Shown: in pieces, positions 1 through 64,000 of the stretch | Numbering within the stretch: the first letter of the stretch is position 1 | Layout of the letters: each line of letters opens with the position of its first letter | From: Brachyspira pilosicoli | Lineage (GTDB): Bacteria; Spirochaetota; Brachyspiria; Brachyspirales; Brachyspiraceae | Length of the DNA stretch: 64,000 nucleotides | Assembly (NCBI RefSeq): GCF_036997485.1 | Contig: NZ_JAWLPU010000001.1 | Coordinates: 310,001-374,000, forward strand | Reading direction: 5' to 3' | Position numbers and translations under genes: made by a program | The notes under the pieces: model-generated | Seen by the model: only the letters and a program-made list of their open reading frames with translations | Told to the model about the DNA's origin: nothing | The model's database searches: none

Positions 1-262
1 TTCCAACACCAGGGGAATCCCCATAAGAAACTTTACAGCCTTTCTCCTGCAAAATTGATGCTATGGCCTCAAAAACTACAGGATGAGTAGTTACAGATTT
101 ATCAGCTGTTTCTGCTGCTAATAAATTTGGCTTTAATAATACTTTATCATTATTATGAACAAATAAATCTATCCCTCCAAGCAAATCTATACCGCGGCTA
201 ATGGCAGATTTAACTATATCCAAATCATAATTCTCACATTTAATTATAACTACTTTACTCAT
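1..262 (-). CDS. DUF362 domain protein, N-terminal part only
   Basis: The gene begins at ATG 262-260 and runs off the left edge, leaving 87 codons. The visible part reads MSKVVIIKCENYD, then KVLLKPNLLAAE, then TTHPVVFEAIASIL and finally YGDSPGVG. The order KPNLL, VTTHP and GDSPG is the usual N-terminal pattern of the DUF362 family, whose members often continue into a ferredoxin-like 4Fe-4S region; that part lies outside the window. The biochemical role of the family is not settled. It lies 67 bases downstream of the FecR-domain gene on the same strand, so the two may be cotranscribed. Confidence 0.8.
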   Translation of the reverse strand, partial: MSKVVIIKCENYDLDIVKSAISRGIDLLGGIDLFVHNNDKVLLKPNLLAAETADKSVTTHPVVFEAIASILQEKGCKVSYGDSPGVG

Positions 263-329
263 TGAATTCCTTATATAATGAATTTTAATAAATATTAGAA
301 TAAAAAAGTATACTATTTAAAATTAATAA

Positions 330-1316
330 TTATTCAGAAACTCCATGCATCTTTCTATCAAAGTCTTTTTTAATTCTGTTAAACTTATCACGAGTTCTAT
401 TTAACGCAGAATCCATCTTATTTATAGCCCTTTGATTTGCACTATATAATCCCAATGACTTTCTTGCATAAGGCATCATTTCATTTTTACTTACAGAATC
501 TGAATTAATTAATCTTACTATAGAATTATAATATCCCTCATTTCCTGCTATCATTCTATTTTTCTTCATTTCCAAAGCATCAATATCTTTTTCACCATTA
601 TTTACATCTGTAAATGATACAGCAGAAACTAAACCAATATCGTTATGAGATATATCTTCCATAGCAGAAATCAAACTTTCTATTGTAGAAGCAGAATCTT
701 GCCTTGCATTCTCTTCTCCCCTATTTAAAAATACTAAAGGATCTGTATCACTGCCCTGATTTACTACTTTATTATTTCCATCAAAACCAGCAATATAAAC
801 TTCTCTTGGATTAATAACCCTCTCATCATTATCTGTATAAACATTAACCTTAACATTAATAGGAATCACTATGGTAGAACCATCTTCAGAAAAAGCAACT
901 TCTACTTTTGCTGCTGTATTGTCAGAACTAACAGTAGAAGAAACATTTGCAGTATGCACTTGATAGTTATCTTCTATACTAACAGTAAAATAACCATGAA
1001 GTAAAGATAATGATATGTAAGAGTCTTCAGCAAAAACCGAATTAACCATCATTATACTTTTTTCATTTAATGAAATACTTCCAATATTATTTCCATTTTT
1101 TAATACAGTAATATCTACGGTTGTATTACTTTCTGTGCTTAATTTATATCCTTCATGTATTTCACTGCCTCTGAAAACTCTTAATGATTTTTCTGATTTT
1201 TCTATAAAAGCAACTCCAGATATACCAGTTATTCTAAAAGTTATATCTTGAGAAAAAAGCATATTACTACTAAAGAGTATAAATATATTCAATAAAAATA
1301 CTGTAGTTATTTTCAT
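330..1316 (-). CDS. Exported FecR-domain protein
   Basis: A protein of 328 residues if started at the ATG at 1316, which has GAGGAG just upstream; an upstream in-frame start at 1352 would put 12 residues ahead of the signal peptide and is less likely. Residues 1-22 form a signal peptide ending in LFSQ. About residues 30-115 resemble a FecR domain: a VFRGSEIHEGYKLST segment followed by short beta strands with Gly/Asn turns and ISLNEKS. The C-terminal third is helical and rich in Lys and Arg. FecR-type domains in spirochaete exported proteins usually occur without a FecI sigma factor, and none is seen here. Probably periplasmic; the function is not known. Confidence 0.7.
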   Translation of the reverse strand: MKITTVFLLNIFILFSSNMLFSQDITFRITGISGVAFIEKSEKSLRVFRGSEIHEGYKLSTESNTTVDITVLKNGNNIGSISLNEKSIMMVNSVFAEDSYISLSLLHGYFTVSIEDNYQVHTANVSSTVSSDNTAAKVEVAFSEDGSTIVIPINVKVNVYTDNDERVINPREVYIAGFDGNNKVVNQGSDTDPLVFLNRGEENARQDSASTIESLISAMEDISHNDIGLVSAVSFTDVNNGEKDIDALEMKKNRMIAGNEGYYNSIVRLINSDSVSKNEMMPYARKSLGLYSANQRAINKMDSALNRTRDKFNRIKKDFDRKMHGVSE

Positions 1317-1475
1317 ACTCAAACTCCTCGGCAAAATACAAAGCTTCGCCAAGTAATTTAATTGTATACACTTGAATAAAAAAAGTCAATAGCTTTAAAA
1401 AGTCAAATCTCTATATTATGTTTCCTATAAAGAACAAATATTATTAATGTTTAATAACAAATTAATATAACAATA

Positions 1476-3470
<1,995 letters not shown>

Positions 3471-3601
3471 TTACACCTTAAAGAATTATAATTTTTTATT
3501 GTATTAATTAGAATTATTTATATTTTAAAATTTATTGTATAACAGTTTTATTATAATATAAAATTGTTTGAATTCAATAGTTAAATTTCTAGGATATAAA
3601 T

Positions 3602-3815
3602 ATGGTATTAGATTTGACTTCAACATTAAAAAAACATAGAAAATATTGCTAAAGAAAAAAATATATCAGAAAATAAATTAATAGAAAATGCTGTCATAGA
3701 ATATTTAGAAGATTATTATGATTATAAAATTATTTTAGAAGCAGAAGATAGACTAAAAAATGGAGAAGAGTTATATTCTATTGATGAAGTAAAAAAAGAT
3801 TTAAATATACTGTAA
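3602..3815 (+). pseudogene. Frameshifted antitoxin-like remnant
   Basis: From ATG 3602 the frame reads MVLDLTSTLKK and then hits a stop after a run of seven A (3628-3634). Dropping one A continues an open frame to TAA 3815: NIENIAKEKNISENKLIENA, then VIEYLEDYYDYKIILEAEDR, then LKNGEELYSIDEVKKDLNIL. The joined product of about 70 residues has the size and pattern of ribbon-helix-helix antitoxins that accompany RelE/ParE toxins (DUF6290-like). No toxin gene follows; a dispersed repeat starts at once. It may be a decayed toxin-antitoxin remnant, a phase-variable gene or an assembly indel. The family call rests on pattern only. Confidence 0.6.
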
Positions 3816-3839
3816 TGTAATTTTATTTTGTCAAAAATA

Positions 3840-4082
3840 TTATTTCAAATTTAGGTTATTTCTGGAGACTAGCCCCCACACCTCCACTTCTTTTATTGGT
3901 ATAAAAGAAGCAAAAGAACTGCATTTTTTTAGCCTAAAATATAGATATTATATTTTATTCATATATATTACAAACATACAAAGCTAAAACACTTGCACTT
4001 TTTGCAACTTTTTGCTGCGGGAAAAAGTTGAATAAAAAAACTTATTATATATTTGAAAACTTTTAAGTTTATCAATACCTGC
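3840..4082 (+). repeat. Dispersed two-hairpin element, copy 1
   Basis: This copy carries hairpin I at 3887-3910 (arms CTTCTTTTAT and ATAAAAGAAG) and hairpin II at 4005-4030 (arms CAACTTTTT and AAAAAGTTG around GCTGCGGG), joined by an AT-rich segment with ACTGCATTTTTT and AAACATACAAAGCTAAAACA. The same ordered parts recur near 10660, 23130, 29655 and 43140. Hairpin II faces the 3' end of the TPR gene (4087). No protein is encoded. The strand given is an arbitrary reference orientation for the family. Confidence 0.8.
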
Positions 4083-4086
4083 AAAT

Positions 4087-5454
4087 TTATTCACTATAAT
4101 CAATATTATTTTTAGTACAGAACTCTATACCCACACTGTCATTTTCTTTTGCAAGTTTTATTAAATATTTTTCAATTTTCAGTTTTAATTTATCATTAGT
4201 TATTTTGTAGGCTTTTTCAAAATAAATTAAAGCTTCATCTTTTAAGTGTTTATATTCTTCTTTTGAAATACTTTCTTTTTGAATGTTGGCAAGTATATTT
4301 TTAATGTAGCCTATACTATTAAAAGTTTCTGGTATTTCTTTTTCTAATTCTTCAACTTTACAAAAATCTTTTAAGCAGTCATTATATATTTTAACTGCTT
4401 TTTTTATATTTCCGTTATATCTTTCAATATTAGCAAGTTTAGTTTTAGCATATCCTCTAGTGTCATATATTTCAGAATTATAATTAACTATTTTAATACC
4501 CTTACTACAATACTTTATAGATTCATTTAATAATTCTTTAGCATTTAAAATATTATTATTATTTTTTAATTCAATATTTGCTAATTTAATTTTACAGAAT
4601 CCTATTTGATTATAAGCATGCATATCACTTTTGTATATTTCTATGCATTTACAAAAATCTTTAATCGCTTCCTCATATTGCTGCAAATTTATTTTAGCAT
4701 CTGCTCTATTATAATAAGCATATAAATCATTATCATCTAATTCTATAGCTTTATCATAATCCTTAATCGCTTCATCATATTGCAGTAAATTAAATTTAGC
4801 ATTTCCTCTACAAAAATAAGCTAATGAATCATCATTATTTAATTCTATAGCTTTATCATAATCTTTTATAGATTCCTCATACTGCTGTAAATTAAATTTA
4901 GCAGTTCCTCTATAAAAATAAACTAATGGATCATTATTATTTAATTCTATAGATTTATCATAATCTTTGATTGCTTCCTCATACTGATACAAATCAGCTT
5001 TAGCTTTTCCTTTATAAAAATAAGCTAATAAATCATTATTATTTAATTCTATAGCTTTGTTATAATCTTTTATAGCTTCCTCATACTGATATAAATCTGC
5101 TTTAGCATTCCCTCTATTATTATAATATTCTGGATTGCTGCTGGCTAATTCTATGGCTTTATCATAATCTTTAACCGCTTCTTCATATAACTCTAAACTA
5201 TGTTTTGATAAAGCTCTTTCAGAATAAAGAAGACAATTAGTACTATTTAATTTTATGGCTTTGTTTAAATTTGTTATAGCTTCTTCATATTGTTTTAAAT
5301 GATTTTTATTTTTACCTATAAAATAAAAAATTTCATAATTATCTTCTTGATAAAACAAAATTTTTTCAAGATATTCTATAGATAATTCAAAATTATTATT
5401 ATCAAATGCTTCTTTAGATTTACCTAATAATTCTTTAATGATATCATCAGCCAT
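4087..5454 (-). CDS. Tetratricopeptide repeat protein
   Basis: A 455-residue protein made almost entirely of tandem 34-residue TPR units, most clearly between residues 35 and 290, with the recurring pattern YEEAIKDYDKAIELNNND. There is no signal peptide or membrane segment, so it is probably cytoplasmic. Neighbouring units share near-identical codons over long stretches, suggesting recent internal duplication. TPR arrays are protein-binding scaffolds; the sequence gives no hint of the partner. The start is an ATG with AGGAAT upstream. A dispersed hairpin element begins right after its stop codon. Confidence 0.9.
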   Translation of the reverse strand: MADDIIKELLGKSKEAFDNNNFELSIEYLEKILFYQEDNYEIFYFIGKNKNHLKQYEEAITNLNKAIKLNSTNCLLYSERALSKHSLELYEEAVKDYDKAIELASSNPEYYNNRGNAKADLYQYEEAIKDYNKAIELNNNDLLAYFYKGKAKADLYQYEEAIKDYDKSIELNNNDPLVYFYRGTAKFNLQQYEESIKDYDKAIELNNDDSLAYFCRGNAKFNLLQYDEAIKDYDKAIELDDNDLYAYYNRADAKINLQQYEEAIKDFCKCIEIYKSDMHAYNQIGFCKIKLANIELKNNNNILNAKELLNESIKYCSKGIKIVNYNSEIYDTRGYAKTKLANIERYNGNIKKAVKIYNDCLKDFCKVEELEKEIPETFNSIGYIKNILANIQKESISKEEYKHLKDEALIYFEKAYKITNDKLKLKIEKYLIKLAKENDSVGIEFCTKNNIDYSE

Positions 5455-5499
5455 ATTTTAATATTCCTATATAATTTTAGTTATCATATTATATATTAT

Positions 5500-5835
5500 A
5501 ATAAAAATTATCAAATACTATCTTTTACCTAGTTATGTGCGTGGTGAGTATGCTACAAATTTAAAAAAATCTTGGGTGGGCAGCTAGAATAACAGATTAA
5601 GTTCAAAAAAAATTAAACTATAATACTATAAAAAATAAAAAGCCTAGAGGGTAGGCAAGTGTAATTAAATTTTAAAACTTAATTTGCATTCCCCGCTCTT
5701 TATTCTCTATAATTACATTTTAAATTTTCATATTAACTATCTTTATAGCTCACTTAGAAATTTAAGCACCCGCCCAAGCATTAATTAAGTTTAGAATTTC
5801 TATAGCGTATGTTTAACAAAATTTCAAATATATTA
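5500..5835. repeat. Second dispersed intergenic family, copy 1
   Basis: This gap between the TPR gene and apt has no credible gene. It contains a GTGCGTGG box near 5535, a TCTTGGGTGGGC box near 5570, a CCCGC-containing stretch near 5690 and CACCCGCCCAAGC near 5770. Similar boxes occur in the gaps at 14860-15175 and 58045-58262. This copy is the most degenerate; its outer limits are approximate. Confidence 0.45.
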
Positions 5836-5868
5836 AAATTATAAATAATTTGTTTTTTTATTTTGTAA

Positions 5869-5896
5869 TTGATTTTTTTATAAAACTTAATATAAT
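5869..5896 (+). promoter_or_regulatory. Predicted sigma-70 promoter of apt
   Basis: A -35 box TTGATT (5869-5874) and a perfect -10 box TATAAT (5891-5896) are separated by 16 bases, 37 bases upstream of the apt start codon. Read from sequence only. Confidence 0.6.
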
Positions 5897-5933
5897 TATA
5901 TGCTGTGAGTTTTAAAACAATTAGGAGTAATTT

Positions 5934-6446
5934 ATGGATTTAAAAAATTACATAAGAAACATACAAGATTATCCTAAAGAGGGTATATTATTTAGAGATA
6001 TCACAACCTTATTAAAAGATAAAGATGCTTTTAAGTTTGCAATAGACTCTATGGCTAAACAAGTTGAAGATAAAAAAATAGATTATATAGTAGGAGCTGA
6101 GAGCAGAGGATTTTTAATAGGTTCTGCTTTGGCTTATAGATTAAACTGCGGGTTTGTACCTGTTAGAAAGAAAGGTAAATTGCCTTGCAAAACTATATCA
6201 GAAGAATATGCATTAGAGTATGGTACAGATGCTTTATATATGCATGAAGATGCTATAAATAAAGGAGCTAATGTGCTTATAGTGGATGATTTAATTGCTA
6301 CAGGAGGCACTGCTTTGGCTATGATGAAAATGGTTGAAAGACTTGGAGGCAATATAGTTGGTTCTTCTTTTTTAATAGAACTAAAAGAATTAAATGGAAG
6401 AAAAGATATAATCAAATATCCTGTTAATGTTTTAATAGAATATTAA
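5934..6446 (+). CDS. apt: Adenine phosphoribosyltransferase
   Basis: A 170-residue enzyme of usual length that converts adenine plus PRPP to AMP and pyrophosphate (purine salvage, cytoplasm). The start MDLKNYIRNIQDYPKEGILF is typical of Apt, and the PRPP-binding loop VLIVDDLIATGGTA lies at residues 114-127. The ATG follows TTAGGAG. The gene is single, with its own promoter and a hairpin terminator shared with the convergent solute-binding gene. It fits with the nucleoside hydrolases at 46471 and 53145, whose action on adenosine would release adenine. Confidence 0.96.
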   Translation: MDLKNYIRNIQDYPKEGILFRDITTLLKDKDAFKFAIDSMAKQVEDKKIDYIVGAESRGFLIGSALAYRLNCGFVPVRKKGKLPCKTISEEYALEYGTDALYMHEDAINKGANVLIVDDLIATGGTALAMMKMVERLGGNIVGSSFLIELKELNGRKDIIKYPVNVLIEY

Positions 6447-6464
6447 ACTTTTTTATTAAAAAAA

Positions 6465-6504
6465 TAAAGAATAGGAATTATAATATAACTCCTATTCTTT
6501 TTTA
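6465..6504. terminator. Bidirectional hairpin terminator
   Basis: The arms AAAGAATAGGAATT and AACTCCTATTCTTT pair with one mismatch and are flanked by A-rich and T-rich tracts. It lies between the convergent apt and solute-binding genes and can serve both. Confidence 0.75.
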
Positions 6505-6528
6505 TTGCATATTTTTTATTTACAAAAT

Positions 6529-8130
6529 TTATTTAGCTAATTGAGCATAATAAAACTTGTGAGCACCAAGAGGGTCAAATATAACGCCAGATAATTTTTT
6601 GCTAATCATTATAGGGTCAGTATAGAAATAAAGAGGGATTAACCCCATATCATTCATAAGTATATCTTCTGCCTCATGCATAGCTTTCATTCTTACATCT
6701 TGGTCTATAGTAGACATAGCAAGTTTTAATTTATCGTCATAATTTTTATTAGAATAACCGCCATTGTTTTGTACACTATAGCTTAAAAATACCCCAAGGA
6801 AACTCATAGGGTCATTATAATCAGCTATCCAACCATGGCGAGCAATCATATAGTTTTTATTTTGTCTAGTATCTTGGAAAGTAGCCCATTCTTCTTGAGC
6901 TATAGTAGAATCTATATTTAAATTCTCTTTCCACATCTGCTGTACTGCTTCAAATATTTGTATATGTTCACCAGAGTTAGATTTAAACTCTATTACAGGA
7001 AAATTATTTCCGTTTTCATATCCAGCCTCAGCAAGGAGTTTCTTAGCCTCTTCTACATTTTTTTGATAATCATCTGGCTTTACACTATAATAATCTCCGC
7101 CAACCTTTCTAAACTCTCCATTAACATCACTAACACCATTAGGCACCCAAGCACTTGCTGGAAGCTGTCCTGCTCTTGTAACCTGCTCTACTAAATAATT
7201 TCTATCTATTGCTAAAGTTAAAGCCTTTCTTACTCTAACATCTTTCAATACACTATTTGTAATATTAATACAATAGTAATATGTACCTAAATATGGTGAT
7301 ATATGCATTAAACCTTCGTTTTGTAATGTTTCTATATCTTGAAGCGGAGGATTGTTTGCAAAATGTATAGAACCCTCTTTTATACCAGCCACAGCAGCTG
7401 TACCGTTTTGCATAAGTATAAATACCAATTTTTCTGGTATAATATTTTGACTATTCCAATAATTAGTATTTTTTACCATTACAAGTCTGTCATCTGTTCT
7501 TCTTTCTACCAAAGTAAAAGGACCATTTCCTATATATGTATCTGGTGAAAGAGTCCAATTATCTTTATTTTCCTCTATTATATCTTTTCTTACAGGGTAA
7601 AATGTAGGAAAAGCAGCAAGCTCTAAGAAATAAGCAGTAGGAGCATTTAATGTTACTTCGAGAGTGTTTTCATCTATAGCTTTAATTCCTAAATCTTCAA
7701 CAGGTTTTTTACCAGAATTGATATCCATAGCATTTAATACAGGCTCAAACTGATAAGCATATTCTGAAGCTGTAATTGGATCAACGGCTCTCTGCCAAGA
7801 ATAAACAAAGTCTTCAGCTGTAATTTTTTTACCGTCAGACCATTTAGCATTTTCTCTTATATGAAATGTATAGGTTAAACCATCTTCACTTATATCCCAA
7901 CTTTCTGCAACGCCAGGTATTATTTTATTTTCTTTATCTCTAGTAGCTAAACCTTCAAAAGCATGCTGAATATATATACTTCCGTCTACTGTAGAGTTTA
8001 ATGCCGGGTCTATAGTTTTTGGTTCCGGACCTACATTAATATATATTGCTCCTTCATCTGTTTTATTGCCGCCGCAAGAAATTGATACGAGCATCAAAAC
8101 AGATAAGAGTAATAGAGTAAAATGTTTCAT
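6529..8130 (-). CDS. oppA: Oligopeptide-type ABC transporter substrate-binding lipoprotein
   Basis: A 533-residue family 5 extracellular solute-binding protein. The signal peptide ends in a lipobox, LVSISC with Cys19, so the mature protein is lipid-anchored. INVGPEPKTIDPALNST, GLATRDKENKIIPGVAESW and YTFHIRENAKWSDGKKITA are the standard N-terminal signature of OppA/DppA proteins. It captures peptides in the periplasm for an ABC importer. No permease or ATPase gene is adjacent, so it must work with a transporter encoded elsewhere. The start has TAGGAGAA upstream. The ligand cannot be told from sequence, so the oppA symbol is a family label. Confidence 0.9.
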   Translation of the reverse strand: MKHFTLLLLSVLMLVSISCGGNKTDEGAIYINVGPEPKTIDPALNSTVDGSIYIQHAFEGLATRDKENKIIPGVAESWDISEDGLTYTFHIRENAKWSDGKKITAEDFVYSWQRAVDPITASEYAYQFEPVLNAMDINSGKKPVEDLGIKAIDENTLEVTLNAPTAYFLELAAFPTFYPVRKDIIEENKDNWTLSPDTYIGNGPFTLVERRTDDRLVMVKNTNYWNSQNIIPEKLVFILMQNGTAAVAGIKEGSIHFANNPPLQDIETLQNEGLMHISPYLGTYYYCINITNSVLKDVRVRKALTLAIDRNYLVEQVTRAGQLPASAWVPNGVSDVNGEFRKVGGDYYSVKPDDYQKNVEEAKKLLAEAGYENGNNFPVIEFKSNSGEHIQIFEAVQQMWKENLNIDSTIAQEEWATFQDTRQNKNYMIARHGWIADYNDPMSFLGVFLSYSVQNNGGYSNKNYDDKLKLAMSTIDQDVRMKAMHEAEDILMNDMGLIPLYFYTDPIMISKKLSGVIFDPLGAHKFYYAQLAK

Positions 8131-8249
8131 AATATCATATTCTCCTATTTTTTTTATTGCTGCTATTATATTTTGTATAAGGATATTGTCAATTAATATT
8201 TATGAAATAATTTTTTTAGGAGTATTAGTTTTATAAATAATATATCTTT

Positions 8250-9302
8250 TTATAAAGACTCTAATATATCATTAATGCTTATTTTATTTATTAAAGGCTT
8301 TTCTATATCTTCTAAGAACACAAAATTAATTTCATCATTACTTCTTTTTTTATCTAATTTAATTGCATCTTTTAAGTTAATGTTGTTTGGTATTGCAGTT
8401 GGGAGAGAAAATTTATCAAATATATTTTTTGCTCTCTCAAATAAACTTTTATTTTTAGTAATGCCTTTTTTTATTCCATACTCTATAGCAAAAATCACAC
8501 CTATAGCAACGGCCTCACCATGAAGCAAAACACCATAACCAGCAGCATTTTCTACACTATGCCCAATAGTATGACCAAAGTTTAAAAACATTCTCTCTTT
8601 TTTTTCTTTATAATCAATCTCTACTATATGCCCTTTCAATTCGCAGTTTCTCTTAAGAATAAAATCCATATCAAAACTATTATTATTTTCTAAATATTCT
8701 AAAAGTTTTTTATCAAACAAAAATGCATGCTTAATAACTTCAGCCATACCCGCATTAAACTCTCTCTTTGGAAGCGTATTTAAAACATCACTATCCATTA
8801 TAACAAGTTTAGGGCTATGAAAAGCGCCAACTAAATTTTTACCTTCTTTAATGTTAATGCCAGTCTTTCCGCCCACAGAAGAATCAACGCATGCAAGAAG
8901 TGTTGTAGGTATCTGAACAAAATCAATTCCCCTCATCCAAGTAGCAGCAGCATACCCAGCCATATCACCTATAACACCGCCTCCTAATGCTATTACTATA
9001 TCTTTTCTGCTTAACTCATTTTTTGCAAAAGCTGAATATATATTATAAATGCTCTCTATATTTTTGTTAGTCTCTCCATTTTCAAGCACACATACAGAAG
9101 TGATAATATTTTCTTTCTCTAAACTTTTTTTCACTATTTCAGTATAGAGTTTATCAACTATGTCATCAGTAACTATTAAAGCCCTTTTTCCTCTAAGAAC
9201 TTCTTTTACCAATTTACCACTTTCTTTTATAAGTCCGCTGCTCACTAAAATATCATAATTTATTTTTGCATCGTTATTTATATTTATATTAACTTTATTC
9301 AT
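8250..9302 (-). CDS. aroB: 3-dehydroquinate synthase
   Basis: A 350-residue AroB, second step of the shikimate pathway: it cyclises DAHP to 3-dehydroquinate with NAD+ and a divalent metal. The NAD-binding and active-site region ALGGGVIGDMAGYAAATW, then IPTTLLACVDSSVGGKTGIN, is intact, as are the metal-binding histidines in NFGHTIGHSVE and HGEAVAIG. Length is close to the family norm. The ATG follows AGGG. It stands between the solute-binding gene and a DUF3800 gene; no other aro gene is in the window. Confidence 0.95.
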   Translation of the reverse strand: MNKVNININNDAKINYDILVSSGLIKESGKLVKEVLRGKRALIVTDDIVDKLYTEIVKKSLEKENIITSVCVLENGETNKNIESIYNIYSAFAKNELSRKDIVIALGGGVIGDMAGYAAATWMRGIDFVQIPTTLLACVDSSVGGKTGINIKEGKNLVGAFHSPKLVIMDSDVLNTLPKREFNAGMAEVIKHAFLFDKKLLEYLENNNSFDMDFILKRNCELKGHIVEIDYKEKKERMFLNFGHTIGHSVENAAGYGVLLHGEAVAIGVIFAIEYGIKKGITKNKSLFERAKNIFDKFSLPTAIPNNINLKDAIKLDKKRSNDEINFVFLEDIEKPLINKISINDILESL

Positions 9303-9400
9303 ATATAAGCCCTAATTTATTTTTTTAGTATTATAAATTATTTTTAAAAAATATATAATATCTTTATTAAGAAATAATAAAATACAAATAAAATATTAAT

Positions 9401-10534
9401 TTATTTCTTTAAAAAAAAATTAAATTTTTTAGATATATTATTAATATCTAAATGATTTTTGGAATTAAATCCTACAACATTTAACAACTTATTAAAAGTT
9501 ATTATATCTTCATTTAAATGAATATAAAGTTTAAGGTTCATTACAATAAATTTTGCAAACTCTTTAACATTTTCATCTACGATATTATTTATAATTTTTG
9601 AATAAGTTATAGATACATAACCACATAACAAATCTGCAAGCTGAATCAATATTTCATTTTTTGAATCTATAGCTTCAAAATTATTTAACTTTTTAAATCC
9701 CCATTCAATATCTGTATTTTTATCTACTTTTATTTTAGAATGTTTTCCTATATTCCATATACTTTTTATATAATTAAATAGTTCATCATATCCATAGAGT
9801 TTATCATAATAAATAGATAAGTCAGGGTCTGACTCATTATCAGAATACAAATATTTACTAACATATGAAAATATTGAATTTATTGTAGGTGTCATTATAC
9901 TATTTAAAAATTTTATAGTCCCATTATCATCAAATTCATCTTGTATTTCCATCAATCCTTTGTCATCTATGCTTGATATAGAATCTGAAATAGAACTTAA
10001 TTCTGAACGAAATAATTTTATTAATTTTTCTTTTATAAAAATAATATTATCAGTATTCGTACATTCTTTACTTTTTATGAGATTAGAAAAATCATAAAGA
10101 ATATTGTCATTATCATTTAATAATATATATGAAGCTAACTCTTTTTTTAATTCTGTAGGAGAATATAATTTGGAATATAGAATAGAACTATTTAATGATT
10201 TATTATAATTAGGATCAAAAAAAGTGTCTATTATTTTAGATGCTATCAAAAACTTTTTATTTACAATACCAAAAAAAGGTATAGCTTTATATACATTAAT
10301 CATTTGATGAAAAATAAAAATAAATTCTTTATAGTTATTATCATTTTTCAAAATTTTTGATTTTAATTCTGCAATATTATTTTTTCTTATTTTATGTCTA
10401 CTTATATATTTTCTTATTTGATCTTTTTTTTTTGAATTTATTAACCAACCTCCATAAATAAAATAAGGCTGATCGTTATTAAACCAGTCAGCATGTGTAT
10501 TACCCGATTCATCTAAATACAATTCAAATTCCAT
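9401..10534 (-). CDS. DUF3800 domain protein
   Basis: A 377-residue protein that starts MEFELYLDESGN and ends its conserved core with IQLADLLCGYVS near residue 295. The N-terminal DESG (D8, E9) and the late QLADLL are the two landmarks of DUF3800, predicted to have an RNase H-like fold with acidic catalytic residues. The first 60 residues (IYGGWLIN) also fit. The middle is Asn/Ser/Ile-rich and diverged. DUF3800 proteins are often found in mobile or defence contexts, but nothing else here supports that. The ATG follows GAGGT. Confidence 0.75.
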   Translation of the reverse strand: MEFELYLDESGNTHADWFNNDQPYFIYGGWLINSKKKDQIRKYISRHKIRKNNIAELKSKILKNDNNYKEFIFIFHQMINVYKAIPFFGIVNKKFLIASKIIDTFFDPNYNKSLNSSILYSKLYSPTELKKELASYILLNDNDNILYDFSNLIKSKECTNTDNIIFIKEKLIKLFRSELSSISDSISSIDDKGLMEIQDEFDDNGTIKFLNSIMTPTINSIFSYVSKYLYSDNESDPDLSIYYDKLYGYDELFNYIKSIWNIGKHSKIKVDKNTDIEWGFKKLNNFEAIDSKNEILIQLADLLCGYVSITYSKIINNIVDENVKEFAKFIVMNLKLYIHLNEDIITFNKLLNVVGFNSKNHLDINNISKKFNFFLKK

Positions 10535-10659
10535 AATTTAAAACCTCATAATTAGTAATATTACAAACAACGATATGTCATATTTTATTTATATTGCACT
10601 TAATATTTACATATAGAATAATTTTTAGTTTAAAAAAATCAAGTATTATTATAATTTAA

Positions 10660-10745
10660 ATTAATAAAGTTAAAACATTTGCACTTTTGGTTCTTTGACG
10701 AAGTCCGCAAAGCGAAGGCGGGAAAAAGTTGAATAAAACAAAAAC
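10660..10745 (+). repeat. Dispersed two-hairpin element, copy 2 (partial)
   Basis: Only the hairpin II half is present: TTAAAACATTTGCACTTTTGG followed by a longer hairpin at about 10689-10731 whose loop contains GACGAAGTCCGC and ends GGCGGGAAAAAGTT. The left arm begins like the GTTCTTT version and the right arm ends like the AAAAAGTTG version, so the stem is imperfect here. It abuts the 3' end of the minus-strand gene that ends at 10764. Confidence 0.65.
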
Positions 10746-10763
10746 TTATATTACAAAATATAG

Positions 10764-11171
10764 TTATTTAGATATATCAACGTCTTCTTTTGCTTTTACT
10801 TTTTTGTATCTTATCCACCTTCTGCCTTGTATGTAATGCATAAACTTGATTAATCTTATAAGAGAATCTTTAAAATTATCATTAGAGTTTTGTTTCTGTA
10901 TTTTAGCTATTTCAAATATGCATCTCTCTCCATCTATATTAAGCCAAGCGGATGTGCATAGTTCATCGAATTCTATATCTTTATTGGGTTTCTTTTTTAA
11001 AAGCCAAGCTGCTATTTTTGTAATGGGGTTATTAACATCAAATATTAAAAGCACTTTTCCATTATCATTTACTTTCCAATTAGTGTGTATAATCTCTGGA
11101 ACATACAATACAAAATTATGCTTATCTTCTTCTTTTAAGAAATTGTCTAATGAAAATCTATTATCTTTCAT
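10764..11171 (-). CDS. Conserved-looking small protein of unknown function
   Basis: A 135-residue soluble, mixed-charge protein without signal peptide or membrane segment. It has an ATG with AGGAT upstream. The order of features is a charged N-terminus, a beta-rich stretch (HNFVLYVPEIIHTNWKVN, KVLLIFDVNN), a Trp/Lys-rich middle (AAWLLKKKPNKD), a second beta stretch (AWLNIDGERCIFEIAKIQ), a helix, and a basic Trp-containing tail (GRRWIRYKKVKAK). I recognise no family. It is separated by about 95 bases from the OPT transporter gene upstream on the same strand. Confidence 0.6.
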   Translation of the reverse strand: MKDNRFSLDNFLKEEDKHNFVLYVPEIIHTNWKVNDNGKVLLIFDVNNPITKIAAWLLKKKPNKDIEFDELCTSAWLNIDGERCIFEIAKIQKQNSNDNFKDSLIRLIKFMHYIQGRRWIRYKKVKAKEDVDISK

Positions 11172-11217
11172 TTATTAAAAAATCCTATAAATTATATAAA
11201 TAAATTTTTATAAAATA

Positions 11218-11249
11218 ATGGGCTTAGCTCATATAATTGCCAAGCCCAT
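11218..11249 (-). terminator. Hairpin terminator of the OPT transporter gene
   Basis: The arms ATGGGCTT and AAGCCCAT form a stem 19 bases after the stop codon of the minus-strand transporter gene, followed on the minus strand by a T-rich stretch. Confidence 0.65.
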
Positions 11250-11267
11250 ATCATTTATTTAAAAATA

Positions 11268-13193
11268 TTATTTCTTATCCTTGCTTACAGAGTACTTATA
11301 AATCCAAGCAGCAAATAGTATAAATATTATAAATGTAATAGCATTGCTTTGAGGAACAATTTTAGAACCAAAGTTAATAGCAATATTCAAAGCAGCCATA
11401 ACACCTATAAATATACCAGTTATAGCATCACCTGCAACTAAACCAGAAGCAAGCAATATTCCTTTTTCAACAGCCTCTGTTTTTTCTTCTTCTTTATCTT
11501 TAAACTTCATTTCAACTAATTTTCTTACTATACCGCCAATAAATATAGTAGTAGTTAAAGTAATAGGCAAATATAAACCTAAAGCCACAGGAAGTATAGG
11601 AAGTTTAGCCAAAGCACAAAATACTGCAATAGAAGCTCCAATTATAACCAAAGTCCAAGGCAACTGAGCAGTCATAATACCTTCAACTATAAGTTTCATC
11701 AAAGTAGCCTGAGGAGCAGGAACAGCCTCACTGCCTATACCATAAGCAGTTTGCATAAGTATAACAGTAGCAGCAGCACCAACAGAAGATACACAAAGAG
11801 CTATAAACATACCAATTTGTATATTCTTAGGAGAACCGCCAATTATAAAAGTAGATTTCAAAGATTGAGCAACACCACCTGCAGTAGCAGTAGATACACA
11901 TACAACACCGCAAACAACAAGCGACATTCTAATACCCTCTTCACCGATATTGCCTGTTAATTTGAAAGCAGTAGCAACAATTAAAAGAGTAGCAATAGTC
12001 ATACCAGAAACAGGGTTGTTACTTGCACCAATAACTCCAACCATTCTTGCAGATACAACAGCAAAGAAGAAACAAAATACTACAGCCAATATACCGCCTA
12101 ATATTCCTCCTCCAATTATAGGAACAAGCCAAGTAGCTAAAAAGCCAAATATAGCAGCAGTAATAAGCCATATTATAGGAGCATCTTGATTGATTCTGTC
12201 ATGATTATCATTAGCACCCTTCTCACCCATACCAGCTATAGATTTTTTGAAAGAATCTATAATTGTAGGAAGAGATTTAGCTAAAGAAATAAAACCTCCC
12301 ATAGCAACAGCACCAGCACCAATATATCTTATATAACTTCCCCAAACTTCCTGAGCAGACATTTCTGATATCAAAGTAGTAGAAGGAAATATTGGAGTAT
12401 TAATTAAACTTCCAAAATATTTAATGATAGGTATAAGACCAAGCCAAGCTACTATACCGCCTGCAAACATTAATGATGAAGTTTCAAGTCCAATAATAAA
12501 ACCAACTCCAAGAAGTGAAGCTAAAGTATCAACTCCAAGCATAGTTTTTTCATAAGGCTTAATTATATAAGTAGCACTCTCTTTCCAAAAACCAAATCCG
12601 CCAGATAAAAGTTTGTATCCAACACCAGCAATAATACCAGTAATCATATACTTAAAACCTTTACCGCCCTCAGAACCTATTACCAACACTTCAGCCTGAG
12701 CCATAGCTTCAGGATAAACCAAAGAACCATGCTCTTCTACTATCAAATATTTTCTTACAGGTGTAATGAAAAAACAACCCATAAATCCGCCGATAATAGT
12801 AACAATTATTACGGTAAATATTGAAAGCCCCATACCAAACAATATTAAAGCAGGCAAAATAAATATTATACCGCCCGCAATAGATTCACCAACTGCAGTA
12901 AGTGATGCTGCAAAGTTAGCTTCTAATATGTTATTTCTTTTAAACAAAGCTTTAAACACACCAGTAGCAAGTATAGCACCAGGTATACCAGCAGATATTG
13001 TAAGACCTACTTTCAATCCTAAATAAGTGTTAGCAGCTGCAAAAACTATAGCCAATATAACACCAAGTATTATAGAGTACCCTGTCATCTCTGGCATCAC
13101 AGTAGTAGCAGGTATAAAAGGCACATAATCTTCACCCTTTATTCCTCCATAAGCATTTTTTGATAGCTTTCTAGCCTCTTCTTTAATAGACAT
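11268..13193 (-). CDS. OPT family oligopeptide transporter
   Basis: A 641-residue inner-membrane protein with some 14-16 hydrophobic segments. Family features include the N-terminal VPFIPATTVMPEMTG, AAANTYLGLKVGLTISAGIP, NNILEANFAASLTAVGES near residue 90, and VGASNNPVSGMTIATL-like sequence (here VIGASNNPVSGMT). OPT transporters are secondary carriers that move peptides or metal chelates with protons. The ATG follows GGGAGAG. It lies 63 bases downstream of the pepD stop codon on the same strand, so uptake of peptides and their hydrolysis may be coexpressed. Confidence 0.9.
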   Translation of the reverse strand: MSIKEEARKLSKNAYGGIKGEDYVPFIPATTVMPEMTGYSIILGVILAIVFAAANTYLGLKVGLTISAGIPGAILATGVFKALFKRNNILEANFAASLTAVGESIAGGIIFILPALILFGMGLSIFTVIIVTIIGGFMGCFFITPVRKYLIVEEHGSLVYPEAMAQAEVLVIGSEGGKGFKYMITGIIAGVGYKLLSGGFGFWKESATYIIKPYEKTMLGVDTLASLLGVGFIIGLETSSLMFAGGIVAWLGLIPIIKYFGSLINTPIFPSTTLISEMSAQEVWGSYIRYIGAGAVAMGGFISLAKSLPTIIDSFKKSIAGMGEKGANDNHDRINQDAPIIWLITAAIFGFLATWLVPIIGGGILGGILAVVFCFFFAVVSARMVGVIGASNNPVSGMTIATLLIVATAFKLTGNIGEEGIRMSLVVCGVVCVSTATAGGVAQSLKSTFIIGGSPKNIQIGMFIALCVSSVGAAATVILMQTAYGIGSEAVPAPQATLMKLIVEGIMTAQLPWTLVIIGASIAVFCALAKLPILPVALGLYLPITLTTTIFIGGIVRKLVEMKFKDKEEEKTEAVEKGILLASGLVAGDAITGIFIGVMAALNIAINFGSKIVPQSNAITFIIFILFAAWIYKYSVSKDKK

Positions 13194-13256
13194 TAATATT
13201 TCTCTCCCTATTATTTAATATTTTTATTTAACTATTTTTATATTTAAGCATTTTGT

Positions 13257-14696
13257 TTAAGCAATACTTATAACAAGCTCTTTCAAGAATCTCCACATTC
13301 TATCAACAGAAGATATACTCAAATGTTCAGCAGGTGTATGTACATCTTTAATATCTGGACCTATGCTTATCATATCAACATCAGGTAAAGGCTTTTTAAG
13401 TATTCCGCATTCTAATCCTGCATGTATAGCCTCTATTTTTGCATCTTTTCCTGTAACCTTCTTATAAACATTCAATGCTATATCTTTTACTTTTGAATTA
13501 GCATCATATTCCCAAGCAGGATAACCATTAGACATTTGGAAAGAAGCTTTTGTCATATTAGCAGCAGATTCTATCTTTAAAGCTATCTCTTTTGATGAGC
13601 TTTCTACAGAACTTCTTACTGATATAGTAAATCTTAATTTTCCATCTTCTTCTTTTAATACACCATTGTTACAGCTAGTCTGAACTAAACCTTCTATATC
13701 TTTACTCATATAAGCAACACCATCTGGTACAAGCATCATAAAGTTAATAACATTATCGCTCAATTCCTTAGTAAAGCTCTCTTTAACATCTGAAGCTTCT
13801 GAAACATTTATAACCATATCAGGGTCTTCTACTCTATATTCATTTTTTATGTTTTTAGCAACTTCTTCTAAAGTCTTTTTTACTTTATTGATATCTTTAG
13901 TAACTACAATAGCATCTGCATGTTTTGCTATAGCATTATGCTTAGCACCGCCCTCTATATGTGATATAACAACATCATCTCTCACAGCATACAATAATCT
14001 TCCAAGCAATTTTATAGCATTAGCTCTTTGTTTTATAATCTCTATTCCAGAATGTCCTCCTTTAAGTCCTGATACTTCTATTTTTAAAGCTTTTCCTTCT
14101 GCTTTTTCTTTTTTAATATCAAAATCTGTTAAAGTGTTCATTCCGCCAGCACAGCTTACCAAAAATATTCCCTCTTCTTCTCCGTCTATATTAATCATAG
14201 TTTTACCGTCTATATGCTCACCAGTAATAGCAATAGCTCCGTCCATACCAGTTTCTTCTGCTGTAGTAGCTAGTAATTCTATAGGAGGGTGAGGCAAATC
14301 TTTAGAATCAAGCAATGCCATACCCATAGCTATAGCAATACCGTCATCGCCTCCAAGTGTTGTATTATTAGCTCTTAATATATCACCCTCTACTATCATC
14401 TCTATAGGATCTTTTCTAAAATCATGCTTAGAGTCTTTTGTTTTCTCGCACACCATATCAACATGGCCTTGTATTATTACTGCAGGCTTATTCTCATAAC
14501 CGCTTGTACCTTTTTTCTTTATAATTACATTCATAGCACTATCTTGATATACTTCCAAATTTCTATCTTTAGCAAACTTTACCAAAAAATCACTAATCTC
14601 TTTTTCATGTCCTGATTCTCTTGGGATTTTATTTATCTCATTAAACCATTTGAATACTTCTTTTGATTCCATTGAATTAAAAGCATTTAAATCCAT
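13257..14696 (-). CDS. pepD: Aminoacyl-histidine dipeptidase PepD (M20 family)
   Basis: A 479-residue cytoplasmic metallopeptidase of the PepD (Xaa-His, carnosine-type) group. Metal ligands and catalytic residues are visible: IIQGHVDMVC (His, Asp), TLGGDDGIA (bridging Asp), ATAEETGMDGA (Glu pair) and HAGLECGIL (late ligands). The GGHSGIEI dimerisation segment is present near residue 215. Length matches E. coli PepD. It probably splits dipeptides, possibly those brought in by the OPT transporter just downstream. The ATG has AAGGAG upstream. Confidence 0.93.
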   Translation of the reverse strand: MDLNAFNSMESKEVFKWFNEINKIPRESGHEKEISDFLVKFAKDRNLEVYQDSAMNVIIKKKGTSGYENKPAVIIQGHVDMVCEKTKDSKHDFRKDPIEMIVEGDILRANNTTLGGDDGIAIAMGMALLDSKDLPHPPIELLATTAEETGMDGAIAITGEHIDGKTMINIDGEEEGIFLVSCAGGMNTLTDFDIKKEKAEGKALKIEVSGLKGGHSGIEIIKQRANAIKLLGRLLYAVRDDVVISHIEGGAKHNAIAKHADAIVVTKDINKVKKTLEEVAKNIKNEYRVEDPDMVINVSEASDVKESFTKELSDNVINFMMLVPDGVAYMSKDIEGLVQTSCNNGVLKEEDGKLRFTISVRSSVESSSKEIALKIESAANMTKASFQMSNGYPAWEYDANSKVKDIALNVYKKVTGKDAKIEAIHAGLECGILKKPLPDVDMISIGPDIKDVHTPAEHLSISSVDRMWRFLKELVISIA

Positions 14697-14859
14697 AGTA
14701 TTTTACTCCTTAAAATAATATAAATTATTTTTCTTATTTTGTACTTCTATTAGTATAATAAATAATATAAAAATTGTCAAAAAAAACTAATAATATATCA
14801 AAGATTTTGATTTTATGTAACTTCAAGTAGTAATATATTTCACACATGTTTTATTTTAA

Positions 14860-15175
14860 AAATTTCACTCACCTACCCTATATGATTTTTGTTTTTTATT
14901 ATAGTATAAGAATCATATTTCTTTTTGCTTATACTTTAATTTTGCCCCCAAATTTTTTTAAATTTGCAATTTTCTCCACGCACGGTTGGATAAATAAAAT
15001 ATATAAATAACTTTAAAATTTAACTTCTATTACATTTATAAATTTATTTACCGTGCGTAAATATAGTTTAAAGCAAATAAAAGTTTGGGCGGGGGCTAAA
15101 ATTTCTAATTAAGCAATAAATATAATTACAGCTTACTTTATAAAAATACTTCAAAAAACATAAAGGGCGGGGCTG
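14860..15175. repeat. Second dispersed intergenic family, copy 2
   Basis: The gap between pepD and the aldolase gene holds no gene. Its core is an inverted repeat: ACGCACGGT at 14978-14986 and ACCGTGCGT at 15050-15058, extended by ATAAATAAA and TTTATTTA on the inner side, around an AT-rich loop. Flanking G/C boxes are CACCTACCCTATATGA (near 14871), TTTGCCCCCAAA (near 14942), TTTGGGCGGGGGC (near 15086) and AGGGCGGGGCTG (near 15163). The same boxes recur at 58045-58262. Confidence 0.55.
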
Positions 15176-15216
15176 TATATGAAATTTTTACTTAAATATA
15201 AAAAGCATATATTTAC

Positions 15217-15245
15217 TTGAAAAATTATTATTTTTGTTATATCAT
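15217..15245 (+). promoter_or_regulatory. Predicted sigma-70 promoter of the aldolase gene
   Basis: TTGAAA (15217-15222) and TATCAT (15240-15245) are separated by 17 bases, 30 bases before the start codon, which itself has GGAG upstream. Confidence 0.55.
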
Positions 15246-15275
15246 TAAAATATATTTTATTAATTGGAGTGAAAT

Positions 15276-16238
15276 ATGGTTAAATTTGCCGACTTAGGTC
15301 TTGTAAACAGCAGAGACCTCTTTAAAAAAGCTATTAACGGCGGTTATGCTATTCCAGCATTTAACTTTAATAATATGGAACAACTTCAGGCTATAGTACA
15401 GGCTTGTGTAGAAACTAAAAGCCCTGTTATTATTCAAGTATCTTCTGGTGCAAGAAAATATGCTAATCAAACATTATTAAGATATATGGCTCAAGGAGCT
15501 GTGGAATATGCTAAAGAATTAGGTGTTAATGTACCTATAGTGTTACACCTTGACCATGGTGATAGCTTAGAACTTTGTAAAAGCTGTATTGAATATGGTT
15601 TTTCTTCTGTTATGATAGACGGAAGCCATTATGATTACAACAAAAACGTAGAAATTACTAGAAGCGTTGTTGAGTATGCTCATAAATATGATGTTACTGT
15701 TGAAGGAGAATTGGGCGTACTTGCTGGTGTAGAAGATGATGTTGTTGCTGAACATCATACTTATACTCAGCCTGAAGAAGTAGAAGATTTCGTTAAAAAA
15801 ACAGGTGTTGATTCACTTGCTATATCTATTGGTACTAGTCATGGTGCTTATAAATTCAAACCAGGTCAAAACCCTCAAATAAGATTAGACATTCTTAAAG
15901 AAATTGAGAAAAAAATTCCAGGATTTCCTATCGTACTTCATGGTTCTTCAAGCGTACCTCAAGAATATGTTAAAATAATTAATGAAAATGGCGGTAAACT
16001 TGATGATGCTATAGGTATTCCTGAAGAGCAATTAAGAGAAGCTTCTAAGAGTGCAGTTTGTAAAATCAATATAGACAGCGATTCAAGACTTGCTATGACT
16101 GCTGCTATTAGAAAAGTATTCCATGATGACCCTAAAGAATTTGACCCTCGTAAATATTTAGGACCTGCTCGTGATGAAATGAAAAAACTTTATATTCATA
16201 AAATAATGAATGTATTAGGTTCAAATGGTAAAATATAA
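15276..16238 (+). CDS. fba: Class II fructose-bisphosphate aldolase
   Basis: A 320-residue zinc-dependent aldolase that interconverts fructose 1,6-bisphosphate with dihydroxyacetone phosphate and glyceraldehyde 3-phosphate in glycolysis. The active-site segment VLHLDHGDS (H91, D93, H94) carries the catalytic Asp and a zinc His. EGELGVLAG, SIGTSHGAYKFKPGQ and VLHGSSSVP complete the metal and phosphate sites. It groups with the roughly 310-330-residue type rather than the 360-residue E. coli FbaA type, judged by length. A strong promoter-like sequence precedes it, and a 30-codon basic gene follows after 24 bases before a terminator. Confidence 0.95.
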   Translation: MVKFADLGLVNSRDLFKKAINGGYAIPAFNFNNMEQLQAIVQACVETKSPVIIQVSSGARKYANQTLLRYMAQGAVEYAKELGVNVPIVLHLDHGDSLELCKSCIEYGFSSVMIDGSHYDYNKNVEITRSVVEYAHKYDVTVEGELGVLAGVEDDVVAEHHTYTQPEEVEDFVKKTGVDSLAISIGTSHGAYKFKPGQNPQIRLDILKEIEKKIPGFPIVLHGSSSVPQEYVKIINENGGKLDDAIGIPEEQLREASKSAVCKINIDSDSRLAMTAAIRKVFHDDPKEFDPRKYLGPARDEMKKLYIHKIMNVLGSNGKI

Positions 16239-16262
16239 TAAAAATTAAAGGAGATATATACT

Positions 16263-16355
16263 GTGGGAAAACAACATAGAAAAGTAGTGAAACGCAAAAG
16301 AGCTTTAAGAAGAATCAAAAGACAAAAAGATGCTCTTAATGCTAAAGCTAAATAA
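16263..16355 (+). CDS. Small highly basic protein (30 residues)
   Basis: A GTG start with AAAGGAG eight bases upstream opens a 30-residue frame: MGKQHRKVVKRKRALRRIKR then QKDALNAKAK. Fifteen of the 30 residues are Lys, Arg or His. A good ribosome binding site, the position between the aldolase stop codon and a perfect terminator, and no other frame in that space argue it is real. Size and composition recall small ribosome-bound proteins such as bS22/bL38-type proteins, but I cannot align it to one. It would be cotranscribed with fba. Confidence 0.65.
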   Translation: MGKQHRKVVKRKRALRRIKRQKDALNAKAK

Positions 16356-16365
16356 ACAAGATTTT

Positions 16366-16404
16366 TTAAGGGTGTAAGTTTTTTCTTATACCCTTAATTT
16401 TTTA
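16366..16404 (+). terminator. Strong intrinsic terminator after fba and the small basic gene
   Basis: A 13-base stem, TTAAGGGTGTAAG with CTTATACCCTTAA, around a T loop, followed by seven T. One G-T pair is present. Confidence 0.85.
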
Positions 16405-16479
16405 GTCATTGCTAATAAATCATTAGTAAAATAAATGTATTTAATAAATACAATATTTAAAAATTATTAGGGTAGAAAA

Positions 16480-17388
16480 ATGAAAAAAATTATTATATCA
16501 ATATTAACAATATTTTTTGCAATCTCTTGCGCTAATCAAAACAATATTAATAATAAATCACCTCTTGCAATTCAAACAGACTTTGGAAGAAAGGACAATG
16601 CTGTAGCAAGTATGTATGGTGTTGCTCTTAGTGTAGATAAAGATTTAAAAGTTTATGACCTTACACATGAAATACCTGCATACAATATATGGGAGGCTGC
16701 TTTAAGACTTGACCAAACTGCAAGGTATTGGCCTGAAGGTACTGTATTTGTTAGTGTGGTAGACCCTGGTGTTGGTACTGATAGAAAATCAGTTGTGATG
16801 AAGACTAAAAATAATTATTACTTTGTTACTCCAGATAATGGTACTTTAACTTTTGTTGCAGAGTCTTTAGGTGTAGAAGAAGTAAGAGAAATTGATGAGG
16901 CTAAAAATAGACTCACAAACTCACAGGAATCATACACTTTCCATGGAAGAGACGTTTATGTTTATACTGGGGCTAAACTTGCTTCTAAGCAAATTACTTT
17001 TGAAGAGGTTGGTCAATCTTTAGGAACTAATATAACAAAAATTGAATATCAAAAAGCTAAATATGAGAATGGAGTTTTTTATGCTAATATACCTGTACTT
17101 GATATTCAATATGGCAATGTATGGTCATCACTTCCTCGTAAATTAATGCTTGATAATGGAATTAATATGGGCGATACTCTCAATATAAAAATATATAATT
17201 ATACTGAGCTTGTATGGACTGGTGATGTTAAGCTTGTAAATACTTTCGGTGATGTACCTGAAAACGAAAATATGGCTTATTTTAATTCTGAGCTTAATTT
17301 TTCTGTAGCTGTTAATATGGGTAATTTCTCTGAAAGATATAAAGTATACAGCGGACCTAATTGGAGTATGGAAATTACAAAAAAATAA
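16480..17388 (+). CDS. SAM hydroxide adenosyltransferase (DUF62) family lipoprotein
   Basis: A 302-residue protein. After a signal peptide with Cys17 (FFAISC) the sequence matches the SAM hydrolase / fluorinase-like family: TDFGRKDNAVASMYG, YDLTHEIPAYNIWEA, SVVDPGVGTDRKS, VTPDNGTLTFV and YTFHGRDVY. Characterised relatives split S-adenosylmethionine to adenosine and methionine. Those enzymes are usually cytoplasmic, so a lipobox-bearing exported form is unusual; its substrate outside the cytoplasm is unclear. The start is an ATG preceded by TTAGGG. It is flanked by terminators on both sides, so it is probably monocistronic. Confidence 0.85.
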   Translation: MKKIIISILTIFFAISCANQNNINNKSPLAIQTDFGRKDNAVASMYGVALSVDKDLKVYDLTHEIPAYNIWEAALRLDQTARYWPEGTVFVSVVDPGVGTDRKSVVMKTKNNYYFVTPDNGTLTFVAESLGVEEVREIDEAKNRLTNSQESYTFHGRDVYVYTGAKLASKQITFEEVGQSLGTNITKIEYQKAKYENGVFYANIPVLDIQYGNVWSSLPRKLMLDNGINMGDTLNIKIYNYTELVWTGDVKLVNTFGDVPENENMAYFNSELNFSVAVNMGNFSERYKVYSGPNWSMEITKK

Positions 17389-17395
17389 TAAAATA

Positions 17396-17446
17396 ATAAA
17401 TTATAATGATGGGTTTTACAAAAAGCCCATTATTATAATTTATACT
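17396..17446 (+). terminator. Hairpin terminator after the SAM hydrolase homologue
   Basis: ATAAATTATAATGATGGG pairs with CCCATTATTATAATTTAT, one mismatch, around a TTTTACAAAAAG loop. The long AT-rich stem lacks a clear T tail, but the position right after a stop codon supports a terminator. Confidence 0.6.
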
Positions 17447-17581
17447 AATATAAATATGACAAAAATAGAACAATATCTCTTGAATACAAACAAAATAAAA
17501 TTTTTCGATACTATTCACTGTGATAAAAATAAAAAGATAATAATAAAAAATAAGCATCTCAAAAAAACTAATGGAGCACAG

Positions 17582-18166
17582 ATGGAAATACAAAATGCAG
17601 AAATAAAAAATGAAGAGTTAAAAAAATTATATCAAACTATAACTAAATGCATGAAATGCGAAGCTTTATGCAATAGCCGTAAAAATGTTGTATTTGGAAG
17701 GGGTGACGAAAAACCTGATATAGTATTTGTAGGAGAAGCTCCTGGTGCTGATGAGGATAGATTAGGTTTTCCATTTGTAGGGAGAGCTGGTAAATTATTA
17801 GATAAGTGGATTGAGAAGCTAAACATTTCTAACTACTATATTATGAATGCTTTAAAATGCCGTCCGCCTGAAAACAGAGACCCGCTTTTAGAAGAAAAAG
17901 ATAATTGCAGAGCGTTCTTTACAAAACAACTTGAAATATTGAACCCTAAAATTATATGTGCATTGGGTAGACATGGATTTTCTAACCTTGTAGATTTTGA
18001 TTTGAAAACTCCTTTTGGGAAGGTTAGAAACAATATTCATTATTATAATAACATACCTGTAATTGCAACATATCACCCTGCATATATATTAAGAAATCAA
18101 AAAGAAGAAATAAAAGTAATAGAAGATTTAGAGTTTATGATAAGGGAATTAGAAAAATTAAAATAA
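17582..18166 (+). CDS. udg: Type 4 uracil-DNA glycosylase
   Basis: A DNA repair enzyme that removes uracil from DNA. From ATG 17582 it has 194 residues; this start has GGAG nine bases upstream, whereas an in-frame ATG at 17456 lacks one and would add an unrelated Asn/Lys-rich tail. CMKCEALC near the N-terminus and later cysteines (LKCRPPENR, KDNCRAF) fit the 4Fe-4S cluster of family 4. GEAPGADEDRLGFPFVGRAG is the uracil-site signature, and ATYHPAYILRN the C-terminal motif. Its neighbours are unrelated, and the ankyrin gene starts 25 bases later, so they may share a transcript. Confidence 0.92.
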   Translation: MEIQNAEIKNEELKKLYQTITKCMKCEALCNSRKNVVFGRGDEKPDIVFVGEAPGADEDRLGFPFVGRAGKLLDKWIEKLNISNYYIMNALKCRPPENRDPLLEEKDNCRAFFTKQLEILNPKIICALGRHGFSNLVDFDLKTPFGKVRNNIHYYNNIPVIATYHPAYILRNQKEEIKVIEDLEFMIRELEKLK

Positions 18167-18191
18167 AACTCTTTATTATTAGGAAACAAAT

Positions 18192-19028
18192 TTGAAAAGA
18201 ATAATATTATTATTTTGTTTAAGTGCTTGTTTATACGCTCAAGAATTTGATTATCTCTTGCCTGATGATTTTTACACAAATGAATATAAAGAATACTACA
18301 CCAATGATAAAGAAGAGCATATAGAAAACAAAAAAACAAACACTCCCACAAAACCAACTATATTTGACTATATAAACCCTTCATACAAAATAAAAGATAC
18401 AATAATAACCCTGCAAGACTATCTCAATAAAGGCGGAGATATTAATGCTACAAACACAAACGGCAATACTATTTTAATGCAAGCTTCTGCAATAGGATAT
18501 TATGATTTAGTTGACTATATAATAGATAAAAAAGCAGAAATAAATACTACAAACTCAAATGGTGAAAATGCTTTAATACTATCAGCAGATTATCCATATA
18601 TATTAAATCTTCTAATAGAAAATAATGCAGATGTAAATGCTATAGACAATAAAGGAAAAACAGCTCTTCTTACTGCTGCCGAAAAAGGCAATATTATGTC
18701 TGTGCAGTTATTAATCAAAGAAAAAAGCAATATTAATCAAAAAGATATTTTGGGTAAAAACATATTGATGTATGCTGTTGAAAGTGAAAATTTAGATTTG
18801 GTAAAATATTTAGTAGAGAAAGTAAAAGTGGATATTAACGAAAAAGATGATTGGGGACAAAATGCTATATTTTATGTTACAAAAATAGAAATAGCTAGAT
18901 ATTTAATTTATAATGATATAGATTATAAAAGCAGAAACTCAATTGGATTAAAAGCTCATGAAGTATTAAAATATAATAATAAAATAAATGTATCTAACTA
19001 TTTACAAAAATTATATAATGATGAATAA
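18192..19028 (+). CDS. Exported ankyrin-repeat protein
   Basis: A 278-residue protein starting at TTG with AGGAAA upstream. Residues 1-16 look like a signal peptide (RIILLFCLSACLYAQ); LSAC could also be a lipobox. Ankyrin repeats follow from about residue 85: GGDINATNTNGNTILMQASA, AEINTTNSNGENALILSA, ADVNAIDNKGKTALLTAAEK and DINEKDDWGQNAIFY, roughly five units. Ankyrin repeats mediate protein contacts; the partner is unknown. It is the first of three closely spaced plus-strand genes (ankyrin, LPP20-like, DUF4132). Confidence 0.88.
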   Translation: MKRIILLFCLSACLYAQEFDYLLPDDFYTNEYKEYYTNDKEEHIENKKTNTPTKPTIFDYINPSYKIKDTIITLQDYLNKGGDINATNTNGNTILMQASAIGYYDLVDYIIDKKAEINTTNSNGENALILSADYPYILNLLIENNADVNAIDNKGKTALLTAAEKGNIMSVQLLIKEKSNINQKDILGKNILMYAVESENLDLVKYLVEKVKVDINEKDDWGQNAIFYVTKIEIARYLIYNDIDYKSRNSIGLKAHEVLKYNNKINVSNYLQKLYNDE

Positions 19029-19091
19029 TAAAAATATCTTTAAGTATTTTTTATATAAACCGAAAATATTTGCAGTATATTGGAGAGTATA

Positions 19092-19931
19092 ATGAATATC
19101 AAAGTTATCTTATTATTTATAAGTATAAACATACTTCTATTTGCACAGTCTACTTCCAATGTTGGAGATAATAATATATTAATAAATACCGGAGTAGGAA
19201 GAGTAGATTATACAACATATACAATATATGCTGATGCTACTGCTGATATTCTCACAGATAAAGTTTTACACCCAGAGGCATTATTAATACTTCAAGAACA
19301 GGCAGAAGAAGAAACTTTTAGAACTCTTTATCAGACTTTAGGTAATATTATAGTTAATGGTGATTATACAGTTTATAACATTATAGAAGAAAATGCTAAA
19401 TTAAGAGAAGATGTTATGGACTTTGTTAATGATGCAAGACTTTTAGGCGTATCTTACCCAAGCAGAACAAGTGTTAAAGTATTAATGGCTTTAGATATTA
19501 TCACAAATCAGTTAATGTCAAACTTTATACAAAATATGAATATTTACAAACCTACACCAATAGTAACATATATTGATGCTGGAACTGATTATGACGGGCT
19601 TGTAATAGATGCCAGAGGAATAGGTTTTAAGCCTTCTCTATTTCCTACAATATATAATGAAAATGGCGATGCTATTTATGATATTGCTTATATAGACAAG
19701 CAAATTGCTTCTACTAATGGATATATAAAATATTCTACAAACTCTTTTTTAACCAATCAAATATCTACAAACATTACAGGCAAAAAACCATATAATATAG
19801 TAGCTTGGAGAACAAGAGGAAAATTTTCAAGTGATTTAGTAATAGGAAATGAAGATGCAAGCATTATATTAAGTGCCAAGAAATTAAAAGAAGCTATTAG
19901 AAATTGTAAAGTTACGGTTATAATAGACTAA
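19092..19931 (+). CDS. Exported LPP20-like protein
   Basis: A 279-residue protein started at ATG 19092, which has GGAG upstream; the in-frame TTG at 19080 overlaps that site. Signal peptide residues 1-18 end in LLFAQ. The body contains ADATADILTDKVLHPEALL, a helix with LQEQAEEETFRTLYQTLGNI, and YDGLVIDARGIGFKPSLFP followed by YNENGDAIYDIAYID. The DGLVIDARG segment with KPSLFPTIYNENG resembles a motif I associate with LPP20/FlgT-like envelope proteins, but the match is from memory. Probably periplasmic or lipid-layer associated. It starts 63 bases after the ankyrin gene. Confidence 0.6.
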   Translation: MNIKVILLFISINILLFAQSTSNVGDNNILINTGVGRVDYTTYTIYADATADILTDKVLHPEALLILQEQAEEETFRTLYQTLGNIIVNGDYTVYNIIEENAKLREDVMDFVNDARLLGVSYPSRTSVKVLMALDIITNQLMSNFIQNMNIYKPTPIVTYIDAGTDYDGLVIDARGIGFKPSLFPTIYNENGDAIYDIAYIDKQIASTNGYIKYSTNSFLTNQISTNITGKKPYNIVAWRTRGKFSSDLVIGNEDASIILSAKKLKEAIRNCKVTVIID

Positions 19932-19950
19932 TAATAAGTTGTTTAATATT

Positions 19951-22900
19951 ATGAAAAAGATAGAATATTATATTGATTATATATTTGAAGAAAATCAAGA
20001 AGATATTAAACAATATGTATTAAAACAAACAGATACTATAAACTTTAAAATAAATAAAAATAATATATCAAATGATAAATCTGTATACTCTAAAATAGTA
20101 GAAAAATACTTTCAAAAAGATGATGATAATGATTATATAATTAGGCTATTTAAAATTATTTCATTATATGATATAGACAATATTTATATATTTGAGTCTT
20201 TTATTATTAATATTATAGCAGGACTAAAAATAAAAGATGCTATATTAAAAACAATAAATTATAAAAAAATAGTAAACTACAATAAAGGTAATATTTCAGA
20301 ACAAGAAATACTAAAAAGAAAATTTTGCATATTCACCTATTTTGATAATGCATATAAATATTTTCCAAACTATACAAATAATTATATTGAAAATATATAT
20401 AAGCTAACATTTAAAGAAATATATAAAGAATATGATGATAATATAATAATACCATTAATAGCTTTAGTTATTGGGTATTATTTTAATAATAATGAAAAAT
20501 ATATAGAAAGAATTTTAGAATATTTGGATAATATAAATACTTTAGATGATATGCTTGCTGTTAGCATTATAATTGATAAAAATAAAAAAATAGAAAATAA
20601 ATTTTTAGAGTTATTAAAACAATTAGAAAAAGATAATAAAAATCTTATAGCAGATTTTATTTATATAGCAAGGCTCCCAATAGAAAATAAATACTTTTTT
20701 GATTTTAACAATTATGATGATTATATGAGCTATTTAAAAGATTTGAATGCAGATAATTATATAATTTTTTTAATAAAGTATTTAAATAACAATATACACT
20801 CAAACTATAATAAAATATATTCAGAGCTTATAGAAATTAAAAAATATGATGATGAGACTTTTAATAAAATATATGAAGTATTAAAACTTTCAGATAATAA
20901 TAAATATGCAATAGAATTAATGTCAATATTTAATTTAATAACAAATAGCGATATTAATAACATAAATTATTTTTTAAAATCTTTAGAAAAAGAATTGGAA
21001 GAATTTTTTAATATTAAGCATATAAAATACAATAGCATATATGATTTAATTAATGCTCTAAAAATATATAAAAATGATTTAACTATTAAGTTTAATAAGC
21101 GTATAATATTTTTATTGAATGTTTTTAATTGGTTTTATTATAGTAATGATAATGCTAAAAAAATTGTAAACGCTGTATTAGAATCTTTTCCATATAATTT
21201 AATGATTCCTATAATTATAAAAAACAATATAAACTTATTTAACAAAAATATAGACGATACAATAAAACAATATAATATAAATATAAAAGATTTACTAATA
21301 TCCTATTTTTATAGCTACCCTATATATATATTTAAATCTCAATATATTATAGAACTATTAAATAAATATGATAATAAAATAAAAGAAACGTTTGAAGATA
21401 CAGACTTTTTAAATATAGCATCAAACAAAAGCTATGCATTGATTGATTTTTTGGAATTAGTTTATATTAAAAATAATTTTGATGATTATAGTATTGTTTA
21501 TAATATTTTAAATACTGATAATGAAATACTAAAAAAATATTCTCTAAACATTATTGCTGAAAATGAAGAGTTAAACAGAAAATATGTAGAGGATAATTTA
21601 GATAATTTTAAAGAGTTTAAAGAAATATTAAAAAAATGGAATTACAATAAAGAAGATTTTTGTTTTAAAAGCATTGAAGATATTTATAATTATGTTGATT
21701 ATTATTATATAGACAATGAATTATTAAATTTTTTAGATAATGATTATTATAATACTTTCTCTAAAGAAAATACAAATATAAATGTTAAAGTATTAAAATA
21801 CATATTAAATGAATTTTTAAAAATAGATAAACCCAATAAAATAAAAGATGTAGATAAAATATTAGAGTTTATAGACAGAAAATCTTTTATAGAAGCAATT
21901 GAAAAAGTAGTAGAATATTTTATAAATAACAATTTGATAGAAGATAATATAAAAATAATAACTCCTTATGCAATATATGCTGATGAAAGCCATATAGAAA
22001 AACTTCATCAACTATTAATAGATTGGAATAACAGTTTTAAAACACCATTAATATTATATACAATGCAATCAATAGCTATAAACGGTAAAACTTCAGCATT
22101 AAAAATGATTAACAAATTCGCTCTAAACAGCAATAATAAAGAAATAAAAAATAATATAAAAGACATTCTCGTTTATGCATCAGAAATATTAAATACAAAT
22201 ATAGATAATATCTTTGAAAGATTATTCCCCAACTTTGGCTTTGATGCAGAAGGCAAAAAAATAATAAATTACGGCAATAGAAGTTTTCAATTACAATTAC
22301 TAAGCGATTCATATTTAGAAATTTTTGATATTCAAAACTCTTCAATAATTAAAGAATTACCAGATACAGAAGATGACGAAGAATTAAAAAAAGTAAAAGA
22401 AGATTTTTTATATACAAAACAAACATTAAAAGAAATTATTAATCATGAGAAAATAAAATTAACAAGAGCCTTAATAAACGGAAGAAAATGGGATTATAAA
22501 ACTTTCTTTGAAGTATTTATAAATAATCCAATAATGCGTTATTTTACACTCTCATTCGTTTGGGGAGTTTATGATGAAAATGATGTTTTAATAGATTCTT
22601 TTAGATATATGGAAGATGGAGCATTTGTAACTATAGATGATGAATTATATGAACTTCCAGACAATTACTATATTGGAATATACAATATAATTGATGATGA
22701 TATAGAAAAATTTTATAAGTGGAAAGAGCAATTTGAGCTTTATGATATAGAACAGCCAATTAATCAGTTTATGAATGAGCTTATAACATTAAAAGAAGTG
22801 AATGTAAAATATGATTCTATTATAATATTTGAAGGAATAAAAATTGACGCTTCGTACATAAATCAATTATGCAGAGAACTTGATATAAAAGACACTTATT

Positions 22901-23118
22901 TTAATGATAATGCTTCATATATGATATTTGATGATGTATTAAAAATAGTATGCAAAATTAATGCTTATGCTTATGGAGAAGAAATAGTTTTAGGCTCTAT
23001 AGAGTTTTATGAGCTTGATAAGAATGAGAGATTAGGCAAAAAGATAAATCCATTTGAAATTAGTCGAAAGTTTGTTAGTTCTATATTATATTATTTATCG
23101 TTGGGGTTATACGAATAA
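19951..23118 (+). CDS. Giant DUF4132-domain protein
   Basis: A 1055-residue protein, extremely rich in Asn, Ile, Lys, Tyr and Asp, without signal peptide. The N-terminal 700 residues look like an irregular helical (HEAT-like) solenoid. About residues 830-950 match the DUF4132 pattern: LTRALINGRKWDYKTFFEVF, MRYFTLSFVWGVYDENDVL, DSFRYMEDGAFVTIDDE, then a YDIEQPINQF segment. DUF4132 proteins sometimes carry a WGR domain; none is seen here. No activity is established. The start is uncertain: ATG 19951 is taken, but no ribosome binding site is clear and TTG 19939 is also in frame. Confidence 0.8.
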   Translation: MKKIEYYIDYIFEENQEDIKQYVLKQTDTINFKINKNNISNDKSVYSKIVEKYFQKDDDNDYIIRLFKIISLYDIDNIYIFESFIINIIAGLKIKDAILKTINYKKIVNYNKGNISEQEILKRKFCIFTYFDNAYKYFPNYTNNYIENIYKLTFKEIYKEYDDNIIIPLIALVIGYYFNNNEKYIERILEYLDNINTLDDMLAVSIIIDKNKKIENKFLELLKQLEKDNKNLIADFIYIARLPIENKYFFDFNNYDDYMSYLKDLNADNYIIFLIKYLNNNIHSNYNKIYSELIEIKKYDDETFNKIYEVLKLSDNNKYAIELMSIFNLITNSDINNINYFLKSLEKELEEFFNIKHIKYNSIYDLINALKIYKNDLTIKFNKRIIFLLNVFNWFYYSNDNAKKIVNAVLESFPYNLMIPIIIKNNINLFNKNIDDTIKQYNINIKDLLISYFYSYPIYIFKSQYIIELLNKYDNKIKETFEDTDFLNIASNKSYALIDFLELVYIKNNFDDYSIVYNILNTDNEILKKYSLNIIAENEELNRKYVEDNLDNFKEFKEILKKWNYNKEDFCFKSIEDIYNYVDYYYIDNELLNFLDNDYYNTFSKENTNINVKVLKYILNEFLKIDKPNKIKDVDKILEFIDRKSFIEAIEKVVEYFINNNLIEDNIKIITPYAIYADESHIEKLHQLLIDWNNSFKTPLILYTMQSIAINGKTSALKMINKFALNSNNKEIKNNIKDILVYASEILNTNIDNIFERLFPNFGFDAEGKKIINYGNRSFQLQLLSDSYLEIFDIQNSSIIKELPDTEDDEELKKVKEDFLYTKQTLKEIINHEKIKLTRALINGRKWDYKTFFEVFINNPIMRYFTLSFVWGVYDENDVLIDSFRYMEDGAFVTIDDELYELPDNYYIGIYNIIDDDIEKFYKWKEQFELYDIEQPINQFMNELITLKEVNVKYDSIIIFEGIKIDASYINQLCRELDIKDTYFNDNASYMIFDDVLKIVCKINAYAYGEEIVLGSIEFYELDKNERLGKKINPFEISRKFVSSILYYLSLGLYE

Positions 23119-23129
23119 AAGATTTTCAG

Positions 23130-23400
23130 TATATATCTAATTATATTTTGTAGTTTTTGTTTTACTCAACTTTTTCCCGCCGCAAAAAGTTGCAAAAAAT
23201 GCATATACCATAGTTAATATCTTATGAATATATATAAAATAATACTTGTATTTTAAGCTAAACAATGCAGTTCTTCGCGAAGCGTATCCAAAGGATATAA
23301 GGTTCTTTTATACCAATAAAAGAACTGGGGGTGTGTACCCTAAGGGCACGTTTCGCAGTGGTAAGCCTACCACAAATAAAAAACTAAAAATATGTTTTTT
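23130..23400 (-). repeat. Dispersed two-hairpin element, copy 3
   Basis: Same element as at 3840-4082 in reverse orientation. Hairpin II is at 23168-23192 (CAACTTTTT, AAAAAGTTG) and hairpin I at 23302-23325 (GTTCTTTTAT, ATAAAAGAAC), followed by GGGGGTGTGTACCCTAAGGG and CACGTTTCGCAGTGG. Hairpin II faces the 3' end of the DUF4132 gene, whose stop codon is about 50 bases away. Open frames across it are low-quality and read through the repeat boxes. Confidence 0.8.
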
Positions 23401-23423
23401 AACAAACTTAAAAACTTATTTAA

Positions 23424-23462
23424 TAAAAAAAGATAGCACTAATATAAGCACTATCTTTTATA
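23424..23462. terminator. Hairpin terminator at the 3' end of the symporter gene
   Basis: AAAAAGATAG and CTATCTTTT form the stem, with flanking A and T tracts on either side so it can act on both strands. It lies 24 bases downstream of the minus-strand symporter stop codon. Confidence 0.65.
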
Positions 23463-23485
23463 ATCTAAACAATATTAAAAAATCT

Positions 23486-24871
23486 TTATTTCAATACAAA
23501 TTTATTTAAGTATTCATAAACAAATATAGCAAGTATTATAAGCGGTATAATATAGCTGCTATAAAGTCTTAAATATGCAGGGAATTTTACTCCCTCACCA
23601 GTATTAACCTCTTTAAGAAAATTATCAAATCCCCAGCCAAACTTTCTCGTACAGAAAAATAAAGTAACCAAAGCACCAAGAGGAAGTATATTATTACTTA
23701 CTATAAAGTCTAATAAATCAAGTATTACAGTACCCTCGCCTAAAGGATTAATATGTGATAAAACATTAAAACCTAAAGCAGTAGGCAAGCTTCCAAAGAA
23801 CACTACTAAAAACAATATTACAGAAACTTTTTTTCTTGATAATCCAAACTTATCCATAGCAAAAGAGTATATATTTTCAAATACAGCGATTATAGTAGTA
23901 AGAGCAGCCATAGCAAGGAATAAGAAGAATAAAGAGCCCCATAATCTTCCTAAAGGCATAGAGTTAAATATATTAGGCAAAGTAACAAAAGTTAATCCAG
24001 CTCCCTGACCAGGATTAACATTAAAAGCAAAACTAGCAGGAAATATTAAAAGACCAGCAAGCAAAGCTACTAATGTATCTAATGCCACAACTATAAGAGC
24101 TTCACCTGTTAATCTTTGTTTTTTATCTATATAGCTTCCGAATATAGCCATTCCGCCCTGACCAACACTAAGAGAGAAGAAAGCCTGTCCAATAGCAGCA
24201 TAAAATATACCAATAAAACCAGAAAATCCGCCGCCAAATAATTTATTAAAATCAGGAATTAAATAGAATTTTAATCCCTCAACAGCACCGTCTAAAGTTA
24301 CAGCTCTTATTATTAATACTATAAGCAAAGCAAATAAAGATATCATCATAAATTTACTTGCTCTCTCAACTCCGTTTTGAAGACCAAAGGAACAAATTAA
24401 AATACCTATTAATACACTAACACCCATCCAAAAAACTAAAGTAGAAGGGCTTCCAAGTACGCCATTAAAAAAAGTTCCAATTTGGTCAGCACCTAATGAA
24501 GTAAACTTACCAGTTAAAGTAAAATAGAAATAAGCTAAACACCAACCGCATATAGTAGTATAAAATAACATAAGAAGTACATTACCAATAATCTGAACAT
24601 AGCCTATTTTGTGCCAATGCTGACCTTTCTTCTCTAATTTTAGAAAAGAGTTAGATATATCATGTCCGCCAGCTCTTCCTACAGCAAACTCCATAATCAT
24701 AGGTATAGTACAAAAGGCCACTATAGATATAATATAAAGTACAACAAAAGCACCTCCGCCGTACTGACCTGTAATATAAGGAAATCTCCAAACATTACCC
24801 ATACCTACAGCACAACCAGCTGAAACAAGTATAAACCCTAATCTGCTGCCAAGTTTTTCTCTCTCTTTCAT
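23486..24871 (-). CDS. Neurotransmitter:sodium symporter (SNF) family transporter
   Basis: A 461-residue inner-membrane carrier with about 11-12 hydrophobic segments. The family signature in segment 1 is intact: SAGCAVGMGNVWRFPYITGQ and YGGGAFVVLYI, which in LeuT-type proteins form the sodium and amino-acid sites. MIMEFAVGRAGGHD and AIGQAFFSLSVGQGGMAIFG also match the family. It probably imports an amino acid with Na+; the substrate is not predictable. The ATG has TTGGAG upstream. It is divergent from rpoN, with a 162-base intergenic region. Confidence 0.93.
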   Translation of the reverse strand: MKEREKLGSRLGFILVSAGCAVGMGNVWRFPYITGQYGGGAFVVLYIISIVAFCTIPMIMEFAVGRAGGHDISNSFLKLEKKGQHWHKIGYVQIIGNVLLMLFYTTICGWCLAYFYFTLTGKFTSLGADQIGTFFNGVLGSPSTLVFWMGVSVLIGILICSFGLQNGVERASKFMMISLFALLIVLIIRAVTLDGAVEGLKFYLIPDFNKLFGGGFSGFIGIFYAAIGQAFFSLSVGQGGMAIFGSYIDKKQRLTGEALIVVALDTLVALLAGLLIFPASFAFNVNPGQGAGLTFVTLPNIFNSMPLGRLWGSLFFLFLAMAALTTIIAVFENIYSFAMDKFGLSRKKVSVILFLVVFFGSLPTALGFNVLSHINPLGEGTVILDLLDFIVSNNILPLGALVTLFFCTRKFGWGFDNFLKEVNTGEGVKFPAYLRLYSSYIIPLIILAIFVYEYLNKFVLK

Positions 24872-24999
24872 AAATAGTTCTCCAATAAAAACATTTAAAA
24901 AACATTAAAAAAATATTATGTTTCTATATACAATAATGTAGTATGATATTATATAAAACAAATAAAATCAATAGCTAACACTTTTTAATATACATTTTA

Positions 25000-25027
25000 T
25001 TGACAAAAAATTTTACTGTTATATACT
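25000..25027 (+). promoter_or_regulatory. Predicted promoter of rpoN, probably leaderless
   Basis: TTGACA (25000-25005), a 16-base spacer and TATACT (25022-25027). The expected transcription start, six to seven bases after the -10 box, falls on the A of the rpoN start codon at 25034, and there is no Shine-Dalgarno sequence. Confidence 0.6.
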
Positions 25028-25033
25028 TTTTTA

Positions 25034-26299
25034 ATGAGTTCATCTATCAATTTATCTACAAACATTAAAACTCAATTAAGACATGAATTAAGATTAAACG
25101 CTCAAACAAAATTATGGCTAAATACAATATCAATGCCCGCAATAGAATTAAAAGAAAAGATAGAAAAAGAAATGGAAGAAAACCCTTTTCTTGAATATGA
25201 TTTAAAAAATAGTAGTAGTAAAGATATTGATAATATTATAGAGAACACACTTCAAAGCGAGGGCGAAAGCCTATTTGAACACCTTAAAACTCAAATAAAT
25301 ATAGCATTTGATAATAAAAAAGATATAGAATTAGCAGAACATATATGCAGTTTTATAGATAAAGACGGATATATAAAGACACCATACGAAACAATATCAG
25401 AAACATTGAATGCAAATATAAAAGATGTACAAAGAATAATTAATATATTAAAAACTTTCGACCCATTAGGAGTTTGTGCGAAGAATATTGAAGAATGTTT
25501 ATCTATACAGCTTAAATCAAGAGATGATATAGAAGATAGTATAAAAGAAATAGCTATAAAGATAGTAGAAAATTACTTAAAAGAGCTTGGTAAAAAAAAT
25601 TATGACTATATAGCAAATGAGATGAATATCACTAAAGATAAAGTACTCGAAGCTCTAAAAATAATACAAACATTAGAGCCATACCCTGCAAGAGAATATG
25701 ACACTACACCTATAAAATATATAGTACCTGAAATTTTTATATTCAAAGAAAACAATGAGTGGGTTGTAAAAACTAATGAAAGCTTCATAAAACCCTTGAA
25801 AATTAGCAAAAAATATAGTAAACTAATAAATGAGGGGAAAAATAGTAGAGAAGATATAAACTTTTTGAAAGAAAAAAAGAAAATGGCTGAAAATTTAATA
25901 AATGCCGTTAGTGAAAGAAAAAAAACACTATTAAAAGTAGGCGAAGGATTATTAAAATTTCAACTTCCTTTCTTTGAAAATGGAAAAGAGTTTATAAAAC
26001 CCTTAAAATTACAAGATTTATCATTAGAAGTTTCTTTAAGTGAGTCCACAATAAGCAGAATATCTAATGGTAAATACTTAAATACAGTTTGGGGTACTTT
26101 TTCTATAAAATATTTCTTTTCAAAAGAGCTTAAAGGTGGCATATCCTCAAGAGCGGTGAAAGAAATAATAAAAAGAATAATAAAAGATTCCCCTGTTAAA
26201 TTGACTGATGAAAAAATAAGGCTGATATTAAAAAGCGAAGGTATTGATATATCAAGAAGAACTGTTGCTAAATATAGGCTTTCATCATCAATATTATGA
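25034..26299 (+). CDS. rpoN: RNA polymerase sigma-54 factor
   Basis: A 421-residue sigma-54. The N-terminal activator-interacting region has the Gln/Leu pattern LRHELRLNAQTKLWLNTISM and MEENPFLEY; the core-binding domain follows (YIKTPYETISETL, LKTFDPLGVCAKNIEECL), then the DNA-binding helix-turn-helix (LQDLSLEVSLSESTISRISN) and the RpoN box ISRRTVAKYR near the C-terminus. It directs polymerase to -24/-12 promoters with an AAA+ activator. It is the first gene of rpoN-hpf-ptsN-hprK, an arrangement widely seen in bacteria. The four-base region ATGA at its end overlaps an in-frame ATG not used by hpf. Confidence 0.96.
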   Translation: MSSSINLSTNIKTQLRHELRLNAQTKLWLNTISMPAIELKEKIEKEMEENPFLEYDLKNSSSKDIDNIIENTLQSEGESLFEHLKTQINIAFDNKKDIELAEHICSFIDKDGYIKTPYETISETLNANIKDVQRIINILKTFDPLGVCAKNIEECLSIQLKSRDDIEDSIKEIAIKIVENYLKELGKKNYDYIANEMNITKDKVLEALKIIQTLEPYPAREYDTTPIKYIVPEIFIFKENNEWVVKTNESFIKPLKISKKYSKLINEGKNSREDINFLKEKKKMAENLINAVSERKKTLLKVGEGLLKFQLPFFENGKEFIKPLKLQDLSLEVSLSESTISRISNGKYLNTVWGTFSIKYFFSKELKGGISSRAVKEIIKRIIKDSPVKLTDEKIRLILKSEGIDISRRTVAKYRLSSSIL

Positions 26300-26319
26300 A
26301 AACAAAAGGAGAAAATTTT

Positions 26320-27099
26320 ATGCATCAAAACATCATAGGTAAAAACGTGAGAATCACTAAAAATGTAAGAGAACATATAGCTAATAAGATGCAAAATATA
26401 AAAGTTCATTCTGATAAAATCATAGATGCTAATATTATATGTGAGCATATACATGAAGAATATATAGTTCAAGGTACTATTACTTTCGGTAAACAAGTAT
26501 TCCATGATAAAGAAAAAGAAAAAGACTTGTATGCAGCAATAGATACAATGTTCCAAAAAATAGAAAGAAAGGTTAGAAAATCTAAAGAGAAAAATATAGA
26601 TAAATCTCAAAGAGCTGTAGTTGATAAAACTGTACAAACTGATGAAGATGATGCTTCTTACTCTATAAATACAGTATCTTTATATGAAAAACCTTTAGAT
26701 GAGATTGATGCTCTTGTTATATTTAATCATGATAAGAGGCCGTATCTTGCTTATTTCCCTATAAAGAGAGAAGAGGATTTATACAGCGTAAAAATAGGTA
26801 AATATCCTTCTTATCTATTTAAAGGAAATGATTCTAAAACTTATGAAATATATGAGAGCGATGATTCTAATTCTTGGAATATAGATGAAGTAAGTTTAAC
26901 TAGCGATAATAATATAGATGCTAGTTCAAGCAAAAAATATGAATTAAGAGAATATAATGTGAGTGAGGCAGTAAACTACTTAACAGAAAATAATAATGAA
27001 AAGTTTGTAGTATATGTAAGCAGTGTTACTGGTCAGGTAGAGGCTTTATATAAAGAATCAGATATATCTTTTACTTTAATAAGAATATTTGAGTTATAA
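26320..27099 (+). CDS. hpf: Ribosome hibernation promoting factor, long form
   Basis: A 259-residue protein started at ATG 26320 with AAAGGAG upstream; an earlier in-frame ATG overlaps rpoN and lacks a site. Residues 1-100 are the S30AE domain that sits in the decoding centre (IIGKNVRITKNVREHIANKM, LYAAIDTMFQKIERKVRKSK). The C-terminal 45 residues resemble the long-form dimerisation domain (SEAVNYLTENNNEKFVVYVS, TGQVEALYKESD), which pairs ribosomes into 100S particles. Between them lies an extra segment of about 110 residues with EKPLDEIDALVIFNHDKRPY; this makes the protein longer than the usual 180-200. Confidence 0.88.
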   Translation: MHQNIIGKNVRITKNVREHIANKMQNIKVHSDKIIDANIICEHIHEEYIVQGTITFGKQVFHDKEKEKDLYAAIDTMFQKIERKVRKSKEKNIDKSQRAVVDKTVQTDEDDASYSINTVSLYEKPLDEIDALVIFNHDKRPYLAYFPIKREEDLYSVKIGKYPSYLFKGNDSKTYEIYESDDSNSWNIDEVSLTSDNNIDASSSKKYELREYNVSEAVNYLTENNNEKFVVYVSSVTGQVEALYKESDISFTLIRIFEL

Positions 27100-27139
27100 T
27101 TTTTTATAAATTAATACTATTTTGGAGGGCTTAATAAAA

Positions 27140-27604
27140 ATGAGCTTGATAGACTATATCAATAAAGATGCAATAATGATAGATGTTCAAGAGACAGATA
27201 AAGAACGTTTGCTCTCTAAAATGGTAGAAAGGCTTAATGAATGCGGGCTCTTGCTGAATAAAGATGAAGCAGAACACTCGATTATGGCTAGAGAAAAGCT
27301 TATGAGTACAGGAGTTGGAAGCGGTATAGCTATTCCGCATGCCAAAACAGATGCTGTAAAAAAAATAGTCTTGACTGTTGCTACTATAAAAAATGGAATA
27401 AATTATAAATCTGTAGATAAGAAAAAAGTATTTATAGTTTTTATGCTTCTTGCTCCTAAAGATTCTGCATCAGAGAATTTAAAAGTATTAACTACAATAG
27501 CTAAAATACTTAGAGATAACAGTCATTTTGTAGAGAAACTTATAAATACAGAAAAAAATGAAGATATAATATCTCTTATCGCTAAAGAGGAAATGAAATT
27601 ATAA
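27140..27604 (+). CDS. ptsN: PTS IIA component of the nitrogen-regulatory type
   Basis: A 154-residue EIIA-Ntr/Fru domain, started at ATG 27140 with GGAGG 11 bases upstream. The phosphorylatable histidine is H67 in GVGSGIAIPHAKTD. Other family landmarks are MVERLNECGLLLNKDEAEHS and FMLLAPKDSASENLKVLTTI. No IIB or IIC domain is attached or nearby, so it is probably a regulatory phosphoacceptor rather than a sugar-uptake component. It is positioned between hpf and hprK, as in many genomes; its stop codon overlaps the hprK start by one base (TAATG), suggesting translational coupling. Confidence 0.93.
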   Translation: MSLIDYINKDAIMIDVQETDKERLLSKMVERLNECGLLLNKDEAEHSIMAREKLMSTGVGSGIAIPHAKTDAVKKIVLTVATIKNGINYKSVDKKKVFIVFMLLAPKDSASENLKVLTTIAKILRDNSHFVEKLINTEKNEDIISLIAKEEMKL

Positions 27605-28554
27605 TGCCTAAAAAAATAAATGTTGAAAAATTCCTTGAAATCAACGAAAACAGAAACAACATCTTAAAAATAAGAAGATTAACAGGTTTAATTGGAATGA
27701 AAAATGAAATATACAGCTGCGATGTCAATAGACCTGGTATGGCATTATTTAGATATTTTCAGGATTTCGCTTTTGAAAGAATACAGATATTCGGTAAGGG
27801 CGAAGGTAATTATGTTGTAACTTTAGATAAAGAAAATAAGACTGATATATTTGAAGAGATGCTTTCTTATAAGATTCCTGTATGTATATTTACTTATGGC
27901 TTAGTACCGCCTGAATCTTTTATAGAAATTGCTAAGAATAATAATATATGTGTTATTGTTACTGAGCTTCCTACTAATGAGTTTGTTCTATCCATGCAAA
28001 ACTTAATAGAAGAGGAGTTTTTAGAGTCTTTTAGAGTTCATGGCGGGCTTGTTGAGGTTTTTGGTGTTGGCATTTTAATATTAGGTAAAAGCGGTGTTGG
28101 TAAGAGTGAGGCTACTTTAGAGCTTATATATAAAGGTCATAGGCTTATAGCAGATGATACTGTTGAGTTTAAAAAACTAAAAGACGGCAGAATTATTGGT
28201 AAAAAGCATGATGTTATCAAGCATAAAATGGAAGTGAGGGGTATTGGAATAGTAGATATAAGCAGGCTTTCTGGTATGAGTGCTATTAGAGATAAAAAAA
28301 GGCTTGATTTGGTGATAGAGCTTGAACAGTGGAAAGATGATGAGCAATATGACAGAATGGGGCTTTATGATAAAACTTATAATATATTAAATACTGAAAT
28401 ACCTTATATAAAATTGCCTGTACGTGCCGGAAGAAATATATGTATATTAATTGAAACTGCTGCTAAGAATTTACGTCTAAAAGAGATGGGCTATAACAGT
28501 GCTAAAGAATTAGACAAAGATTTAATAGAAGCTATGCAAAAGAAAGGTTCATAA
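27604..28554 (+). CDS. hprK: HPr kinase/phosphorylase
   Basis: A 316-residue bifunctional enzyme that phosphorylates or dephosphorylates HPr on a serine in response to metabolic state. The P-loop is LGKSGVGKSEA at 160-170, followed by RLIADDTVEF and the family signature VRGIGIVDISRLSGM. The N-terminal domain (residues 1-130) is present. HPr itself is not in this window. With ptsN next to it, the pair suggests a PTS-linked regulatory system in which EIIA and HPr phosphorylation are read together. One-base overlap with ptsN. Confidence 0.96.
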   Translation: MPKKINVEKFLEINENRNNILKIRRLTGLIGMKNEIYSCDVNRPGMALFRYFQDFAFERIQIFGKGEGNYVVTLDKENKTDIFEEMLSYKIPVCIFTYGLVPPESFIEIAKNNNICVIVTELPTNEFVLSMQNLIEEEFLESFRVHGGLVEVFGVGILILGKSGVGKSEATLELIYKGHRLIADDTVEFKKLKDGRIIGKKHDVIKHKMEVRGIGIVDISRLSGMSAIRDKKRLDLVIELEQWKDDEQYDRMGLYDKTYNILNTEIPYIKLPVRAGRNICILIETAAKNLRLKEMGYNSAKELDKDLIEAMQKKGS

Positions 28555-28588
28555 AAACATATCTATATTAAAAAAGGATTAAAAATAT

Positions 28589-29650
28589 ATGTCAAAAATA
28601 GCTGTTGGTATGAGTGCAGGAGTAGATTCTACAACAACGGCAAAACTTTTAAAAGAACAGGGTAATGAAGTTTTTGGTGTTACTATGCTTCTTTGGGACG
28701 GTGATGAGAGAGCTCCTTTAGCTGGTTCTTGTTATGGTCCTTATCAAAACAAAGTGGTAGAAGAATGCAAAAAATATGCTGCTCAAATTGGAATTGATTA
28801 TTATGCTTTTAATGTTAGTGAATTATTTCAAAAAAAAGTAATAGATTATGTAAAAAATTCATACAAAAAAGGACTCACTCCCAACCCTTGTATAATGTGC
28901 AATAGAGAAATTAAGTTTATGGCTTTGTTTGATGCCATAGAAAAAAGTGGTTTAACTTTCGATAAATTTGCTACTGGGCATTATGCTGGTGTAAGATATG
29001 ATGAAGAGGAAAAAAGATATATACTCTTAAGAGGCAAAAATCATATAAAAGACCAATCTTATTTTTTATACAGATTAACTCAAGAGCAATTATCCAAAAT
29101 AATGTTTCCTATGTATGAAATGACTAAAGAAGAGACAAGAAAGTTAGCAAGAGAGTACAATCTTATTGATGTGGCAGAGAAAAATGACAGTCAAGATTTT
29201 TTTGCTGGAGAATATCATAGGCTTTTTGATGAAGATTTAGAAGGAAATATTGTGCATATAGAAACTAATGAAATATTAGGAAAACATAATGGAATATGGC
29301 ATTATACAGTTGGTCAGAGAAAAGGACTTGGCATTGCATACAAAGAGCCTCTTTTTATTATATCATTAGACAGCAACACTAATACTGTTTATGTTGGAAA
29401 TAAAAATCACACCATTATAGATAAAGTTACAATATATGACATAAATTGGATAGTAAACAAAAGAGAAAAAGAGTTTACAGCATTGGTAAAAACAAGAAGT
29501 GCTCATAAAGGTACTATGGCTAATGTTGTGCCGATAGATGACAATAGAATAGACATACATTTTTTAGAGCCTACAGGTATAGTAGCCAAAGGACAATCAT
29601 GCGTTTGCTATGACGGCGAGATTACATTGTGCGGCGGAATTGTATATTAA
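28589..29650 (+). CDS. mnmA: MnmA-family tRNA 2-thiouridylase, altered active site
   Basis: A 353-residue MnmA homologue; MnmA puts sulfur on U34 of Lys, Glu and Gln tRNAs. The PP-loop is VGMSAGVDSTTTAKLL (usual SGGVDS is SAGVDS here). The first catalytic region is TPNPCIMCNREIKFM with C101 and C104, and KDQSYFLYRLTQEQL is conserved. The second catalytic cysteine, normally in a DSQEICF-like motif, is absent: residues 200-207 read DSQDFFAG, with Phe205 where Cys is expected. The C-terminal barrel (VGQRKGLGIA) is intact. Starts 34 bases after hprK with AAAGGA upstream. It may be a divergent paralogue. Confidence 0.85.
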   Translation: MSKIAVGMSAGVDSTTTAKLLKEQGNEVFGVTMLLWDGDERAPLAGSCYGPYQNKVVEECKKYAAQIGIDYYAFNVSELFQKKVIDYVKNSYKKGLTPNPCIMCNREIKFMALFDAIEKSGLTFDKFATGHYAGVRYDEEEKRYILLRGKNHIKDQSYFLYRLTQEQLSKIMFPMYEMTKEETRKLAREYNLIDVAEKNDSQDFFAGEYHRLFDEDLEGNIVHIETNEILGKHNGIWHYTVGQRKGLGIAYKEPLFIISLDSNTNTVYVGNKNHTIIDKVTIYDINWIVNKREKEFTALVKTRSAHKGTMANVVPIDDNRIDIHFLEPTGIVAKGQSCVCYDGEITLCGGIVY

Positions 29651-29654
29651 AACA

Positions 29655-30062
29655 ATATTTTCTATCAATTTTTTCTTGTTCTTTTTCCCGCAGCAAAAAG
29701 AACCAAAAAGTGCAAGTGCTATATCTTTTTATATTTGTAATATGTATTAAGTATAAAATAATACATTTATTTTAAGCTAAACAATGCAGTTCTTTTGCTT
29801 CTTTGCGGCACGCCTTACCTAAAGGTACTCCTTTCAGTCGCCGGCACTCCTTTCAGTCGCAAAAGAAGTAGGGGCATGTACCCTAAGGGCACGCTTCGCA
29901 GGGGGCAACGCCACCACAAACAAGAAATTTTTAGTATATAATTAAACAATTATGTTTTATTATTATAAGTATTTGTTTTTGTTCAACTTTTTTGTCGCTC
30001 TCGCTGTGCGGATTTCGTAAGGTTTTCAGCATTCGCATATATTTTATGAAAGTGCAAATGTT
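29655..30062 (-). repeat. Dispersed two-hairpin element, copy 4 with expanded loop
   Basis: Reverse orientation. Hairpin II lies at 29678-29703 (GTTCTTTTT and AAAAAGAAC around CCCGCAGC). The region of hairpin I (about 29790-29872) is expanded by an insertion containing the direct repeat ACTCCTTTCAGTCGC, twice. GGGGCATGTACCCTAAGGGC and ACGCTTCGCAGGG follow. A second, partial copy in the same orientation (CAACTTTTTTGTCGC, then GTGCAAATGTTTTAAC) fills 29985-30062. The first copy faces the 3' end of mnmA. The gap separates two convergent genes and holds no credible CDS. Confidence 0.8.
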
Positions 30063-30926
30063 TTAACTTTTTATCTTCGATGACATTATCATAAATACCG
30101 TAGACAAAACAACAAGAATAGAGCCTAATAATATATTAATAGTTAAAGTTTCATTATAAATAAATATAGAAGCTATTACTGTTGTTGTTGGTTCAAACAT
30201 ATTTAGTATTGAAGCAAGCGAAGAGCCAAGTTGTTTTACACCATAAAGTAAAAGCCCTAAAGAAAATATTGTGCAAAATAAAGATATAATAAGAAAATTA
30301 TTAAATACATTTATACTGTCAATCATTTTCAAACTATTAGTTGATATACCCCATACAAAAAATACTATAGATACAAACAAAGACATATAAAAAATAGAAA
30401 CCATAGTATCAAGTTTAGCAAATGATGCCTTTTTATTTGATATAATATATACACCATAAGTCACAGTTGTTATTAAGGCATATATTACACCCTTAAAAGA
30501 TTCTACTTCTACAATTCTTGTTAAAAGAACTATTCCTATAACAGCAGAAATTACAGATAGTATTTTTAATATATTAATTTTCTCTTTATAAACTATAGCC
30601 ATCAATATAATTACTACAACAGGATATCCAAAATGAATCATATTAGTAAGCCCTGCTGATATATATGATAAAGAAAGAGACAAAAAGAAAAATGTTAAAC
30701 CAAGTCCAATTACACTAAATAATATAAGCTCTAAAAATTGTCTTTTATCTATTTTAAAACTTTTTTTTCTTATAAGTATTATAAAAAATAAAAATATTGC
30801 TGTAAAAGCATATCTATAAAAAACTATAGCTACAGATGAATAATTTTCTCTTATAATATTTTTTGTAAATATTGGAAGAAAACCATAAGCAATAGACGCT
30901 ATGATTACTAATAATACATTAATCAT
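30063..30926 (-). CDS. EamA/DMT family transporter
   Basis: A 287-residue inner-membrane protein with ten hydrophobic segments in two homologous halves (EamA domains at about 3-135 and 145-280). FYRYAFTAIFLFFIIL and TYGVYIISNKKAS are typical of the halves, and FEPTTTVIASIFIYNETLT is the usual motif near the C-terminus. DMT members export or import small metabolites; the substrate is not predictable. Its ATG lies one base after the lpxD stop codon, so it is translated from the same message as lpxD. Confidence 0.88.
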   Translation of the reverse strand: MINVLLVIIASIAYGFLPIFTKNIIRENYSSVAIVFYRYAFTAIFLFFIILIRKKSFKIDKRQFLELILFSVIGLGLTFFFLSLSLSYISAGLTNMIHFGYPVVVIILMAIVYKEKINILKILSVISAVIGIVLLTRIVEVESFKGVIYALITTVTYGVYIISNKKASFAKLDTMVSIFYMSLFVSIVFFVWGISTNSLKMIDSINVFNNFLIISLFCTIFSLGLLLYGVKQLGSSLASILNMFEPTTTVIASIFIYNETLTINILLGSILVVLSTVFMIMSSKIKS

Positions 30927-30927
30927 T

Positions 30928-31968
30928 TTACTTAGCTCTTCTTATCTTAACATCAAAGCGTTCTTCTACCAAACTAATTAATTCAGGCAGCTTTTGCTCT
31001 GCTATCATTTTTAATTTTTCTCTGTCTATTCTCTGAGCAGGGGAACCAAGCATAACAGAATTTGATTCTATTTTTACATTAGTCATAACACCGCTTTGTC
31101 CGCCTAATATAACTCTGTCACCCAAAGTAACATGGTCAGCCAAACCAACCTGTCCTGCAAGCACACAATGATGACCTAATTTACTGCTTCCTGCAATTCC
31201 AACCTGTGATACAATTATAGAATGCTCTCCTATGTCGCAGTTATGAGCAATTTGAACTAAGTTGTCTATTTTTACCCCTTCTCTAATAATTGTAGAGCCT
31301 AAAGTTGCCCTGTCTATACAAACATTAGCACCTATTTCAACATCGTTTTCTATAACAACATTTCCCCTTTGAGGAATTTTCATCTGCTTGCCATTAACTT
31401 CAAAAAATCCAAAACCATCATTTCCAATAACAGTAGATGAACCTATTATAACATTGTTTTTTATTATGCATCTGTCATGTATAGAAACATTTGAATGTAT
31501 GATGCAGTTCTCCCCTATTTCAACATTATCTCCCAAAAATACTCCGCTCTCTATTACACTGCCTTTAGCAATTTTTACATTCTTTCCAATATGGGCATTA
31601 TCTCCTATATAGGTTTCTTTATCTATTTTTGCATTATCTTTTATAACGGCAGTATTTTCTATAGTGCCTAATGGATATTTTTTATCTTCAAATAAAATAT
31701 AAAGAAGTTTTATAAATGCTTCTTTCGGATTTGCATGAATAATAGCAGTTTTCTTTTTAAAATCTTCTATTGTGTTTGCTAAATCCTCTCTTAAAATAAT
31801 TGCACTCGCTTTACTATTTAAAGCAGTTTCTATATATTTATTATTGTCAACACAAACTATAGAGCCTTCTGATATATCATTAATAGGAGAAAGTGTTGTT
31901 ATATTAATATTATCATCTCCTAATGTTTTTATAGCATTCAAAAATTTAGCAATATCTTTAATATTCAT
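30928..31968 (-). CDS. lpxD: UDP-3-O-acylglucosamine N-acyltransferase
   Basis: A 346-residue LpxD, which adds the N-linked hydroxyacyl chain in lipid A synthesis. Residues 1-100 form the uridine-binding domain ([20 protein letters not shown]); from about 105 to 300 there are tandem hexapeptide repeats of the left-handed beta helix ([49 protein letters not shown]). [14 protein letters not shown] and [20 protein letters not shown] contain the active-site region. It implies that this organism makes lipid A-type lipooligosaccharide. No other lpx gene is in the window. The ATG follows GGAG. Confidence 0.95.
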
Positions 31969-32071
31969 ATTAGCTCCATTTATAAAGTTATTAAAAAATA
32001 TATCTCATTTTATAAACAAATATGTTTTTTTGCAAATTTATATTTTTTTATTATATTATTTTTAAAATAAA

Positions 32072-32113
32072 AAACGCTATAGATAATAAAATATAATAAA
32101 ATCCATAGCGTTT
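32072..32113 (-). terminator. Hairpin terminator of the DUF305 gene
   Basis: AAACGCTATAGAT and ATCCATAGCGTTT pair with one mismatch around an AT-rich loop; 23 bases after the stop codon. Confidence 0.75.
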
Positions 32114-32136
32114 AATATTGTTTTATTTACTATTTA

Positions 32137-32814
32137 TTATTTTGATGTTAATGAAGTTAATAAATTATTCATATCAGCTATTTCTTTTTCTTGGTCAGCT
32201 ATTATTCTATTAGCAATCTCTTTAATTTTATCATCTTTTGTAGAAGCTAATATTTGTTTAGAAGCATTAACAGCACCTTGATGATGAGGTATCATTCCTT
32301 TAATAAAATCTATATCATTATCTCCAGTAACTTCTATCATAGACATTTCCATCATCATATCATTCATAATTTTCTCTGCTTCATCACCAAAAGCAACAGT
32401 ATCTATATCACTATAGTCTGTGTTTTTTGCTTTTAATTCATCTACTAAAGCTTTAAACTCTTCTATCTCTTTCTCTTGGGCTTTTATAATATTATTAGCT
32501 AAAGTTTTTAGAGTTTCATTTGTAGTAGTTTCAAGAAGTATTTTAGAAGAATCTATAGCACCTTGATGATGAGGTATCATATTAACTAAAAAATCAACAT
32601 CTATATTTTTAGTTTTCTCAAAAGCCTGAGCCATCATAGGAGCATGCATTGCATCTATTATTTTAGAACCAGAAACATTATGTGCTGCATGTGCATTATG
32701 CGTATTTTCTGCATTATTAGTTTGCACTGCAGAAGCTGTATCTGTTTTTTGAGTACAAGAAACAGTAAAAACTAACATCATTATAATAGTAATTAAAGTT
32801 AAAAAAATTTTCAT
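32137..32814 (-). CDS. Lipoprotein with two DUF305 domains
   Basis: A 225-residue protein with a lipobox (VFTVSC, Cys20), an Asn/His-rich linker (NAENTHNAHAAHNVSG) and two tandem DUF305 units. Each contains DFLVNMIPHHQGAIDSSKIL or DFIKGMIPHHQGAVNASKQI, followed by a helix ending AQEKEIEEF or DQEKEIADM. DUF305 is a ferritin-like four-helix fold; the MIPHHQ pair and Met-rich segments suggest metal, perhaps copper, binding, but that is inference. It faces the periplasm or cell surface. The ATG has AAAGGA upstream. Monocistronic, with its own terminator. Confidence 0.9.
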   Translation of the reverse strand: MKIFLTLITIIMMLVFTVSCTQKTDTASAVQTNNAENTHNAHAAHNVSGSKIIDAMHAPMMAQAFEKTKNIDVDFLVNMIPHHQGAIDSSKILLETTTNETLKTLANNIIKAQEKEIEEFKALVDELKAKNTDYSDIDTVAFGDEAEKIMNDMMMEMSMIEVTGDNDIDFIKGMIPHHQGAVNASKQILASTKDDKIKEIANRIIADQEKEIADMNNLLTSLTSK

Positions 32815-32879
32815 TATGTAAATATCCTTTAATAAAATTTACTATTATAACATTTTATATATATAAATCGTAAAATAAA

Positions 32880-34550
32880 TTATATAGATTCATCTTTTAA
32901 CAAATTATTAAATTGTGCCTTAGAATAAACTTCTATTTTGTCATTATGAAGTACATAACTTTTAGCACTGCTTGTAAGGTCTACTGGTACAATTAATATT
33001 CCATTTTTAGCGCCAGCCTCAGAAACAAGCATTAAAAAATCTCTAATCATAAGTTCGCCAATCTCTACATTATTCCATCTTTTAAAAGATATTAGAGTTA
33101 AATCTTTTTTGCTGCTTTTCATGTTATATGCTAAATAATCTACTTCATCACCGTAACTATTCTTTCCTTTCTCTCCTGTATATTCCTGAACAATTGAATG
33201 TGATAATTTATTTCTTATAATATTTTGGCAAACCTTCTTAAAATCAAATATGCTCATTTTAAATATTTTATCTATTTTATTTGTAGTAGCAAATGTATTT
33301 GGTTTATTTTCGTTTACAGAAATCTTTAATTGATTTAATACCGCATCAACATTAATTGTAGGTTTTACATCTATTAAAGCTGCTATATAATCAAAATCTA
33401 TAAAAGAAGCCTCCCATAAGTTTATAGTTTTATCCCAAAATGCTGTTAAATCTTTATCTATGTAATTTTCAAAATTATCATTTTTATATTTCTGTAAAGA
33501 ATATGAACCTGAATCTTTTATTTTATTTAATTGATCTGATGCTTTGTATATTTCAGATAAATAGCTTAATATTTTATCAACATCATAAATATTAAAATCA
33601 TTTAGGTTAAATGATTTTATACTTCTAAAAGCTTGTATAGAAAAATCTATATCTCTTAAAAAATATGAATAGAAGGCATAATCAAATACTAAAGAAGATA
33701 TTTTTTTGTCAAATTGAGGAATTTTATATAAAGAGTATATTTTATCATAATATTCTTTAAATAATTTACTGTCTTCTAATTTGTATAATATAAATAAATA
33801 TATTTTGTTCAAATAAAATACATAATTATCATCATGAAATTTATCTGCAAGTGTTATTTCTAAGAAAGATCTTGCTATATTAGTTTCTTCAGATATTAAG
33901 TAAAGCGAAATTAAAGATTTAGCTATTTGTTTTGAGATTTCTTTGCTATTTTTTTCTTTATTTACTCTTTTGTATAGTGTTTCTAAGAATGCAAGAGATT
34001 TTTTATAATCTTTAACTTTGTAGAATGCAAATGCTGCTGCTTTAATATCATCAATATCAAATTCTTCTTTTGAAGATAATGCTTTAGAAAAATAATCACA
34101 AGCTATTTTAAAACTGCCTTCATAAGTCAATATGGTAGCAACCTTTATAGCATATATTGTATTTTTAGGGTCTATTTTAAAAACAATAGCAGAATATTTT
34201 AATGTGTTTTCTCTATTTCCTAATGAAGAATATTTTTCTTCCAATTTTTTTGCTGCATCAAGCTGAGCCTTTCCTCTTAAATATCCTATATCCATTAATT
34301 GCTCATATTTTTTTAAAGCCTCTTCATTCTCTCCAATATTCTCTTCTAACATTGCAAGTTCATATATTGCTTCATAATCATTTTCATCTTTAGCAATTCT
34401 TTTTTTTAATTCTAATATTCTCTCTTTGCTTAATTTACCTGATACTTTTCCTATTTTATTATCTTTGTTTGCAATTATTTTTTTTATTAATATAAATGTA
34501 AGAAAAGCTAATACTATTAATGTTATTAAATATACAACTATATTATTCAT
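32880..34550 (-). CDS. Membrane-anchored TPR protein with Mrr-like C-terminal domain
   Basis: A 556-residue protein with one N-terminal membrane segment (residues 3-24), then TPR-like helices (YEAIYELAMLEENIGENEEAL near 55; later YFLRDIDFSIQAFRSIKSF). From about residue 465 the sequence changes: NSYGDEVDYLAYNMKSSK, DLTLISFKRWNNVEIGELMI, NGILIVPVDLTSSAKSYVL and KIEVYSKAQFNNLL. That order (D, then KRW, then a strand and an A-helix) resembles the Mrr/restriction endonuclease-like fold, with D and K possible catalytic residues. Its cellular role is unclear; the topology places the domain in the cytoplasm if the N-terminus is out. Confidence 0.7.
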   Translation of the reverse strand: MNNIVVYLITLIVLAFLTFILIKKIIANKDNKIGKVSGKLSKERILELKKRIAKDENDYEAIYELAMLEENIGENEEALKKYEQLMDIGYLRGKAQLDAAKKLEEKYSSLGNRENTLKYSAIVFKIDPKNTIYAIKVATILTYEGSFKIACDYFSKALSSKEEFDIDDIKAAAFAFYKVKDYKKSLAFLETLYKRVNKEKNSKEISKQIAKSLISLYLISEETNIARSFLEITLADKFHDDNYVFYLNKIYLFILYKLEDSKLFKEYYDKIYSLYKIPQFDKKISSLVFDYAFYSYFLRDIDFSIQAFRSIKSFNLNDFNIYDVDKILSYLSEIYKASDQLNKIKDSGSYSLQKYKNDNFENYIDKDLTAFWDKTINLWEASFIDFDYIAALIDVKPTINVDAVLNQLKISVNENKPNTFATTNKIDKIFKMSIFDFKKVCQNIIRNKLSHSIVQEYTGEKGKNSYGDEVDYLAYNMKSSKKDLTLISFKRWNNVEIGELMIRDFLMLVSEAGAKNGILIVPVDLTSSAKSYVLHNDKIEVYSKAQFNNLLKDESI

Positions 34551-34662
34551 AAATTATCTCTTTATCCTTTCACTATTTTTCAAGAAATATTTTATATTAT
34601 TTTTTATTTTAAATAAAGTTATATTTAAAAATATTTTACAATTATATATTTTATGATTCTAC

Positions 34663-34690
34663 TTGCAAAAAGCGGTTTTTTTGATAAAAT
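34663..34690 (+). promoter_or_regulatory. Predicted promoter of the thymidine kinase gene
   Basis: TTGCAA (34663-34668), 16-base spacer, TAAAAT (34685-34690), 36 bases before the start codon. Weak but well placed. Confidence 0.4.
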
Positions 34691-34726
34691 CTATTTAATT
34701 TTTTACAGTTTAGGTTTTATATTTCT

Positions 34727-35317
34727 ATGAATTATTTGATAACAGGTCCTATGTTTGCAGGAAAGTCTAAATATTTAATAAAGACTTTAGATTATCTTCT
34801 TATGGAAAAAAGTGATATTAAGATACTATTTATATATCCTAATATTTCTTATAGGGGATATTTTTGCAGAGACAAAAATGTTGTGCTTGATAAGAGAATA
34901 GATATTCTTACTGAAGAAGAATTAGAAGATAAATTTACTAATTTTGATAATATAGAAGATTATTTATCTAATTATGATGTTGTAGGTATTGATGAGTTTT
35001 GTTTTTTAAATAAGACTACAGATTTCATTAAATTAGTAAAAGATTTCTCAAAAAATAATATCAATATAGATTTTTATATAGCTTCTTTGGACATGGATTT
35101 TAAGAGGAATTATTGGGAGAGTGTGAGCAGTTTAATTGAAGAAGATTTGATTGATGTGCATATAAAAGTTTTTGGCAAATGTGATTGCGGAAGGAAGGGG
35201 ATATATTCAAAAAGAATAGTTAAAGATGTTGATAGAATTGTGATAGGAGATAATATATATAAGTGTGTATGCAGATACTGCTACGAAGGCGAAGATGATG
35301 TTAAATTAGATTTATAA
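34727..35317 (+). CDS. tdk: Thymidine kinase
   Basis: A 196-residue type II thymidine kinase: thymidine plus ATP to dTMP. The P-loop is GPMFAGKS (residues 7-14). YDVVGIDEFCF has the Walker B Asp-Glu, and YIASLDMDFKRNYW corresponds to the LD-DF segment ahead of the lasso. A four-cysteine zinc site is visible as CDCGRKG and CVCRYCY. IVIGDNIYKCVCRYC occupies the usual thymidine-lasso position, though diverged. Together with apt and the nucleoside hydrolase operon it supports a salvage lifestyle. Start ATG, weak ribosome binding site. Confidence 0.88.
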   Translation: MNYLITGPMFAGKSKYLIKTLDYLLMEKSDIKILFIYPNISYRGYFCRDKNVVLDKRIDILTEEELEDKFTNFDNIEDYLSNYDVVGIDEFCFLNKTTDFIKLVKDFSKNNINIDFYIASLDMDFKRNYWESVSSLIEEDLIDVHIKVFGKCDCGRKGIYSKRIVKDVDRIVIGDNIYKCVCRYCYEGEDDVKLDL

Positions 35318-35324
35318 TCAATTT

Positions 35325-36206
35325 TTATTTAATATAATTTGTAAGCTCGCCAATATTTTCTATAGAGCAAGTGATTTTATCTCCAATTTTCATATATTTA
35401 GGCGGATTAAATCCCATACCAACCCCAGAAGGTGTGCCTGTAGCTATAATATCTCCTGCTTCAAGCGTCATACCTTTAGATATATCGCTTACTAATTCAT
35501 TTATATTATGCAGCATATATTTTGTATTTGAGTTTTGTCTTAACTCATCGTTTAGAGTTGATTTTATGTTTAAATTATTTATATCTTTTATATCATCTTT
35601 ATACACGATGCATGGCCCCATTGAGCTATAAGTATCTAAACTTTTTCCTTTGTACCACTGAGAATGTTCTTTTTGTATGTTTCTTGAAGATATATCATTA
35701 AAAATAGTGTATCCGAATATATATTCTTTTACTTCATCTATTTTTATATCTTTTGCTTTTTTAGCTATAATAACGGCTAATTCTGTTTCGTAATCTAATG
35801 CCTCATCTAAATCTAATCTTGAGTTTATATTATGATTATGCCCTATTATATAAATAGCTCTTTTAGAGAAATATACGGGTTTTTTGTTTTGTACATCATT
35901 AATATTGTTTTTTACTTCGTTAATATGATCTTGATAATTAACTCCTACACATATAATATCATGTATTGGTTTCGTTATAGGCGATAGCAGCTGAATTTTT
36001 TCTATTGAATAAGTTTGTTTAAAAGTATCTATTTCTTTTTCTAATTTAGACAATATATTTTTATTGCAATTTTGAATAAAATCAATCATATTATAATTTT
36101 TAAACTCTGGTATAATGTCTGCTATAGGTATAACACTTTTTTCATTTCTGGTTAAAATTCCTATAGCTTCGGTATTATTCCACTCTAAAAAAGATACAAA
36201 TTTCAT
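35325..36206 (-). CDS. Fumarylacetoacetate hydrolase family protein
   Basis: A 293-residue protein started at ATG 36206, with TTGGAG upstream; an in-frame TTG at 36218 overlaps that site. The C-terminal two thirds are the FAH fold: IICVGVNYQDHINEV, then DYETELAVIIAKKAKDI (metal-binding Glu), TIFNDISSRNIQKEHSQWYK, GPCIVYKDD and IATGTPSGVGMGFNPPKYM. Members are Mg-dependent hydrolases, decarboxylases or isomerases of 2-keto acids in aromatic or related catabolism. No catabolic partner is adjacent, so the substrate is unknown. Convergent with tdk, with only seven bases between the stops. Confidence 0.9.
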   Translation of the reverse strand: MKFVSFLEWNNTEAIGILTRNEKSVIPIADIIPEFKNYNMIDFIQNCNKNILSKLEKEIDTFKQTYSIEKIQLLSPITKPIHDIICVGVNYQDHINEVKNNINDVQNKKPVYFSKRAIYIIGHNHNINSRLDLDEALDYETELAVIIAKKAKDIKIDEVKEYIFGYTIFNDISSRNIQKEHSQWYKGKSLDTYSSMGPCIVYKDDIKDINNLNIKSTLNDELRQNSNTKYMLHNINELVSDISKGMTLEAGDIIATGTPSGVGMGFNPPKYMKIGDKITCSIENIGELTNYIK

Positions 36207-36376
36207 ATTATTCTCCAAAAAACTTTAATTAATTATAATAAATAGTTGCAGTTTTTCAAGTAAAATGAAAAAAAATGTATTTTTTTTAGTTTTCTTATAC
36301 ATCTAATTTATTTTTATAAAAAAAATCCGATAAAGATATGTAGTATTATTATATTAAACCTATACAAAATTAATAC

Positions 36377-36405
36377 TTGACTAATGGGTTAAATATTATT
36401 ATACT
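36377..36405 (+). promoter_or_regulatory. Predicted sigma-70 promoter of the outer-membrane-type protein gene
   Basis: TTGACT (36377-36382), 17-base spacer, TATACT (36400-36405). The start codon lies 34 bases downstream of the -10 box. Confidence 0.65.
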
Positions 36406-36439
36406 TTAAAAATAGGTAACTAGTATTTTTAGGAGACTA

Positions 36440-37090
36440 ATGATGAAAAAACTAATTTTAGTAATCTTTTTAGTGAGTTTTAGTACGCTTTTTCCAGCAT
36501 TTGAAGTTGATGTTATAGGTCAGCTTAGTGCTGTAACAGGATTTCCAATTTTGGACTCTCAAACTGTAAAAATTAATGGTTCAACAGAAGTAAGACCAGA
36601 ACTTTCCGCTCAAATAGGTTATATGCTTCCTATGCAAAACGGATTAAAAGGTATAAGTCTTTTAGGTGATGTTATGATAGAACAAAGTACCATAGGTATT
36701 ACTTATCCTGGAGACAAAAAAATAGTTAATAAAGAAAGCGGATTAAGTATGGGTTTAGGTTTTACAACTAAATTTGTAATCGGTAATGTTAATAGTTTAA
36801 TTCCTAGAGATACTGTTTTAGGTGTTGGAGTTGCTGCTAAGGCTTTAATATATGCTCCAAATATAGTACTTACTATGACTCCGCCTCCTATAAGTATTTA
36901 TCTCAAAACTTTTGTAGAACAAAGATTTTTCATATCAAGACAATTAGCTTTTGTCGTAGGACTTAATTTATATTTAGATTATATGCTTCCTATGACTTAT
37001 AAAGTTGATCAATTGTTTATGGGTTATTTTGTAACTAGTTATCTTGATTTAGGTATAGGTCTTAGCGTAGGACTTCACTTCGGAAATTAA
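36440..37090 (+). CDS. Outer-membrane beta-barrel-type protein
   Basis: A 216-residue protein with a signal peptide (MMKKLILVIFLVSFSTLFPA) and a beta-rich body: alternating hydrophobic strands such as LSAQIGYMLPMQNGLKGIS, SGLSMGLGFTTKFVIGNV, AFVVGLNLYLDYMLPM and YLDLGIGLSVGLHFGN. The terminal strand ends in a hydrophobic residue pattern and N rather than F. I infer an outer-membrane barrel of about eight strands, of the kind common in this group; no family is recognised with certainty. Either of two adjacent ATGs can serve with the AGGAG site. Own promoter and terminator. Confidence 0.65.
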   Translation: MMKKLILVIFLVSFSTLFPAFEVDVIGQLSAVTGFPILDSQTVKINGSTEVRPELSAQIGYMLPMQNGLKGISLLGDVMIEQSTIGITYPGDKKIVNKESGLSMGLGFTTKFVIGNVNSLIPRDTVLGVGVAAKALIYAPNIVLTMTPPPISIYLKTFVEQRFFISRQLAFVVGLNLYLDYMLPMTYKVDQLFMGYFVTSYLDLGIGLSVGLHFGN

Positions 37091-37110
37091 TTTTTATTAT
37101 AAATATATTT

Positions 37111-37147
37111 TAGGAGCTATTAAAAAATTAATAGCTCCTTATTTATT
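37111..37147 (+). terminator. Strong intrinsic terminator
   Basis: The stem AGGAGCTATTAA / TTAATAGCTCCT is perfect and is followed after a few bases by a T tract. Confidence 0.85.
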
Positions 37148-37247
37148 TTTTTTGATAATATATTATAATTCTATCTATTAATACTATAAATTTCTTTTTA
37201 TGATTTATTTTCAATTTGGTTAATAATTATATATTGGGGAGAGAATA

Positions 37248-38201
37248 TTGAAAAAAAAGATTTTCCTTATTTTATCTGTATTCATTTTTTACAGTAATAT
37301 TTTATTTAATGATGTAGTTAATAGCATAGTTGGAGTTGTTGGTTCTATTCCTATTACTTATGAGGATTTTGTAAGCAGGAAGTCTTTTTTATCTCTTCAG
37401 GCTAGATCTATTGGTAAAAAAATTAATGATGATATGGTTTATAAGGATTTAGTTGAAGAGAGGATAATGTATTTAAAGCTTAAAGAATATAATTATGTTA
37501 TAGAAGAAAATGATGTTAACAGAAGACTCGAAAATATTGCAAGTCAATATAATCTTACCTTAGACCAATTTGCAAAGCAATTAAAATCTGAAGGCATATC
37601 TTATGAAGAGTACCGCAATTCTATAAAAAAACAAATAGCTATGGAAAATTTGAGCGGGCTTGTTGTTAATAACACAGAAATTACCGATGCAGAAGCTGAT
37701 GAGTATTATAATAACAGTAAAGATAAAACAGCTTTTGAAGTAGATACCTTAGTAAAACTTTCTTGGATATTTTTCAAAGCTACAACATTCACAGAAAAAG
37801 GTGAAAAACAAGAGTTAGCTGATAGAGTTAGAGGAATGGCAGCAAGAGGCAATGATTTTGCTGAGTTAGCTAAAAAATATAGCGATGATGAAAAAACAAA
37901 AAATTATGGCGGAGATTTGGGGTATAATCTTTTATATGATGCAGGAAAACGTTCTTTGCCTGCACAGGTAAATGCTGGGCTTACTTTGGCAAAAAGAGGA
38001 TATAAAGTAGGAACTGTAAGTTCAGTGCGTGAATTAGTTGGCAAGGGCTTTTATATAGTAAAAATAGTAGAAATACAAAAAGATATGGATAGTATTCGTA
38101 CAAGAGTAAAAAACTATCTAAGCGAGATTCGTATGAGAGATTCTTTTGTAAAATGGCTTGATGATGAAACTAAAAGAGTTACTATAAAGTTATATAAATA
38201 G
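37248..38201 (+). CDS. SurA-like periplasmic peptidyl-prolyl isomerase/chaperone
   Basis: A 317-residue protein with a TTG start 7 bases after GGGGAGAG. Signal peptide to about residue 20. Residues 25-140 form a SurA N-domain (VVNSIVGVVGSIPITYEDFV, LVEERIMYLKLKEYNYVIEE). A parvulin-type domain follows: ADRVRGMAARGNDFAELAKK, YSDDEKTKNYGGDLGY and a C-terminal strand FYIVKIVEI. It should help fold outer-membrane proteins, which fits its place beside an outer-membrane-type gene. The rplU promoter begins right after its stop. Confidence 0.88.
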   Translation: MKKKIFLILSVFIFYSNILFNDVVNSIVGVVGSIPITYEDFVSRKSFLSLQARSIGKKINDDMVYKDLVEERIMYLKLKEYNYVIEENDVNRRLENIASQYNLTLDQFAKQLKSEGISYEEYRNSIKKQIAMENLSGLVVNNTEITDAEADEYYNNSKDKTAFEVDTLVKLSWIFFKATTFTEKGEKQELADRVRGMAARGNDFAELAKKYSDDEKTKNYGGDLGYNLLYDAGKRSLPAQVNAGLTLAKRGYKVGTVSSVRELVGKGFYIVKIVEIQKDMDSIRTRVKNYLSEIRMRDSFVKWLDDETKRVTIKLYK

Positions 38202-38203
38202 TG

Positions 38204-38232
38204 TTGACAGAATTGTAAAAATATAGTATAAT
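38204..38232 (+). promoter_or_regulatory. Predicted strong promoter of rplU-prp-rpmA
   Basis: TTGACA (38204-38209), 17-base spacer, TATAAT (38227-38232): a perfect sigma-70 consensus. The rplU start is 57 bases downstream of the -10 box. Confidence 0.8.
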
Positions 38233-38288
38233 ATATTACTCATGTAATAGTATAAATTTAAAATTAATATAAATGGAGAAAAACCATC

Positions 38289-38603
38289 ATGTATGCAATA
38301 GTAGAAGTAAAGGGAAAACAATACAAAATAGAAAAAGGTCAAGATATCTTAATAGAATATTTGGGCGATGATGCTAAAGAATCACCAGAAATAAAAACGC
38401 TCCTTCTAAAAAAAGATGATGAAAGCGTAGTTGTTGGAACTCCTTATGTAAATGGAGTAAAAATAATCTCTAAAATAGTTGAAAGCTTAAAAGGTGATAA
38501 AGTAGTTATAGGAAAACACAAAAGAAGAAAAGACTACAAAAGAAAAACAGGTCATAGACATAAATATCATAAAATCACTATAGAAGATATTACATTAGCT
38601 TAA
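38289..38603 (+). CDS. rplU: 50S ribosomal protein L21
   Basis: A 104-residue L21 of normal length, a 23S rRNA-binding protein of the large subunit. MYAIVEVKGKQYKIEKGQDI is the diagnostic start and KVVIGKHKRRKDYKRKTGHR the basic tail. The ATG has TGGAG upstream. It heads the classical rplU-prp-rpmA order, driven by a consensus promoter. Confidence 0.98.
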   Translation: MYAIVEVKGKQYKIEKGQDILIEYLGDDAKESPEIKTLLLKKDDESVVVGTPYVNGVKIISKIVESLKGDKVVIGKHKRRKDYKRKTGHRHKYHKITIEDITLA

Positions 38604-38610
38604 GTTTATA

Positions 38611-38967
38611 ATGTCTTCTTTATTCAGTGTTGTTTATAATAGTGATGGTGTTATAATAAAGGTTACTATAGAAGGACATGCTGGAATAAAAAAGTCTGGT
38701 GAAGGTTATGAGGTATGTATAGCTTTGAGTGCGTTATCTCAGGCTATGCTCAATACTCTTACTGAAATAGTTGGAAGCAAGAGTATTAAACATAAAATTA
38801 ATGATGGATATTTAAGCTTTGAATTGATTGGTTTTGATAAACTTAATAAAGAAAAAGCTTATGAGTATATTACAGTTAGTAGAGGATATTTACTAGGTAT
38901 AAAATCTCTTATTAAAGAGTATCCCGACTACATAAAATATAAAGAGGAGTTAAAAAATGGCACATAA
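38611..38967 (+). CDS. prp: Ribosomal-processing cysteine protease Prp family
   Basis: A 118-residue protein of the DUF464/YsxB family. The catalytic pair is visible as the His of IEGHAGIK and the Cys of [14 protein letters not shown]. In Firmicutes and others Prp removes an N-terminal extension of L27 during ribosome assembly. Here it lies between rplU and rpmA as expected, but the adjacent L27 has no extension to cut (see findings). Its last 11 bases overlap the rpmA start. Confidence 0.88.
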
Positions 38968-39211
38968 AAAAGGCGGCGGAAGTTCAAAAAATGGACGTGA
39001 CAGTCAATCTAAACGTTTAGGTGTAAAAGTTTATGGTGGAGAAAAGGTTGTATCTGGTAACATTATAGTTAGACAAAGAGGTACACAATTCCATGTTGGT
39101 AAAAATGTTGATATAGGTAGAGACCATACTATTTTTGCAACTGCTAATGGTGTTGTTAAATTCCACACTAATAAGTTTGGTAAAAAAACTATAAGTGTAA
39201 TAGCTGAATAA
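38957..39211 (+). CDS. rpmA: 50S ribosomal protein L27
   Basis: An 84-residue L27: [20 protein letters not shown], then [28 protein letters not shown] and [13 protein letters not shown]. The start is ATG 38957 with GAGGAG upstream. An in-frame stop codon (TAA) lies just two codons before that ATG, so no longer N-terminus is possible. L27 contacts the peptidyl-transferase centre through its N-terminus, so the mature-type start matters. Overlaps prp by 11 bases. Confidence 0.98.
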
Positions 39212-39241
39212 TATTATACACTAAAATATATTATTTTTATT

Positions 39242-39278
39242 AATATCCTATTCTTATTTAAGAGTGGGATATTTTTGT
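39242..39278 (+). terminator. Intrinsic terminator of rplU-prp-rpmA
   Basis: AATATCCTATTCTT pairs with AAGAGTGGGATATT, imperfectly, around a short loop and is followed by T residues. Confidence 0.7.
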
Positions 39279-39315
39279 TTATTTGTTATATTTAAACCAA
39301 GAGGATAATTATTTT

Positions 39316-39720
39316 ATGAGAATATTATTTATAGCTTTAGGGTTTATATTTCTTGGAATAGGTGCTGTCGGTATAGCTGTGCCAATTTTGCCCACTACCC
39401 CTTTTTTGCTTTTAGCTTCATTTTTCTTCGCAAAAGGCTCTAAAAGGTTTCATGATTGGTTCTTATCTACAAAATTATACAAAAAATATTTAGAGAGCTT
39501 TGTAAAATCAAGAGCCATGACTCTAAAAGGAAAATTAACTATACTTATACCTGTAAGCTGCATGCTTATAATTACATTTATTTTAGTAGATAATATATAT
39601 GCTCGTATAGTTTTAGTGATATTATTCATTTCAAAATATGTTTATTTCTTCACGCAAATAAGAACTGTTTCAGAGGAAGAGCTAAGTAAGATGAGAATAA
39701 GCTATCAAGAAGAGCAGTGA
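39316..39720 (+). CDS. DUF454 (YbaN-type) inner-membrane protein
   Basis: A 134-residue membrane protein. ATG 39316 is chosen because GGFIF-type sequence starts directly after it and AGAGGA lies upstream; an in-frame TTG at 39283 would add an unlikely NQEDNY tail. LGFIFLGIGAVGIAVPILPT and TPFLLLASFFFAKGSKRFHD are the family signature, and two more hydrophobic segments follow (LIPVSCMLIITFILV; IVLVILFISKYVYF). Function unknown. It is convergent with the RND pump gene and shares a bidirectional terminator. Confidence 0.85.
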   Translation: MRILFIALGFIFLGIGAVGIAVPILPTTPFLLLASFFFAKGSKRFHDWFLSTKLYKKYLESFVKSRAMTLKGKLTILIPVSCMLIITFILVDNIYARIVLVILFISKYVYFFTQIRTVSEEELSKMRISYQEEQ

Positions 39721-39805
39721 TTTTTTGATATGCAATAAAAATTAGTATGCAGTAAAAATTTGTAAATTATAAAATATTAATTAAAAGCTATGTTAATATA
39801 CAAAA

Positions 39806-39838
39806 GGCTTTATTTATAAAACAACATAAATAAAGCCT
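39806..39838. terminator. Bidirectional hairpin terminator
   Basis: A perfect 12-base stem, GGCTTTATTTAT and ATAAATAAAGCC, with an AT loop, flanked by A and T tracts between convergent genes. Confidence 0.85.
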
Positions 39839-39886
39839 CAAAAATAAAATAAGCATTTATAAAAAATTATAATTCGTAAAAAATTA

Positions 39887-42800
39887 TTATTTACCTGTTA
39901 CTGTTATAGTATCATAATTAGAAAAGTCATTTCTGCTTTCTAAATCTTTTTTCTCATAATCTTTTAGAGGTATTTTATTTCTTATAGCAGCATAAACTGT
40001 AGGAACTATTATCAAAGTAAACATAGTTGAAAGTAAAAGCCCTCCTAACACAGCAATAGATAAAGGCTGATACATTTCATTTCCGCTTCCTCCAGATAAT
40101 GCCATAGGTAAAAGCCCTAATATTGTTGTAAGTGTTGTCATTAGCACTGGTCTTAAACGCCTAGGTCCAGATTCTAAAGCAGCCTCATCGCCATTAATAT
40201 GTTTTTCATGCATAAGCTGATTCATATAGTCTATAAGCACAATTCCATTATTTACTACGATACCAATAAGCACTATAAAACCTATACCGCTATACACGCT
40301 TAATGTTTGCCCGCTTATAAACAATGCTATCAAAGAACCAGCAAAACCAAATGGAATTGCTAATGCTATAACAAAAGGTGCGATAAGCGATTCAAATTGA
40401 CTTGCCATTATTGCATAAACTAAAACTAATGCTAATATCAAAGCCTGAACTAACTGTAAAAATGCTTCATTCATATCCTCAAAATCTCCTGCATAATTAA
40501 TACTAAATCCTGAAGGTATAAATACTTCATTTTTTATTTTTTCTTGAACATCAAACATTACATCGCTTAAGGCTCTATTATAAGCAGAAGCTTTTATGCT
40601 TGTTATTCTTGTGCTGTCTTTTCTATCTATCTCTGTAGGTCCGTAACTTTTCTCTATAGTTGCTATTGAGGATATAGGCACTATTCCTGCTGTTGTAGGT
40701 ATCATTAATCTTGATATATCATCTATGTTAAGTCTATCAGGTTCTCCAAGCTGAACATTAACATCTATATCTGTAACATCAGAATTGTTCGGTGTCATAG
40801 TTGTTGCTGCTGTACCTGCGAAACTTGTTTTAATAATATTTGCTATGGTGTTTACATTGACACCCATTTTTGCCGCTATCTCTCTATTAACATATACTTT
40901 CAATTCTGGGTTTGAATCATCTCTTGTAAGTCTTGGCTCTCTTATTCCTTCTATATCAGATATTGCATTTATTATATTGTTTGCTATTTCTGTGGCTTTA
41001 TCCAAATCATCGCCTACAAGCTCTATTTCAATTTCTTGTCCGCCTGTGCCACCATTTCTGCCTCCGCTGCCTATACCTGAAGTATTTATTGATGCTATAT
41101 TTATTTGAGCAGGATAAGATGCTAATACATTTCTTGTAAGCTCTATATATTCATCTACTGACTTTTCTCTGCCTTCGCTTTTATCTCTTAACTGCACTCT
41201 TATTTCAGCAGAGTTCTCTTCTGAACCAGATTTTACTCTTGACTGCATTCTGTCAAAATCTTTACCTATTACTTCTTGTATATCTACTTCCATTCTATTT
41301 ACAAAAGACTGAGTTTGTGCTGACTTTGTACCTACTGGCATTTTTACATCTATCTTAAATTGTCCTTCATCTGAAGTTGGAAAACCTTCCTTTCCAATAA
41401 ATGTTAAGCCTAATACTATTACAGCAAGTATCACACTTAAAGAAGAAATCAAAACTTTCTTTTTATTTTTTATAGAAAAGTTAAGCATAAAAGAGTATAT
41501 ATTATTAACCCTATCGTGAAATTGTTTATTGACAAAATTTTCTATAGGTATTAAAAATTTAGTTTTTTTATTCGTTACAAGTCTAGCCCCAAGCATAGGA
41601 ACAACTGTAAGAGCAACAAATAAAGAGCCTATCATTGAAACTGTTACAGTAATACATAAATCTTTGAAAAGCTGCCCAGTCTGTCCTTCAACAAAAAGAA
41701 AAGGCAAAAATACTGCTATTGTTGTAAGTGTTGAAGCTGATATTGCTAATGCCACTGCGGAAGTTCCGTTTATAGCAGAAGAATATTTTCCGTATCCGCT
41801 ATTTCGATAATAAAATATATTTTCAAGCACTACAATAGAGTTATCAACCATCATACCAATTCCGAGTACAAGTCCAGACAATGAAATAATATTTAAAGTA
41901 ATTCCCATAAAATACATTAATGTAAATGTAATGATTATTGATGTGGGTATTGATATTGCTATTATAGAAACAGTTTTTATATTCCACAAATAAAACATAA
42001 GTATTATAACAGCAAACAAACCTCCCTGCCAAGCTGTTTCTAATACTCCGTTTATAGATTCATTTACATTGTCAGCACTATTGAATAATATTTCATATTT
42101 TATGCCTTCTGGAAGATTCAAATTTTCTAATTGTTTTTTTACGGATTTTGATACATTAACAGAGTTTCCTCCAGATTCTTTATTAACAGAAACTGATATT
42201 GCAGGCATTCCATTTATTTTTACTATCTCAGAATCATCACTATATCCCTGATAAACTCTTCCTATATCTTTTAATTTTATAGGCGTGTCATTAGTTTTTA
42301 ATACCACCACAGTGTTTTCAATATCTTCTACAGTTGTAAACTCACCCATTGTTCTTATATTATATTTATAAACCCCTTCATAGGTATCTCCTCCTGATAG
42401 GTTTTGATTTTCTGATGACAAAAGAGAAACTATGCTGTTAATATCCAAACCATAAGCATGAAGACGGTTTAAAACTAAATCTACTTTCATTTCTGTTTTA
42501 AGTCCGCCTCTAATTTCTGCTCTTGCCACTCCCGATGCTTGCTCTATTTTGTTTAATACTTGATTGTCTATTAAAGTATATAATGCCCCTAAATTATCAG
42601 TGCCAAAAAATGCTATCGCCATTACAGGCATCATATCTGTAGAAAATTTAAATACTGTAGGGCTTTCAGCATCATCTGGAAGAGAGTTTTTTATTCTATC
42701 TATTGCCTCTCTTATATCAGCAGTTGCAACGGCTAAATCTGTACCCCAATTAAACTCTATAAATACGCTTGACTGACCTTCTTCTGAAGTAGAAGTTATC

Positions 42801-43039
42801 GAATTAATGCCGCTAACTGTAGCAACTGCATTTTCAACGACTTTAGTTACTGATTTTTCTACCTCTTCAGGTCCTGCATTCTCGTACTCTGTACTTACTG
42901 TAATATAGGGAAGCTCCATATTAGGTAAGAAATCTACTGCTAATTTTGTTAAGCTTACAAAACCTAATATTAATACCGCTACTATACACATAAAAACAGC
43001 TACAGGTCTTTTTACTACTAACTCTATAAAACTCCTCAT
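39887..43039 (-). CDS. RND efflux pump inner-membrane subunit (HAE1 type)
   Basis: A 1050-residue AcrB-type proton-driven exporter. ATG 43039 is used: AAGGAG lies five bases upstream, and the in-frame GTG at 43045 overlaps that site. RPVAVFMCIVAVLILGFVSL is the first membrane segment; LVLGIGMMVDNSIVVLENIF in TM4 carries the proton-relay Asp, and GGNSVNVSKSVKKQL, GFIVLIGIVVNNGIVLIDYM and LRPVLMTTLTTILGLLPMAL match the family. The Gly-rich GSGGRNGGTGG near residue 660 is a surface loop. No membrane-fusion or TolC gene is adjacent, so partners must be encoded elsewhere. Substrates unknown. Confidence 0.93.
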   Translation of the reverse strand: MRSFIELVVKRPVAVFMCIVAVLILGFVSLTKLAVDFLPNMELPYITVSTEYENAGPEEVEKSVTKVVENAVATVSGINSITSTSEEGQSSVFIEFNWGTDLAVATADIREAIDRIKNSLPDDAESPTVFKFSTDMMPVMAIAFFGTDNLGALYTLIDNQVLNKIEQASGVARAEIRGGLKTEMKVDLVLNRLHAYGLDINSIVSLLSSENQNLSGGDTYEGVYKYNIRTMGEFTTVEDIENTVVVLKTNDTPIKLKDIGRVYQGYSDDSEIVKINGMPAISVSVNKESGGNSVNVSKSVKKQLENLNLPEGIKYEILFNSADNVNESINGVLETAWQGGLFAVIILMFYLWNIKTVSIIAISIPTSIIITFTLMYFMGITLNIISLSGLVLGIGMMVDNSIVVLENIFYYRNSGYGKYSSAINGTSAVALAISASTLTTIAVFLPFLFVEGQTGQLFKDLCITVTVSMIGSLFVALTVVPMLGARLVTNKKTKFLIPIENFVNKQFHDRVNNIYSFMLNFSIKNKKKVLISSLSVILAVIVLGLTFIGKEGFPTSDEGQFKIDVKMPVGTKSAQTQSFVNRMEVDIQEVIGKDFDRMQSRVKSGSEENSAEIRVQLRDKSEGREKSVDEYIELTRNVLASYPAQINIASINTSGIGSGGRNGGTGGQEIEIELVGDDLDKATEIANNIINAISDIEGIREPRLTRDDSNPELKVYVNREIAAKMGVNVNTIANIIKTSFAGTAATTMTPNNSDVTDIDVNVQLGEPDRLNIDDISRLMIPTTAGIVPISSIATIEKSYGPTEIDRKDSTRITSIKASAYNRALSDVMFDVQEKIKNEVFIPSGFSINYAGDFEDMNEAFLQLVQALILALVLVYAIMASQFESLIAPFVIALAIPFGFAGSLIALFISGQTLSVYSGIGFIVLIGIVVNNGIVLIDYMNQLMHEKHINGDEAALESGPRRLRPVLMTTLTTILGLLPMALSGGSGNEMYQPLSIAVLGGLLLSTMFTLIIVPTVYAAIRNKIPLKDYEKKDLESRNDFSNYDTITVTGK

Positions 43040-43139
43040 TCGCACTCCTTCTTATATAGTATGTATATATATATTGTTGTATAATTTTAGACGAATAAGG
43101 TTATAAAAAAGTTTTAAATTAAGTTATGTATTAGGGTGT

Positions 43140-43790
43140 ATTTATATAATTTTTTATTAAGATTTTTTAGCTAAAACATAGACATTATCTTACACTTTAT
43201 ACATATTCCAAACATACAAAGCTAAAGCACTTGCACTTTTTGGTTCTTTGACGAAGTCCGCACAGCGTAAGCTGCGGGAAAAAGAACAAGAAAAAAATTG
43301 TTTTAACATACACTAAAAATTTTAAGTCTGTAAAAATTCAGTTTTTATATTTTTATTGCTTGCGGGGACTAGCCACCCTGCGAAGCGTGCCCATAGGGTA
43401 GCCCCCCAACTTCTTTTGGTGACCCAAAGAAGCAAAAGGACTGCATTGTTTAGCTTAAAATGTTAGTATTATAATATAGTTTACACATATTCCAACATAT
43501 AAAGTAAAAACATTTGCATTTTTTGCAACTTTTTGCGGCGGGAAAAAGTTGATAGAAAATTATGGTTTTATTTATTCTAAAATTTTTTAAGTTTTTTTAT
43601 TTTGGTTATTTGCAGGGCTTTGCCCCGCACCCCAGTTCTTTTGTCGCCACAAAGAACCAAAAAGGCTGCATTTTTTATGCTTAAAATAAATGTATTATTT
43701 TAAATTTTATATATATTCAAAAACATACTAAGCTAAAATATTTGCAGTTTTTGTAATGAGAAAAAGAACAACAAAAAAATTGACAACAAA
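43140..43790 (+). repeat. Dispersed two-hairpin elements, tandem array (copy 5)
   Basis: This 750-base gap holds no gene. It contains at least three units in the same orientation: hairpin II at 43243-43287 (GTTCTTT and AAAGAAC, expanded loop), hairpin I at 43410-43432 (CTTCTTT and AAAGAAG), hairpin II at 43526-43551 (CAACTTTTT and AAAAAGTTG), hairpin I at 43635-43657 (GTTCTTTTG and CAAAGAAC) and a degenerate hairpin II near 43748-43770. CACCCTGCGAAGCGTGCCC and GGGTAGCCCCCC boxes are also shared with copies 3 and 4. The last unit abuts the 3' end of the radical SAM gene. Confidence 0.8.
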
Positions 43791-43791
43791 T

Positions 43792-44724
43792 CTATAAAAA
43801 CCTGCAGCCTTGTTTCAACTCTCTCTCTGTCATCAATTTGTTTATAGAATTAATTATTTCTCCTTTGGATTTTTTCCATTTCGGTGCTATTAAACTATCT
43901 CCTAAACTGTCTCCCATAATTCTTGAAACTATTATATCTTCTCTTAAAATAGATATAGCATCTGCCATAAGCTCTATGTAAAAATCTTCATCAAGCGTAG
44001 GAAAATCATAATCTCTATACATTGCCTCAAAAGCACTTCCAACCACAATATCAAGCTGATGAAACTTTACACTGTCAATTTTTAAATTAGAAATATCTCT
44101 AACAGTCTGAAGCATCTCTTCTCTTGTTTCTAAAATTATTTTTTTACCTTCAATTCTTTTAGGCAAACCAAATATTATATGAGTTGATATTATAAGATTG
44201 CTGTAATTATTTTTTATTTTTTCTGTCATATCAGCAAACGACTCAAAATTATGCCCCCTGTTTATAAAAATAGAAGTATCATCATTTGAAGATTGAAGCC
44301 CCATTTCAAGCCATATCTCTTTATTATATTTTTTTGATAAATTATCTAATTCTAAGAGCACTGCCTCTTCAAGCATATCGCTTCTTGCCCCAAACATTAA
44401 ACCTACACAATCCTCAAACTCAATTAATTTATTGGCATATTTAAGAGATTCTGATGAAGCTAATTTTGATAATGGAGTTCCAAGCTGAAAATAAGCATAA
44501 TATTTTTTGTATCTATTTTTATAATTGTTTACACCGTTTATCCATTGATTTTTTATATTATCTTCTTCTACATACGGAGGTTTATAACTATTTAAATTGC
44601 AAAACTTACATCCCCCATTATTGGCCTTATGAGCACAGCCGAAATCTGTGTCTATAGAAATTTTACCAACCTTAAAACCGAACTTTTTTTTTACATAATC
44701 AGAAAAACTATAATAATTTTGCAT
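43792..44724 (-). CDS. Radical SAM protein of the TIGR01212 (YhcC) family
   Basis: A 310-residue radical SAM enzyme. The cluster-binding cysteines are in DTDFGCAHKANNGGCKFCNL, the spacing typical of this family rather than CxxxCxxC. GAYFQ-type sequence (YAYFQLGTPLSKLA), MFGARSDMLEEAVLLEL and LEMGLQSSNDDT are other landmarks, as is the late KFHQLDIVVGSA. The natural substrate of the family is not established. Two bases separate its start from the smpB stop codon, so the two are cotranscribed. Confidence 0.9.
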   Translation of the reverse strand: MQNYYSFSDYVKKKFGFKVGKISIDTDFGCAHKANNGGCKFCNLNSYKPPYVEEDNIKNQWINGVNNYKNRYKKYYAYFQLGTPLSKLASSESLKYANKLIEFEDCVGLMFGARSDMLEEAVLLELDNLSKKYNKEIWLEMGLQSSNDDTSIFINRGHNFESFADMTEKIKNNYSNLIISTHIIFGLPKRIEGKKIILETREEMLQTVRDISNLKIDSVKFHQLDIVVGSAFEAMYRDYDFPTLDEDFYIELMADAISILREDIIVSRIMGDSLGDSLIAPKWKKSKGEIINSINKLMTERELKQGCRFL

Positions 44725-44726
44725 AT

Positions 44727-45212
44727 CTATCTTTTAATATATCTTTCCATTTCCCTATCTAATGCTTTTTTCTTTAAAGTCTCTCTCTTATCATGAAGCT
44801 TCTTACCTTTAGCCAAAGCAAGTTCAACTTTTACCTTTCCTCTGCTAAAATATAAACTAATAGGAATTAAAGTAAGTCCATGCTCTTTTATTTTACCATA
44901 AAGCCTTTTAATCTCTCTTTTTTTCATTAAAAGTTTTCTTTCACGCAAAGGGTCATGATTATTCCTGTTACCAAAATGATACGGAGAAATATGCATATTC
45001 ACTATAAAAAGCTCCCCCTTTTTAAAAGAAGCATAAGAATCAGACATATTAACTCCCCTATCCCTAAGAGATTTAACTTCTGTACCAAGTAAAACTATAC
45101 CTGCCTCAAACTTTTCTATCACTTCATAATTAAAAAGTGCTTTTTTATTTCTTGCTATCTCACCAGATGAGACAGAATTATTTTTTTTATCTTTCTTATC
45201 TTTTTTAGCCAT
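44727..45212 (-). CDS. smpB: SsrA-binding protein SmpB
   Basis: A 161-residue SmpB, which binds tmRNA and delivers it to stalled ribosomes. IARNKKALFNYEVIEKFEAG, VLLGTEVKSLRDRGVNMSDS and YFSRGKVKVELALAKGKKLH, DKRETLKKKALDREM are all diagnostic. A Lys-rich N-terminus (MAKKDKKDKKNN) adds a few residues. The tmRNA gene is not seen near it. The upstream region before its ATG has only a weak site (AAGAG). Confidence 0.97.
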   Translation of the reverse strand: MAKKDKKDKKNNSVSSGEIARNKKALFNYEVIEKFEAGIVLLGTEVKSLRDRGVNMSDSYASFKKGELFIVNMHISPYHFGNRNNHDPLRERKLLMKKREIKRLYGKIKEHGLTLIPISLYFSRGKVKVELALAKGKKLHDKRETLKKKALDREMERYIKR

Positions 45213-45294
45213 TTTTTATTTACTCTTATATGAGATTATACATAAATTAGAAAAATTGTCAAAATAAAGAAATATTAAAAACTATATTATTAAT

Positions 45295-46284
45295 TTATAT
45301 TTTTTTACATGAATTTCTAATCACTATATTAGGCTGAAGTACGATATTTATATTATCTGTTATTCTCTCACTTATAATATTTAATACAGAAAGTACAGCA
45401 TTTTTACCCATTTCATAAGCTTGAGAAGACACTGTGGTAAGCCCTATCATAGATGAATAAGGTATATTATCATAACCCATTAAAGATATATCATTAGGTA
45501 TTGATATCCCATACTCTTCTGTTGCTTTCTTTATACCAAAACACATAACATCACATGCCGAAAATATAGCAGTATAATTAAGTTTCGATTTTATAATGTC
45601 TTTCATTTGCTCATAGCTTTCATCAAAATTAAAATTTGCTATTTTTTTATATTTTGTATTGTCAAAATCTATATTATTATCATTCAATGCCTTTATAAAT
45701 CCATCAAATCTTTCTTTCTCTGTACTAATATCTTGAGGACCAGCCATATATATAATATTTTTATGCCCCAAATCTATTAAATATTTAGTGGCATTATAAG
45801 CTCCTATTTTGTTATCAGAACCAACATAATTTATATTATTAAACTCTACTTTTCTATCCAAAAAAACAATTGGTAAATTAGAATTATTAATTATATCATT
45901 AAAATATTTTGTACTTCCTACAGATGGTATTATAATATATCCAGATACTCCAATGTTTGTTATATCTTTAAAATTTGATATATCTCTATTTTCTTTAAAC
46001 TGAGAAAGTATAATATGATATCCATAAAGATTAGCAGTATTTTCTATTCCTTCAATTATATTGGCAAAAAAAGGATTTGTAATATCTGGAATAATTACTG
46101 ATATAATTTGTTTATTCTTAGTGGTTTTCTTTAAATTATAACCATCAGAGTTAATAATCTTATTTATTTTATTTTTTATTTTTTCATCAACACTACTATT
46201 TCCATTTAATACCCTAGAAACAGTAGCAACAGAAACATTTGCTTTTTTTGCTATATAACTTAATGTTATTTTTTTATCGTTCAT
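45295..46284 (-). CDS. LacI-family transcriptional regulator
   Basis: A 329-residue repressor started at ATG 46284 (an in-frame TTG at 46293 also exists). The helix-turn-helix ITLSYIAKKANVSVATVSRV and hinge LNGNSSVDEKIKNKI are at the N-terminus; a periplasmic-binding-protein-like effector domain follows (IISVIIPDITNPFFANIIEG, IVFLDRKVEF, YIMAGPQDIS). It is divergent from the nucleoside hydrolase operon, so it probably represses that operon and itself, with a nucleoside or ribose as inducer. A palindrome in the 186-base intergenic region is the likely operator. Confidence 0.92.
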   Translation of the reverse strand: MNDKKITLSYIAKKANVSVATVSRVLNGNSSVDEKIKNKINKIINSDGYNLKKTTKNKQIISVIIPDITNPFFANIIEGIENTANLYGYHIILSQFKENRDISNFKDITNIGVSGYIIIPSVGSTKYFNDIINNSNLPIVFLDRKVEFNNINYVGSDNKIGAYNATKYLIDLGHKNIIYMAGPQDISTEKERFDGFIKALNDNNIDFDNTKYKKIANFNFDESYEQMKDIIKSKLNYTAIFSACDVMCFGIKKATEEYGISIPNDISLMGYDNIPYSSMIGLTTVSSQAYEMGKNAVLSVLNIISERITDNINIVLQPNIVIRNSCKKI

Positions 46285-46322
46285 AATATACAAATCATGT
46301 TAATTAAGATTTTTATTACTAT

Positions 46323-46346
46323 AATATATGAAGTTTAATTTGTCAA
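46323..46346 (-). promoter_or_regulatory. Predicted promoter of the LacI regulator gene
   Basis: On the minus strand TTGACA (complement of 46341-46346) is followed after about 16 bases by TTATAG, or after 14 by TATTAT. The -10 choice is uncertain. Confidence 0.45.
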
Positions 46347-46367
46347 TATAGTTTCAATAAATAGTTG

Positions 46368-46403
46368 TTTTACAGAAAAATTTCAGAAAATTTTCTGTAA
46401 AAA
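46368..46403. promoter_or_regulatory. Palindromic operator candidate between the divergent genes
   Basis: TTTTACAGAAAA and TTTTCTGTAAAA form an inverted repeat with a 12-base centre. It ends one base before the -35 box of the operon promoter, the place expected for a LacI-family repressor. LacI-family sites often have a central CG, absent here. Confidence 0.6.
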
Positions 46404-46404
46404 A

Positions 46405-46432
46405 TTGACTTCGCAACAAACTTGACTATACT
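46405..46432 (+). promoter_or_regulatory. Predicted promoter of the nucleoside operon
   Basis: TTGACT (46405-46410), 16-base spacer, TATACT (46427-46432), 38 bases before the first start codon. Confidence 0.65.
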
Positions 46433-46470
46433 TTTTATTATATAAAAAAATATTTAAGGTAATAATAAAT

Positions 46471-47403
46471 ATGAGCAAAACAAAAATTATTTTAGATTGT
46501 GATCCAGGTCATGATGATGCTATAGCTATACTTATGGCTTTAAAATGTGAAAAAGTAGAATTGCTTGGTATAACAACAGTATGCGGAAATTCTACTTTAG
46601 AAAATACCACAGCCAATGCCTTGAGAATTTTAGATTTCATTGGCTGTAATCACATACCCGTAGCAAAAGGATGTCATAAACCAATAAGAAGAGAATTAGT
46701 ATTAGGTACAGCAGATGGTCCTTCAGGATTAGAAGGTTCTAAATATTTAAGTTCTAGCAATAAAACTTGTGAAGCTTTGCATGCTGTAGATTTTATAGCA
46801 AAATGTTTAAAGGAATCTGATGAGAAAGTTACTTTAATACCTACAGCACCATTGACAAATATAGCTTTATTTTTACTAAAATATCCTGAATTAAAGGAAA
46901 AGATAGAAGAAATAGTATTAATGGGTGGAGTATTTTATAAGCCAAATGAATATTATACTCCAACAGAATTTAATATATTTTGTGATCCTGAAGCAGCAGA
47001 TATAGTTATTAACTCTGGAATAAAAACAACTATGATAGGACTTGATGTTACAATGAAAGTATTAGTTGAAGAAGAACAATATAAAGAATTTAGAAAAATA
47101 AATACCCCTGTTGGAAAATTAGTAGTTGATTGGCTTATGTTTTATGAGAAACTACATAGAGGTACTATGGGTGTTGGTGGTGCTTTACATGATCCTTTAG
47201 CATTTGCATATGTTGTTGATAAATCTTTAGTTAAAACAAAAGAAGTTTATTTAGAAATAGAAAAAAGAGGAGATATAATGTTTGGGGCTACTATTGCTGA
47301 TTTTTGGGGATTAAAAAAACAAAAACCAAATGTAAATATAGCAATAGAAGTTGATTCTAATAGATTTTTTAATATGTTATATGAATTATTAAAAAAATAT
47401 TAG
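46471..47403 (+). CDS. Nucleoside hydrolase (first of two)
   Basis: A 310-residue inosine-uridine-preferring hydrolase family enzyme, which splits nucleosides to base and ribose. The calcium-binding motif ILDCDPGHDDAIAILMAL is at residues 6-23. TVCGNSTLENTTANALRIL, LIPTAPLTNIALFL, VLMGGVFYKPNEYYTPTEFN and FNIFCDPEAADIVINSG complete the active site. It is the first gene of the operon under the LacI-type operator. Substrate preference is unknown from sequence. ATG with AAGGT upstream. Confidence 0.95.
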   Translation: MSKTKIILDCDPGHDDAIAILMALKCEKVELLGITTVCGNSTLENTTANALRILDFIGCNHIPVAKGCHKPIRRELVLGTADGPSGLEGSKYLSSSNKTCEALHAVDFIAKCLKESDEKVTLIPTAPLTNIALFLLKYPELKEKIEEIVLMGGVFYKPNEYYTPTEFNIFCDPEAADIVINSGIKTTMIGLDVTMKVLVEEEQYKEFRKINTPVGKLVVDWLMFYEKLHRGTMGVGGALHDPLAFAYVVDKSLVKTKEVYLEIEKRGDIMFGATIADFWGLKKQKPNVNIAIEVDSNRFFNMLYELLKKY

Positions 47404-47412
47404 TGATAAATT

Positions 47413-47517
47413 ATGATTGAATATACAGAAGAACTTAAAAGTGGTTTAGTTAGAATAGATATAGTTTTTATGCATTTTAATTTAGCTACACAAAGATATT
47501 ACATAGAAAATCTATAA
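47413..47517 (+). CDS. Doubtful 34-residue open frame in the nucleoside operon
   Basis: ATG 47413 opens MIEYTEELKSGLVRIDIVFM then HFNLATQRYYIENL before TAA. It fits exactly between two operon genes but has no good ribosome binding site and matches nothing I know. It may be a small peptide gene, a remnant of a lost gene, or chance. Confidence 0.25.
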   Translation: MIEYTEELKSGLVRIDIVFMHFNLATQRYYIENL

Positions 47518-47563
47518 ATATATCAGTGAAGCTATTAAAAAATAAAAAAAGGAGTTAAATAAA

Positions 47564-48583
47564 ATGAAAAAATATTTATTAATCATTTTAGCTTGTTTTA
47601 TTGTTTTTGGATGTGGAAACAATAGTAATGCAACAAATGACACATCTAATACTAAATCAAAAATAAAAATAGCTGCTATATCTGGTTATTTTGGTCAAGG
47701 TTTTGGTAAAAGCATGGTTGCTGGTTTAGAAAGAGCAAGAGATGAATTAGGTATTGAATTAAAAATAGTAGATGTTGGTACAAGATCATTAGATTATGAA
47801 GATCAATTATCTAGTTTAGCACAAACTGGTGAATATTCTTTAATATTTTTAATGGGATGGGAATTAGCTAATGCTTTAGAAGTTGTATCTAAATCTTTTC
47901 CTGAGCAAAAATTTGTATTTGTAGATGGAGTATTGGAAAATCCAAATGTATATTATGTTAATTTTGCTGAAGAGCAAGGTTCTTTTTTAGTTGGTGTTAT
48001 GGCTGCACTAATGACAACTAGAACAGATATAGCAAATATTAATCCTGATAAAGCAGTTGGTTTTGTTGGAGGAAGAGATATACCTGTTATTAGAAATTTC
48101 TTAAATGGATATATTCAAGGGGTAAAATACATTGATCCTAATATAGAAGTAAAAGAAGTATTTACAGGTACTTTTGATGATCCTGCTAGAGGAAGTGAAC
48201 TTGCACAATCTTTATATTCTGGAAATGTTGATATAGTTTATAGTGTTGCTGGTCCTTCAGGAGAGGGTGTATTGCAAGCTGCAGGTGCTGCAAAAAAATA
48301 TGCAGTTGGAGTAGATGTTGACCAGTGTGCTTCAGCTCCAGGATATATATCAGGCAGTATGTTAAAAAGAGCAGATGTTGGTGTTTATGATATGATAGAA
48401 CAATATGTAAAAAATCCAGATTTGGCTCCAGGCGTATTTACTTACGATATTATCAAAGGTGGAGTTCAATTATGTAATGATGAATATATGAAAGCTATAG
48501 TACCTCAAGATATTATTGATAAAATAGAAGAAATAAGACAAAAAGTTGTTAATGGTGAAATAAAAATAGAATCTATAATGTAA
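47564..48583 (+). CDS. BMP family nucleoside-binding lipoprotein
   Basis: A 339-residue ABC transporter substrate-binding protein of the Med/BmpA/TmpC (PnrA) family. Lipobox FIVFGC with Cys17. KIKIAAISGYFGQGFGKSMV, LEIRA-like helix, FPEQKFVFVDGVLENPNVYY, NFAEEQGSFLVGVMAALMTT, VGFVGGRDIPVIRNFLNGY and AVGVDVDQCASAPGYISGSM are the family landmarks. Relatives in spirochaetes (TmpC/PnrA) bind purine nucleosides. It should deliver nucleosides to the ATPase and permeases encoded downstream. The ATG has AAAGGAG upstream. Confidence 0.95.
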   Translation: MKKYLLIILACFIVFGCGNNSNATNDTSNTKSKIKIAAISGYFGQGFGKSMVAGLERARDELGIELKIVDVGTRSLDYEDQLSSLAQTGEYSLIFLMGWELANALEVVSKSFPEQKFVFVDGVLENPNVYYVNFAEEQGSFLVGVMAALMTTRTDIANINPDKAVGFVGGRDIPVIRNFLNGYIQGVKYIDPNIEVKEVFTGTFDDPARGSELAQSLYSGNVDIVYSVAGPSGEGVLQAAGAAKKYAVGVDVDQCASAPGYISGSMLKRADVGVYDMIEQYVKNPDLAPGVFTYDIIKGGVQLCNDEYMKAIVPQDIIDKIEEIRQKVVNGEIKIESIM

Positions 48584-48590
48584 TATTTAA

Positions 48591-48629
48591 AAAAGTGGCA
48601 TCTTATAAAATTATATAAGATGTCGCTTT
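48591..48629 (+). terminator. Intra-operon hairpin after the binding-protein gene
   Basis: AAAGTGGCATCTTATA and TATAAGATGTCGCTTT pair with few mismatches around AAATTA. There is no long T tail. It lies eight bases after the binding-protein stop codon and 24 before the ATPase start, so it may stabilise the upstream message or attenuate readthrough. Confidence 0.65.
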
Positions 48630-48652
48630 GATGATTTCAATTGGAGTATAAT

Positions 48653-50188
48653 ATGGAATTAGCTATAGAAATGACGAATATTAATAAATCTTATCCGCAA
48701 GTTCAAGCTAATAAAAATATAAATTTACAAGTTGAAGTTGGAGAAATACACGCAATAATAGGAGAGAATGGAGCTGGTAAAACAACTTTAATGAATATTT
48801 TATTTGGTTTAGAAACAGCAGACAGCGGTAATATAAAAATCTTTGGACAAGACGTTAATATAAATTCTCCTAAGGATGCATTTAAAGTTGGTTTAGGTAT
48901 GGTACATCAGCATTTTAAATTAGTACCATCATTAACTATATCTGAAAATATATTTTTAGGATGTGAATTAAAAAAAGGAATTTTTATTGATAGAGATTTA
49001 CAAAATAAAAGTGTTGTAGAGTTATCTAAAAAATTTTCTTTAGATGTAAATCCTACAGACAAAATACAAGATATATCTGTAGGTATACAACAGAGAGTTG
49101 AAATATTAAAAGCTTTATATAAAGGAGCAAAAATAATTATTTTAGATGAACCTACTGCTGTACTTACTCCTCAGGAATCTAAAGAATTATTTAAAACATT
49201 AAAAGAATTTGTAGTTAAAAATTCTATGACTGTTGTTTTTATAAGTCACCATCTAGATGAAATAATGGATATTTCTGATTCTGTAACAATTCTTCGTTTA
49301 GGAGAGGTAATTGCCAGAAAGAAAACTAAAGATATAACTAAAGAAGAACTTGCTAGTTTAATAGTTGGTAAACAAGTAATAGAAGCTCATAATTCTAATA
49401 TAAATAACAAAAAAGGTGATGTTGTATTAGAGGTTAATAATCTTTGGGCTAGAAATACATTAGGGGTACCTGCTTTAAGGGGTGTGTCTTTTTCTGTACA
49501 TAAAGGTGAAATAGTTGGTATAGCAGGAGTTGCAGGTAATGGACAAACTGAGCTTGCAGATATATTGTCAGGTTTTGAATATCCAAGTTATGGAGATGTA
49601 ATTTTAAATGGAAACAGTATAGTAAACAAAAGCAGTGAATATATAAGGTCTTTAGGTATGTGTCATGTTCCTGCGGATAGAATGAATAGAGGATGTAATA
49701 AAAATGATCCTATATGGTCTAATATGCTTATGGGTAAGCAAAGAAAAGAGCCTTTCGCTTATAAATCTATACTTCTAAATTTAAAAAATATAAAAAATTA
49801 TGCTCAAGAATTAATAAAAGACTATGATGTAAGAGCATCTAATGGAGATGTATTAATAGGAAATCTATCTGGAGGAAATATACAAAAAGCAATAGTAGCT
49901 AGAGAATTTTCTCAGGATGTTGATTTTTATCTAATCGATCAACCTACAAGAGGAGTAGATATATCTTCTAGTGCTTTTATACATAATGAAATATTAAAAA
50001 TGCGTGATATGAATAAAGCTATATTATTAATTTCTGTTCAATTAGATGAAATAATGAGGCTTAGTGATAGAGTTTTAGTATTATTTAATGGATCTATAGT
50101 TGGAGAAGTGATTCCTAATGAAACTACAGAAGAAGAAATAGGTCTTCTTATGGCTGGTATTTCTTCTAAAGGAGATGCTACATTATGA
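48653..50188 (+). CDS. Nucleoside/sugar ABC transporter ATP-binding protein
   Basis: A 511-residue protein of two fused ABC domains, started at ATG 48653 (GGAG upstream; the in-frame TTG at 48641 overlaps that site). Domain 1 has Walker A GENGAGKTTL, Q-loop VHQHFKLVPSLT, signature SVGIQQRVEIL and Walker B IIILDEPTAVLTP. Domain 2 has GVAGNGQTELAD in place of a full Walker A, the signature LSGGNIQKAIVAREF and FYLIDQPTRGVD. This is the RbsA/NupO arrangement. Its last four bases overlap the first permease start (ATGA), showing translational coupling. Confidence 0.95.
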   Translation: MELAIEMTNINKSYPQVQANKNINLQVEVGEIHAIIGENGAGKTTLMNILFGLETADSGNIKIFGQDVNINSPKDAFKVGLGMVHQHFKLVPSLTISENIFLGCELKKGIFIDRDLQNKSVVELSKKFSLDVNPTDKIQDISVGIQQRVEILKALYKGAKIIILDEPTAVLTPQESKELFKTLKEFVVKNSMTVVFISHHLDEIMDISDSVTILRLGEVIARKKTKDITKEELASLIVGKQVIEAHNSNINNKKGDVVLEVNNLWARNTLGVPALRGVSFSVHKGEIVGIAGVAGNGQTELADILSGFEYPSYGDVILNGNSIVNKSSEYIRSLGMCHVPADRMNRGCNKNDPIWSNMLMGKQRKEPFAYKSILLNLKNIKNYAQELIKDYDVRASNGDVLIGNLSGGNIQKAIVAREFSQDVDFYLIDQPTRGVDISSSAFIHNEILKMRDMNKAILLISVQLDEIMRLSDRVLVLFNGSIVGEVIPNETTEEEIGLLMAGISSKGDATL

Positions 50189-51216
50189 GAGATTTTTTGG
50201 AAAAAAAATTATTACCTATTTTAATTGGACCTATTATTGCCATAGTTGGTGCTACATTATTAAGTGCTATAGTAATATTACTTATAAGAGAAAATCCTAT
50301 ACATGTGTATTTTACCTTAATAAAAGGGGCTTTTGGAGGAATCAGACAAATAGCTGGAGTATTATTGCAATCTACACCAATTATAGTATCTGGCGTAGCT
50401 GCTTGTATAGCTTTTAAAAGTGGTATTTTTAATATAGGTATAGAAGGACAATTATATGTTGGAGGATTTGCTGCTACATATATTGGTTTCGCATATACAT
50501 TACCACCTTTTATACATGTTATTGTTGCTATATTAGCTTCTATGGTTGCTGGTATGTTATGGATATTTCTTCCTGCATATTTTAGGTCAAAATATAATGC
50601 AAATGAAGTTGTAGCTACTATTATACTTAATTATGTTGCTGTTTTATTAACTTCATTTTTGACTATAAATGTATTTAAGATTCCAGGTGGTTGGTCAGAA
50701 ACTCCACCTATACATGAAACTGCATATTTACCAAGATTGTTTGAATTTTCAAGACTTAATGTTGGATTTTTTATAGCAATAATACTAATAGCTATATTAA
50801 CATTTTATTTTCAAAAAACATCTATGGGTTATGAATGTAAAGTAGTTGGATCCAACTTTGAATATGCACAATACGGTGGTATACAAAATAGAAAAATAAT
50901 GTTTAGAATGATGATGATTTCAGGTGCTATAGGTGGTCTTGCAGGAGGTATAGAAGCTTTAGGAGTACATAGAAGATTTATGGAAGGGTTTGCTCCTGGT
51001 TTTGGATTTGATGGAATTACAGCGGCATTATTATCTAATGCAAATCCAATAGGAACTGCCATAACTTCATTATTCTTTGGAGCTTTGAGGTCTGGTTCTT
51101 TACTTATGGAAATAGATACAAATGTATCAAGAGAATTGGTTACTGTTATACAAGCTTTAATAATATTATTTATTTCAGTAAAAATTACTTTAAAAACTAA
51201 AAGTAAAGGTAGGTAA
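50185..51216 (+). CDS. Nucleoside ABC transporter permease, first subunit
   Basis: A 343-residue inner-membrane permease of the BPD_transp_2 (NupP-like) type with about nine membrane segments. LLQSTPIIVSGVAACIAFKS, GIFNIGIEGQLYVGGFAATY and KYNANEVVATIILNYVAVLL are family motifs; VVGSNFEYAQYGGIQNRKIM is the cytoplasmic loop that contacts the ATPase. GGIEALGVHRRFMEGFAPGF and FDGITAALL follow. It is coupled to the ATPase gene by a four-base overlap and ends six bases before the second permease. Confidence 0.94.
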   Translation: MRDFLEKKLLPILIGPIIAIVGATLLSAIVILLIRENPIHVYFTLIKGAFGGIRQIAGVLLQSTPIIVSGVAACIAFKSGIFNIGIEGQLYVGGFAATYIGFAYTLPPFIHVIVAILASMVAGMLWIFLPAYFRSKYNANEVVATIILNYVAVLLTSFLTINVFKIPGGWSETPPIHETAYLPRLFEFSRLNVGFFIAIILIAILTFYFQKTSMGYECKVVGSNFEYAQYGGIQNRKIMFRMMMISGAIGGLAGGIEALGVHRRFMEGFAPGFGFDGITAALLSNANPIGTAITSLFFGALRSGSLLMEIDTNVSRELVTVIQALIILFISVKITLKTKSKGR

Positions 51217-51222
51217 AAGTTT

Positions 51223-52113
51223 ATGATATCAGATATATTTAATATTTCTTTAATTGCAGCAACTATCCGTACAACAACACCGATATTATTAGTTGGACTT
51301 GGAGGTGCTTTCACTACTAAAAGTGGTATATTTAATGTTTCATTAGAAGGTCAAATGCTTATGGCTGCTTTTTTTGCAGTTGTTGGTAGTTATTATACTG
51401 GTTCGGCACTAGCAGGTGTTATCCTTGCTATTATAATATCATTAATATTGGCTTTAGTATTTGTATTATTTGTTGTAAACTTTAAAGCAAATGAAGTTGT
51501 AGTAGGGCTAGCTATAAATACTTTTGCTAGTGGTGCAACTATATCGCTTATGAAAACTTTATTTGGTACAAGAGGGTCTGTTGTATCTGATAAAATAGTA
51601 GGATTACCAAGTATAGGAGGATTTACACCATTTGTTTATTTAAGTATAGTTTTTCTAATTTTAGTTGCATTATTTATTTATAAAACAAAATTAGGATTAT
51701 ATATAAGAGTTGTAGGAGAGAAAGAAGATGCAGCAACATCTCAAGGTATTAATGTTACAGTTATAAAATATATATCATCTTTATTATGTGGACTCTTTGC
51801 TGGTATAGCAGGGGCACATCTTTCTATAGGATATTTAACTTTATTTACAGAGAACATGTCTTCTGGTAGAGGATTCATGGCTGTTGCTGCTTTAATATTT
51901 TCTAATGGAGACCCTTTAAAATTGTTCATTGGATGTTTAATATTTGGTTTTTCTGATGCTATAGCTTTAAGAATGCAAGGTTTTGGTATACCATCTTATA
52001 TAGTTTTAATGTTTCCATATATAGTTACATTGATATTCCTATTTGCTAATACATATAATAAAAGAAAAAAACGTATATTAGAAACAGAAGAAACTATAAA
52101 AAAATATAAATAA
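51223..52113 (+). CDS. Nucleoside ABC transporter permease, second subunit
   Basis: A 296-residue partner permease (NupQ-like), of the same family but shorter. TTPILLVGLGGAFTTKSGIF, NVSLEGQMLMAAFFAVVGSY, FKANEVVVGLAINTFASGAT and RVVGEKEDAATSQGINVTVI are its landmarks; GRGFMAVAALIFSNGDPL is the conserved C-terminal segment. With the first permease it should form the membrane channel of the importer. It starts six bases after that gene and is followed after 12 bases by the DMT permease. Confidence 0.94.
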   Translation: MISDIFNISLIAATIRTTTPILLVGLGGAFTTKSGIFNVSLEGQMLMAAFFAVVGSYYTGSALAGVILAIIISLILALVFVLFVVNFKANEVVVGLAINTFASGATISLMKTLFGTRGSVVSDKIVGLPSIGGFTPFVYLSIVFLILVALFIYKTKLGLYIRVVGEKEDAATSQGINVTVIKYISSLLCGLFAGIAGAHLSIGYLTLFTENMSSGRGFMAVAALIFSNGDPLKLFIGCLIFGFSDAIALRMQGFGIPSYIVLMFPYIVTLIFLFANTYNKRKKRILETEETIKKYK

Positions 52114-52125
52114 AGGATATTACAA

Positions 52126-53103
52126 GTGAAAAATGATTTATTTCCAATAATTATGGTATTGATTTCTGCTTTTATGTGGGGAAGTTGGGGACAATTTATT
52201 AAAAAGGTTTCTCAATGGTCTATAAGAATGTTCATGTTTATGCTATATTTCTTTTCATTGATATTAACTTGGACAGTTCTTTTAATAAATAGTGGAATTA
52301 GTGGATATGTTGAATTATTTAATTTAATACAAGAAACCCCTAAGCTTTTTTTATACCCTATACTAGGAGGTATAATATATACTTTTGGAATGTGGTTTAA
52401 TATTATAGCAGTTGATATAGCAGGACTTTCTATAACTTATATAATATTTACTTCTATTTCTATGCTATTAGGTACAACTTTATCTATATTAGCTGGAGGA
52501 CTTCCTGATGGTACACCTGTATATAGTGTATTATTAGGAGCTATTTTAATATTAATATCTGTATTCTTCTGTGGATATTCTTCTAAGGCAAAAGAAAATA
52601 ACTCTAAAACTTCTAACAAAGTATCAATAAAAACCGTTCTATTATATGGAGTTATATCTGGATTTTTTATATCAGCTTATCCATTTTTTATGACATTGTC
52701 TATTAAAACTGATTTAAATAATGTTGGACTAAATTCCTATCAATATATGGCATTATTATCTTGTGGTTCTATGATAACAGCTATATTAGTTTGTTTAATA
52801 CCTTTAATAAAATCAAAAGAATTAGTACCTGCTTTAAAAGTTCCAAAAATTTATTTTGTATTTGCGGCATTATCTGCAATAATGCATTATGGTGGAAATA
52901 TATTAAATTCTGTTTATGCTTCTTTGGTTGGATTAGCTATATCTTGGCCATTAGGTCAAAGTATGGCATTATGGGCTGTATTATGGGGGGTAATATATGG
53001 AGAATATAAAAATGCTCCATTCAAATCTATATTATCAATTATGTTGGCTGTTATATTTATTATTTTAGGTACTTTATCAATAACATTAACTGTTTATAGT
53101 TAA
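52126..53103 (+). CDS. DMT-superfamily sugar/ureide-type permease
   Basis: A 325-residue protein with ten hydrophobic segments, GTG start with AAAGGA upstream. ISAFMWGSWGQFIKKVSQWS near the N-terminus, GGIIYTFGMWFNIIAVDIAG and AISWPLGQSMALWAVLWGVI late in the chain recall the RhaT, GRP (glucose/ribose) and ureide permease branch of the drug/metabolite superfamily. In this operon it may carry ribose or a nucleobase, possibly exporting the free base left by the hydrolases. That role is inference. Confidence 0.75.
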   Translation: MKNDLFPIIMVLISAFMWGSWGQFIKKVSQWSIRMFMFMLYFFSLILTWTVLLINSGISGYVELFNLIQETPKLFLYPILGGIIYTFGMWFNIIAVDIAGLSITYIIFTSISMLLGTTLSILAGGLPDGTPVYSVLLGAILILISVFFCGYSSKAKENNSKTSNKVSIKTVLLYGVISGFFISAYPFFMTLSIKTDLNNVGLNSYQYMALLSCGSMITAILVCLIPLIKSKELVPALKVPKIYFVFAALSAIMHYGGNILNSVYASLVGLAISWPLGQSMALWAVLWGVIYGEYKNAPFKSILSIMLAVIFIILGTLSITLTVYS

Positions 53104-53144
53104 TTTATAGTTAATTGATTATATATAAAAAAGGAGAAATTATT

Positions 53145-54149
53145 ATGAAACGTTTGATATTAGATATTGATTCTGTTGGAGACGATATATTGACAATATT
53201 TTATTGTGCAAAAGAAAAAAGTTTAAAATTAGAAGGAATAACTACTGTATTAGGAGCTAGTGGAAGTATAGAACAAGCTACAAAAGTTGCTTTAAATACA
53301 TTGTCAATTGCAGATAGTAGAAATATTCCTGTATATAAAGGAGCATCCAAACCTATGGTTGGTCATCCAAAAGAAATAATGGAAAAACCTGTAAAGATTA
53401 ATGAAGAATTGGCAAATATTTTTGGAGAAAGAATAAAAGGTTTTAATCCTCCTGCTAAAGAACCTGACCATAGAGAAAAAGATAAACATGCTGTTGATTT
53501 TATAATAGAAACTATTATGTCAAATCCTAAAGAGATATCAATAGTAGCTACAGGACCTTTAACTAATATTGGTATGGCATTATTACAAGAACCAGCTCTA
53601 GCTGATAATATTAAAGAATGCTATATAATGGGTGGAGTGTTTAAAACCCCAGGAAATATAACACCTGTTGTTGAATATAATATATGGAATGATCCTGAAG
53701 CTTCAAAAATTGTATTCAACTCTGGTGTACCTATAACCTTAATACCTTTAGACATATGCGAAGATAATTCTGCAGCTGATAGTATGTTTACTAGAGATGA
53801 TATATTTGATTTATCACTAATGAAAAACAATCCTGTTGCTTCACATATAGTAAATTTTTTGCCTTTATATATAGATATATGGAGAGAATATTTTAAATTA
53901 GTAGGTTTTCCTATGGATGATGTAATTACTGCTGCTATGTTAGTAGATGAAACTATATGTAATACAACTAAAAGAGTTTATGTTGATGTTGAAACTGAAG
54001 GAGAATTAAGTAGAGGTCAATGTGTAGCATTTTTTGGAAGCCAAATATTGACAAAACCTAAAAAAGAAAATACTAGAATATGTACATCTATTAATGGATT
54101 AAAATTTAAAAAAATGTTTAAAGATACTATTAATTTATATTCAAAATAA
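53145..54149 (+). CDS. Nucleoside hydrolase (second of two)
   Basis: A 334-residue nucleoside hydrolase paralogue, started at ATG 53145 with AAGGAG upstream. The metal motif is slightly changed: LILDIDSVGDDILTIFYC (DIDSVGDD instead of DxDPGxDD), so the Pro-Gly is missing but the aspartates remain. ISIVATGPLTNIGMALLQ, CYIMGGVFKTPGN and YNIWNDPEASKIVFNSG are conserved. It is only distantly similar to the first hydrolase, suggesting a different base preference. Followed after 28 bases by ribokinase. Confidence 0.92.
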   Translation: MKRLILDIDSVGDDILTIFYCAKEKSLKLEGITTVLGASGSIEQATKVALNTLSIADSRNIPVYKGASKPMVGHPKEIMEKPVKINEELANIFGERIKGFNPPAKEPDHREKDKHAVDFIIETIMSNPKEISIVATGPLTNIGMALLQEPALADNIKECYIMGGVFKTPGNITPVVEYNIWNDPEASKIVFNSGVPITLIPLDICEDNSAADSMFTRDDIFDLSLMKNNPVASHIVNFLPLYIDIWREYFKLVGFPMDDVITAAMLVDETICNTTKRVYVDVETEGELSRGQCVAFFGSQILTKPKKENTRICTSINGLKFKKMFKDTINLYSK

Positions 54150-54177
54150 TAATTTTAGTATTTTATGTGAGAATAGT

Positions 54178-55047
54178 ATGAGTAAAAAAATTTTGGTTAT
54201 AGGAAGCATTAATAAAGATTTGGTTACAACAACTCCGCGTTTTCCTAAAGAGGGCGAAACTATACTCGGTAATAATTTTTATACTACTAATGGAGGTAAG
54301 GGAGCTAATCAAGCATGCGCCATAGGTAAATTAGGTGGTAATGTAAGTATGTTAGGTGCTGTTGGAGATGATAATTTTGGTAAAGATTTATCAAATGCTT
54401 TATTTTCTAATAATGTTAATATAGATAATTTATTAATAAAAAATAATATTTCTACAGGCATAGCAGTTATTACAGTTACTAATGATGGTGCTAACAATAT
54501 TATAGTAGTACAAGGAGCTAATGGTTTAATTACAAAAGATGATATTAAAGAAAAATTAATTGCATCATTTGATATAATAGTTATGCAATTAGAAATACCT
54601 TTAGAAATAGCAAAATATGCTGCATCTATTGCTAGAAAACTTGGTAAAATTGTAGTATTAAATCCTTCCCCTGCTATAAAACTTGACAAAGATTTTTTAA
54701 GCTGCGTAGATATACTAATTCCTAATGAAACAGAAATAGATATTATAGGCGGTATAGATTATGCTATTGAATGTGGTGTAAAAAACATAATACTTACTTT
54801 AGGTGCTGATGGATGTGATTTAATAACAAAGCAAAATAGAAAACATTTTGATGCTTATGATGTTAATGTTGTTGATACCACTGCTGCTGGAGACAGTTTT
54901 TTGGGTGGAGTTGTGAGAATGATTGCTGATGATAAAACTATTGAAGAGGCTATTGAATTCGCTACTAAAGTTTCTAACATAACAGTTACAAGAAAAGGAG
55001 CAATAGATTCCATACCTACATATAATGAAGTAATCAATAACTATTAA
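54178..55047 (+). CDS. rbsK: Ribokinase (PfkB family)
   Basis: A 289-residue sugar kinase: ribose plus ATP to ribose 5-phosphate. GSINKDLVTTTPRFPKEGET is the N-terminal signature, NGGKGANQACAIGKLGG the substrate-binding segment, and DTTAAGDSFLGG the PfkB signature with the catalytic Asp (here TTAAGD). In this operon it would capture the ribose set free by the two hydrolases. Other PfkB nucleoside kinases are possible, but the position favours ribokinase. The ATG has only a weak upstream site. It is the last gene before the operon terminator. Confidence 0.88.
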   Translation: MSKKILVIGSINKDLVTTTPRFPKEGETILGNNFYTTNGGKGANQACAIGKLGGNVSMLGAVGDDNFGKDLSNALFSNNVNIDNLLIKNNISTGIAVITVTNDGANNIIVVQGANGLITKDDIKEKLIASFDIIVMQLEIPLEIAKYAASIARKLGKIVVLNPSPAIKLDKDFLSCVDILIPNETEIDIIGGIDYAIECGVKNIILTLGADGCDLITKQNRKHFDAYDVNVVDTTAAGDSFLGGVVRMIADDKTIEEAIEFATKVSNITVTRKGAIDSIPTYNEVINNY

Positions 55048-55071
55048 TAATGAATAATTAATATTCTATAT

Positions 55072-55106
55072 TAAAGAGTGCTTTTTCAAAAAGGCACTCT
55101 TTTTAT
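55072..55106 (+). terminator. Operon terminator after ribokinase
   Basis: AAAGAGTGC and GCACTCTTT form a perfect stem, extended by CTTTTT and AAAAAG inside, followed by a T run. Confidence 0.88.
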
Positions 55107-55238
55107 ATACCCTATTATGGTATATAAAAAAATTCATTTTTTTTGTTTTTTGGGGAACTTTTATTTCTTTTGTACGTCTAATAAAGCATAAGAAAACAAA
55201 AAATAATAAAATAAATATAAAAGTAAGGGAGATTAAAA

Positions 55239-55484
55239 ATGAAAAAAGGATTTATAATTTTGGTTTCTATAGCAATTATGGTATTTGGTTCTGTATCTTT
55301 ATTTGGATATGGTAGATGCTATGGAATGGGTTATGGCAGAGGATACGGCAGAGGTTATGGTATGGGTTGTAACTATGGATACAATGATAGATACAATAAT
55401 CAAGGATATGAAGGCAGATATTACAACCAAAGATTTAACGGATACAACGGATGTTATTATTACAATAATACATACGTAAAATAA
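55239..55484 (+). CDS. Exported GYG-rich small protein, copy 1
   Basis: An 81-residue protein with a signal peptide of about 22 residues (MKKGFIILVSIAIMVFGSVS then LFG). The mature part is almost all Gly, Tyr, Arg and Asn: GYGRCYGMGYGRGYGRGYGM, GCNYGYNDRYNNQGYEGRYY, NQRFNGYNGCYYYNNTYVK. It has three cysteines. No family is recognised. The next gene is nearly identical in DNA and protein, so this is a recent tandem duplicate. The ATG has AAGGGAG upstream. Low-complexity Gly/Tyr proteins are often surface or matrix components, but no role is shown. Confidence 0.75.
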   Translation: MKKGFIILVSIAIMVFGSVSLFGYGRCYGMGYGRGYGRGYGMGCNYGYNDRYNNQGYEGRYYNQRFNGYNGCYYYNNTYVK

Positions 55485-55525
55485 TAGAAATTAAATAAAA
55501 AACACACAACTAAGGAGAATTAAAA

Positions 55526-55771
55526 ATGAAAAAAGGATTTATAATTTTGGTTTCTATAGCAATTATGGTATTTGGCTCTGTATCTTTATTTGGATATGGT
55601 AGAGGCTATGGAATGGGTTATGGCAGAGGTTACGGAAGAGGTTATGGTATGGGTTGTAACTATGGATACAATTATAGATACAATAATCAAGGATATGAAG
55701 GCAGATATTACAACCAAAGATTTAACGGATACAACGGATGTTATTATTATAACAACCCATATGTTAAATAA
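55526..55771 (+). CDS. Exported GYG-rich small protein, copy 2
   Basis: A near-identical 81-residue copy of the preceding gene, with only a handful of residue changes (GRGYG where the first copy has GRCYG, YNYRYNN for YNDRYNN, NPYVK for NTYVK). The same signal peptide and ribosome site (AAGGAG) precede it. The shared sequence extends a few bases upstream, through CACACAACTAAGGAGAATT, which recurs before the third gene. Loss of one cysteine relative to copy 1 is the most visible difference. Function unknown. Confidence 0.78.
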   Translation: MKKGFIILVSIAIMVFGSVSLFGYGRGYGMGYGRGYGRGYGMGCNYGYNYRYNNQGYEGRYYNQRFNGYNGCYYYNNPYVK

Positions 55772-55830
55772 TAAAATAAAAAAATAATAATAAAATAAAT
55801 AAAAAACACACAACTAAAGGAGAATTAAAA

Positions 55831-56325
55831 ATGAAAAACATTAACAAAAAAGTATTAATATTAGTTTCTATAGCAATTATGGTATTTGGCTCTGTGTCTC
55901 TATTTGGACAATATGGTAGAGGCTATGGAATGGGTTATGGCAGAGGATACGGCAGAGGTTATGGTATGGGCTGCGGTTATGGTAGAGGATACGGCAGAGG
56001 ATATGGAATGGGCTGTAATTATGGATATGGAAGAGGTTATGGTGCAGGTTATGGTTACGGAAGAGGTTATGGATACAACAACCTTACTCAAGACCAAATT
56101 AACCAAATACAATCTATAGAAAGTAAATATTTCCCTCAAATAGATGATTTGAGAAGAGAAGTTTACAACAAAACTCAAACTATAAATTTAGAAATGAGCA
56201 AACAAAACCCTGACCAAAATGCTATAAATAAAGCTATAGATGACAGAGCTAAAACTTTATCTGATTTAGACAAATTAAGAACAGAGTTTTTCTTAGAAAT
56301 GGATAAAGTATTTCAAGTAAAATAA
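55831..56325 (+). CDS. GYG-rich exported protein with Spy/CpxP-like tail, copy 3
   Basis: A 164-residue relative of the two preceding genes. The same signal peptide core (LVSIAIMVFGSVSLFG) is followed by about 60 residues of GYGRGYGMG repeats, with cysteines in MGCGYG and MGCNYG. From residue 88 the sequence changes to a charged helical tail: LTQDQINQIQSIESKYFPQI, DDLRREVYNKTQTINLEMSK, QNPDQNAINKAIDDRAKTLS, then a helix to the end. LTQDQ plus paired helices with a Q/R/E pattern resemble Spy, CpxP and ZraP periplasmic stress or metal-binding chaperones. So this is a fusion of a repeat head and a Spy-like tail. Confidence 0.8.
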   Translation: MKNINKKVLILVSIAIMVFGSVSLFGQYGRGYGMGYGRGYGRGYGMGCGYGRGYGRGYGMGCNYGYGRGYGAGYGYGRGYGYNNLTQDQINQIQSIESKYFPQIDDLRREVYNKTQTINLEMSKQNPDQNAINKAIDDRAKTLSDLDKLRTEFFLEMDKVFQVK

Positions 56326-56343
56326 ATATTTATGTATAAAATA

Positions 56344-56378
56344 AAAATACCTGCATGATATTATGCGGGTATTTTTTA
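56344..56378 (+). terminator. Intrinsic terminator after the GYG cluster
   Basis: AAAATACCTGCAT pairs with ATGCGGGTATTTT (one G-T pair) around GATATT, followed by T residues. Confidence 0.85.
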
Positions 56379-56500
56379 TTTTAAATAAAATATTTTAAAA
56401 ATTAATTTTTTATAAAACAACAAATTTTAAAATTCAATTAACATAACAATAGATATTTATAGATAATAGAGCCGATAATAAATAATAGAGGTTTTAAACA

Positions 56501-58033
56501 ATGAAAAAATTTTTATTTATTATTTTATCGGTAGTATTTTTTGCTGCTTTAGAAAATTTATATTGTCAATACACAGAAATCACACAAGATGATATTATTA
56601 TAGAAAAATTGGTTACAGGTTACCAAATAAATATAAGAAAAAAAAATAATATAGACAATATAAGACTATTATTTAAATTACAAAATAATAAATACTCATA
56701 CCTTTATCTTAATCAATCATCTGATGCTGCTTCATTAATAAATATTAATAAAGTATCAATACATAGTAAATTAGGCACATCTTTACAAACATCTATAGGA
56801 GAATCTGTGTATTTAGATACTAATAATGGAAATGCCAGAATTGTATTAGCAGATAATATGGAACTTATATTAGAAGCATTAGATAATAATGGAAATATTG
56901 TAACAGATTCAAAATTTTTATTTAAAATTGATAATAATAAAAAAACAAACCCTATAATAACATTAAGAAATGTAGAAAAAGAAGGCGATTTATATGCATT
57001 TTATCTTTACTATTCCGGCGGAGAAAATGGAAAATATGCTTTTTATGTAAGAGAAGGACTAACTAATACTACATATAAATTAATTAAAACTTCATTCAAT
57101 TATGCTTTACAAGCAGATAATAGCGGAATAATATTAGAAGACACATATAATAGCAAAATAGGTAAACAGCTCTATATAAAAGCCTATTTTAAAAAATTAC
57201 CTGAAGACAGATATTTATCATTTAATGTATTTAATACTAAGGGAGAAACTTTTACTTATCCTATAGATTATATAATAGAAAACAAAATAACAAACACTGC
57301 CGCAAATACTACAACAACTACAGAAAAAAAAATTAATGTTCCTCCTGTAATAGAACCTCCTACACAAGAAATTATAGGATTGAATACAAATGAAATGATA
57401 GTAAGCAAAAAGCAAATAAATAATAACAATATAGAAAGAAATTTTTTTGATGGCGAGGCAATAGATTCTTTAAATAATGCTAGCGAATTAAAAAGCCATT
57501 ATGCTGATGATGAAAAAGATTTAAAAACTCAAGTATATAATATTATAGATAAATATAATTCAGCAGTAGATTTAGTGTTAGTGTTAGATACAACAGAAAG
57601 TATGCATCCATACTTGACTTCAATAAAAGAAGAAATTAAATCTATAAGTAAAAAAATATTTAAAAAAGATATTAATTCAAGAATTGGTTTCTTACTTTAT
57701 AGAGATGTAAATGATACTTATTTAACAAAAAAAATAGATTTTGATAATAATATGAATAAAATATATAGAGATGTTAATTATTTTTACGCAAGCGGTGGCG
57801 GAGATAAGGCAGAACCTATGTATGAAGCAATACAAAAGGCTTTAGAAGATTTTGATTATAAAAATGAGAATAAAGTAGTGATAGTAATTACAGATGCCCC
57901 TGCCAAAGTTATAGGTAAAGCCAACGCTGACACAAATAAAAGAACTGCAAAAGAAAAAAATATTAAAATAGAATATATACTCGTAAAAGAAATAAAAAGA
58001 AATACAGAAGATATAGAAAAGCCAATATTTTAA
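56501..58033 (+). CDS. Exported von Willebrand factor A domain protein
   Basis: A 510-residue protein with a signal peptide (KKFLFIILSVVFFAALENLY). The first 280 residues are beta-rich and not recognised. A low-complexity linker (NTAANTTTTTEKK, PPVIEPPTQE) leads to a vWA domain from about residue 350: VDLVLVLDTTESMHPYLTSI has the metal-site DTTES (variant of DxSxS), RIGFLLYRDV the second strand, and YFYASGGGDKAEPMYEAIQK then KVVIVITDAPAKV the rest. vWA domains bind ligands or partner proteins through a metal ion. The ATG has AGAGG upstream. Monocistronic, with a terminator before it. Confidence 0.85.
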   Translation: MKKFLFIILSVVFFAALENLYCQYTEITQDDIIIEKLVTGYQINIRKKNNIDNIRLLFKLQNNKYSYLYLNQSSDAASLININKVSIHSKLGTSLQTSIGESVYLDTNNGNARIVLADNMELILEALDNNGNIVTDSKFLFKIDNNKKTNPIITLRNVEKEGDLYAFYLYYSGGENGKYAFYVREGLTNTTYKLIKTSFNYALQADNSGIILEDTYNSKIGKQLYIKAYFKKLPEDRYLSFNVFNTKGETFTYPIDYIIENKITNTAANTTTTTEKKINVPPVIEPPTQEIIGLNTNEMIVSKKQINNNNIERNFFDGEAIDSLNNASELKSHYADDEKDLKTQVYNIIDKYNSAVDLVLVLDTTESMHPYLTSIKEEIKSISKKIFKKDINSRIGFLLYRDVNDTYLTKKIDFDNNMNKIYRDVNYFYASGGGDKAEPMYEAIQKALEDFDYKNENKVVIVITDAPAKVIGKANADTNKRTAKEKNIKIEYILVKEIKRNTEDIEKPIF

Positions 58034-58044
58034 TCAATTTTTTA

Positions 58045-58262
58045 TTTAAAAATTTTATTTACATTCCCCACCCTATATGTTTGTTGTATAGATTATAATT
58101 TTATAATTCTATTTTTTATAATATCAAATAAATAAAGCATCCCCACCCAAGATTTTTTATATCTGAATATTGTTTAACGCACGTTTGAAAAGTATTATTT
58201 ATTTTTATTCTAATTATAAAATTTCTAATTCTATTCTACAGAGATTTTATTTTACGTGCGGT
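58045..58262. repeat. Second dispersed intergenic family, copy 3
   Basis: Boxes shared with 14860-15175: CATTCCCCACCCTATATG at 58063, CATCCCCACCCAAGATTTTT at 58138, and an inverted repeat CGCACGT (58188-58194) with ACGTGCG (58254-58260) around an AT-rich loop. It lies between the vWA gene and the 16S rRNA terminator. Confidence 0.55.
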
Positions 58263-58294
58263 AATTAAAATAATATTAAAGAAAAAAATATGCA

Positions 58295-58321
58295 CAAAAA
58301 AACCAGCCGTAATAGGCTAGT
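58295..58321 (-). terminator. Terminator of the 16S rRNA transcript
   Basis: On the minus strand ACTAGCC and GGCTGGT pair (one G-T) around TATTAC, followed by seven T. It is about 80 bases beyond the 3' end of the 16S gene. Confidence 0.85.
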
Positions 58322-58398
58322 TAATTAACGAGGTATAGATATATAAAAGTTCTTTCAAATATGAATAGCAGTAAGAGTTTAAAAGGACAAACTCCGAA

Positions 58399-59913
<1,515 letters not shown>

Positions 59914-60132
59914 ACTTTTCAGTGAATCGTTTTCGATTCTTTATTTTATCACTTTACTAAGTGATGATTTACTTTTTGCAAAGAAATTGTTACTTTTTGT
60001 AACGCGTTTAGGTCTCCGAACTATTAAAAGTTCGTTTACACCAGTTGTGTTTTGTTTTATTAAACTTAGCTTCTGCTATCCATATTTCAAAGAACTTTTG
60101 TTTCAAGCGATTTTTTTATTTCTCATCGTTTG
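59914..60132 (-). other. 16S rRNA leader with processing hairpins
   Basis: Transcribed spacer between the rrs promoter and the 16S 5' end. It contains short inverted repeats: GAATCG-TTTT-CGATTC (59925-59940), ATCACTT-TACTA-AGTGAT (59949-59966) and GAACT-ATTAAA-AGTTC (near 60020-60035). Such hairpins are usual RNase III or leader structures, though no 3' partner strand was identified. Open frames across the leader are shadows. Confidence 0.6.
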
Positions 60133-60139
60133 TTTTATT

Positions 60140-60167
60140 ATTATAGCACGAGTGCGATAAATAGCAA
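60140..60167 (-). promoter_or_regulatory. Predicted rrs promoter
   Basis: On the minus strand TTGCTA (complement of 60162-60167), a 16-base spacer and a perfect TATAAT (complement of 60140-60145). An A-rich tract upstream (plus-strand 60170-60230, T-rich runs) resembles an UP element. The spacer contains the short inverted repeat GCAC-GA-GTGC. Confidence 0.75.
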
Positions 60168-60169
60168 TA

Positions 60170-60596
60170 GGGTTAAAAGCAAATTTCTTTATTTTTTTTG
60201 AAATTTATTTAAAATAACCATATTTATACTACATATTATACATATTTTTTGCCGCATATTTATAAAACCATAAATATAAACAAAAATTCATTCATAAAAC
60301 ATGATATAATTCATAAATTTTTGTAAAAATTCAGCTTTCACCATGCTTTTTTAACTATTTTTTTAACATACTAAATATTTTTTATATATTTTTTTATTAT
60401 CTGCAGAAAATAAAAACAACCATTTTATAAAAAATTGAAACTAATATGTTTCATAACAAAAAACTAAAATAAAATTATTCCATTTATAAAAGTCAAAAAT
60501 CATTACAAAAAAGTTTAATTATAAAATTCTTTGTTAATCTTGATTTTATATCAATTTTAATGTATTATAATAATCTATAATAATTGGAGAAGTATT
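60170..60596. other. AT-rich divergent intergenic region
   Basis: Between the rrs promoter and the next gene. It is very AT-rich (runs such as TTTTTTTGAAATTT). I see no open frame, RNA gene or repeat in it. It should hold the promoter of the plus-strand gene at 60597; I could not pick one with confidence. Confidence 0.5.
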
Positions 60597-61349
60597 TTGG
60601 AAACAATGTTAGATATCATAAATAAGGTGCAATTAGAAAGTATCAAAAACTTAGATAAGGATACTTTTATATCAATAGCTAATTTATGTTCTTTCATTCC
60701 AAAATCTCTAACAGATAATAACAAATGGAAAAAACTACCACTCTCAGCTAAAGAAGTATATAGAGTTTTGGTTGCTAATTATGACTATGAAAATGGTATA
60801 GCAAAAACAACTCATTCTCAAATGTTGAATGAAGCTGGAATTGGAGGAAATGCTACTATAGTAAAATCTTTGGATACTTTAGAAGAAAACAATTTTATAA
60901 CAAGAGTTGAATCTAAAGTTAAAAGTCATTACTATCTTATGCCGTATCAAGAAAAGTTTTTTGCTGATATGTGTCATTTTAGCCCGAGAGATTTCTCTGT
61001 GCTTTACACAATCAACAAAAAAGTAAAAAAAGAACAGCAAGTTAAACAAGCTATAGATAAATTGTTCTTTAAAGTTTGTTATAATTTAAGCTGCCTTGGT
61101 ATAGATAATCCGCAAAAAATAATAGAAAAATACTCTTCCGATGGAAATAAATTAAGAATCATACTTTTTATGGCTGATTCGGTTTATATAGTTAAGAAAT
61201 ATAATTTAAATGATAACAATATAGACCTAAACAAATATCTTATAGATTTATTAAAAAAGGGAAATATTAAAGAAAACATATTTGATAATGATAAAATGAA
61301 TACTATAAGAAATATAATAATAAAAAATAAACAAAATATTACAGAGTAA
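60597..61349 (+). CDS. Winged-helix-like protein of unknown function
   Basis: A 250-residue soluble protein. The TTG start at 60597 is chosen because GGAGAAG lies seven bases upstream; an in-frame ATG nine bases later is less well spaced. Residues 45-115 have the feel of a winged helix: KKLPLSAKEVYRVLVANYDY, KTTHSQMLNEAGIGGNATIV, KSLDTLEENNFITRVES. This resembles replication initiator or DnaD-type N-terminal domains, but I cannot assign a family. The C-terminal half is helical, Lys/Asn-rich. It ends four bases before the next gene, so they form an operon. Confidence 0.65.
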   Translation: METMLDIINKVQLESIKNLDKDTFISIANLCSFIPKSLTDNNKWKKLPLSAKEVYRVLVANYDYENGIAKTTHSQMLNEAGIGGNATIVKSLDTLEENNFITRVESKVKSHYYLMPYQEKFFADMCHFSPRDFSVLYTINKKVKKEQQVKQAIDKLFFKVCYNLSCLGIDNPQKIIEKYSSDGNKLRIILFMADSVYIVKKYNLNDNNIDLNKYLIDLLKKGNIKENIFDNDKMNTIRNIIIKNKQNITE

Positions 61350-61353
61350 AAAT

Positions 61354-63546
61354 ATGGCAACAAAAAAAACAACAAATAAAGAAGAAGCAAAAAAATCTAC
61401 TGTAGCTAAAAAGACAACTACAGCAAAAAAAACTGCTAATAAAGAAACAACAGCTAAAGATTCTGCAAAAGAAACTGCTGTATCAAAGAAAACTGCTGCA
61501 AGTGTAAAAAAAACTGATACTGCTAAAAAAGATACACCCAAAAAAACTGCTGCAGTTAAAAAGACAACTACAACAAAAAAAACTGCTAATAAAGAAACAA
61601 CAGCTAAAGATTCTATAAAAGAAACTGCTGCAGCAAAGAAAACTACCACAAGTGTTAGAAAAACTGATACTCTTAAAAAAGATACTACTGCAAAAGTTGA
61701 AACAGAAACAAAAAAAACAGTAGCGCCTTTAACTTCTTTAAAAAAAGATAATACTCAAAAGACAATAGAAAACATATTTAAAAAAATGGCTGCTAAAGAT
61801 GATAGCACTGAATCAGCTGAAAAACAATCAAAAGAAAACTCTTTCACACCTCTAAGAACATCATCAACTATAAGAAAAATAGAACCAATAAAAACTACTG
61901 AAAGAACTAATGAAAGAGAATCAATAACTTTATTAAAAGAAGCTATAAGAGCTAAATCTAAAAATGTTTCAAAGCCTATAATAGCAAAAAAACACTTAGT
62001 TGTAACAGATGATAAAGTGGAAGAAAAAGAATCAACTATAGAAAAAAATGAATCTAATAACGAAATAAAAAGCACTAACGAAAACATTTTTAATAAAACA
62101 AGTGATATAGTAAACAATGTACTAAATAAAAAAGAAAATGAAATAGTTCTTAAAGAAAATAACGACAAACCGCAAACTTTAGAGGAAGTTGTAAAAAAAT
62201 ACAATTTTGATTCTTTTGATAAATATAAAGAAGATGTAAATGAAGAACCTCAAGAAATAAAAGAAGAATTAGAAAAAATAAAAAATGATATAGAAGGAAT
62301 AGAAGTAAAAACTGAAAATATAGAAACGGTAAAAGAAGAAACAACAGAACAAGTAAAAGAAGAAACTAAAAAAGAAGAAAAAGTAACATATACTAAAGGC
62401 GACATATTTAAAAATAAAAAAATTACTCTTCCTACAATAATGCAGCAAAATGTTAATGAAGAGTCAAAATTTAATCAGGAAGAAATAGATAAAGCAATAG
62501 AAAATGCCGCAGAAATAGATGATGATACTCCAGTAGAAGATTATCAAAACTATTCAAACAAAAAATTAAAAGAATTAGAAGAAAAAGATATAAAAATAAT
62601 AGAAACTGAAGAAGAATTAAAAACTTCTACTGTTATACCTGAAATAGAGAAAAAACCTGTAGAACCATATAAAGTTCCAGAACATTCAATTGAAAATAAA
62701 GAAGAAAACAAATCAAACAAGCTCATACCTATTATTGGTATTATAATTATAATATTAGGTTTGTCATTCTTAGGATTTCAATTCTTAACTTCTAAAAACG
62801 ATAATAATGATGATGGTTTCTACAATGTAGTTACAAATGAAAATGTCTTAACTAATGAAAATATTAATGAAATGACAAATAATTATGATAATTTATCTGA
62901 TATATCAAATATAAATGCTATCAGCAGCAATAAAAATAATGTTATAAGCAATCAGCAAAACAATAATACAAATAAGCTTATAACTAATAATAATATAGCA
63001 ACTAATAACAACATTACAACTAATAATCAAATAAATAAAATAACAAATGATAATCAATTAAAAACAAATAATACTCAAATAACAAATACAACAGCAGTAA
63101 AAACTAATATAATTAACACAAATGCCAATCCTCCAAAAGAGCCTGAATTACCTAACCCGCCTGTAATACCTGATCCGCCTACTCCGCCAGCAACGCAAAA
63201 TAATAATACTCAAAACAATACAGTTTCATATTTAGATGGTAATTTATATAAGACTCAGTGGACTGATACTTTAACTTCTATTGCCACAAAAGAGCTTGGA
63301 GATGCTAGAAAATGGCCTATGATATTTGCAGCTAATGATAATATATTTACAGACCCAGACAAAATAGTATTTAATGTAAATATAAAACTGCCTGATGATG
63401 GTAAAAAAAAAATTGAAGATATGAATGAATATGAAAAAAGAACATTATATAATGCTTACATAAAGGTTGCTGATAGATATATTGAACTTGGTAAGACTAA
63501 TATGGCTAATATAGTGAAAAATGCTGCTAATAATATCATAAAATAA
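61354..63546 (+). CDS. Lysine-rich repeat, transmembrane and LysM-domain protein
   Basis: A 730-residue protein in four parts. Residues 1-116 are Lys/Thr/Ala-rich, like histone H1 tails, with two near-identical 50-residue units (KKTTTAKKTANKETTAKDS, then KKTTTTKKTANKETTAKDS). Residues 117-450 are acidic and Lys/Glu-rich, probably disordered or coiled. One membrane segment follows at about 455-477 (IPIIGIIIIILGLSFLGFQF). After an Asn/Thr/Ile-rich linker and a proline-rich stretch (EPELPNPPVIPDPPTPPA), a LysM-like domain covers about 632-680 (TDTLTSIATKELGDARKWPM). Topology is N-terminus in, C-terminus out, so the basic tail is cytoplasmic and LysM periplasmic. Confidence 0.8.
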   Translation: MATKKTTNKEEAKKSTVAKKTTTAKKTANKETTAKDSAKETAVSKKTAASVKKTDTAKKDTPKKTAAVKKTTTTKKTANKETTAKDSIKETAAAKKTTTSVRKTDTLKKDTTAKVETETKKTVAPLTSLKKDNTQKTIENIFKKMAAKDDSTESAEKQSKENSFTPLRTSSTIRKIEPIKTTERTNERESITLLKEAIRAKSKNVSKPIIAKKHLVVTDDKVEEKESTIEKNESNNEIKSTNENIFNKTSDIVNNVLNKKENEIVLKENNDKPQTLEEVVKKYNFDSFDKYKEDVNEEPQEIKEELEKIKNDIEGIEVKTENIETVKEETTEQVKEETKKEEKVTYTKGDIFKNKKITLPTIMQQNVNEESKFNQEEIDKAIENAAEIDDDTPVEDYQNYSNKKLKELEEKDIKIIETEEELKTSTVIPEIEKKPVEPYKVPEHSIENKEENKSNKLIPIIGIIIIILGLSFLGFQFLTSKNDNNDDGFYNVVTNENVLTNENINEMTNNYDNLSDISNINAISSNKNNVISNQQNNNTNKLITNNNIATNNNITTNNQINKITNDNQLKTNNTQITNTTAVKTNIINTNANPPKEPELPNPPVIPDPPTPPATQNNNTQNNTVSYLDGNLYKTQWTDTLTSIATKELGDARKWPMIFAANDNIFTDPDKIVFNVNIKLPDDGKKKIEDMNEYEKRTLYNAYIKVADRYIELGKTNMANIVKNAANNIIK

Positions 63547-63923
63547 TGAAAAAAATCAAAAAGAAAAATGATATATTGGAATTCTCTTGTATAGGATGCG
63601 GACTATGCTGTAAAGAAAATGGATATGTGTATTTTTCTTTAGAAGATATAAAAAAAGCTTCAGAATATTTAAATATTAATCCTCTTGTATTTATAAATAA
63701 ATATCTAAAGCATAGCTACTCTCTTGAATATCATATAAAAGTTGATGAAGAAAATAAATGTCCTTTTTTAGATGAAAAAGACAAGTGTATTATTCATGAT
63801 GCCAAACCAAAACAGTGCCGCACTTTTCCTTATTGGAATGAATACATTGATAAAAATGGAAATTTAATATCTGGAAAATTTAAAAGACCTTGCCCAGGCA
63901 TTAAAACTAAAAGAAAAAAATAA
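63546..63923 (+). CDS. YkgJ family cysteine cluster protein
   Basis: A 125-residue protein of the YkgJ/CxxCxxCC family, thought to bind iron or zinc. SCIGCGLCCKENGYVYFS carries the first cysteine group, CPFLDEKDKCIIHDAKPKQC the second and RPCPG the last. FRTFPYW-type sequence (RTFPYWNEYI) is conserved. The start overlaps the LysM gene stop by one base (TAATG), so they are translationally coupled. Function is not established. The 77 bases after it are AT-rich and hold nothing recognisable. Confidence 0.88.
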   Translation: MKKIKKKNDILEFSCIGCGLCCKENGYVYFSLEDIKKASEYLNINPLVFINKYLKHSYSLEYHIKVDEENKCPFLDEKDKCIIHDAKPKQCRTFPYWNEYIDKNGNLISGKFKRPCPGIKTKRKK

Positions 63924-64000
63924 TATGAAATTTATAAAAAAATAATAGTTTTATTTTTTTATAAAATACTATATACTATTTTTATAAATTTTACATTAAG

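Follow-up and report, generated by a model that had tools for sequence, protein, structure and literature searches.

RUP, from Streptococcus pneumoniae, is a short, AT-rich intergenic MITE of high copy number with IS630-like TIRs and a TA target (PMC2229807, PMC3049150), and BOX, from the same species, is a modular element of 67-637 bp with TIRs, duplications and a predicted folded transcript (PMC3049150). The Correia/NEMIS repeats of Neisseria have TIRs with a terminal TA, putative promoters and a stem-loop transcript, and CIR of Caulobacter and Brucella consists of two hairpin arms and a linker, with a GANTC motif near the loop (PMC2229807); these summaries reflect parts of the two articles. 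No such repeat was found described for Brachyspira in the open PMC literature, subscription papers lying outside that scope, and the part of PMC3532143 consulted, which covers IS elements and rearrangements, does not mention one.

Here we describe dispersed intergenic hairpins in a 64,000-nucleotide window of the Brachyspira pilosicoli genome (contig NZ_JAWLPU010000001.1, positions 310,001 to 374,000). Very probably, they are mostly old, mosaic copies of an IS630 (Tc1/mariner)-type MITE (MITE-B) that occurs in the genus Brachyspira and has a hairpin cassette in common with a second family, MITE-A. As far as the partial sources allow comparison, MITE-B and RUP are both short, AT-rich, intergenic and abundant, with IS630-like TIRs and a TA target; however, RUP is simple and about 107 bp long, whereas MITE-B is mostly 163-443 bp, contains three exchangeable hairpin modules and has a parent that, unlike that of RUP, is represented by one broken copy in another genome. 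Compared by description, MITE-B is like BOX in its modularity, variable length, TIRs and duplications but, unlike BOX, has a cassette in common with a second, unrelated MITE family. It is like Correia/NEMIS, again by description, in its TIRs with TA termini, the promoter-like TTGACA-17-TATA of MITE-B being a consensus match only. The two linked hairpins of a first-pass annotation of the window recall the description of CIR, of which the GANTC motif is a feature.

Results

The first-pass annotation recognised five intergenic loci, each with two hairpins (HPI and HPII). Re-reading of the sequence found every HPI and HPII stem that it quoted, and the HPII pattern occurred at four places in the window compared with none in 100 shuffles, clearly beyond chance. 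The two-hairpin description fails for one of the five loci, because the 10660 locus lacks HPI and has mismatched HPII arms (GTTC versus GTTG, 10690-10731). A GC-rich third hairpin, HPIII (GGGGACTAGCCCC or GGGGCTTTGCCCC), which precedes HPI, had been missed. At the 43140 locus, units are joined in tandem into a composite, which adds another HPII (43243-43287) and, near 43740-43770, a worn one. Copies in the window are worn and mosaic (Table 1): none has an intact TIR pair, and TIR-B matches occur at them only at 3-6 edits, mostly without TA.

Table 1. Hairpins and terminal repeats of the copies in the window
Feature	Position	Strand	Basis
Worn TIR-B1-like left end of 3840 copy (TACTG...TTTTGTCAA)	3808..3834	+	By eye; >7 edits in motif scan, weak
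HPIII, worn	3862..3879	+	By eye, family alignment
HPI, CTTCTTTT/AAAAGAAG (CTTC/GAAG), then tail AAAAGAACTGCA at 3912-3923	3887..3910	+	Sequence, motif scan
HPII, CAACTTTTT/AAAAAGTTG (CAAC/GTTG)	4005..4030	+	Sequence, pattern search
TIR-B2-like end, fused or truncated	4050..4075	+	4 edits
HPII hybrid, outer arms unpaired (GTTC vs GTTG), long loop	10690..10731	+	Sequence, motif scan
TIR-B1 right end, then TA	10751..10774	-	3 edits
HPII, CAAC/GTTG type	23167..23192	-	Sequence, pattern search
HPI, GTTC/GAAC type	23302..23325	-	Sequence, motif scan
TIR-B2-like end, no TA after	23399..23425	-	5 edits
HPII, GTTC/GAAC type	29678..29703	-	Sequence, pattern search
HPI, CTTC/GAAG type; small palindromes inserted in its 55-nt loop	29798..29868	-	Sequence, motif scan
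Worn TIR-B1-like end between tandem units	29937..29962	+	20-nt core, <=5 mismatches (C1 339943); unreported in edit-distance scan
HPII, GTTC/GAAC, long loop	43243..43287	+	Sequence, motif scan
TIR-B2-like end	43311..43334	+	5 edits
HPIII with GC-rich insert	43361..43408	+	Sequence, motif scan
HPI, CTTC/GAAG	43410..43432	+	Sequence, motif scan
HPII, CAAC/GTTG	43526..43551	+	Sequence, pattern search
Worn TIR-B2-like end	43575..43599	+	6 edits
HPIII, GCAGGGC TTT GCCCCGC type	43612..43628	+	Sequence, family alignment
HPI, GTTC/GAAC	43635..43657	+	Sequence, motif scan
Worn HPII remnant	43739..43770	+	By eye; anchor listed without hairpin

The full layout of MITE-B is TIR-B - HPIII - HPI - A/T spacer - HPII - TIR-B, about 300 bp in all and placed at TA-rich target sites. 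In its own 2.72 Mb genome the HPI tail pattern (at most one mismatch) had 90 matches and the strict CAAC-type HPII was found at 57 places, with none for either reversed-pattern control. HPI and HPII are each present in 23 of 26 Brachyspira genomes, and HPII in none of five others of the order; within this one genus, HPI matches per genome range from 0 to 142.

Forty-nine TIR-B pairs, which share ends and so comprise 92 distinct ends, were collected from related genomes and the own genome, the latter contributing only three (from the 854 kb examined). TA is present on both flanks in 40 of the 49, compared with a background TA of 0.13, and indicates a TA target duplication, although its exact length is blurred by TA runs in the TA-rich flanks (TATATA at 52 of the 92 junctions). 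The pairs are short, with 42 of 163-443 bp, six of 477-892 bp and one of 1,052 bp, and only the last contains a transposase, which is broken. Among pairs below 450 bp, 37 of 42 were flagged by loose tests for at least one hairpin module. The 1,052 bp element (L329, in genome G015) runs from TIR-B2 (1 mismatch) to TIR-B1 (3 mismatches) between TA flanks, so that, through this broken copy, the ends of MITE-B match those of an IS630 element. Inside lies an IS630-type transposase gene that is broken (DDE_3 match at E 4.8e-10, over cut-off), one fragment of it scoring 9.4e-8 with PF13358 (over cut-off) and 1.7e-8 with NF033545 (below cut-off). A search of six genomes with PF01609 and PF13358 gave one match each (L328 in G018 and L329 in G015). 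NF033545 has some match in 24 of 26 genomes, but above its cut-off in none of the 26, and the evidence for a parent is this single broken copy in one other genome. Since the ends match those of a decayed IS630-family transposon, an IS630-type transposase probably mobilised MITE-B in trans.

Filled and empty versions of the same sites indicate that the elements have moved. The lengths compared were 395 versus 12, 251 versus 26 and 283 versus 62 in the own genome, 483 bp versus 9 in G9, 427 versus 18 in G7, and 493 versus 3, 284 versus 1 and 184 versus 4 in G16; clear TIRs bound both ends in only three of the five inserts from the last three genomes (one from the TIR-B set, one from the TIR-A set and one by eye). 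The earlier suggestion of a non-autonomous mobile element is thus well supported, and we assign MITE-B to the IS630 type because of its TIR-B ends, TA flanks, the same-ended decayed transposase and these presence/absence sites. Separately, a sigma-70-like TTGACA...TATACT between units had been considered as the promoter of an RNA gene and was rejected, as it proved to be a TIR-B end. Outward TTGACA-17-TATA sequences scoring at least 5/6 in both hexamers occur, as consensus matches only, at 17 of the 92 ends.

The HPIII-HPI cassette is also found inside MITE-A, which has other ends (TIR-A) and a 3-bp duplication and adjoins IS5-type transposase remnants; the cassette is therefore common to two unrelated Brachyspira MITE families. 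Twenty TIR-A pairs include 16 with identical 3-bp flanks and 17 flagged for HPI, three loci of this set having been retrieved by the HPI pattern. At one locus (L337) an IS5-type remnant lies beside or ends at TIR-A (PF01609 7.4e-20, over cut-off; NF033581 4.1e-28, below cut-off), and no left TIR-A was found there. The TIRs, the 3-bp duplication and the parental transposase mark MITE-A as IS5-derived. At L284, a MITE-B lies inside a MITE-A, at a TA run, and the cassette would most simply have come to be shared by nested insertion and recombination. MITE-B copies probably also insert into one another and form tandem composites by recombination. Seven exact TIR-A matches in viral contigs were taken as chance, because no partner TIR or cassette was recognised nearby within the allowed mismatches; one HPI pattern had no matches in these contigs.

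The stems had been said to differ by paired changes, which holds for the outer pair of HPI and the outer pairs of HPIII. The alignment comprised 93 rows (31 in no HPIII class, five without HPI), and its parsers demand a common arm core and so test outer pairs only. The HPI outer pair is G-C in 43 rows, C-G in 43 and unpaired in two (88 rows), and the outer pairs of HPIII class X are Watson-Crick in 30 and 26 of 32 (C-G, T-A, A-T; or G-C, T-A); class Z (20 rows) was out of register and excluded. None of 2000 column shuffles reached either result, this null being blind to relatedness and recombination. HPIII pair 3 does not covary and HPI pairs 2-7 barely vary, a variation underestimated because the filter demands 9 of 12 common bases there. 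A pseudoknot between the HPI loop and tail was sought by eye and not seen.

In HPII, the paired changes represent two arm haplotypes, and 13 of 102 copies are unpaired hybrids, a pattern suggestive of exchanged blocks and not of strict selection for the fold. Hybrids make up 11 of 42 long-loop copies versus 2 of 56 others (p=0.0017 when copies are counted; counting distinct sequences gives 0.18, which is not significant). The possible refutation by two subfamilies, named in the first-pass annotation, thus holds for HPII alone among the three hairpins. Stems may therefore still be complementary partly because whole hairpin blocks get exchanged. Pairing is also regained after a change in HPIII and at the outer pair of HPI, and the cause would be either selection on a folded strand or correction of one arm by the other within a DNA hairpin.

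Discussion

It is plausible, though short of probable, that complementarity is kept by mutation alone, through template switching between arms or slippage between duplicated arms, with no selection. Consistent with this, a direct repeat of one arm lies beside HPI (AAAAGAAS C AAAAGAAC) and another beside HPII (CACTTTTTG CAACTTTTT). Long-loop copies also have an imperfect HPI more often than the others (9 of 43 versus 2 of 66, p=0.006); however, copy-to-copy recombination predicts the same loop-length effect.

We regard it as unlikely that the repeats are a structured non-coding RNA family, or an RNA element of 3' ends, with a fold kept by selection and incidental mobility. The covariation at HPI and HPIII speaks for this reading, as do the presence of the cassette in two unrelated backbones, the retention of the HPI stem at one orthologous site where the loop differs by about 48 nt, and the A.C positions that HPIII shows in 24 of 32 class X rows and that would become G.U on the complementary RNA. 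Against it stand the near-invariance of HPI pairs 2-7, free variation being seen only at the outermost pair, the lack of covariation at HPIII pair 3, the HPII hybrids, a null that leaves relatedness and recombination in place, and the range of HPI matches within one genus. Furthermore, the folding energy of one copy is only mildly low (z -2.0 and -2.2 on the two strands), Rfam gave no match at or above gathering score across the whole window save 16S rRNA, with sub-threshold matches only in 43100-43800, and no intrinsic terminator was found in 43000-43950. The first-pass proposal of a selected fold and a structured RNA therefore survives only in part.

That the repeats are bidirectional transcription terminators spread through duplication is very unlikely. 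Clusters lie between convergent genes more often than expected (21 of 66 versus 13-14%; p 2e-4 and 1e-4), but promoter avoidance accounts for this bias equally well, only 22 of 36 clusters in tandem intergenic regions lie nearer the upstream stop, no T run follows the stems by eye, and a scan of one stretch (43000-43950) found no intrinsic terminator (GC-rich stem and T run). Under the MITE reading, copies between convergent genes would probably be the least harmful. An origin as REP/BIME-like elements, mobilised by a RAYT or IS200/IS605 Y1 transposase that recognises DNA hairpins, would fit the intergenic, palindromic, mosaic tandem arrays but is barely credible, and we reject it: TIRs and duplicated targets are typical of DDE transposases, and Y1_Tnp (PF01797) is found in 0 of 26 genus genomes, while the same model has matches in 5 of 14 known genomes that served as a control.

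With MITE-B identified, a prominent set of palindromic intergenic repeats in Brachyspira has defined ends and can be traced to a transposon. The case also cautions that, where dispersed repeats differ by paired changes in their stems, the swapping of whole hairpin blocks can be the cause. With a covarying cassette in both IS630-type and IS5-type MITEs, it can be tested cleanly whether structure is under selection in MITE interiors or whether these only drift. It is doubtful, if conceivable, that the HPIII-HPI cassette is a functional folding module (a putative RNA insulator or processing element) whose fold is selected and which two unrelated MITE families have captured because it allows a harmless seat behind genes. 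The active strand of such a module would perhaps be the complement of the one on which HPI is given here, with G.U in place of A.C.

Structure of the element and covariation of its stems

Every stem quoted in the first-pass annotation was found in the window sequence, and the HPII pattern had no match once that sequence was shuffled. The claim that hairpins I and II (HPI, HPII) stand at every locus holds except at 10660, which lacks HPI and has an unpaired HPII. In the copies read (30 genomic and those in C1:1-854000), the unit order is hairpin III (HPIII), HPI, a TGCA tail, an A/T spacer, AAGCTAAAAC..TTGCAC and HPII. Tandem arrangement is frequent among these units, as are small palindromic inserts in their loops. 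The nearest named relatives of one window protein lie on Brachyspira MAG contigs (80-84%), and the genus is read as Brachyspira on that ground.

Coordinates of the window and of associated features
Feature	Coordinates	Remark
Window	G000:C1:310001-374000	own genome, 2.72 Mb, 28% GC
16S rRNA gene	window 58400-59912	
Inverted 9.7 kb segment	C1:340061-349726	inverted in own genome relative to both G011 and G016
Inversion breakpoint	window 29740-30061	within hairpin element
Inversion breakpoint	window 39726-39838	intergenic, no obvious element
MITE-B end with TTGACA-17-TATA	C1:588193	example
TIR-B pairs with other interior	G9:359597, G7:308376, G11:79187	positions in joined stretches
MITE-A copy in palindrome	G16:168500	
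Pentanucleotide arrays	near G9 228276 and G7 160236	positions in joined stretches

Of the 26 genomes in the genus, 23 carried the HPI tail pattern (2 to 142 matches each, 90 in the own genome). Of 31 genomes in the order, 23 contained HPII, every one of them within the genus; it was absent from G001, G003 (88% complete), G019 and the five genomes of other genera searched.

The proposal that stems change in pairs was supported for the outer pair of HPI, and paired change was also seen at pairs 1 and 2 of HPIII; HPII tells against taking it simply. HPI was perfect over 7 pairs in 56 of 67 distinct copies; pair 1 was C-G in 34 and G-C in 25, and pairs 2-7, where the copy filter itself required 9 of 12 common bases, were nearly invariant. 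Across 88 of 93 cassette (HPIII-HPI) rows the outer pair was G-C in 43, C-G in 43 and other in 2, against a mean of 43.5 paired in column shuffles, a null uncorrected for relatedness of copies, of which 0/2000 reached 86. Since both pair-1 states occur inside several loop subfamilies (11 v 9, 3 v 4, 1 v 4), the flip occurred more than once. In HPIII class X (32 rows), pairs 1 and 2 were Watson-Crick in 30 and 26 rows (0/2000 shuffles), and pair 3, at 23, did not exceed the shuffled level. In class Y, with 10 rows, the counts were 10/10 (23/2000 shuffles), 9/10 (2/2000) and 2/10 for the three pairs.

HPII arms in 102 copies were CAA/TTG (50), GTT/AAC (35), GTA/TAC (1), hybrid (13) or other (3). 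Hybrids made up 11/42 long-loop versus 2/56 short-loop copies (p=0.0017), or 11/38 versus 2/19 distinct sequences (p=0.18), both shares lying below the 45-50% expected for independent arms. Imperfect HPI was found in 9/43 long-loop versus 2/66 short-loop copies. The hybrids and the imperfect HPI are compatible with recombination inside the loop. Recombination would exchange the cassette, and selection on the fold is a candidate step.

Folding of 43355-43565 gave a z value of -2.0 on one strand and -2.2 on the other. Rfam gave no match to the element at or above the gathering score, either in the whole window or in 43100-43800 separately, where matches were sub-threshold, and no terminators were found in 43000-43950. 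The 64 kb window contained no tRNA genes and no 23S rRNA match.

Two MITE backbones hold the cassette

A search over stretches totalling 2.45 Mb, plus 98 loci, returned 49 pairs of TIR-B, the ends of the IS630-type family MITE-B; because pairs overlap, these comprise 92 distinct ends, not 98. The ends are of two types (consensus TACCTAAACAACTATATTTTGTCAA and TACTGAAAATTTTTAAGTTTGTCAA), combining as 1-1, 1-2 and 2-2. Both flanks were TA in 40/49 pairs, and loose tests flagged at least one hairpin module in 37 of the 42 pairs under 450 bp. A 1,052-bp pair (L329) contains a broken IS630-type transposase. Some match to the IS630 model was seen in 24/26 genomes and 0/26 passed its cut-off, with 57.9 bits in G015 and all other listed scores below 27 bits. 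An IS630-type enzyme probably moves MITE-B in trans.

In some TIR-B pairs another palindromic interior (CCGCACGG...CGTGCGG) replaces the cassette. TIR-B reads outward as TTGACA-17-TATA, both hexamers matching at 5/6 or better in 17/92 ends; given these matches, MITE-B insertions may create promoters, as proposed for Correia elements. G012 had 59 weak IS630-model matches, many of them lying in open frames roughly 315 aa long, and an integrase-like ORF in L337 suggests that these belong to an abundant IS from a different family.

The IS5-type family, MITE-A, ends in TIR-A (AGACTTGTTTCAAAACTA). Its 20 pairs had identical 3-bp flanks in 16 (AAT or ATT in 15, TCT in 1), and pattern matches occurred in 23/26 genomes (206 in G006). 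HPI was flagged in 17/20 pairs, a share biased because L152, L154 and L158 were fetched by an HPI pattern. A remnant of an IS5-type transposase stops just before TIR-A in L337, and weaker remnants adjoin TIR-A-like ends in L338 and L339. In L284 MITE-B is nested within MITE-A at a TA run, and in G16 a cassette-bearing MITE-A copy interrupts a palindrome, intact in G11, that we read as a terminator. The HPIII-HPI cassette thus occurs in two backbones with different ends and, probably, different transposases.

Insertion and genomic placement

Stretches of 395, 251 and 283 bp carrying hairpin units in the own genome faced 12, 26 and 62 bp in a relative. G9 had one 483-bp and G7 one 427-bp insertion, each empty in the other, and G16 had three (493, 284 and 184 bp) at sites empty in G11. 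These five are the hairpin insertions among the 9 and 16 indel rows listed in the genome comparisons; the remaining rows are genes, tandem repeats or reports that overlap. Inverted repeats were clear at both ends in 3/5; the 483-bp insertion is two abutting TIR-B units, the 184-bp one is bounded by TIR-A and the 427-bp one, by eye, by inverted repeats. Of the steps of the mechanism, those demonstrated are the TIRs, the TA flanks, the presence/absence of copies and their nesting.

With genes called as simple ORFs no shorter than 90 aa, 68 element clusters lay in tandem (36), convergent (21) and divergent (9) intergenic regions or inside ORFs (2). Convergent regions were in excess (p 2e-4 by length, 1e-4 by count). 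Judged by length, divergent regions were in deficit at p=0.004, but judged by count only at p=0.13. Of the 36 clusters in tandem regions, 22 had the upstream stop as the closer one. We read this bias as tolerance behind genes.

Relation to known elements

Every single property of the element has precedent: RUP is, like MITE-B, an IS630-type MITE (PMC2229807, PMC3049150), BOX is likewise modular (PMC3049150), Correia/NEMIS has putative promoters, and CIR has a two-armed fold (both PMC2229807). In the portions of the open PMC literature searched, no precedent was found for a covarying hairpin cassette common to two unrelated MITE families.

Among relatives, G009 and G007 show differences in intergenic tandem arrays of pentanucleotides, with GTGTT and GGCTT as units. 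Two G011 orthologues (L175, L200) have in-frame stops yet are 86% and 95% identical, which suggests recent decay or errors of assembly.

Follow-up and report, generated by a model that had tools for sequence, protein, structure and literature searches.

The idea of a protein that bridges chromosome and cell wall is not new: Bacteroidetes proteins that combine HU-CCDC81 domains, a membrane segment and a SPOR domain were reportedly predicted by Burroughs et al. in 2017 to act in chromosome partition. As predicted chromosome-to-peptidoglycan bridges they resemble the protein described here, which we denote KTL (the 730-residue product of the gene at positions 61354-63546 of the window, the whole 64-kb stretch of Brachyspira DNA that was analyzed), but they are built from HU-CCDC81 and SPOR domains and belong to another phylum.

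Each half of KTL has a characterized counterpart. Rv3852 of Mycobacterium tuberculosis contains H1/H5-like KAAK/PAAK repeats, is bound to DNA and is anchored in the membrane by a C-terminal helix (PMC8233713). As far as this source describes the protein, Rv3852 shares with KTL the cytoplasmic H1-like Lys/Ala-rich repeats followed by a membrane helix, whereas its helix is C-terminal and the portions of the source concerned mention neither a periplasmic linker nor a LysM domain; Rv3852 is further described there as confined to a few mycobacteria, and we claim no homology to KTL. FimV/HubP proteins comprise a periplasmic LysM domain, one membrane helix and an acidic cytoplasmic region; HubP localizes the chromosome origin, and FimV pulls down with sacculi, a property that is abolished by deletion of its LysM domain (PMC12918733). 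KTL likewise possesses a LysM domain, one membrane helix and a long acidic cytoplasmic region, but the LysM domain of FimV/HubP is N-terminal (reversed topology), and these proteins end in a FimV TPR domain and have no H1-like tail.

According to the initial annotation, no characterized protein is known to show the arrangement seen in KTL. This calls for qualification, because Rv3852 and FimV/HubP each supply half of it. Judged by this comparison, KTL would combine Rv3852-type and FimV/HubP-type ideas in a new order. Our search of the literature retrieved no open-access paper combining 'HU domain' with 'LysM', and the papers found on Brachyspira and LysM were not about KTL. We propose that KTL is a type II inner-membrane tether between nucleoid, membrane and peptidoglycan, in which the tail would contact DNA and the LysM domain would contact peptidoglycan; we put the probability of this reading at slightly less than one half (about 0.48).

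Layout, topology and domains of KTL

The open reading frame, its composition, the profile match and the modelled fold confirm the layout first noted for this gene, in which a basic tail, an acidic segment, a membrane helix, an Asn/Thr-rich linker and a LysM domain occur in one chain (Table 1). Residues 1-125 contain 35 Lys, 34 Thr and 20 Ala. The acidic stretch contains 51 Glu and 15 Asp and carries the motifs TYxKxDIFK and IKIIETEDELK...PEIEKKPxEPY, which are conserved in the alignment. The linker comprises 40 Asn and 17 Thr among the 117 residues 476-592, and 11 Pro within residues 593-630. The last 100 residues of the protein form a compact domain. The genome from which the window derives belongs to the B. 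pilosicoli group of Brachyspira and has a size of 2.72 Mb.

Table 1. Coordinates of KTL, its operon and the related loci. Plain positions refer to the window; C and L prefixes denote contigs and loci.
Feature	Position	Strand	Basis
Operon gene 1, 250 aa	60597..61349	+	Weak HTH matches, conserved linkage
KTL gene	61354..63546	+	ORF, ATG start, 730 aa; homologues in Brachyspira and sister genera
Predicted cytoplasmic Lys/Thr/Ala-rich tail, residues 1-125, net charge +22	61354..61728	+	Composition
Conserved, predicted cytoplasmic island, residues 176-215, genus consensus ERESITLLKEAIKAKSKNVSRPVSVKK	61879..61998	+	Genus alignment
Long acidic, predicted cytoplasmic stretch, residues 216-456, net charge -26, probably disordered	61999..62721	+	Composition, alignment
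Single membrane helix, residues 457-475	62722..62778	+	Hydropathy, alignment, dN/dS
Predicted periplasmic linker, Asn/Thr-rich (476-592) and Pro-rich (593-630)	62779..63243	+	Composition
LysM domain, residues 631-683	63244..63402	+	NCBIfam PRK11198, AlphaFold2 model, PDB matches
C-terminal helical hairpin, residues 684-730	63403..63543	+	Model; aligns to HU-membrane-LysM proteins of other spirochaetes
Operon gene 3, CxxCxxCC (Fe/Zn-binding) protein	63546..63923	+	Pfam PF03692, E 2.6e-12; ATG overlaps KTL stop
Second protein of the window's genome, HU-like-membrane-LysM	C3:7115-8773 (= L152:5116-6774)	-	PF00216 partial, LysM-like
Two-gene units, free HU then HU-membrane-LysM	L163:5503-7195; L162:4634-6026; L165:4988-6341		

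The membrane helix has a mean hydropathy of 2.8 and is the sole hydrophobic helix of KTL. The initial annotation had allowed that a signal peptide might export the N-terminus and so undo its reading; no hydrophobic segment precedes residue 457 and no signal peptide was seen, and the tail is therefore predicted to be cytoplasmic. In the alignment the helix is flanked by invariant Lys453 and Lys456 on its N-terminal side and by invariant Asp487 on its C-terminal side, which fits an N-in/C-out orientation. From these sequence features we predict a type II (N-in, C-out) inner-membrane protein whose tail and acidic stretch reside in the cytoplasm and whose LysM domain resides in the periplasm.

The LysM part of NCBIfam model PRK11198 aligns at residues 627-681 (E 1.4e-7), whereas the short Pfam LysM model reported no match on the window protein; the KTL domain thus appears to be a divergent member. 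The last 113 residues were modelled with AlphaFold2 from 11 natural sequences (pLDDT 84.4, pTM 0.76); the model shows a strand-helix-helix-strand LysM fold followed by two long helices. Foldseek paired this model with LysM-containing chains at a probability of 1.00. With VIA-align, the Kbp LysM domain in GINKO1 yielded Z 6.7 and an rmsd of 1.3 Å over 54 residues; Z values for isolated LysM domains ranged from 4.5 to 5.0, that of GlcNAc3-bound CtCBM50 being 4.5. The LysM-like C-terminus suggested at the outset is therefore supported both by a profile match and by a modelled fold that matches solved LysM domains. On the strength of the model we assign the KTL C-terminus to the LysM fold, and the domain would bind peptidoglycan. 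Escherichia coli Kbp (YgaU), a BON-LysM protein, contributes the LysM domain that is the top match of KTL both in NCBIfam and among solved structures. KTL differs from Kbp in its membrane helix and tail and in that no BON domain was reported for it, and it scores only 32 bits against the Kbp family, for which the cut-off is 134.

The best 120-residue segment of the tail is composed of 72.5% Lys, Ala and Thr, compared with 34% for the runner-up among the 49 window ORFs of at least 120 residues. Because this content is far above that of every other ORF in this set, we rejected the explanation that the tail is a by-product of AT-rich DNA or codons. When 389 ORFs were ranked in the same way, the background being drawn from the window and related loci and not from the whole genome, the top entries were nearly all copies of KTL. 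Within the DNA that encodes the tail lies a tandem repeat of 150 nt (61375-61524 and 61525-61674, 85% identical).

The tail had been described as H1-like. Its basic, Lys/Ala/Thr-rich composition bears this out, but the Hc2 profiles fall below their curated cut-offs: Pfam HC2 (PF07382) scored 11.1 bits on the window protein against a cut-off of 40 (E 0.43), and NCBIfam Hc2 (NF038052) scored 25.3 on the homologue L060 against a cut-off of 135 (E 1.5e-5). The resemblance of KTL to H1 is compositional. Chlamydial Hc2 and histone H1 tails share its repetitive basic Lys/Ala/Thr-rich character but, unlike KTL, are soluble. Basic tails can also bind RNA, polyphosphate and anionic lipids.

Conservation, operon context and alternative functions

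KTL is present in 24 of 26 Brachyspira genomes and in three genomes (G026-G028) from two sister genera. The two Brachyspira genomes without it are drafts of 250-270 contigs that also lack the neighboring 250-residue gene, which makes a gap in the assemblies at this locus the probable cause. Brachyspira homologues are 46-84% identical to the window protein. In all regions and all KTL pairs dN/dS is below 1; KTL is under purifying selection. In view of this ratio, the occurrence in 24 of 26 genomes and the conserved operon, we rejected a spurious or decaying gene. Frame changes interrupt KTL in the assemblies G006, G009, G011 and G015; since neighboring genes are split as well in G011 and G015, sequencing or assembly indels are likely, and phase variation is possible.

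Constraint differs along the chain. The membrane helix is nearly invariant and among the most constrained parts of KTL (dN/dS 0.02-0.10), the LysM domain and C-terminus yield values of 0.05-0.19, and those of the tail are among the higher ones (0.22-0.55). Residues 176-215, ~343-352 and 407-445 form conserved islands that stand out from a fast-evolving background; the core of the first, LLKEA/LLREA, also occurs in the sister-genus homologues L097 and L096. Such islands suggest that KTL has protein partners, superfluous for a tether that binds DNA alone, and they favor the main rival to the tether, a HubP/FimV-type scaffold or landmark in the envelope. Here the LysM domain would fix KTL at wall sites such as the poles or septum, the islands would recruit clients, and the tail would act via proteins or lipids, not DNA. 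The near-invariance of the helix, which suggests partners within the membrane, points the same way, as do the LysM domain, single membrane helix and long acidic cytoplasmic region of HubP/FimV (PMC12918733); the ParB encoded in the window's genome, besides a YbaB-type protein, makes a ParAB client possible. Yet the Pfam scan reported no FimV TPR domain for KTL, the topology is reversed, and HubP-type proteins as described in PMC12918733 lack an H1-like tail. We consider this scaffold unlikely, although it is the strongest of the competitors.

Basic tail, acidic middle, membrane helix and LysM domain recur together throughout the genus and in the three sister-genus genomes. The sequence and length of the tail vary among species while its charge is kept. 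In 19 of the 20 listed Brachyspira ORFs the first 120 residues carry a net charge of +13 to +25 and the middle is net negative, while the remaining ORF, that of G009, has its tail region out of frame; in the sister-genus homologues the tail charge is +13 to +17. This drift at constant charge is expected if charge is what matters. It bears on the alternative that KTL is an ordinary membrane protein anchored to the wall, on which the expansion of a low-complexity repeat has been tolerated, the resulting tail binding RNA, lipid or nothing in particular. The tandem repeat, the differing lengths and the comparatively high dN/dS would all fit such an expansion, but the ratio is still below 1, nearly all Brachyspira species retain both the charge and the Lys/Ala/Thr composition (the sister genera retain the charge), and no other ORF examined has a comparably strong tail; we therefore regard an idle tail as improbable.

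KTL is the second gene of an operon. The stop codon of gene 1 lies 4 nt ahead of the KTL start, and gene 3 is followed in most Brachyspira genomes by a 483-residue HD-domain protein (PF01966, E 9.3e-9). The gene order is conserved across the genus, and the first three genes are also found in three genomes of two sister genera. Judged by its sequence, the gene 1 product probably consists of a winged-helix N-terminal part and a helical C-terminal part; its structure model was too poor (mean pLDDT 57.8) and gave no useful fold match. Homologues of gene 1 were found only in the order Brachyspirales among the 336 spirochaete genomes searched. Upstream of the operon lies a complete bacterial 16S rRNA gene (58400-59912, minus strand) that stands apart from 23S and 5S genes, there being no other Rfam match within the 64-kb window. 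At 55239-56325 we noted three tandem paralogues encoding small exported Gly/Tyr-rich proteins with MGYGRGYGRGYGMG repeats, the third of which ends in a helical part that recalls proteins of the Spy/CpxP type.

FtsN possesses a basic N-terminus, one membrane helix, a Gln-rich linker and a SPOR domain. A divisome or wall-synthesis activator of this type, whose cytoplasmic part makes contacts through short motifs and whose other end, beyond the helix and an Asn-rich linker, binds peptidoglycan and marks the septal wall, would accord with the parallel layout of KTL and with the SLT lytic transglycosylase gene that adjoins the gene 1 homologue in the sister family, but it is very unlikely, given that the Pfam scan reported no SPOR domain in KTL, that its cytoplasmic part of 456 residues far exceeds that of FtsN, and that the operon contains no division genes.

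HU-bearing proteins on the same plan

A profile of the LysM domain plus hairpin was searched against 345 spirochaete genomes. In a single protein of G072, a complete HU domain (PF00216, E 2e-20) is combined with a membrane helix and with LysM (E 5.9e-6); in G029, from the same order as Brachyspira, HU (E 1.4e-7) and LysM (E 2.7e-8) again share a chain. G044 encodes an HU domain (E 6.5e-24), a membrane helix and a LysM-like C-terminus, and so do Treponema-like genomes, a designation read from the sequences and not from a database label (HU E 1.2e-13 and 1.9e-14; the LysM domain is recognized by alignment and weak profile matches only). An acidic or disordered stretch often lies between HU and helix, as in G044 and the Treponema-like proteins. 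A free HU gene directly precedes the HU-membrane-LysM gene in G044, G153, G331 and G126.

By hhalign, the LysM domain and hairpin of KTL match the corresponding module of these proteins with a probability of 97.9 (E 6e-13, 85 columns). Accordingly, the HU-membrane-LysM proteins (L102, L162, L163, L165 and L099) have, as does KTL, one membrane helix and an alignable LysM domain with a helical C-terminus. On the cytoplasmic side they differ: a folded HU domain of the DNA-packaging type occupies the place of the basic tail, and the Pfam scan gave no match of PF00216 (HU/IHF) in KTL. The presence of HU-type domains on the cytoplasmic side of membrane-LysM chains makes a chromosome-to-wall link more plausible by analogy. 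A tree computed for the LysM module places KTL in one clade (100/98) that groups with short Treponema-type LysM lipoprotein-like proteins (92/86) and not with the HU-bearing ones; the tree comprises 118 columns with long branches and is weak either way. The HU-like protein of Brachyspira groups with its sister-family counterparts (95/78). The derivation of KTL from an HU-membrane-LysM protein by exchange of HU for a basic tail is thus unsupported; the shared plan looks parallel, and the HU proteins back DNA binding by KTL by analogy only.

The HU-like protein of Brachyspira is a second protein of this kind, found in 31 of 31 Brachyspirales genomes searched. Its 530-650 residues combine HU-like segments and an acidic stretch with a single membrane helix and with a LysM-like domain and its hairpin. 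In the window's genome its N-terminal HU match recurs twice. In most genomes, even the strongest single segment match extends over only about the first 50-55 of the 90 HU positions, and this protein may therefore lack the DNA-binding arms. It is also matched by HU models of the CCDC81 type, and annotation tools would recognize no more than a partial HU domain in it. Its partial HU domains are the only credible PF00216 matches in Brachyspira: a free canonical HU/IHF was found by PF00216 in none of the 26 genomes, whereas 9 of 14 control genomes gave a match. In the window's genome, PF00216 matched this gene on contig C3, not KTL, with one further match at chance level on C1. One Brachyspira genome encodes, close to its HU-like gene, a 517-residue coiled-coil-like protein (L160:656-2209, minus strand) that likewise starts with a short Lys/Thr tail, MAVKKTDTKKTSSEAKTT.

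A proposed tether between chromosome and wall

Taken together, the chromosome-to-wall reading of KTL is partly supported. In the proposed tether, the Lys/Ala/Thr tail would bind DNA regardless of its sequence, in the manner of H1 tails and Rv3852. The acidic segment, which is probably disordered, would provide a flexible spacer and, by competing with DNA for binding to the tail, may render the link weak and reversible, while the conserved cytoplasmic islands would recruit partner proteins. On the other side of the membrane, the Asn/Thr/Pro linker would carry the LysM domain to the peptidoglycan, where it would bind GlcNAc-containing glycan. Spirochaetes are very long, thin cells, and many weak links along such a cell could keep the chromosome in place, or spaced, against the wall. 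Two proteins of this kind appear to operate in Brachyspira, KTL with its basic tail and the HU-like-membrane-LysM protein.

More tentatively, spirochaetes may have repeatedly built one-chain bridges between chromosome and wall, joining an HU domain, a CCDC81-like HU domain or an H1-like tail to a membrane helix and a LysM domain; Brachyspira, apparently devoid of free HU, might rely on two of them and organize its nucleoid partly from the wall. The occurrence in Brachyspirales of two different proteins on one plan, together with the finding of no free HU in Brachyspira, renders the idea testable. It bears on how bacteria position and segregate the bulk of the chromosome: if true, a single polypeptide reaching from DNA to peptidoglycan would couple chromosome position directly to wall growth.
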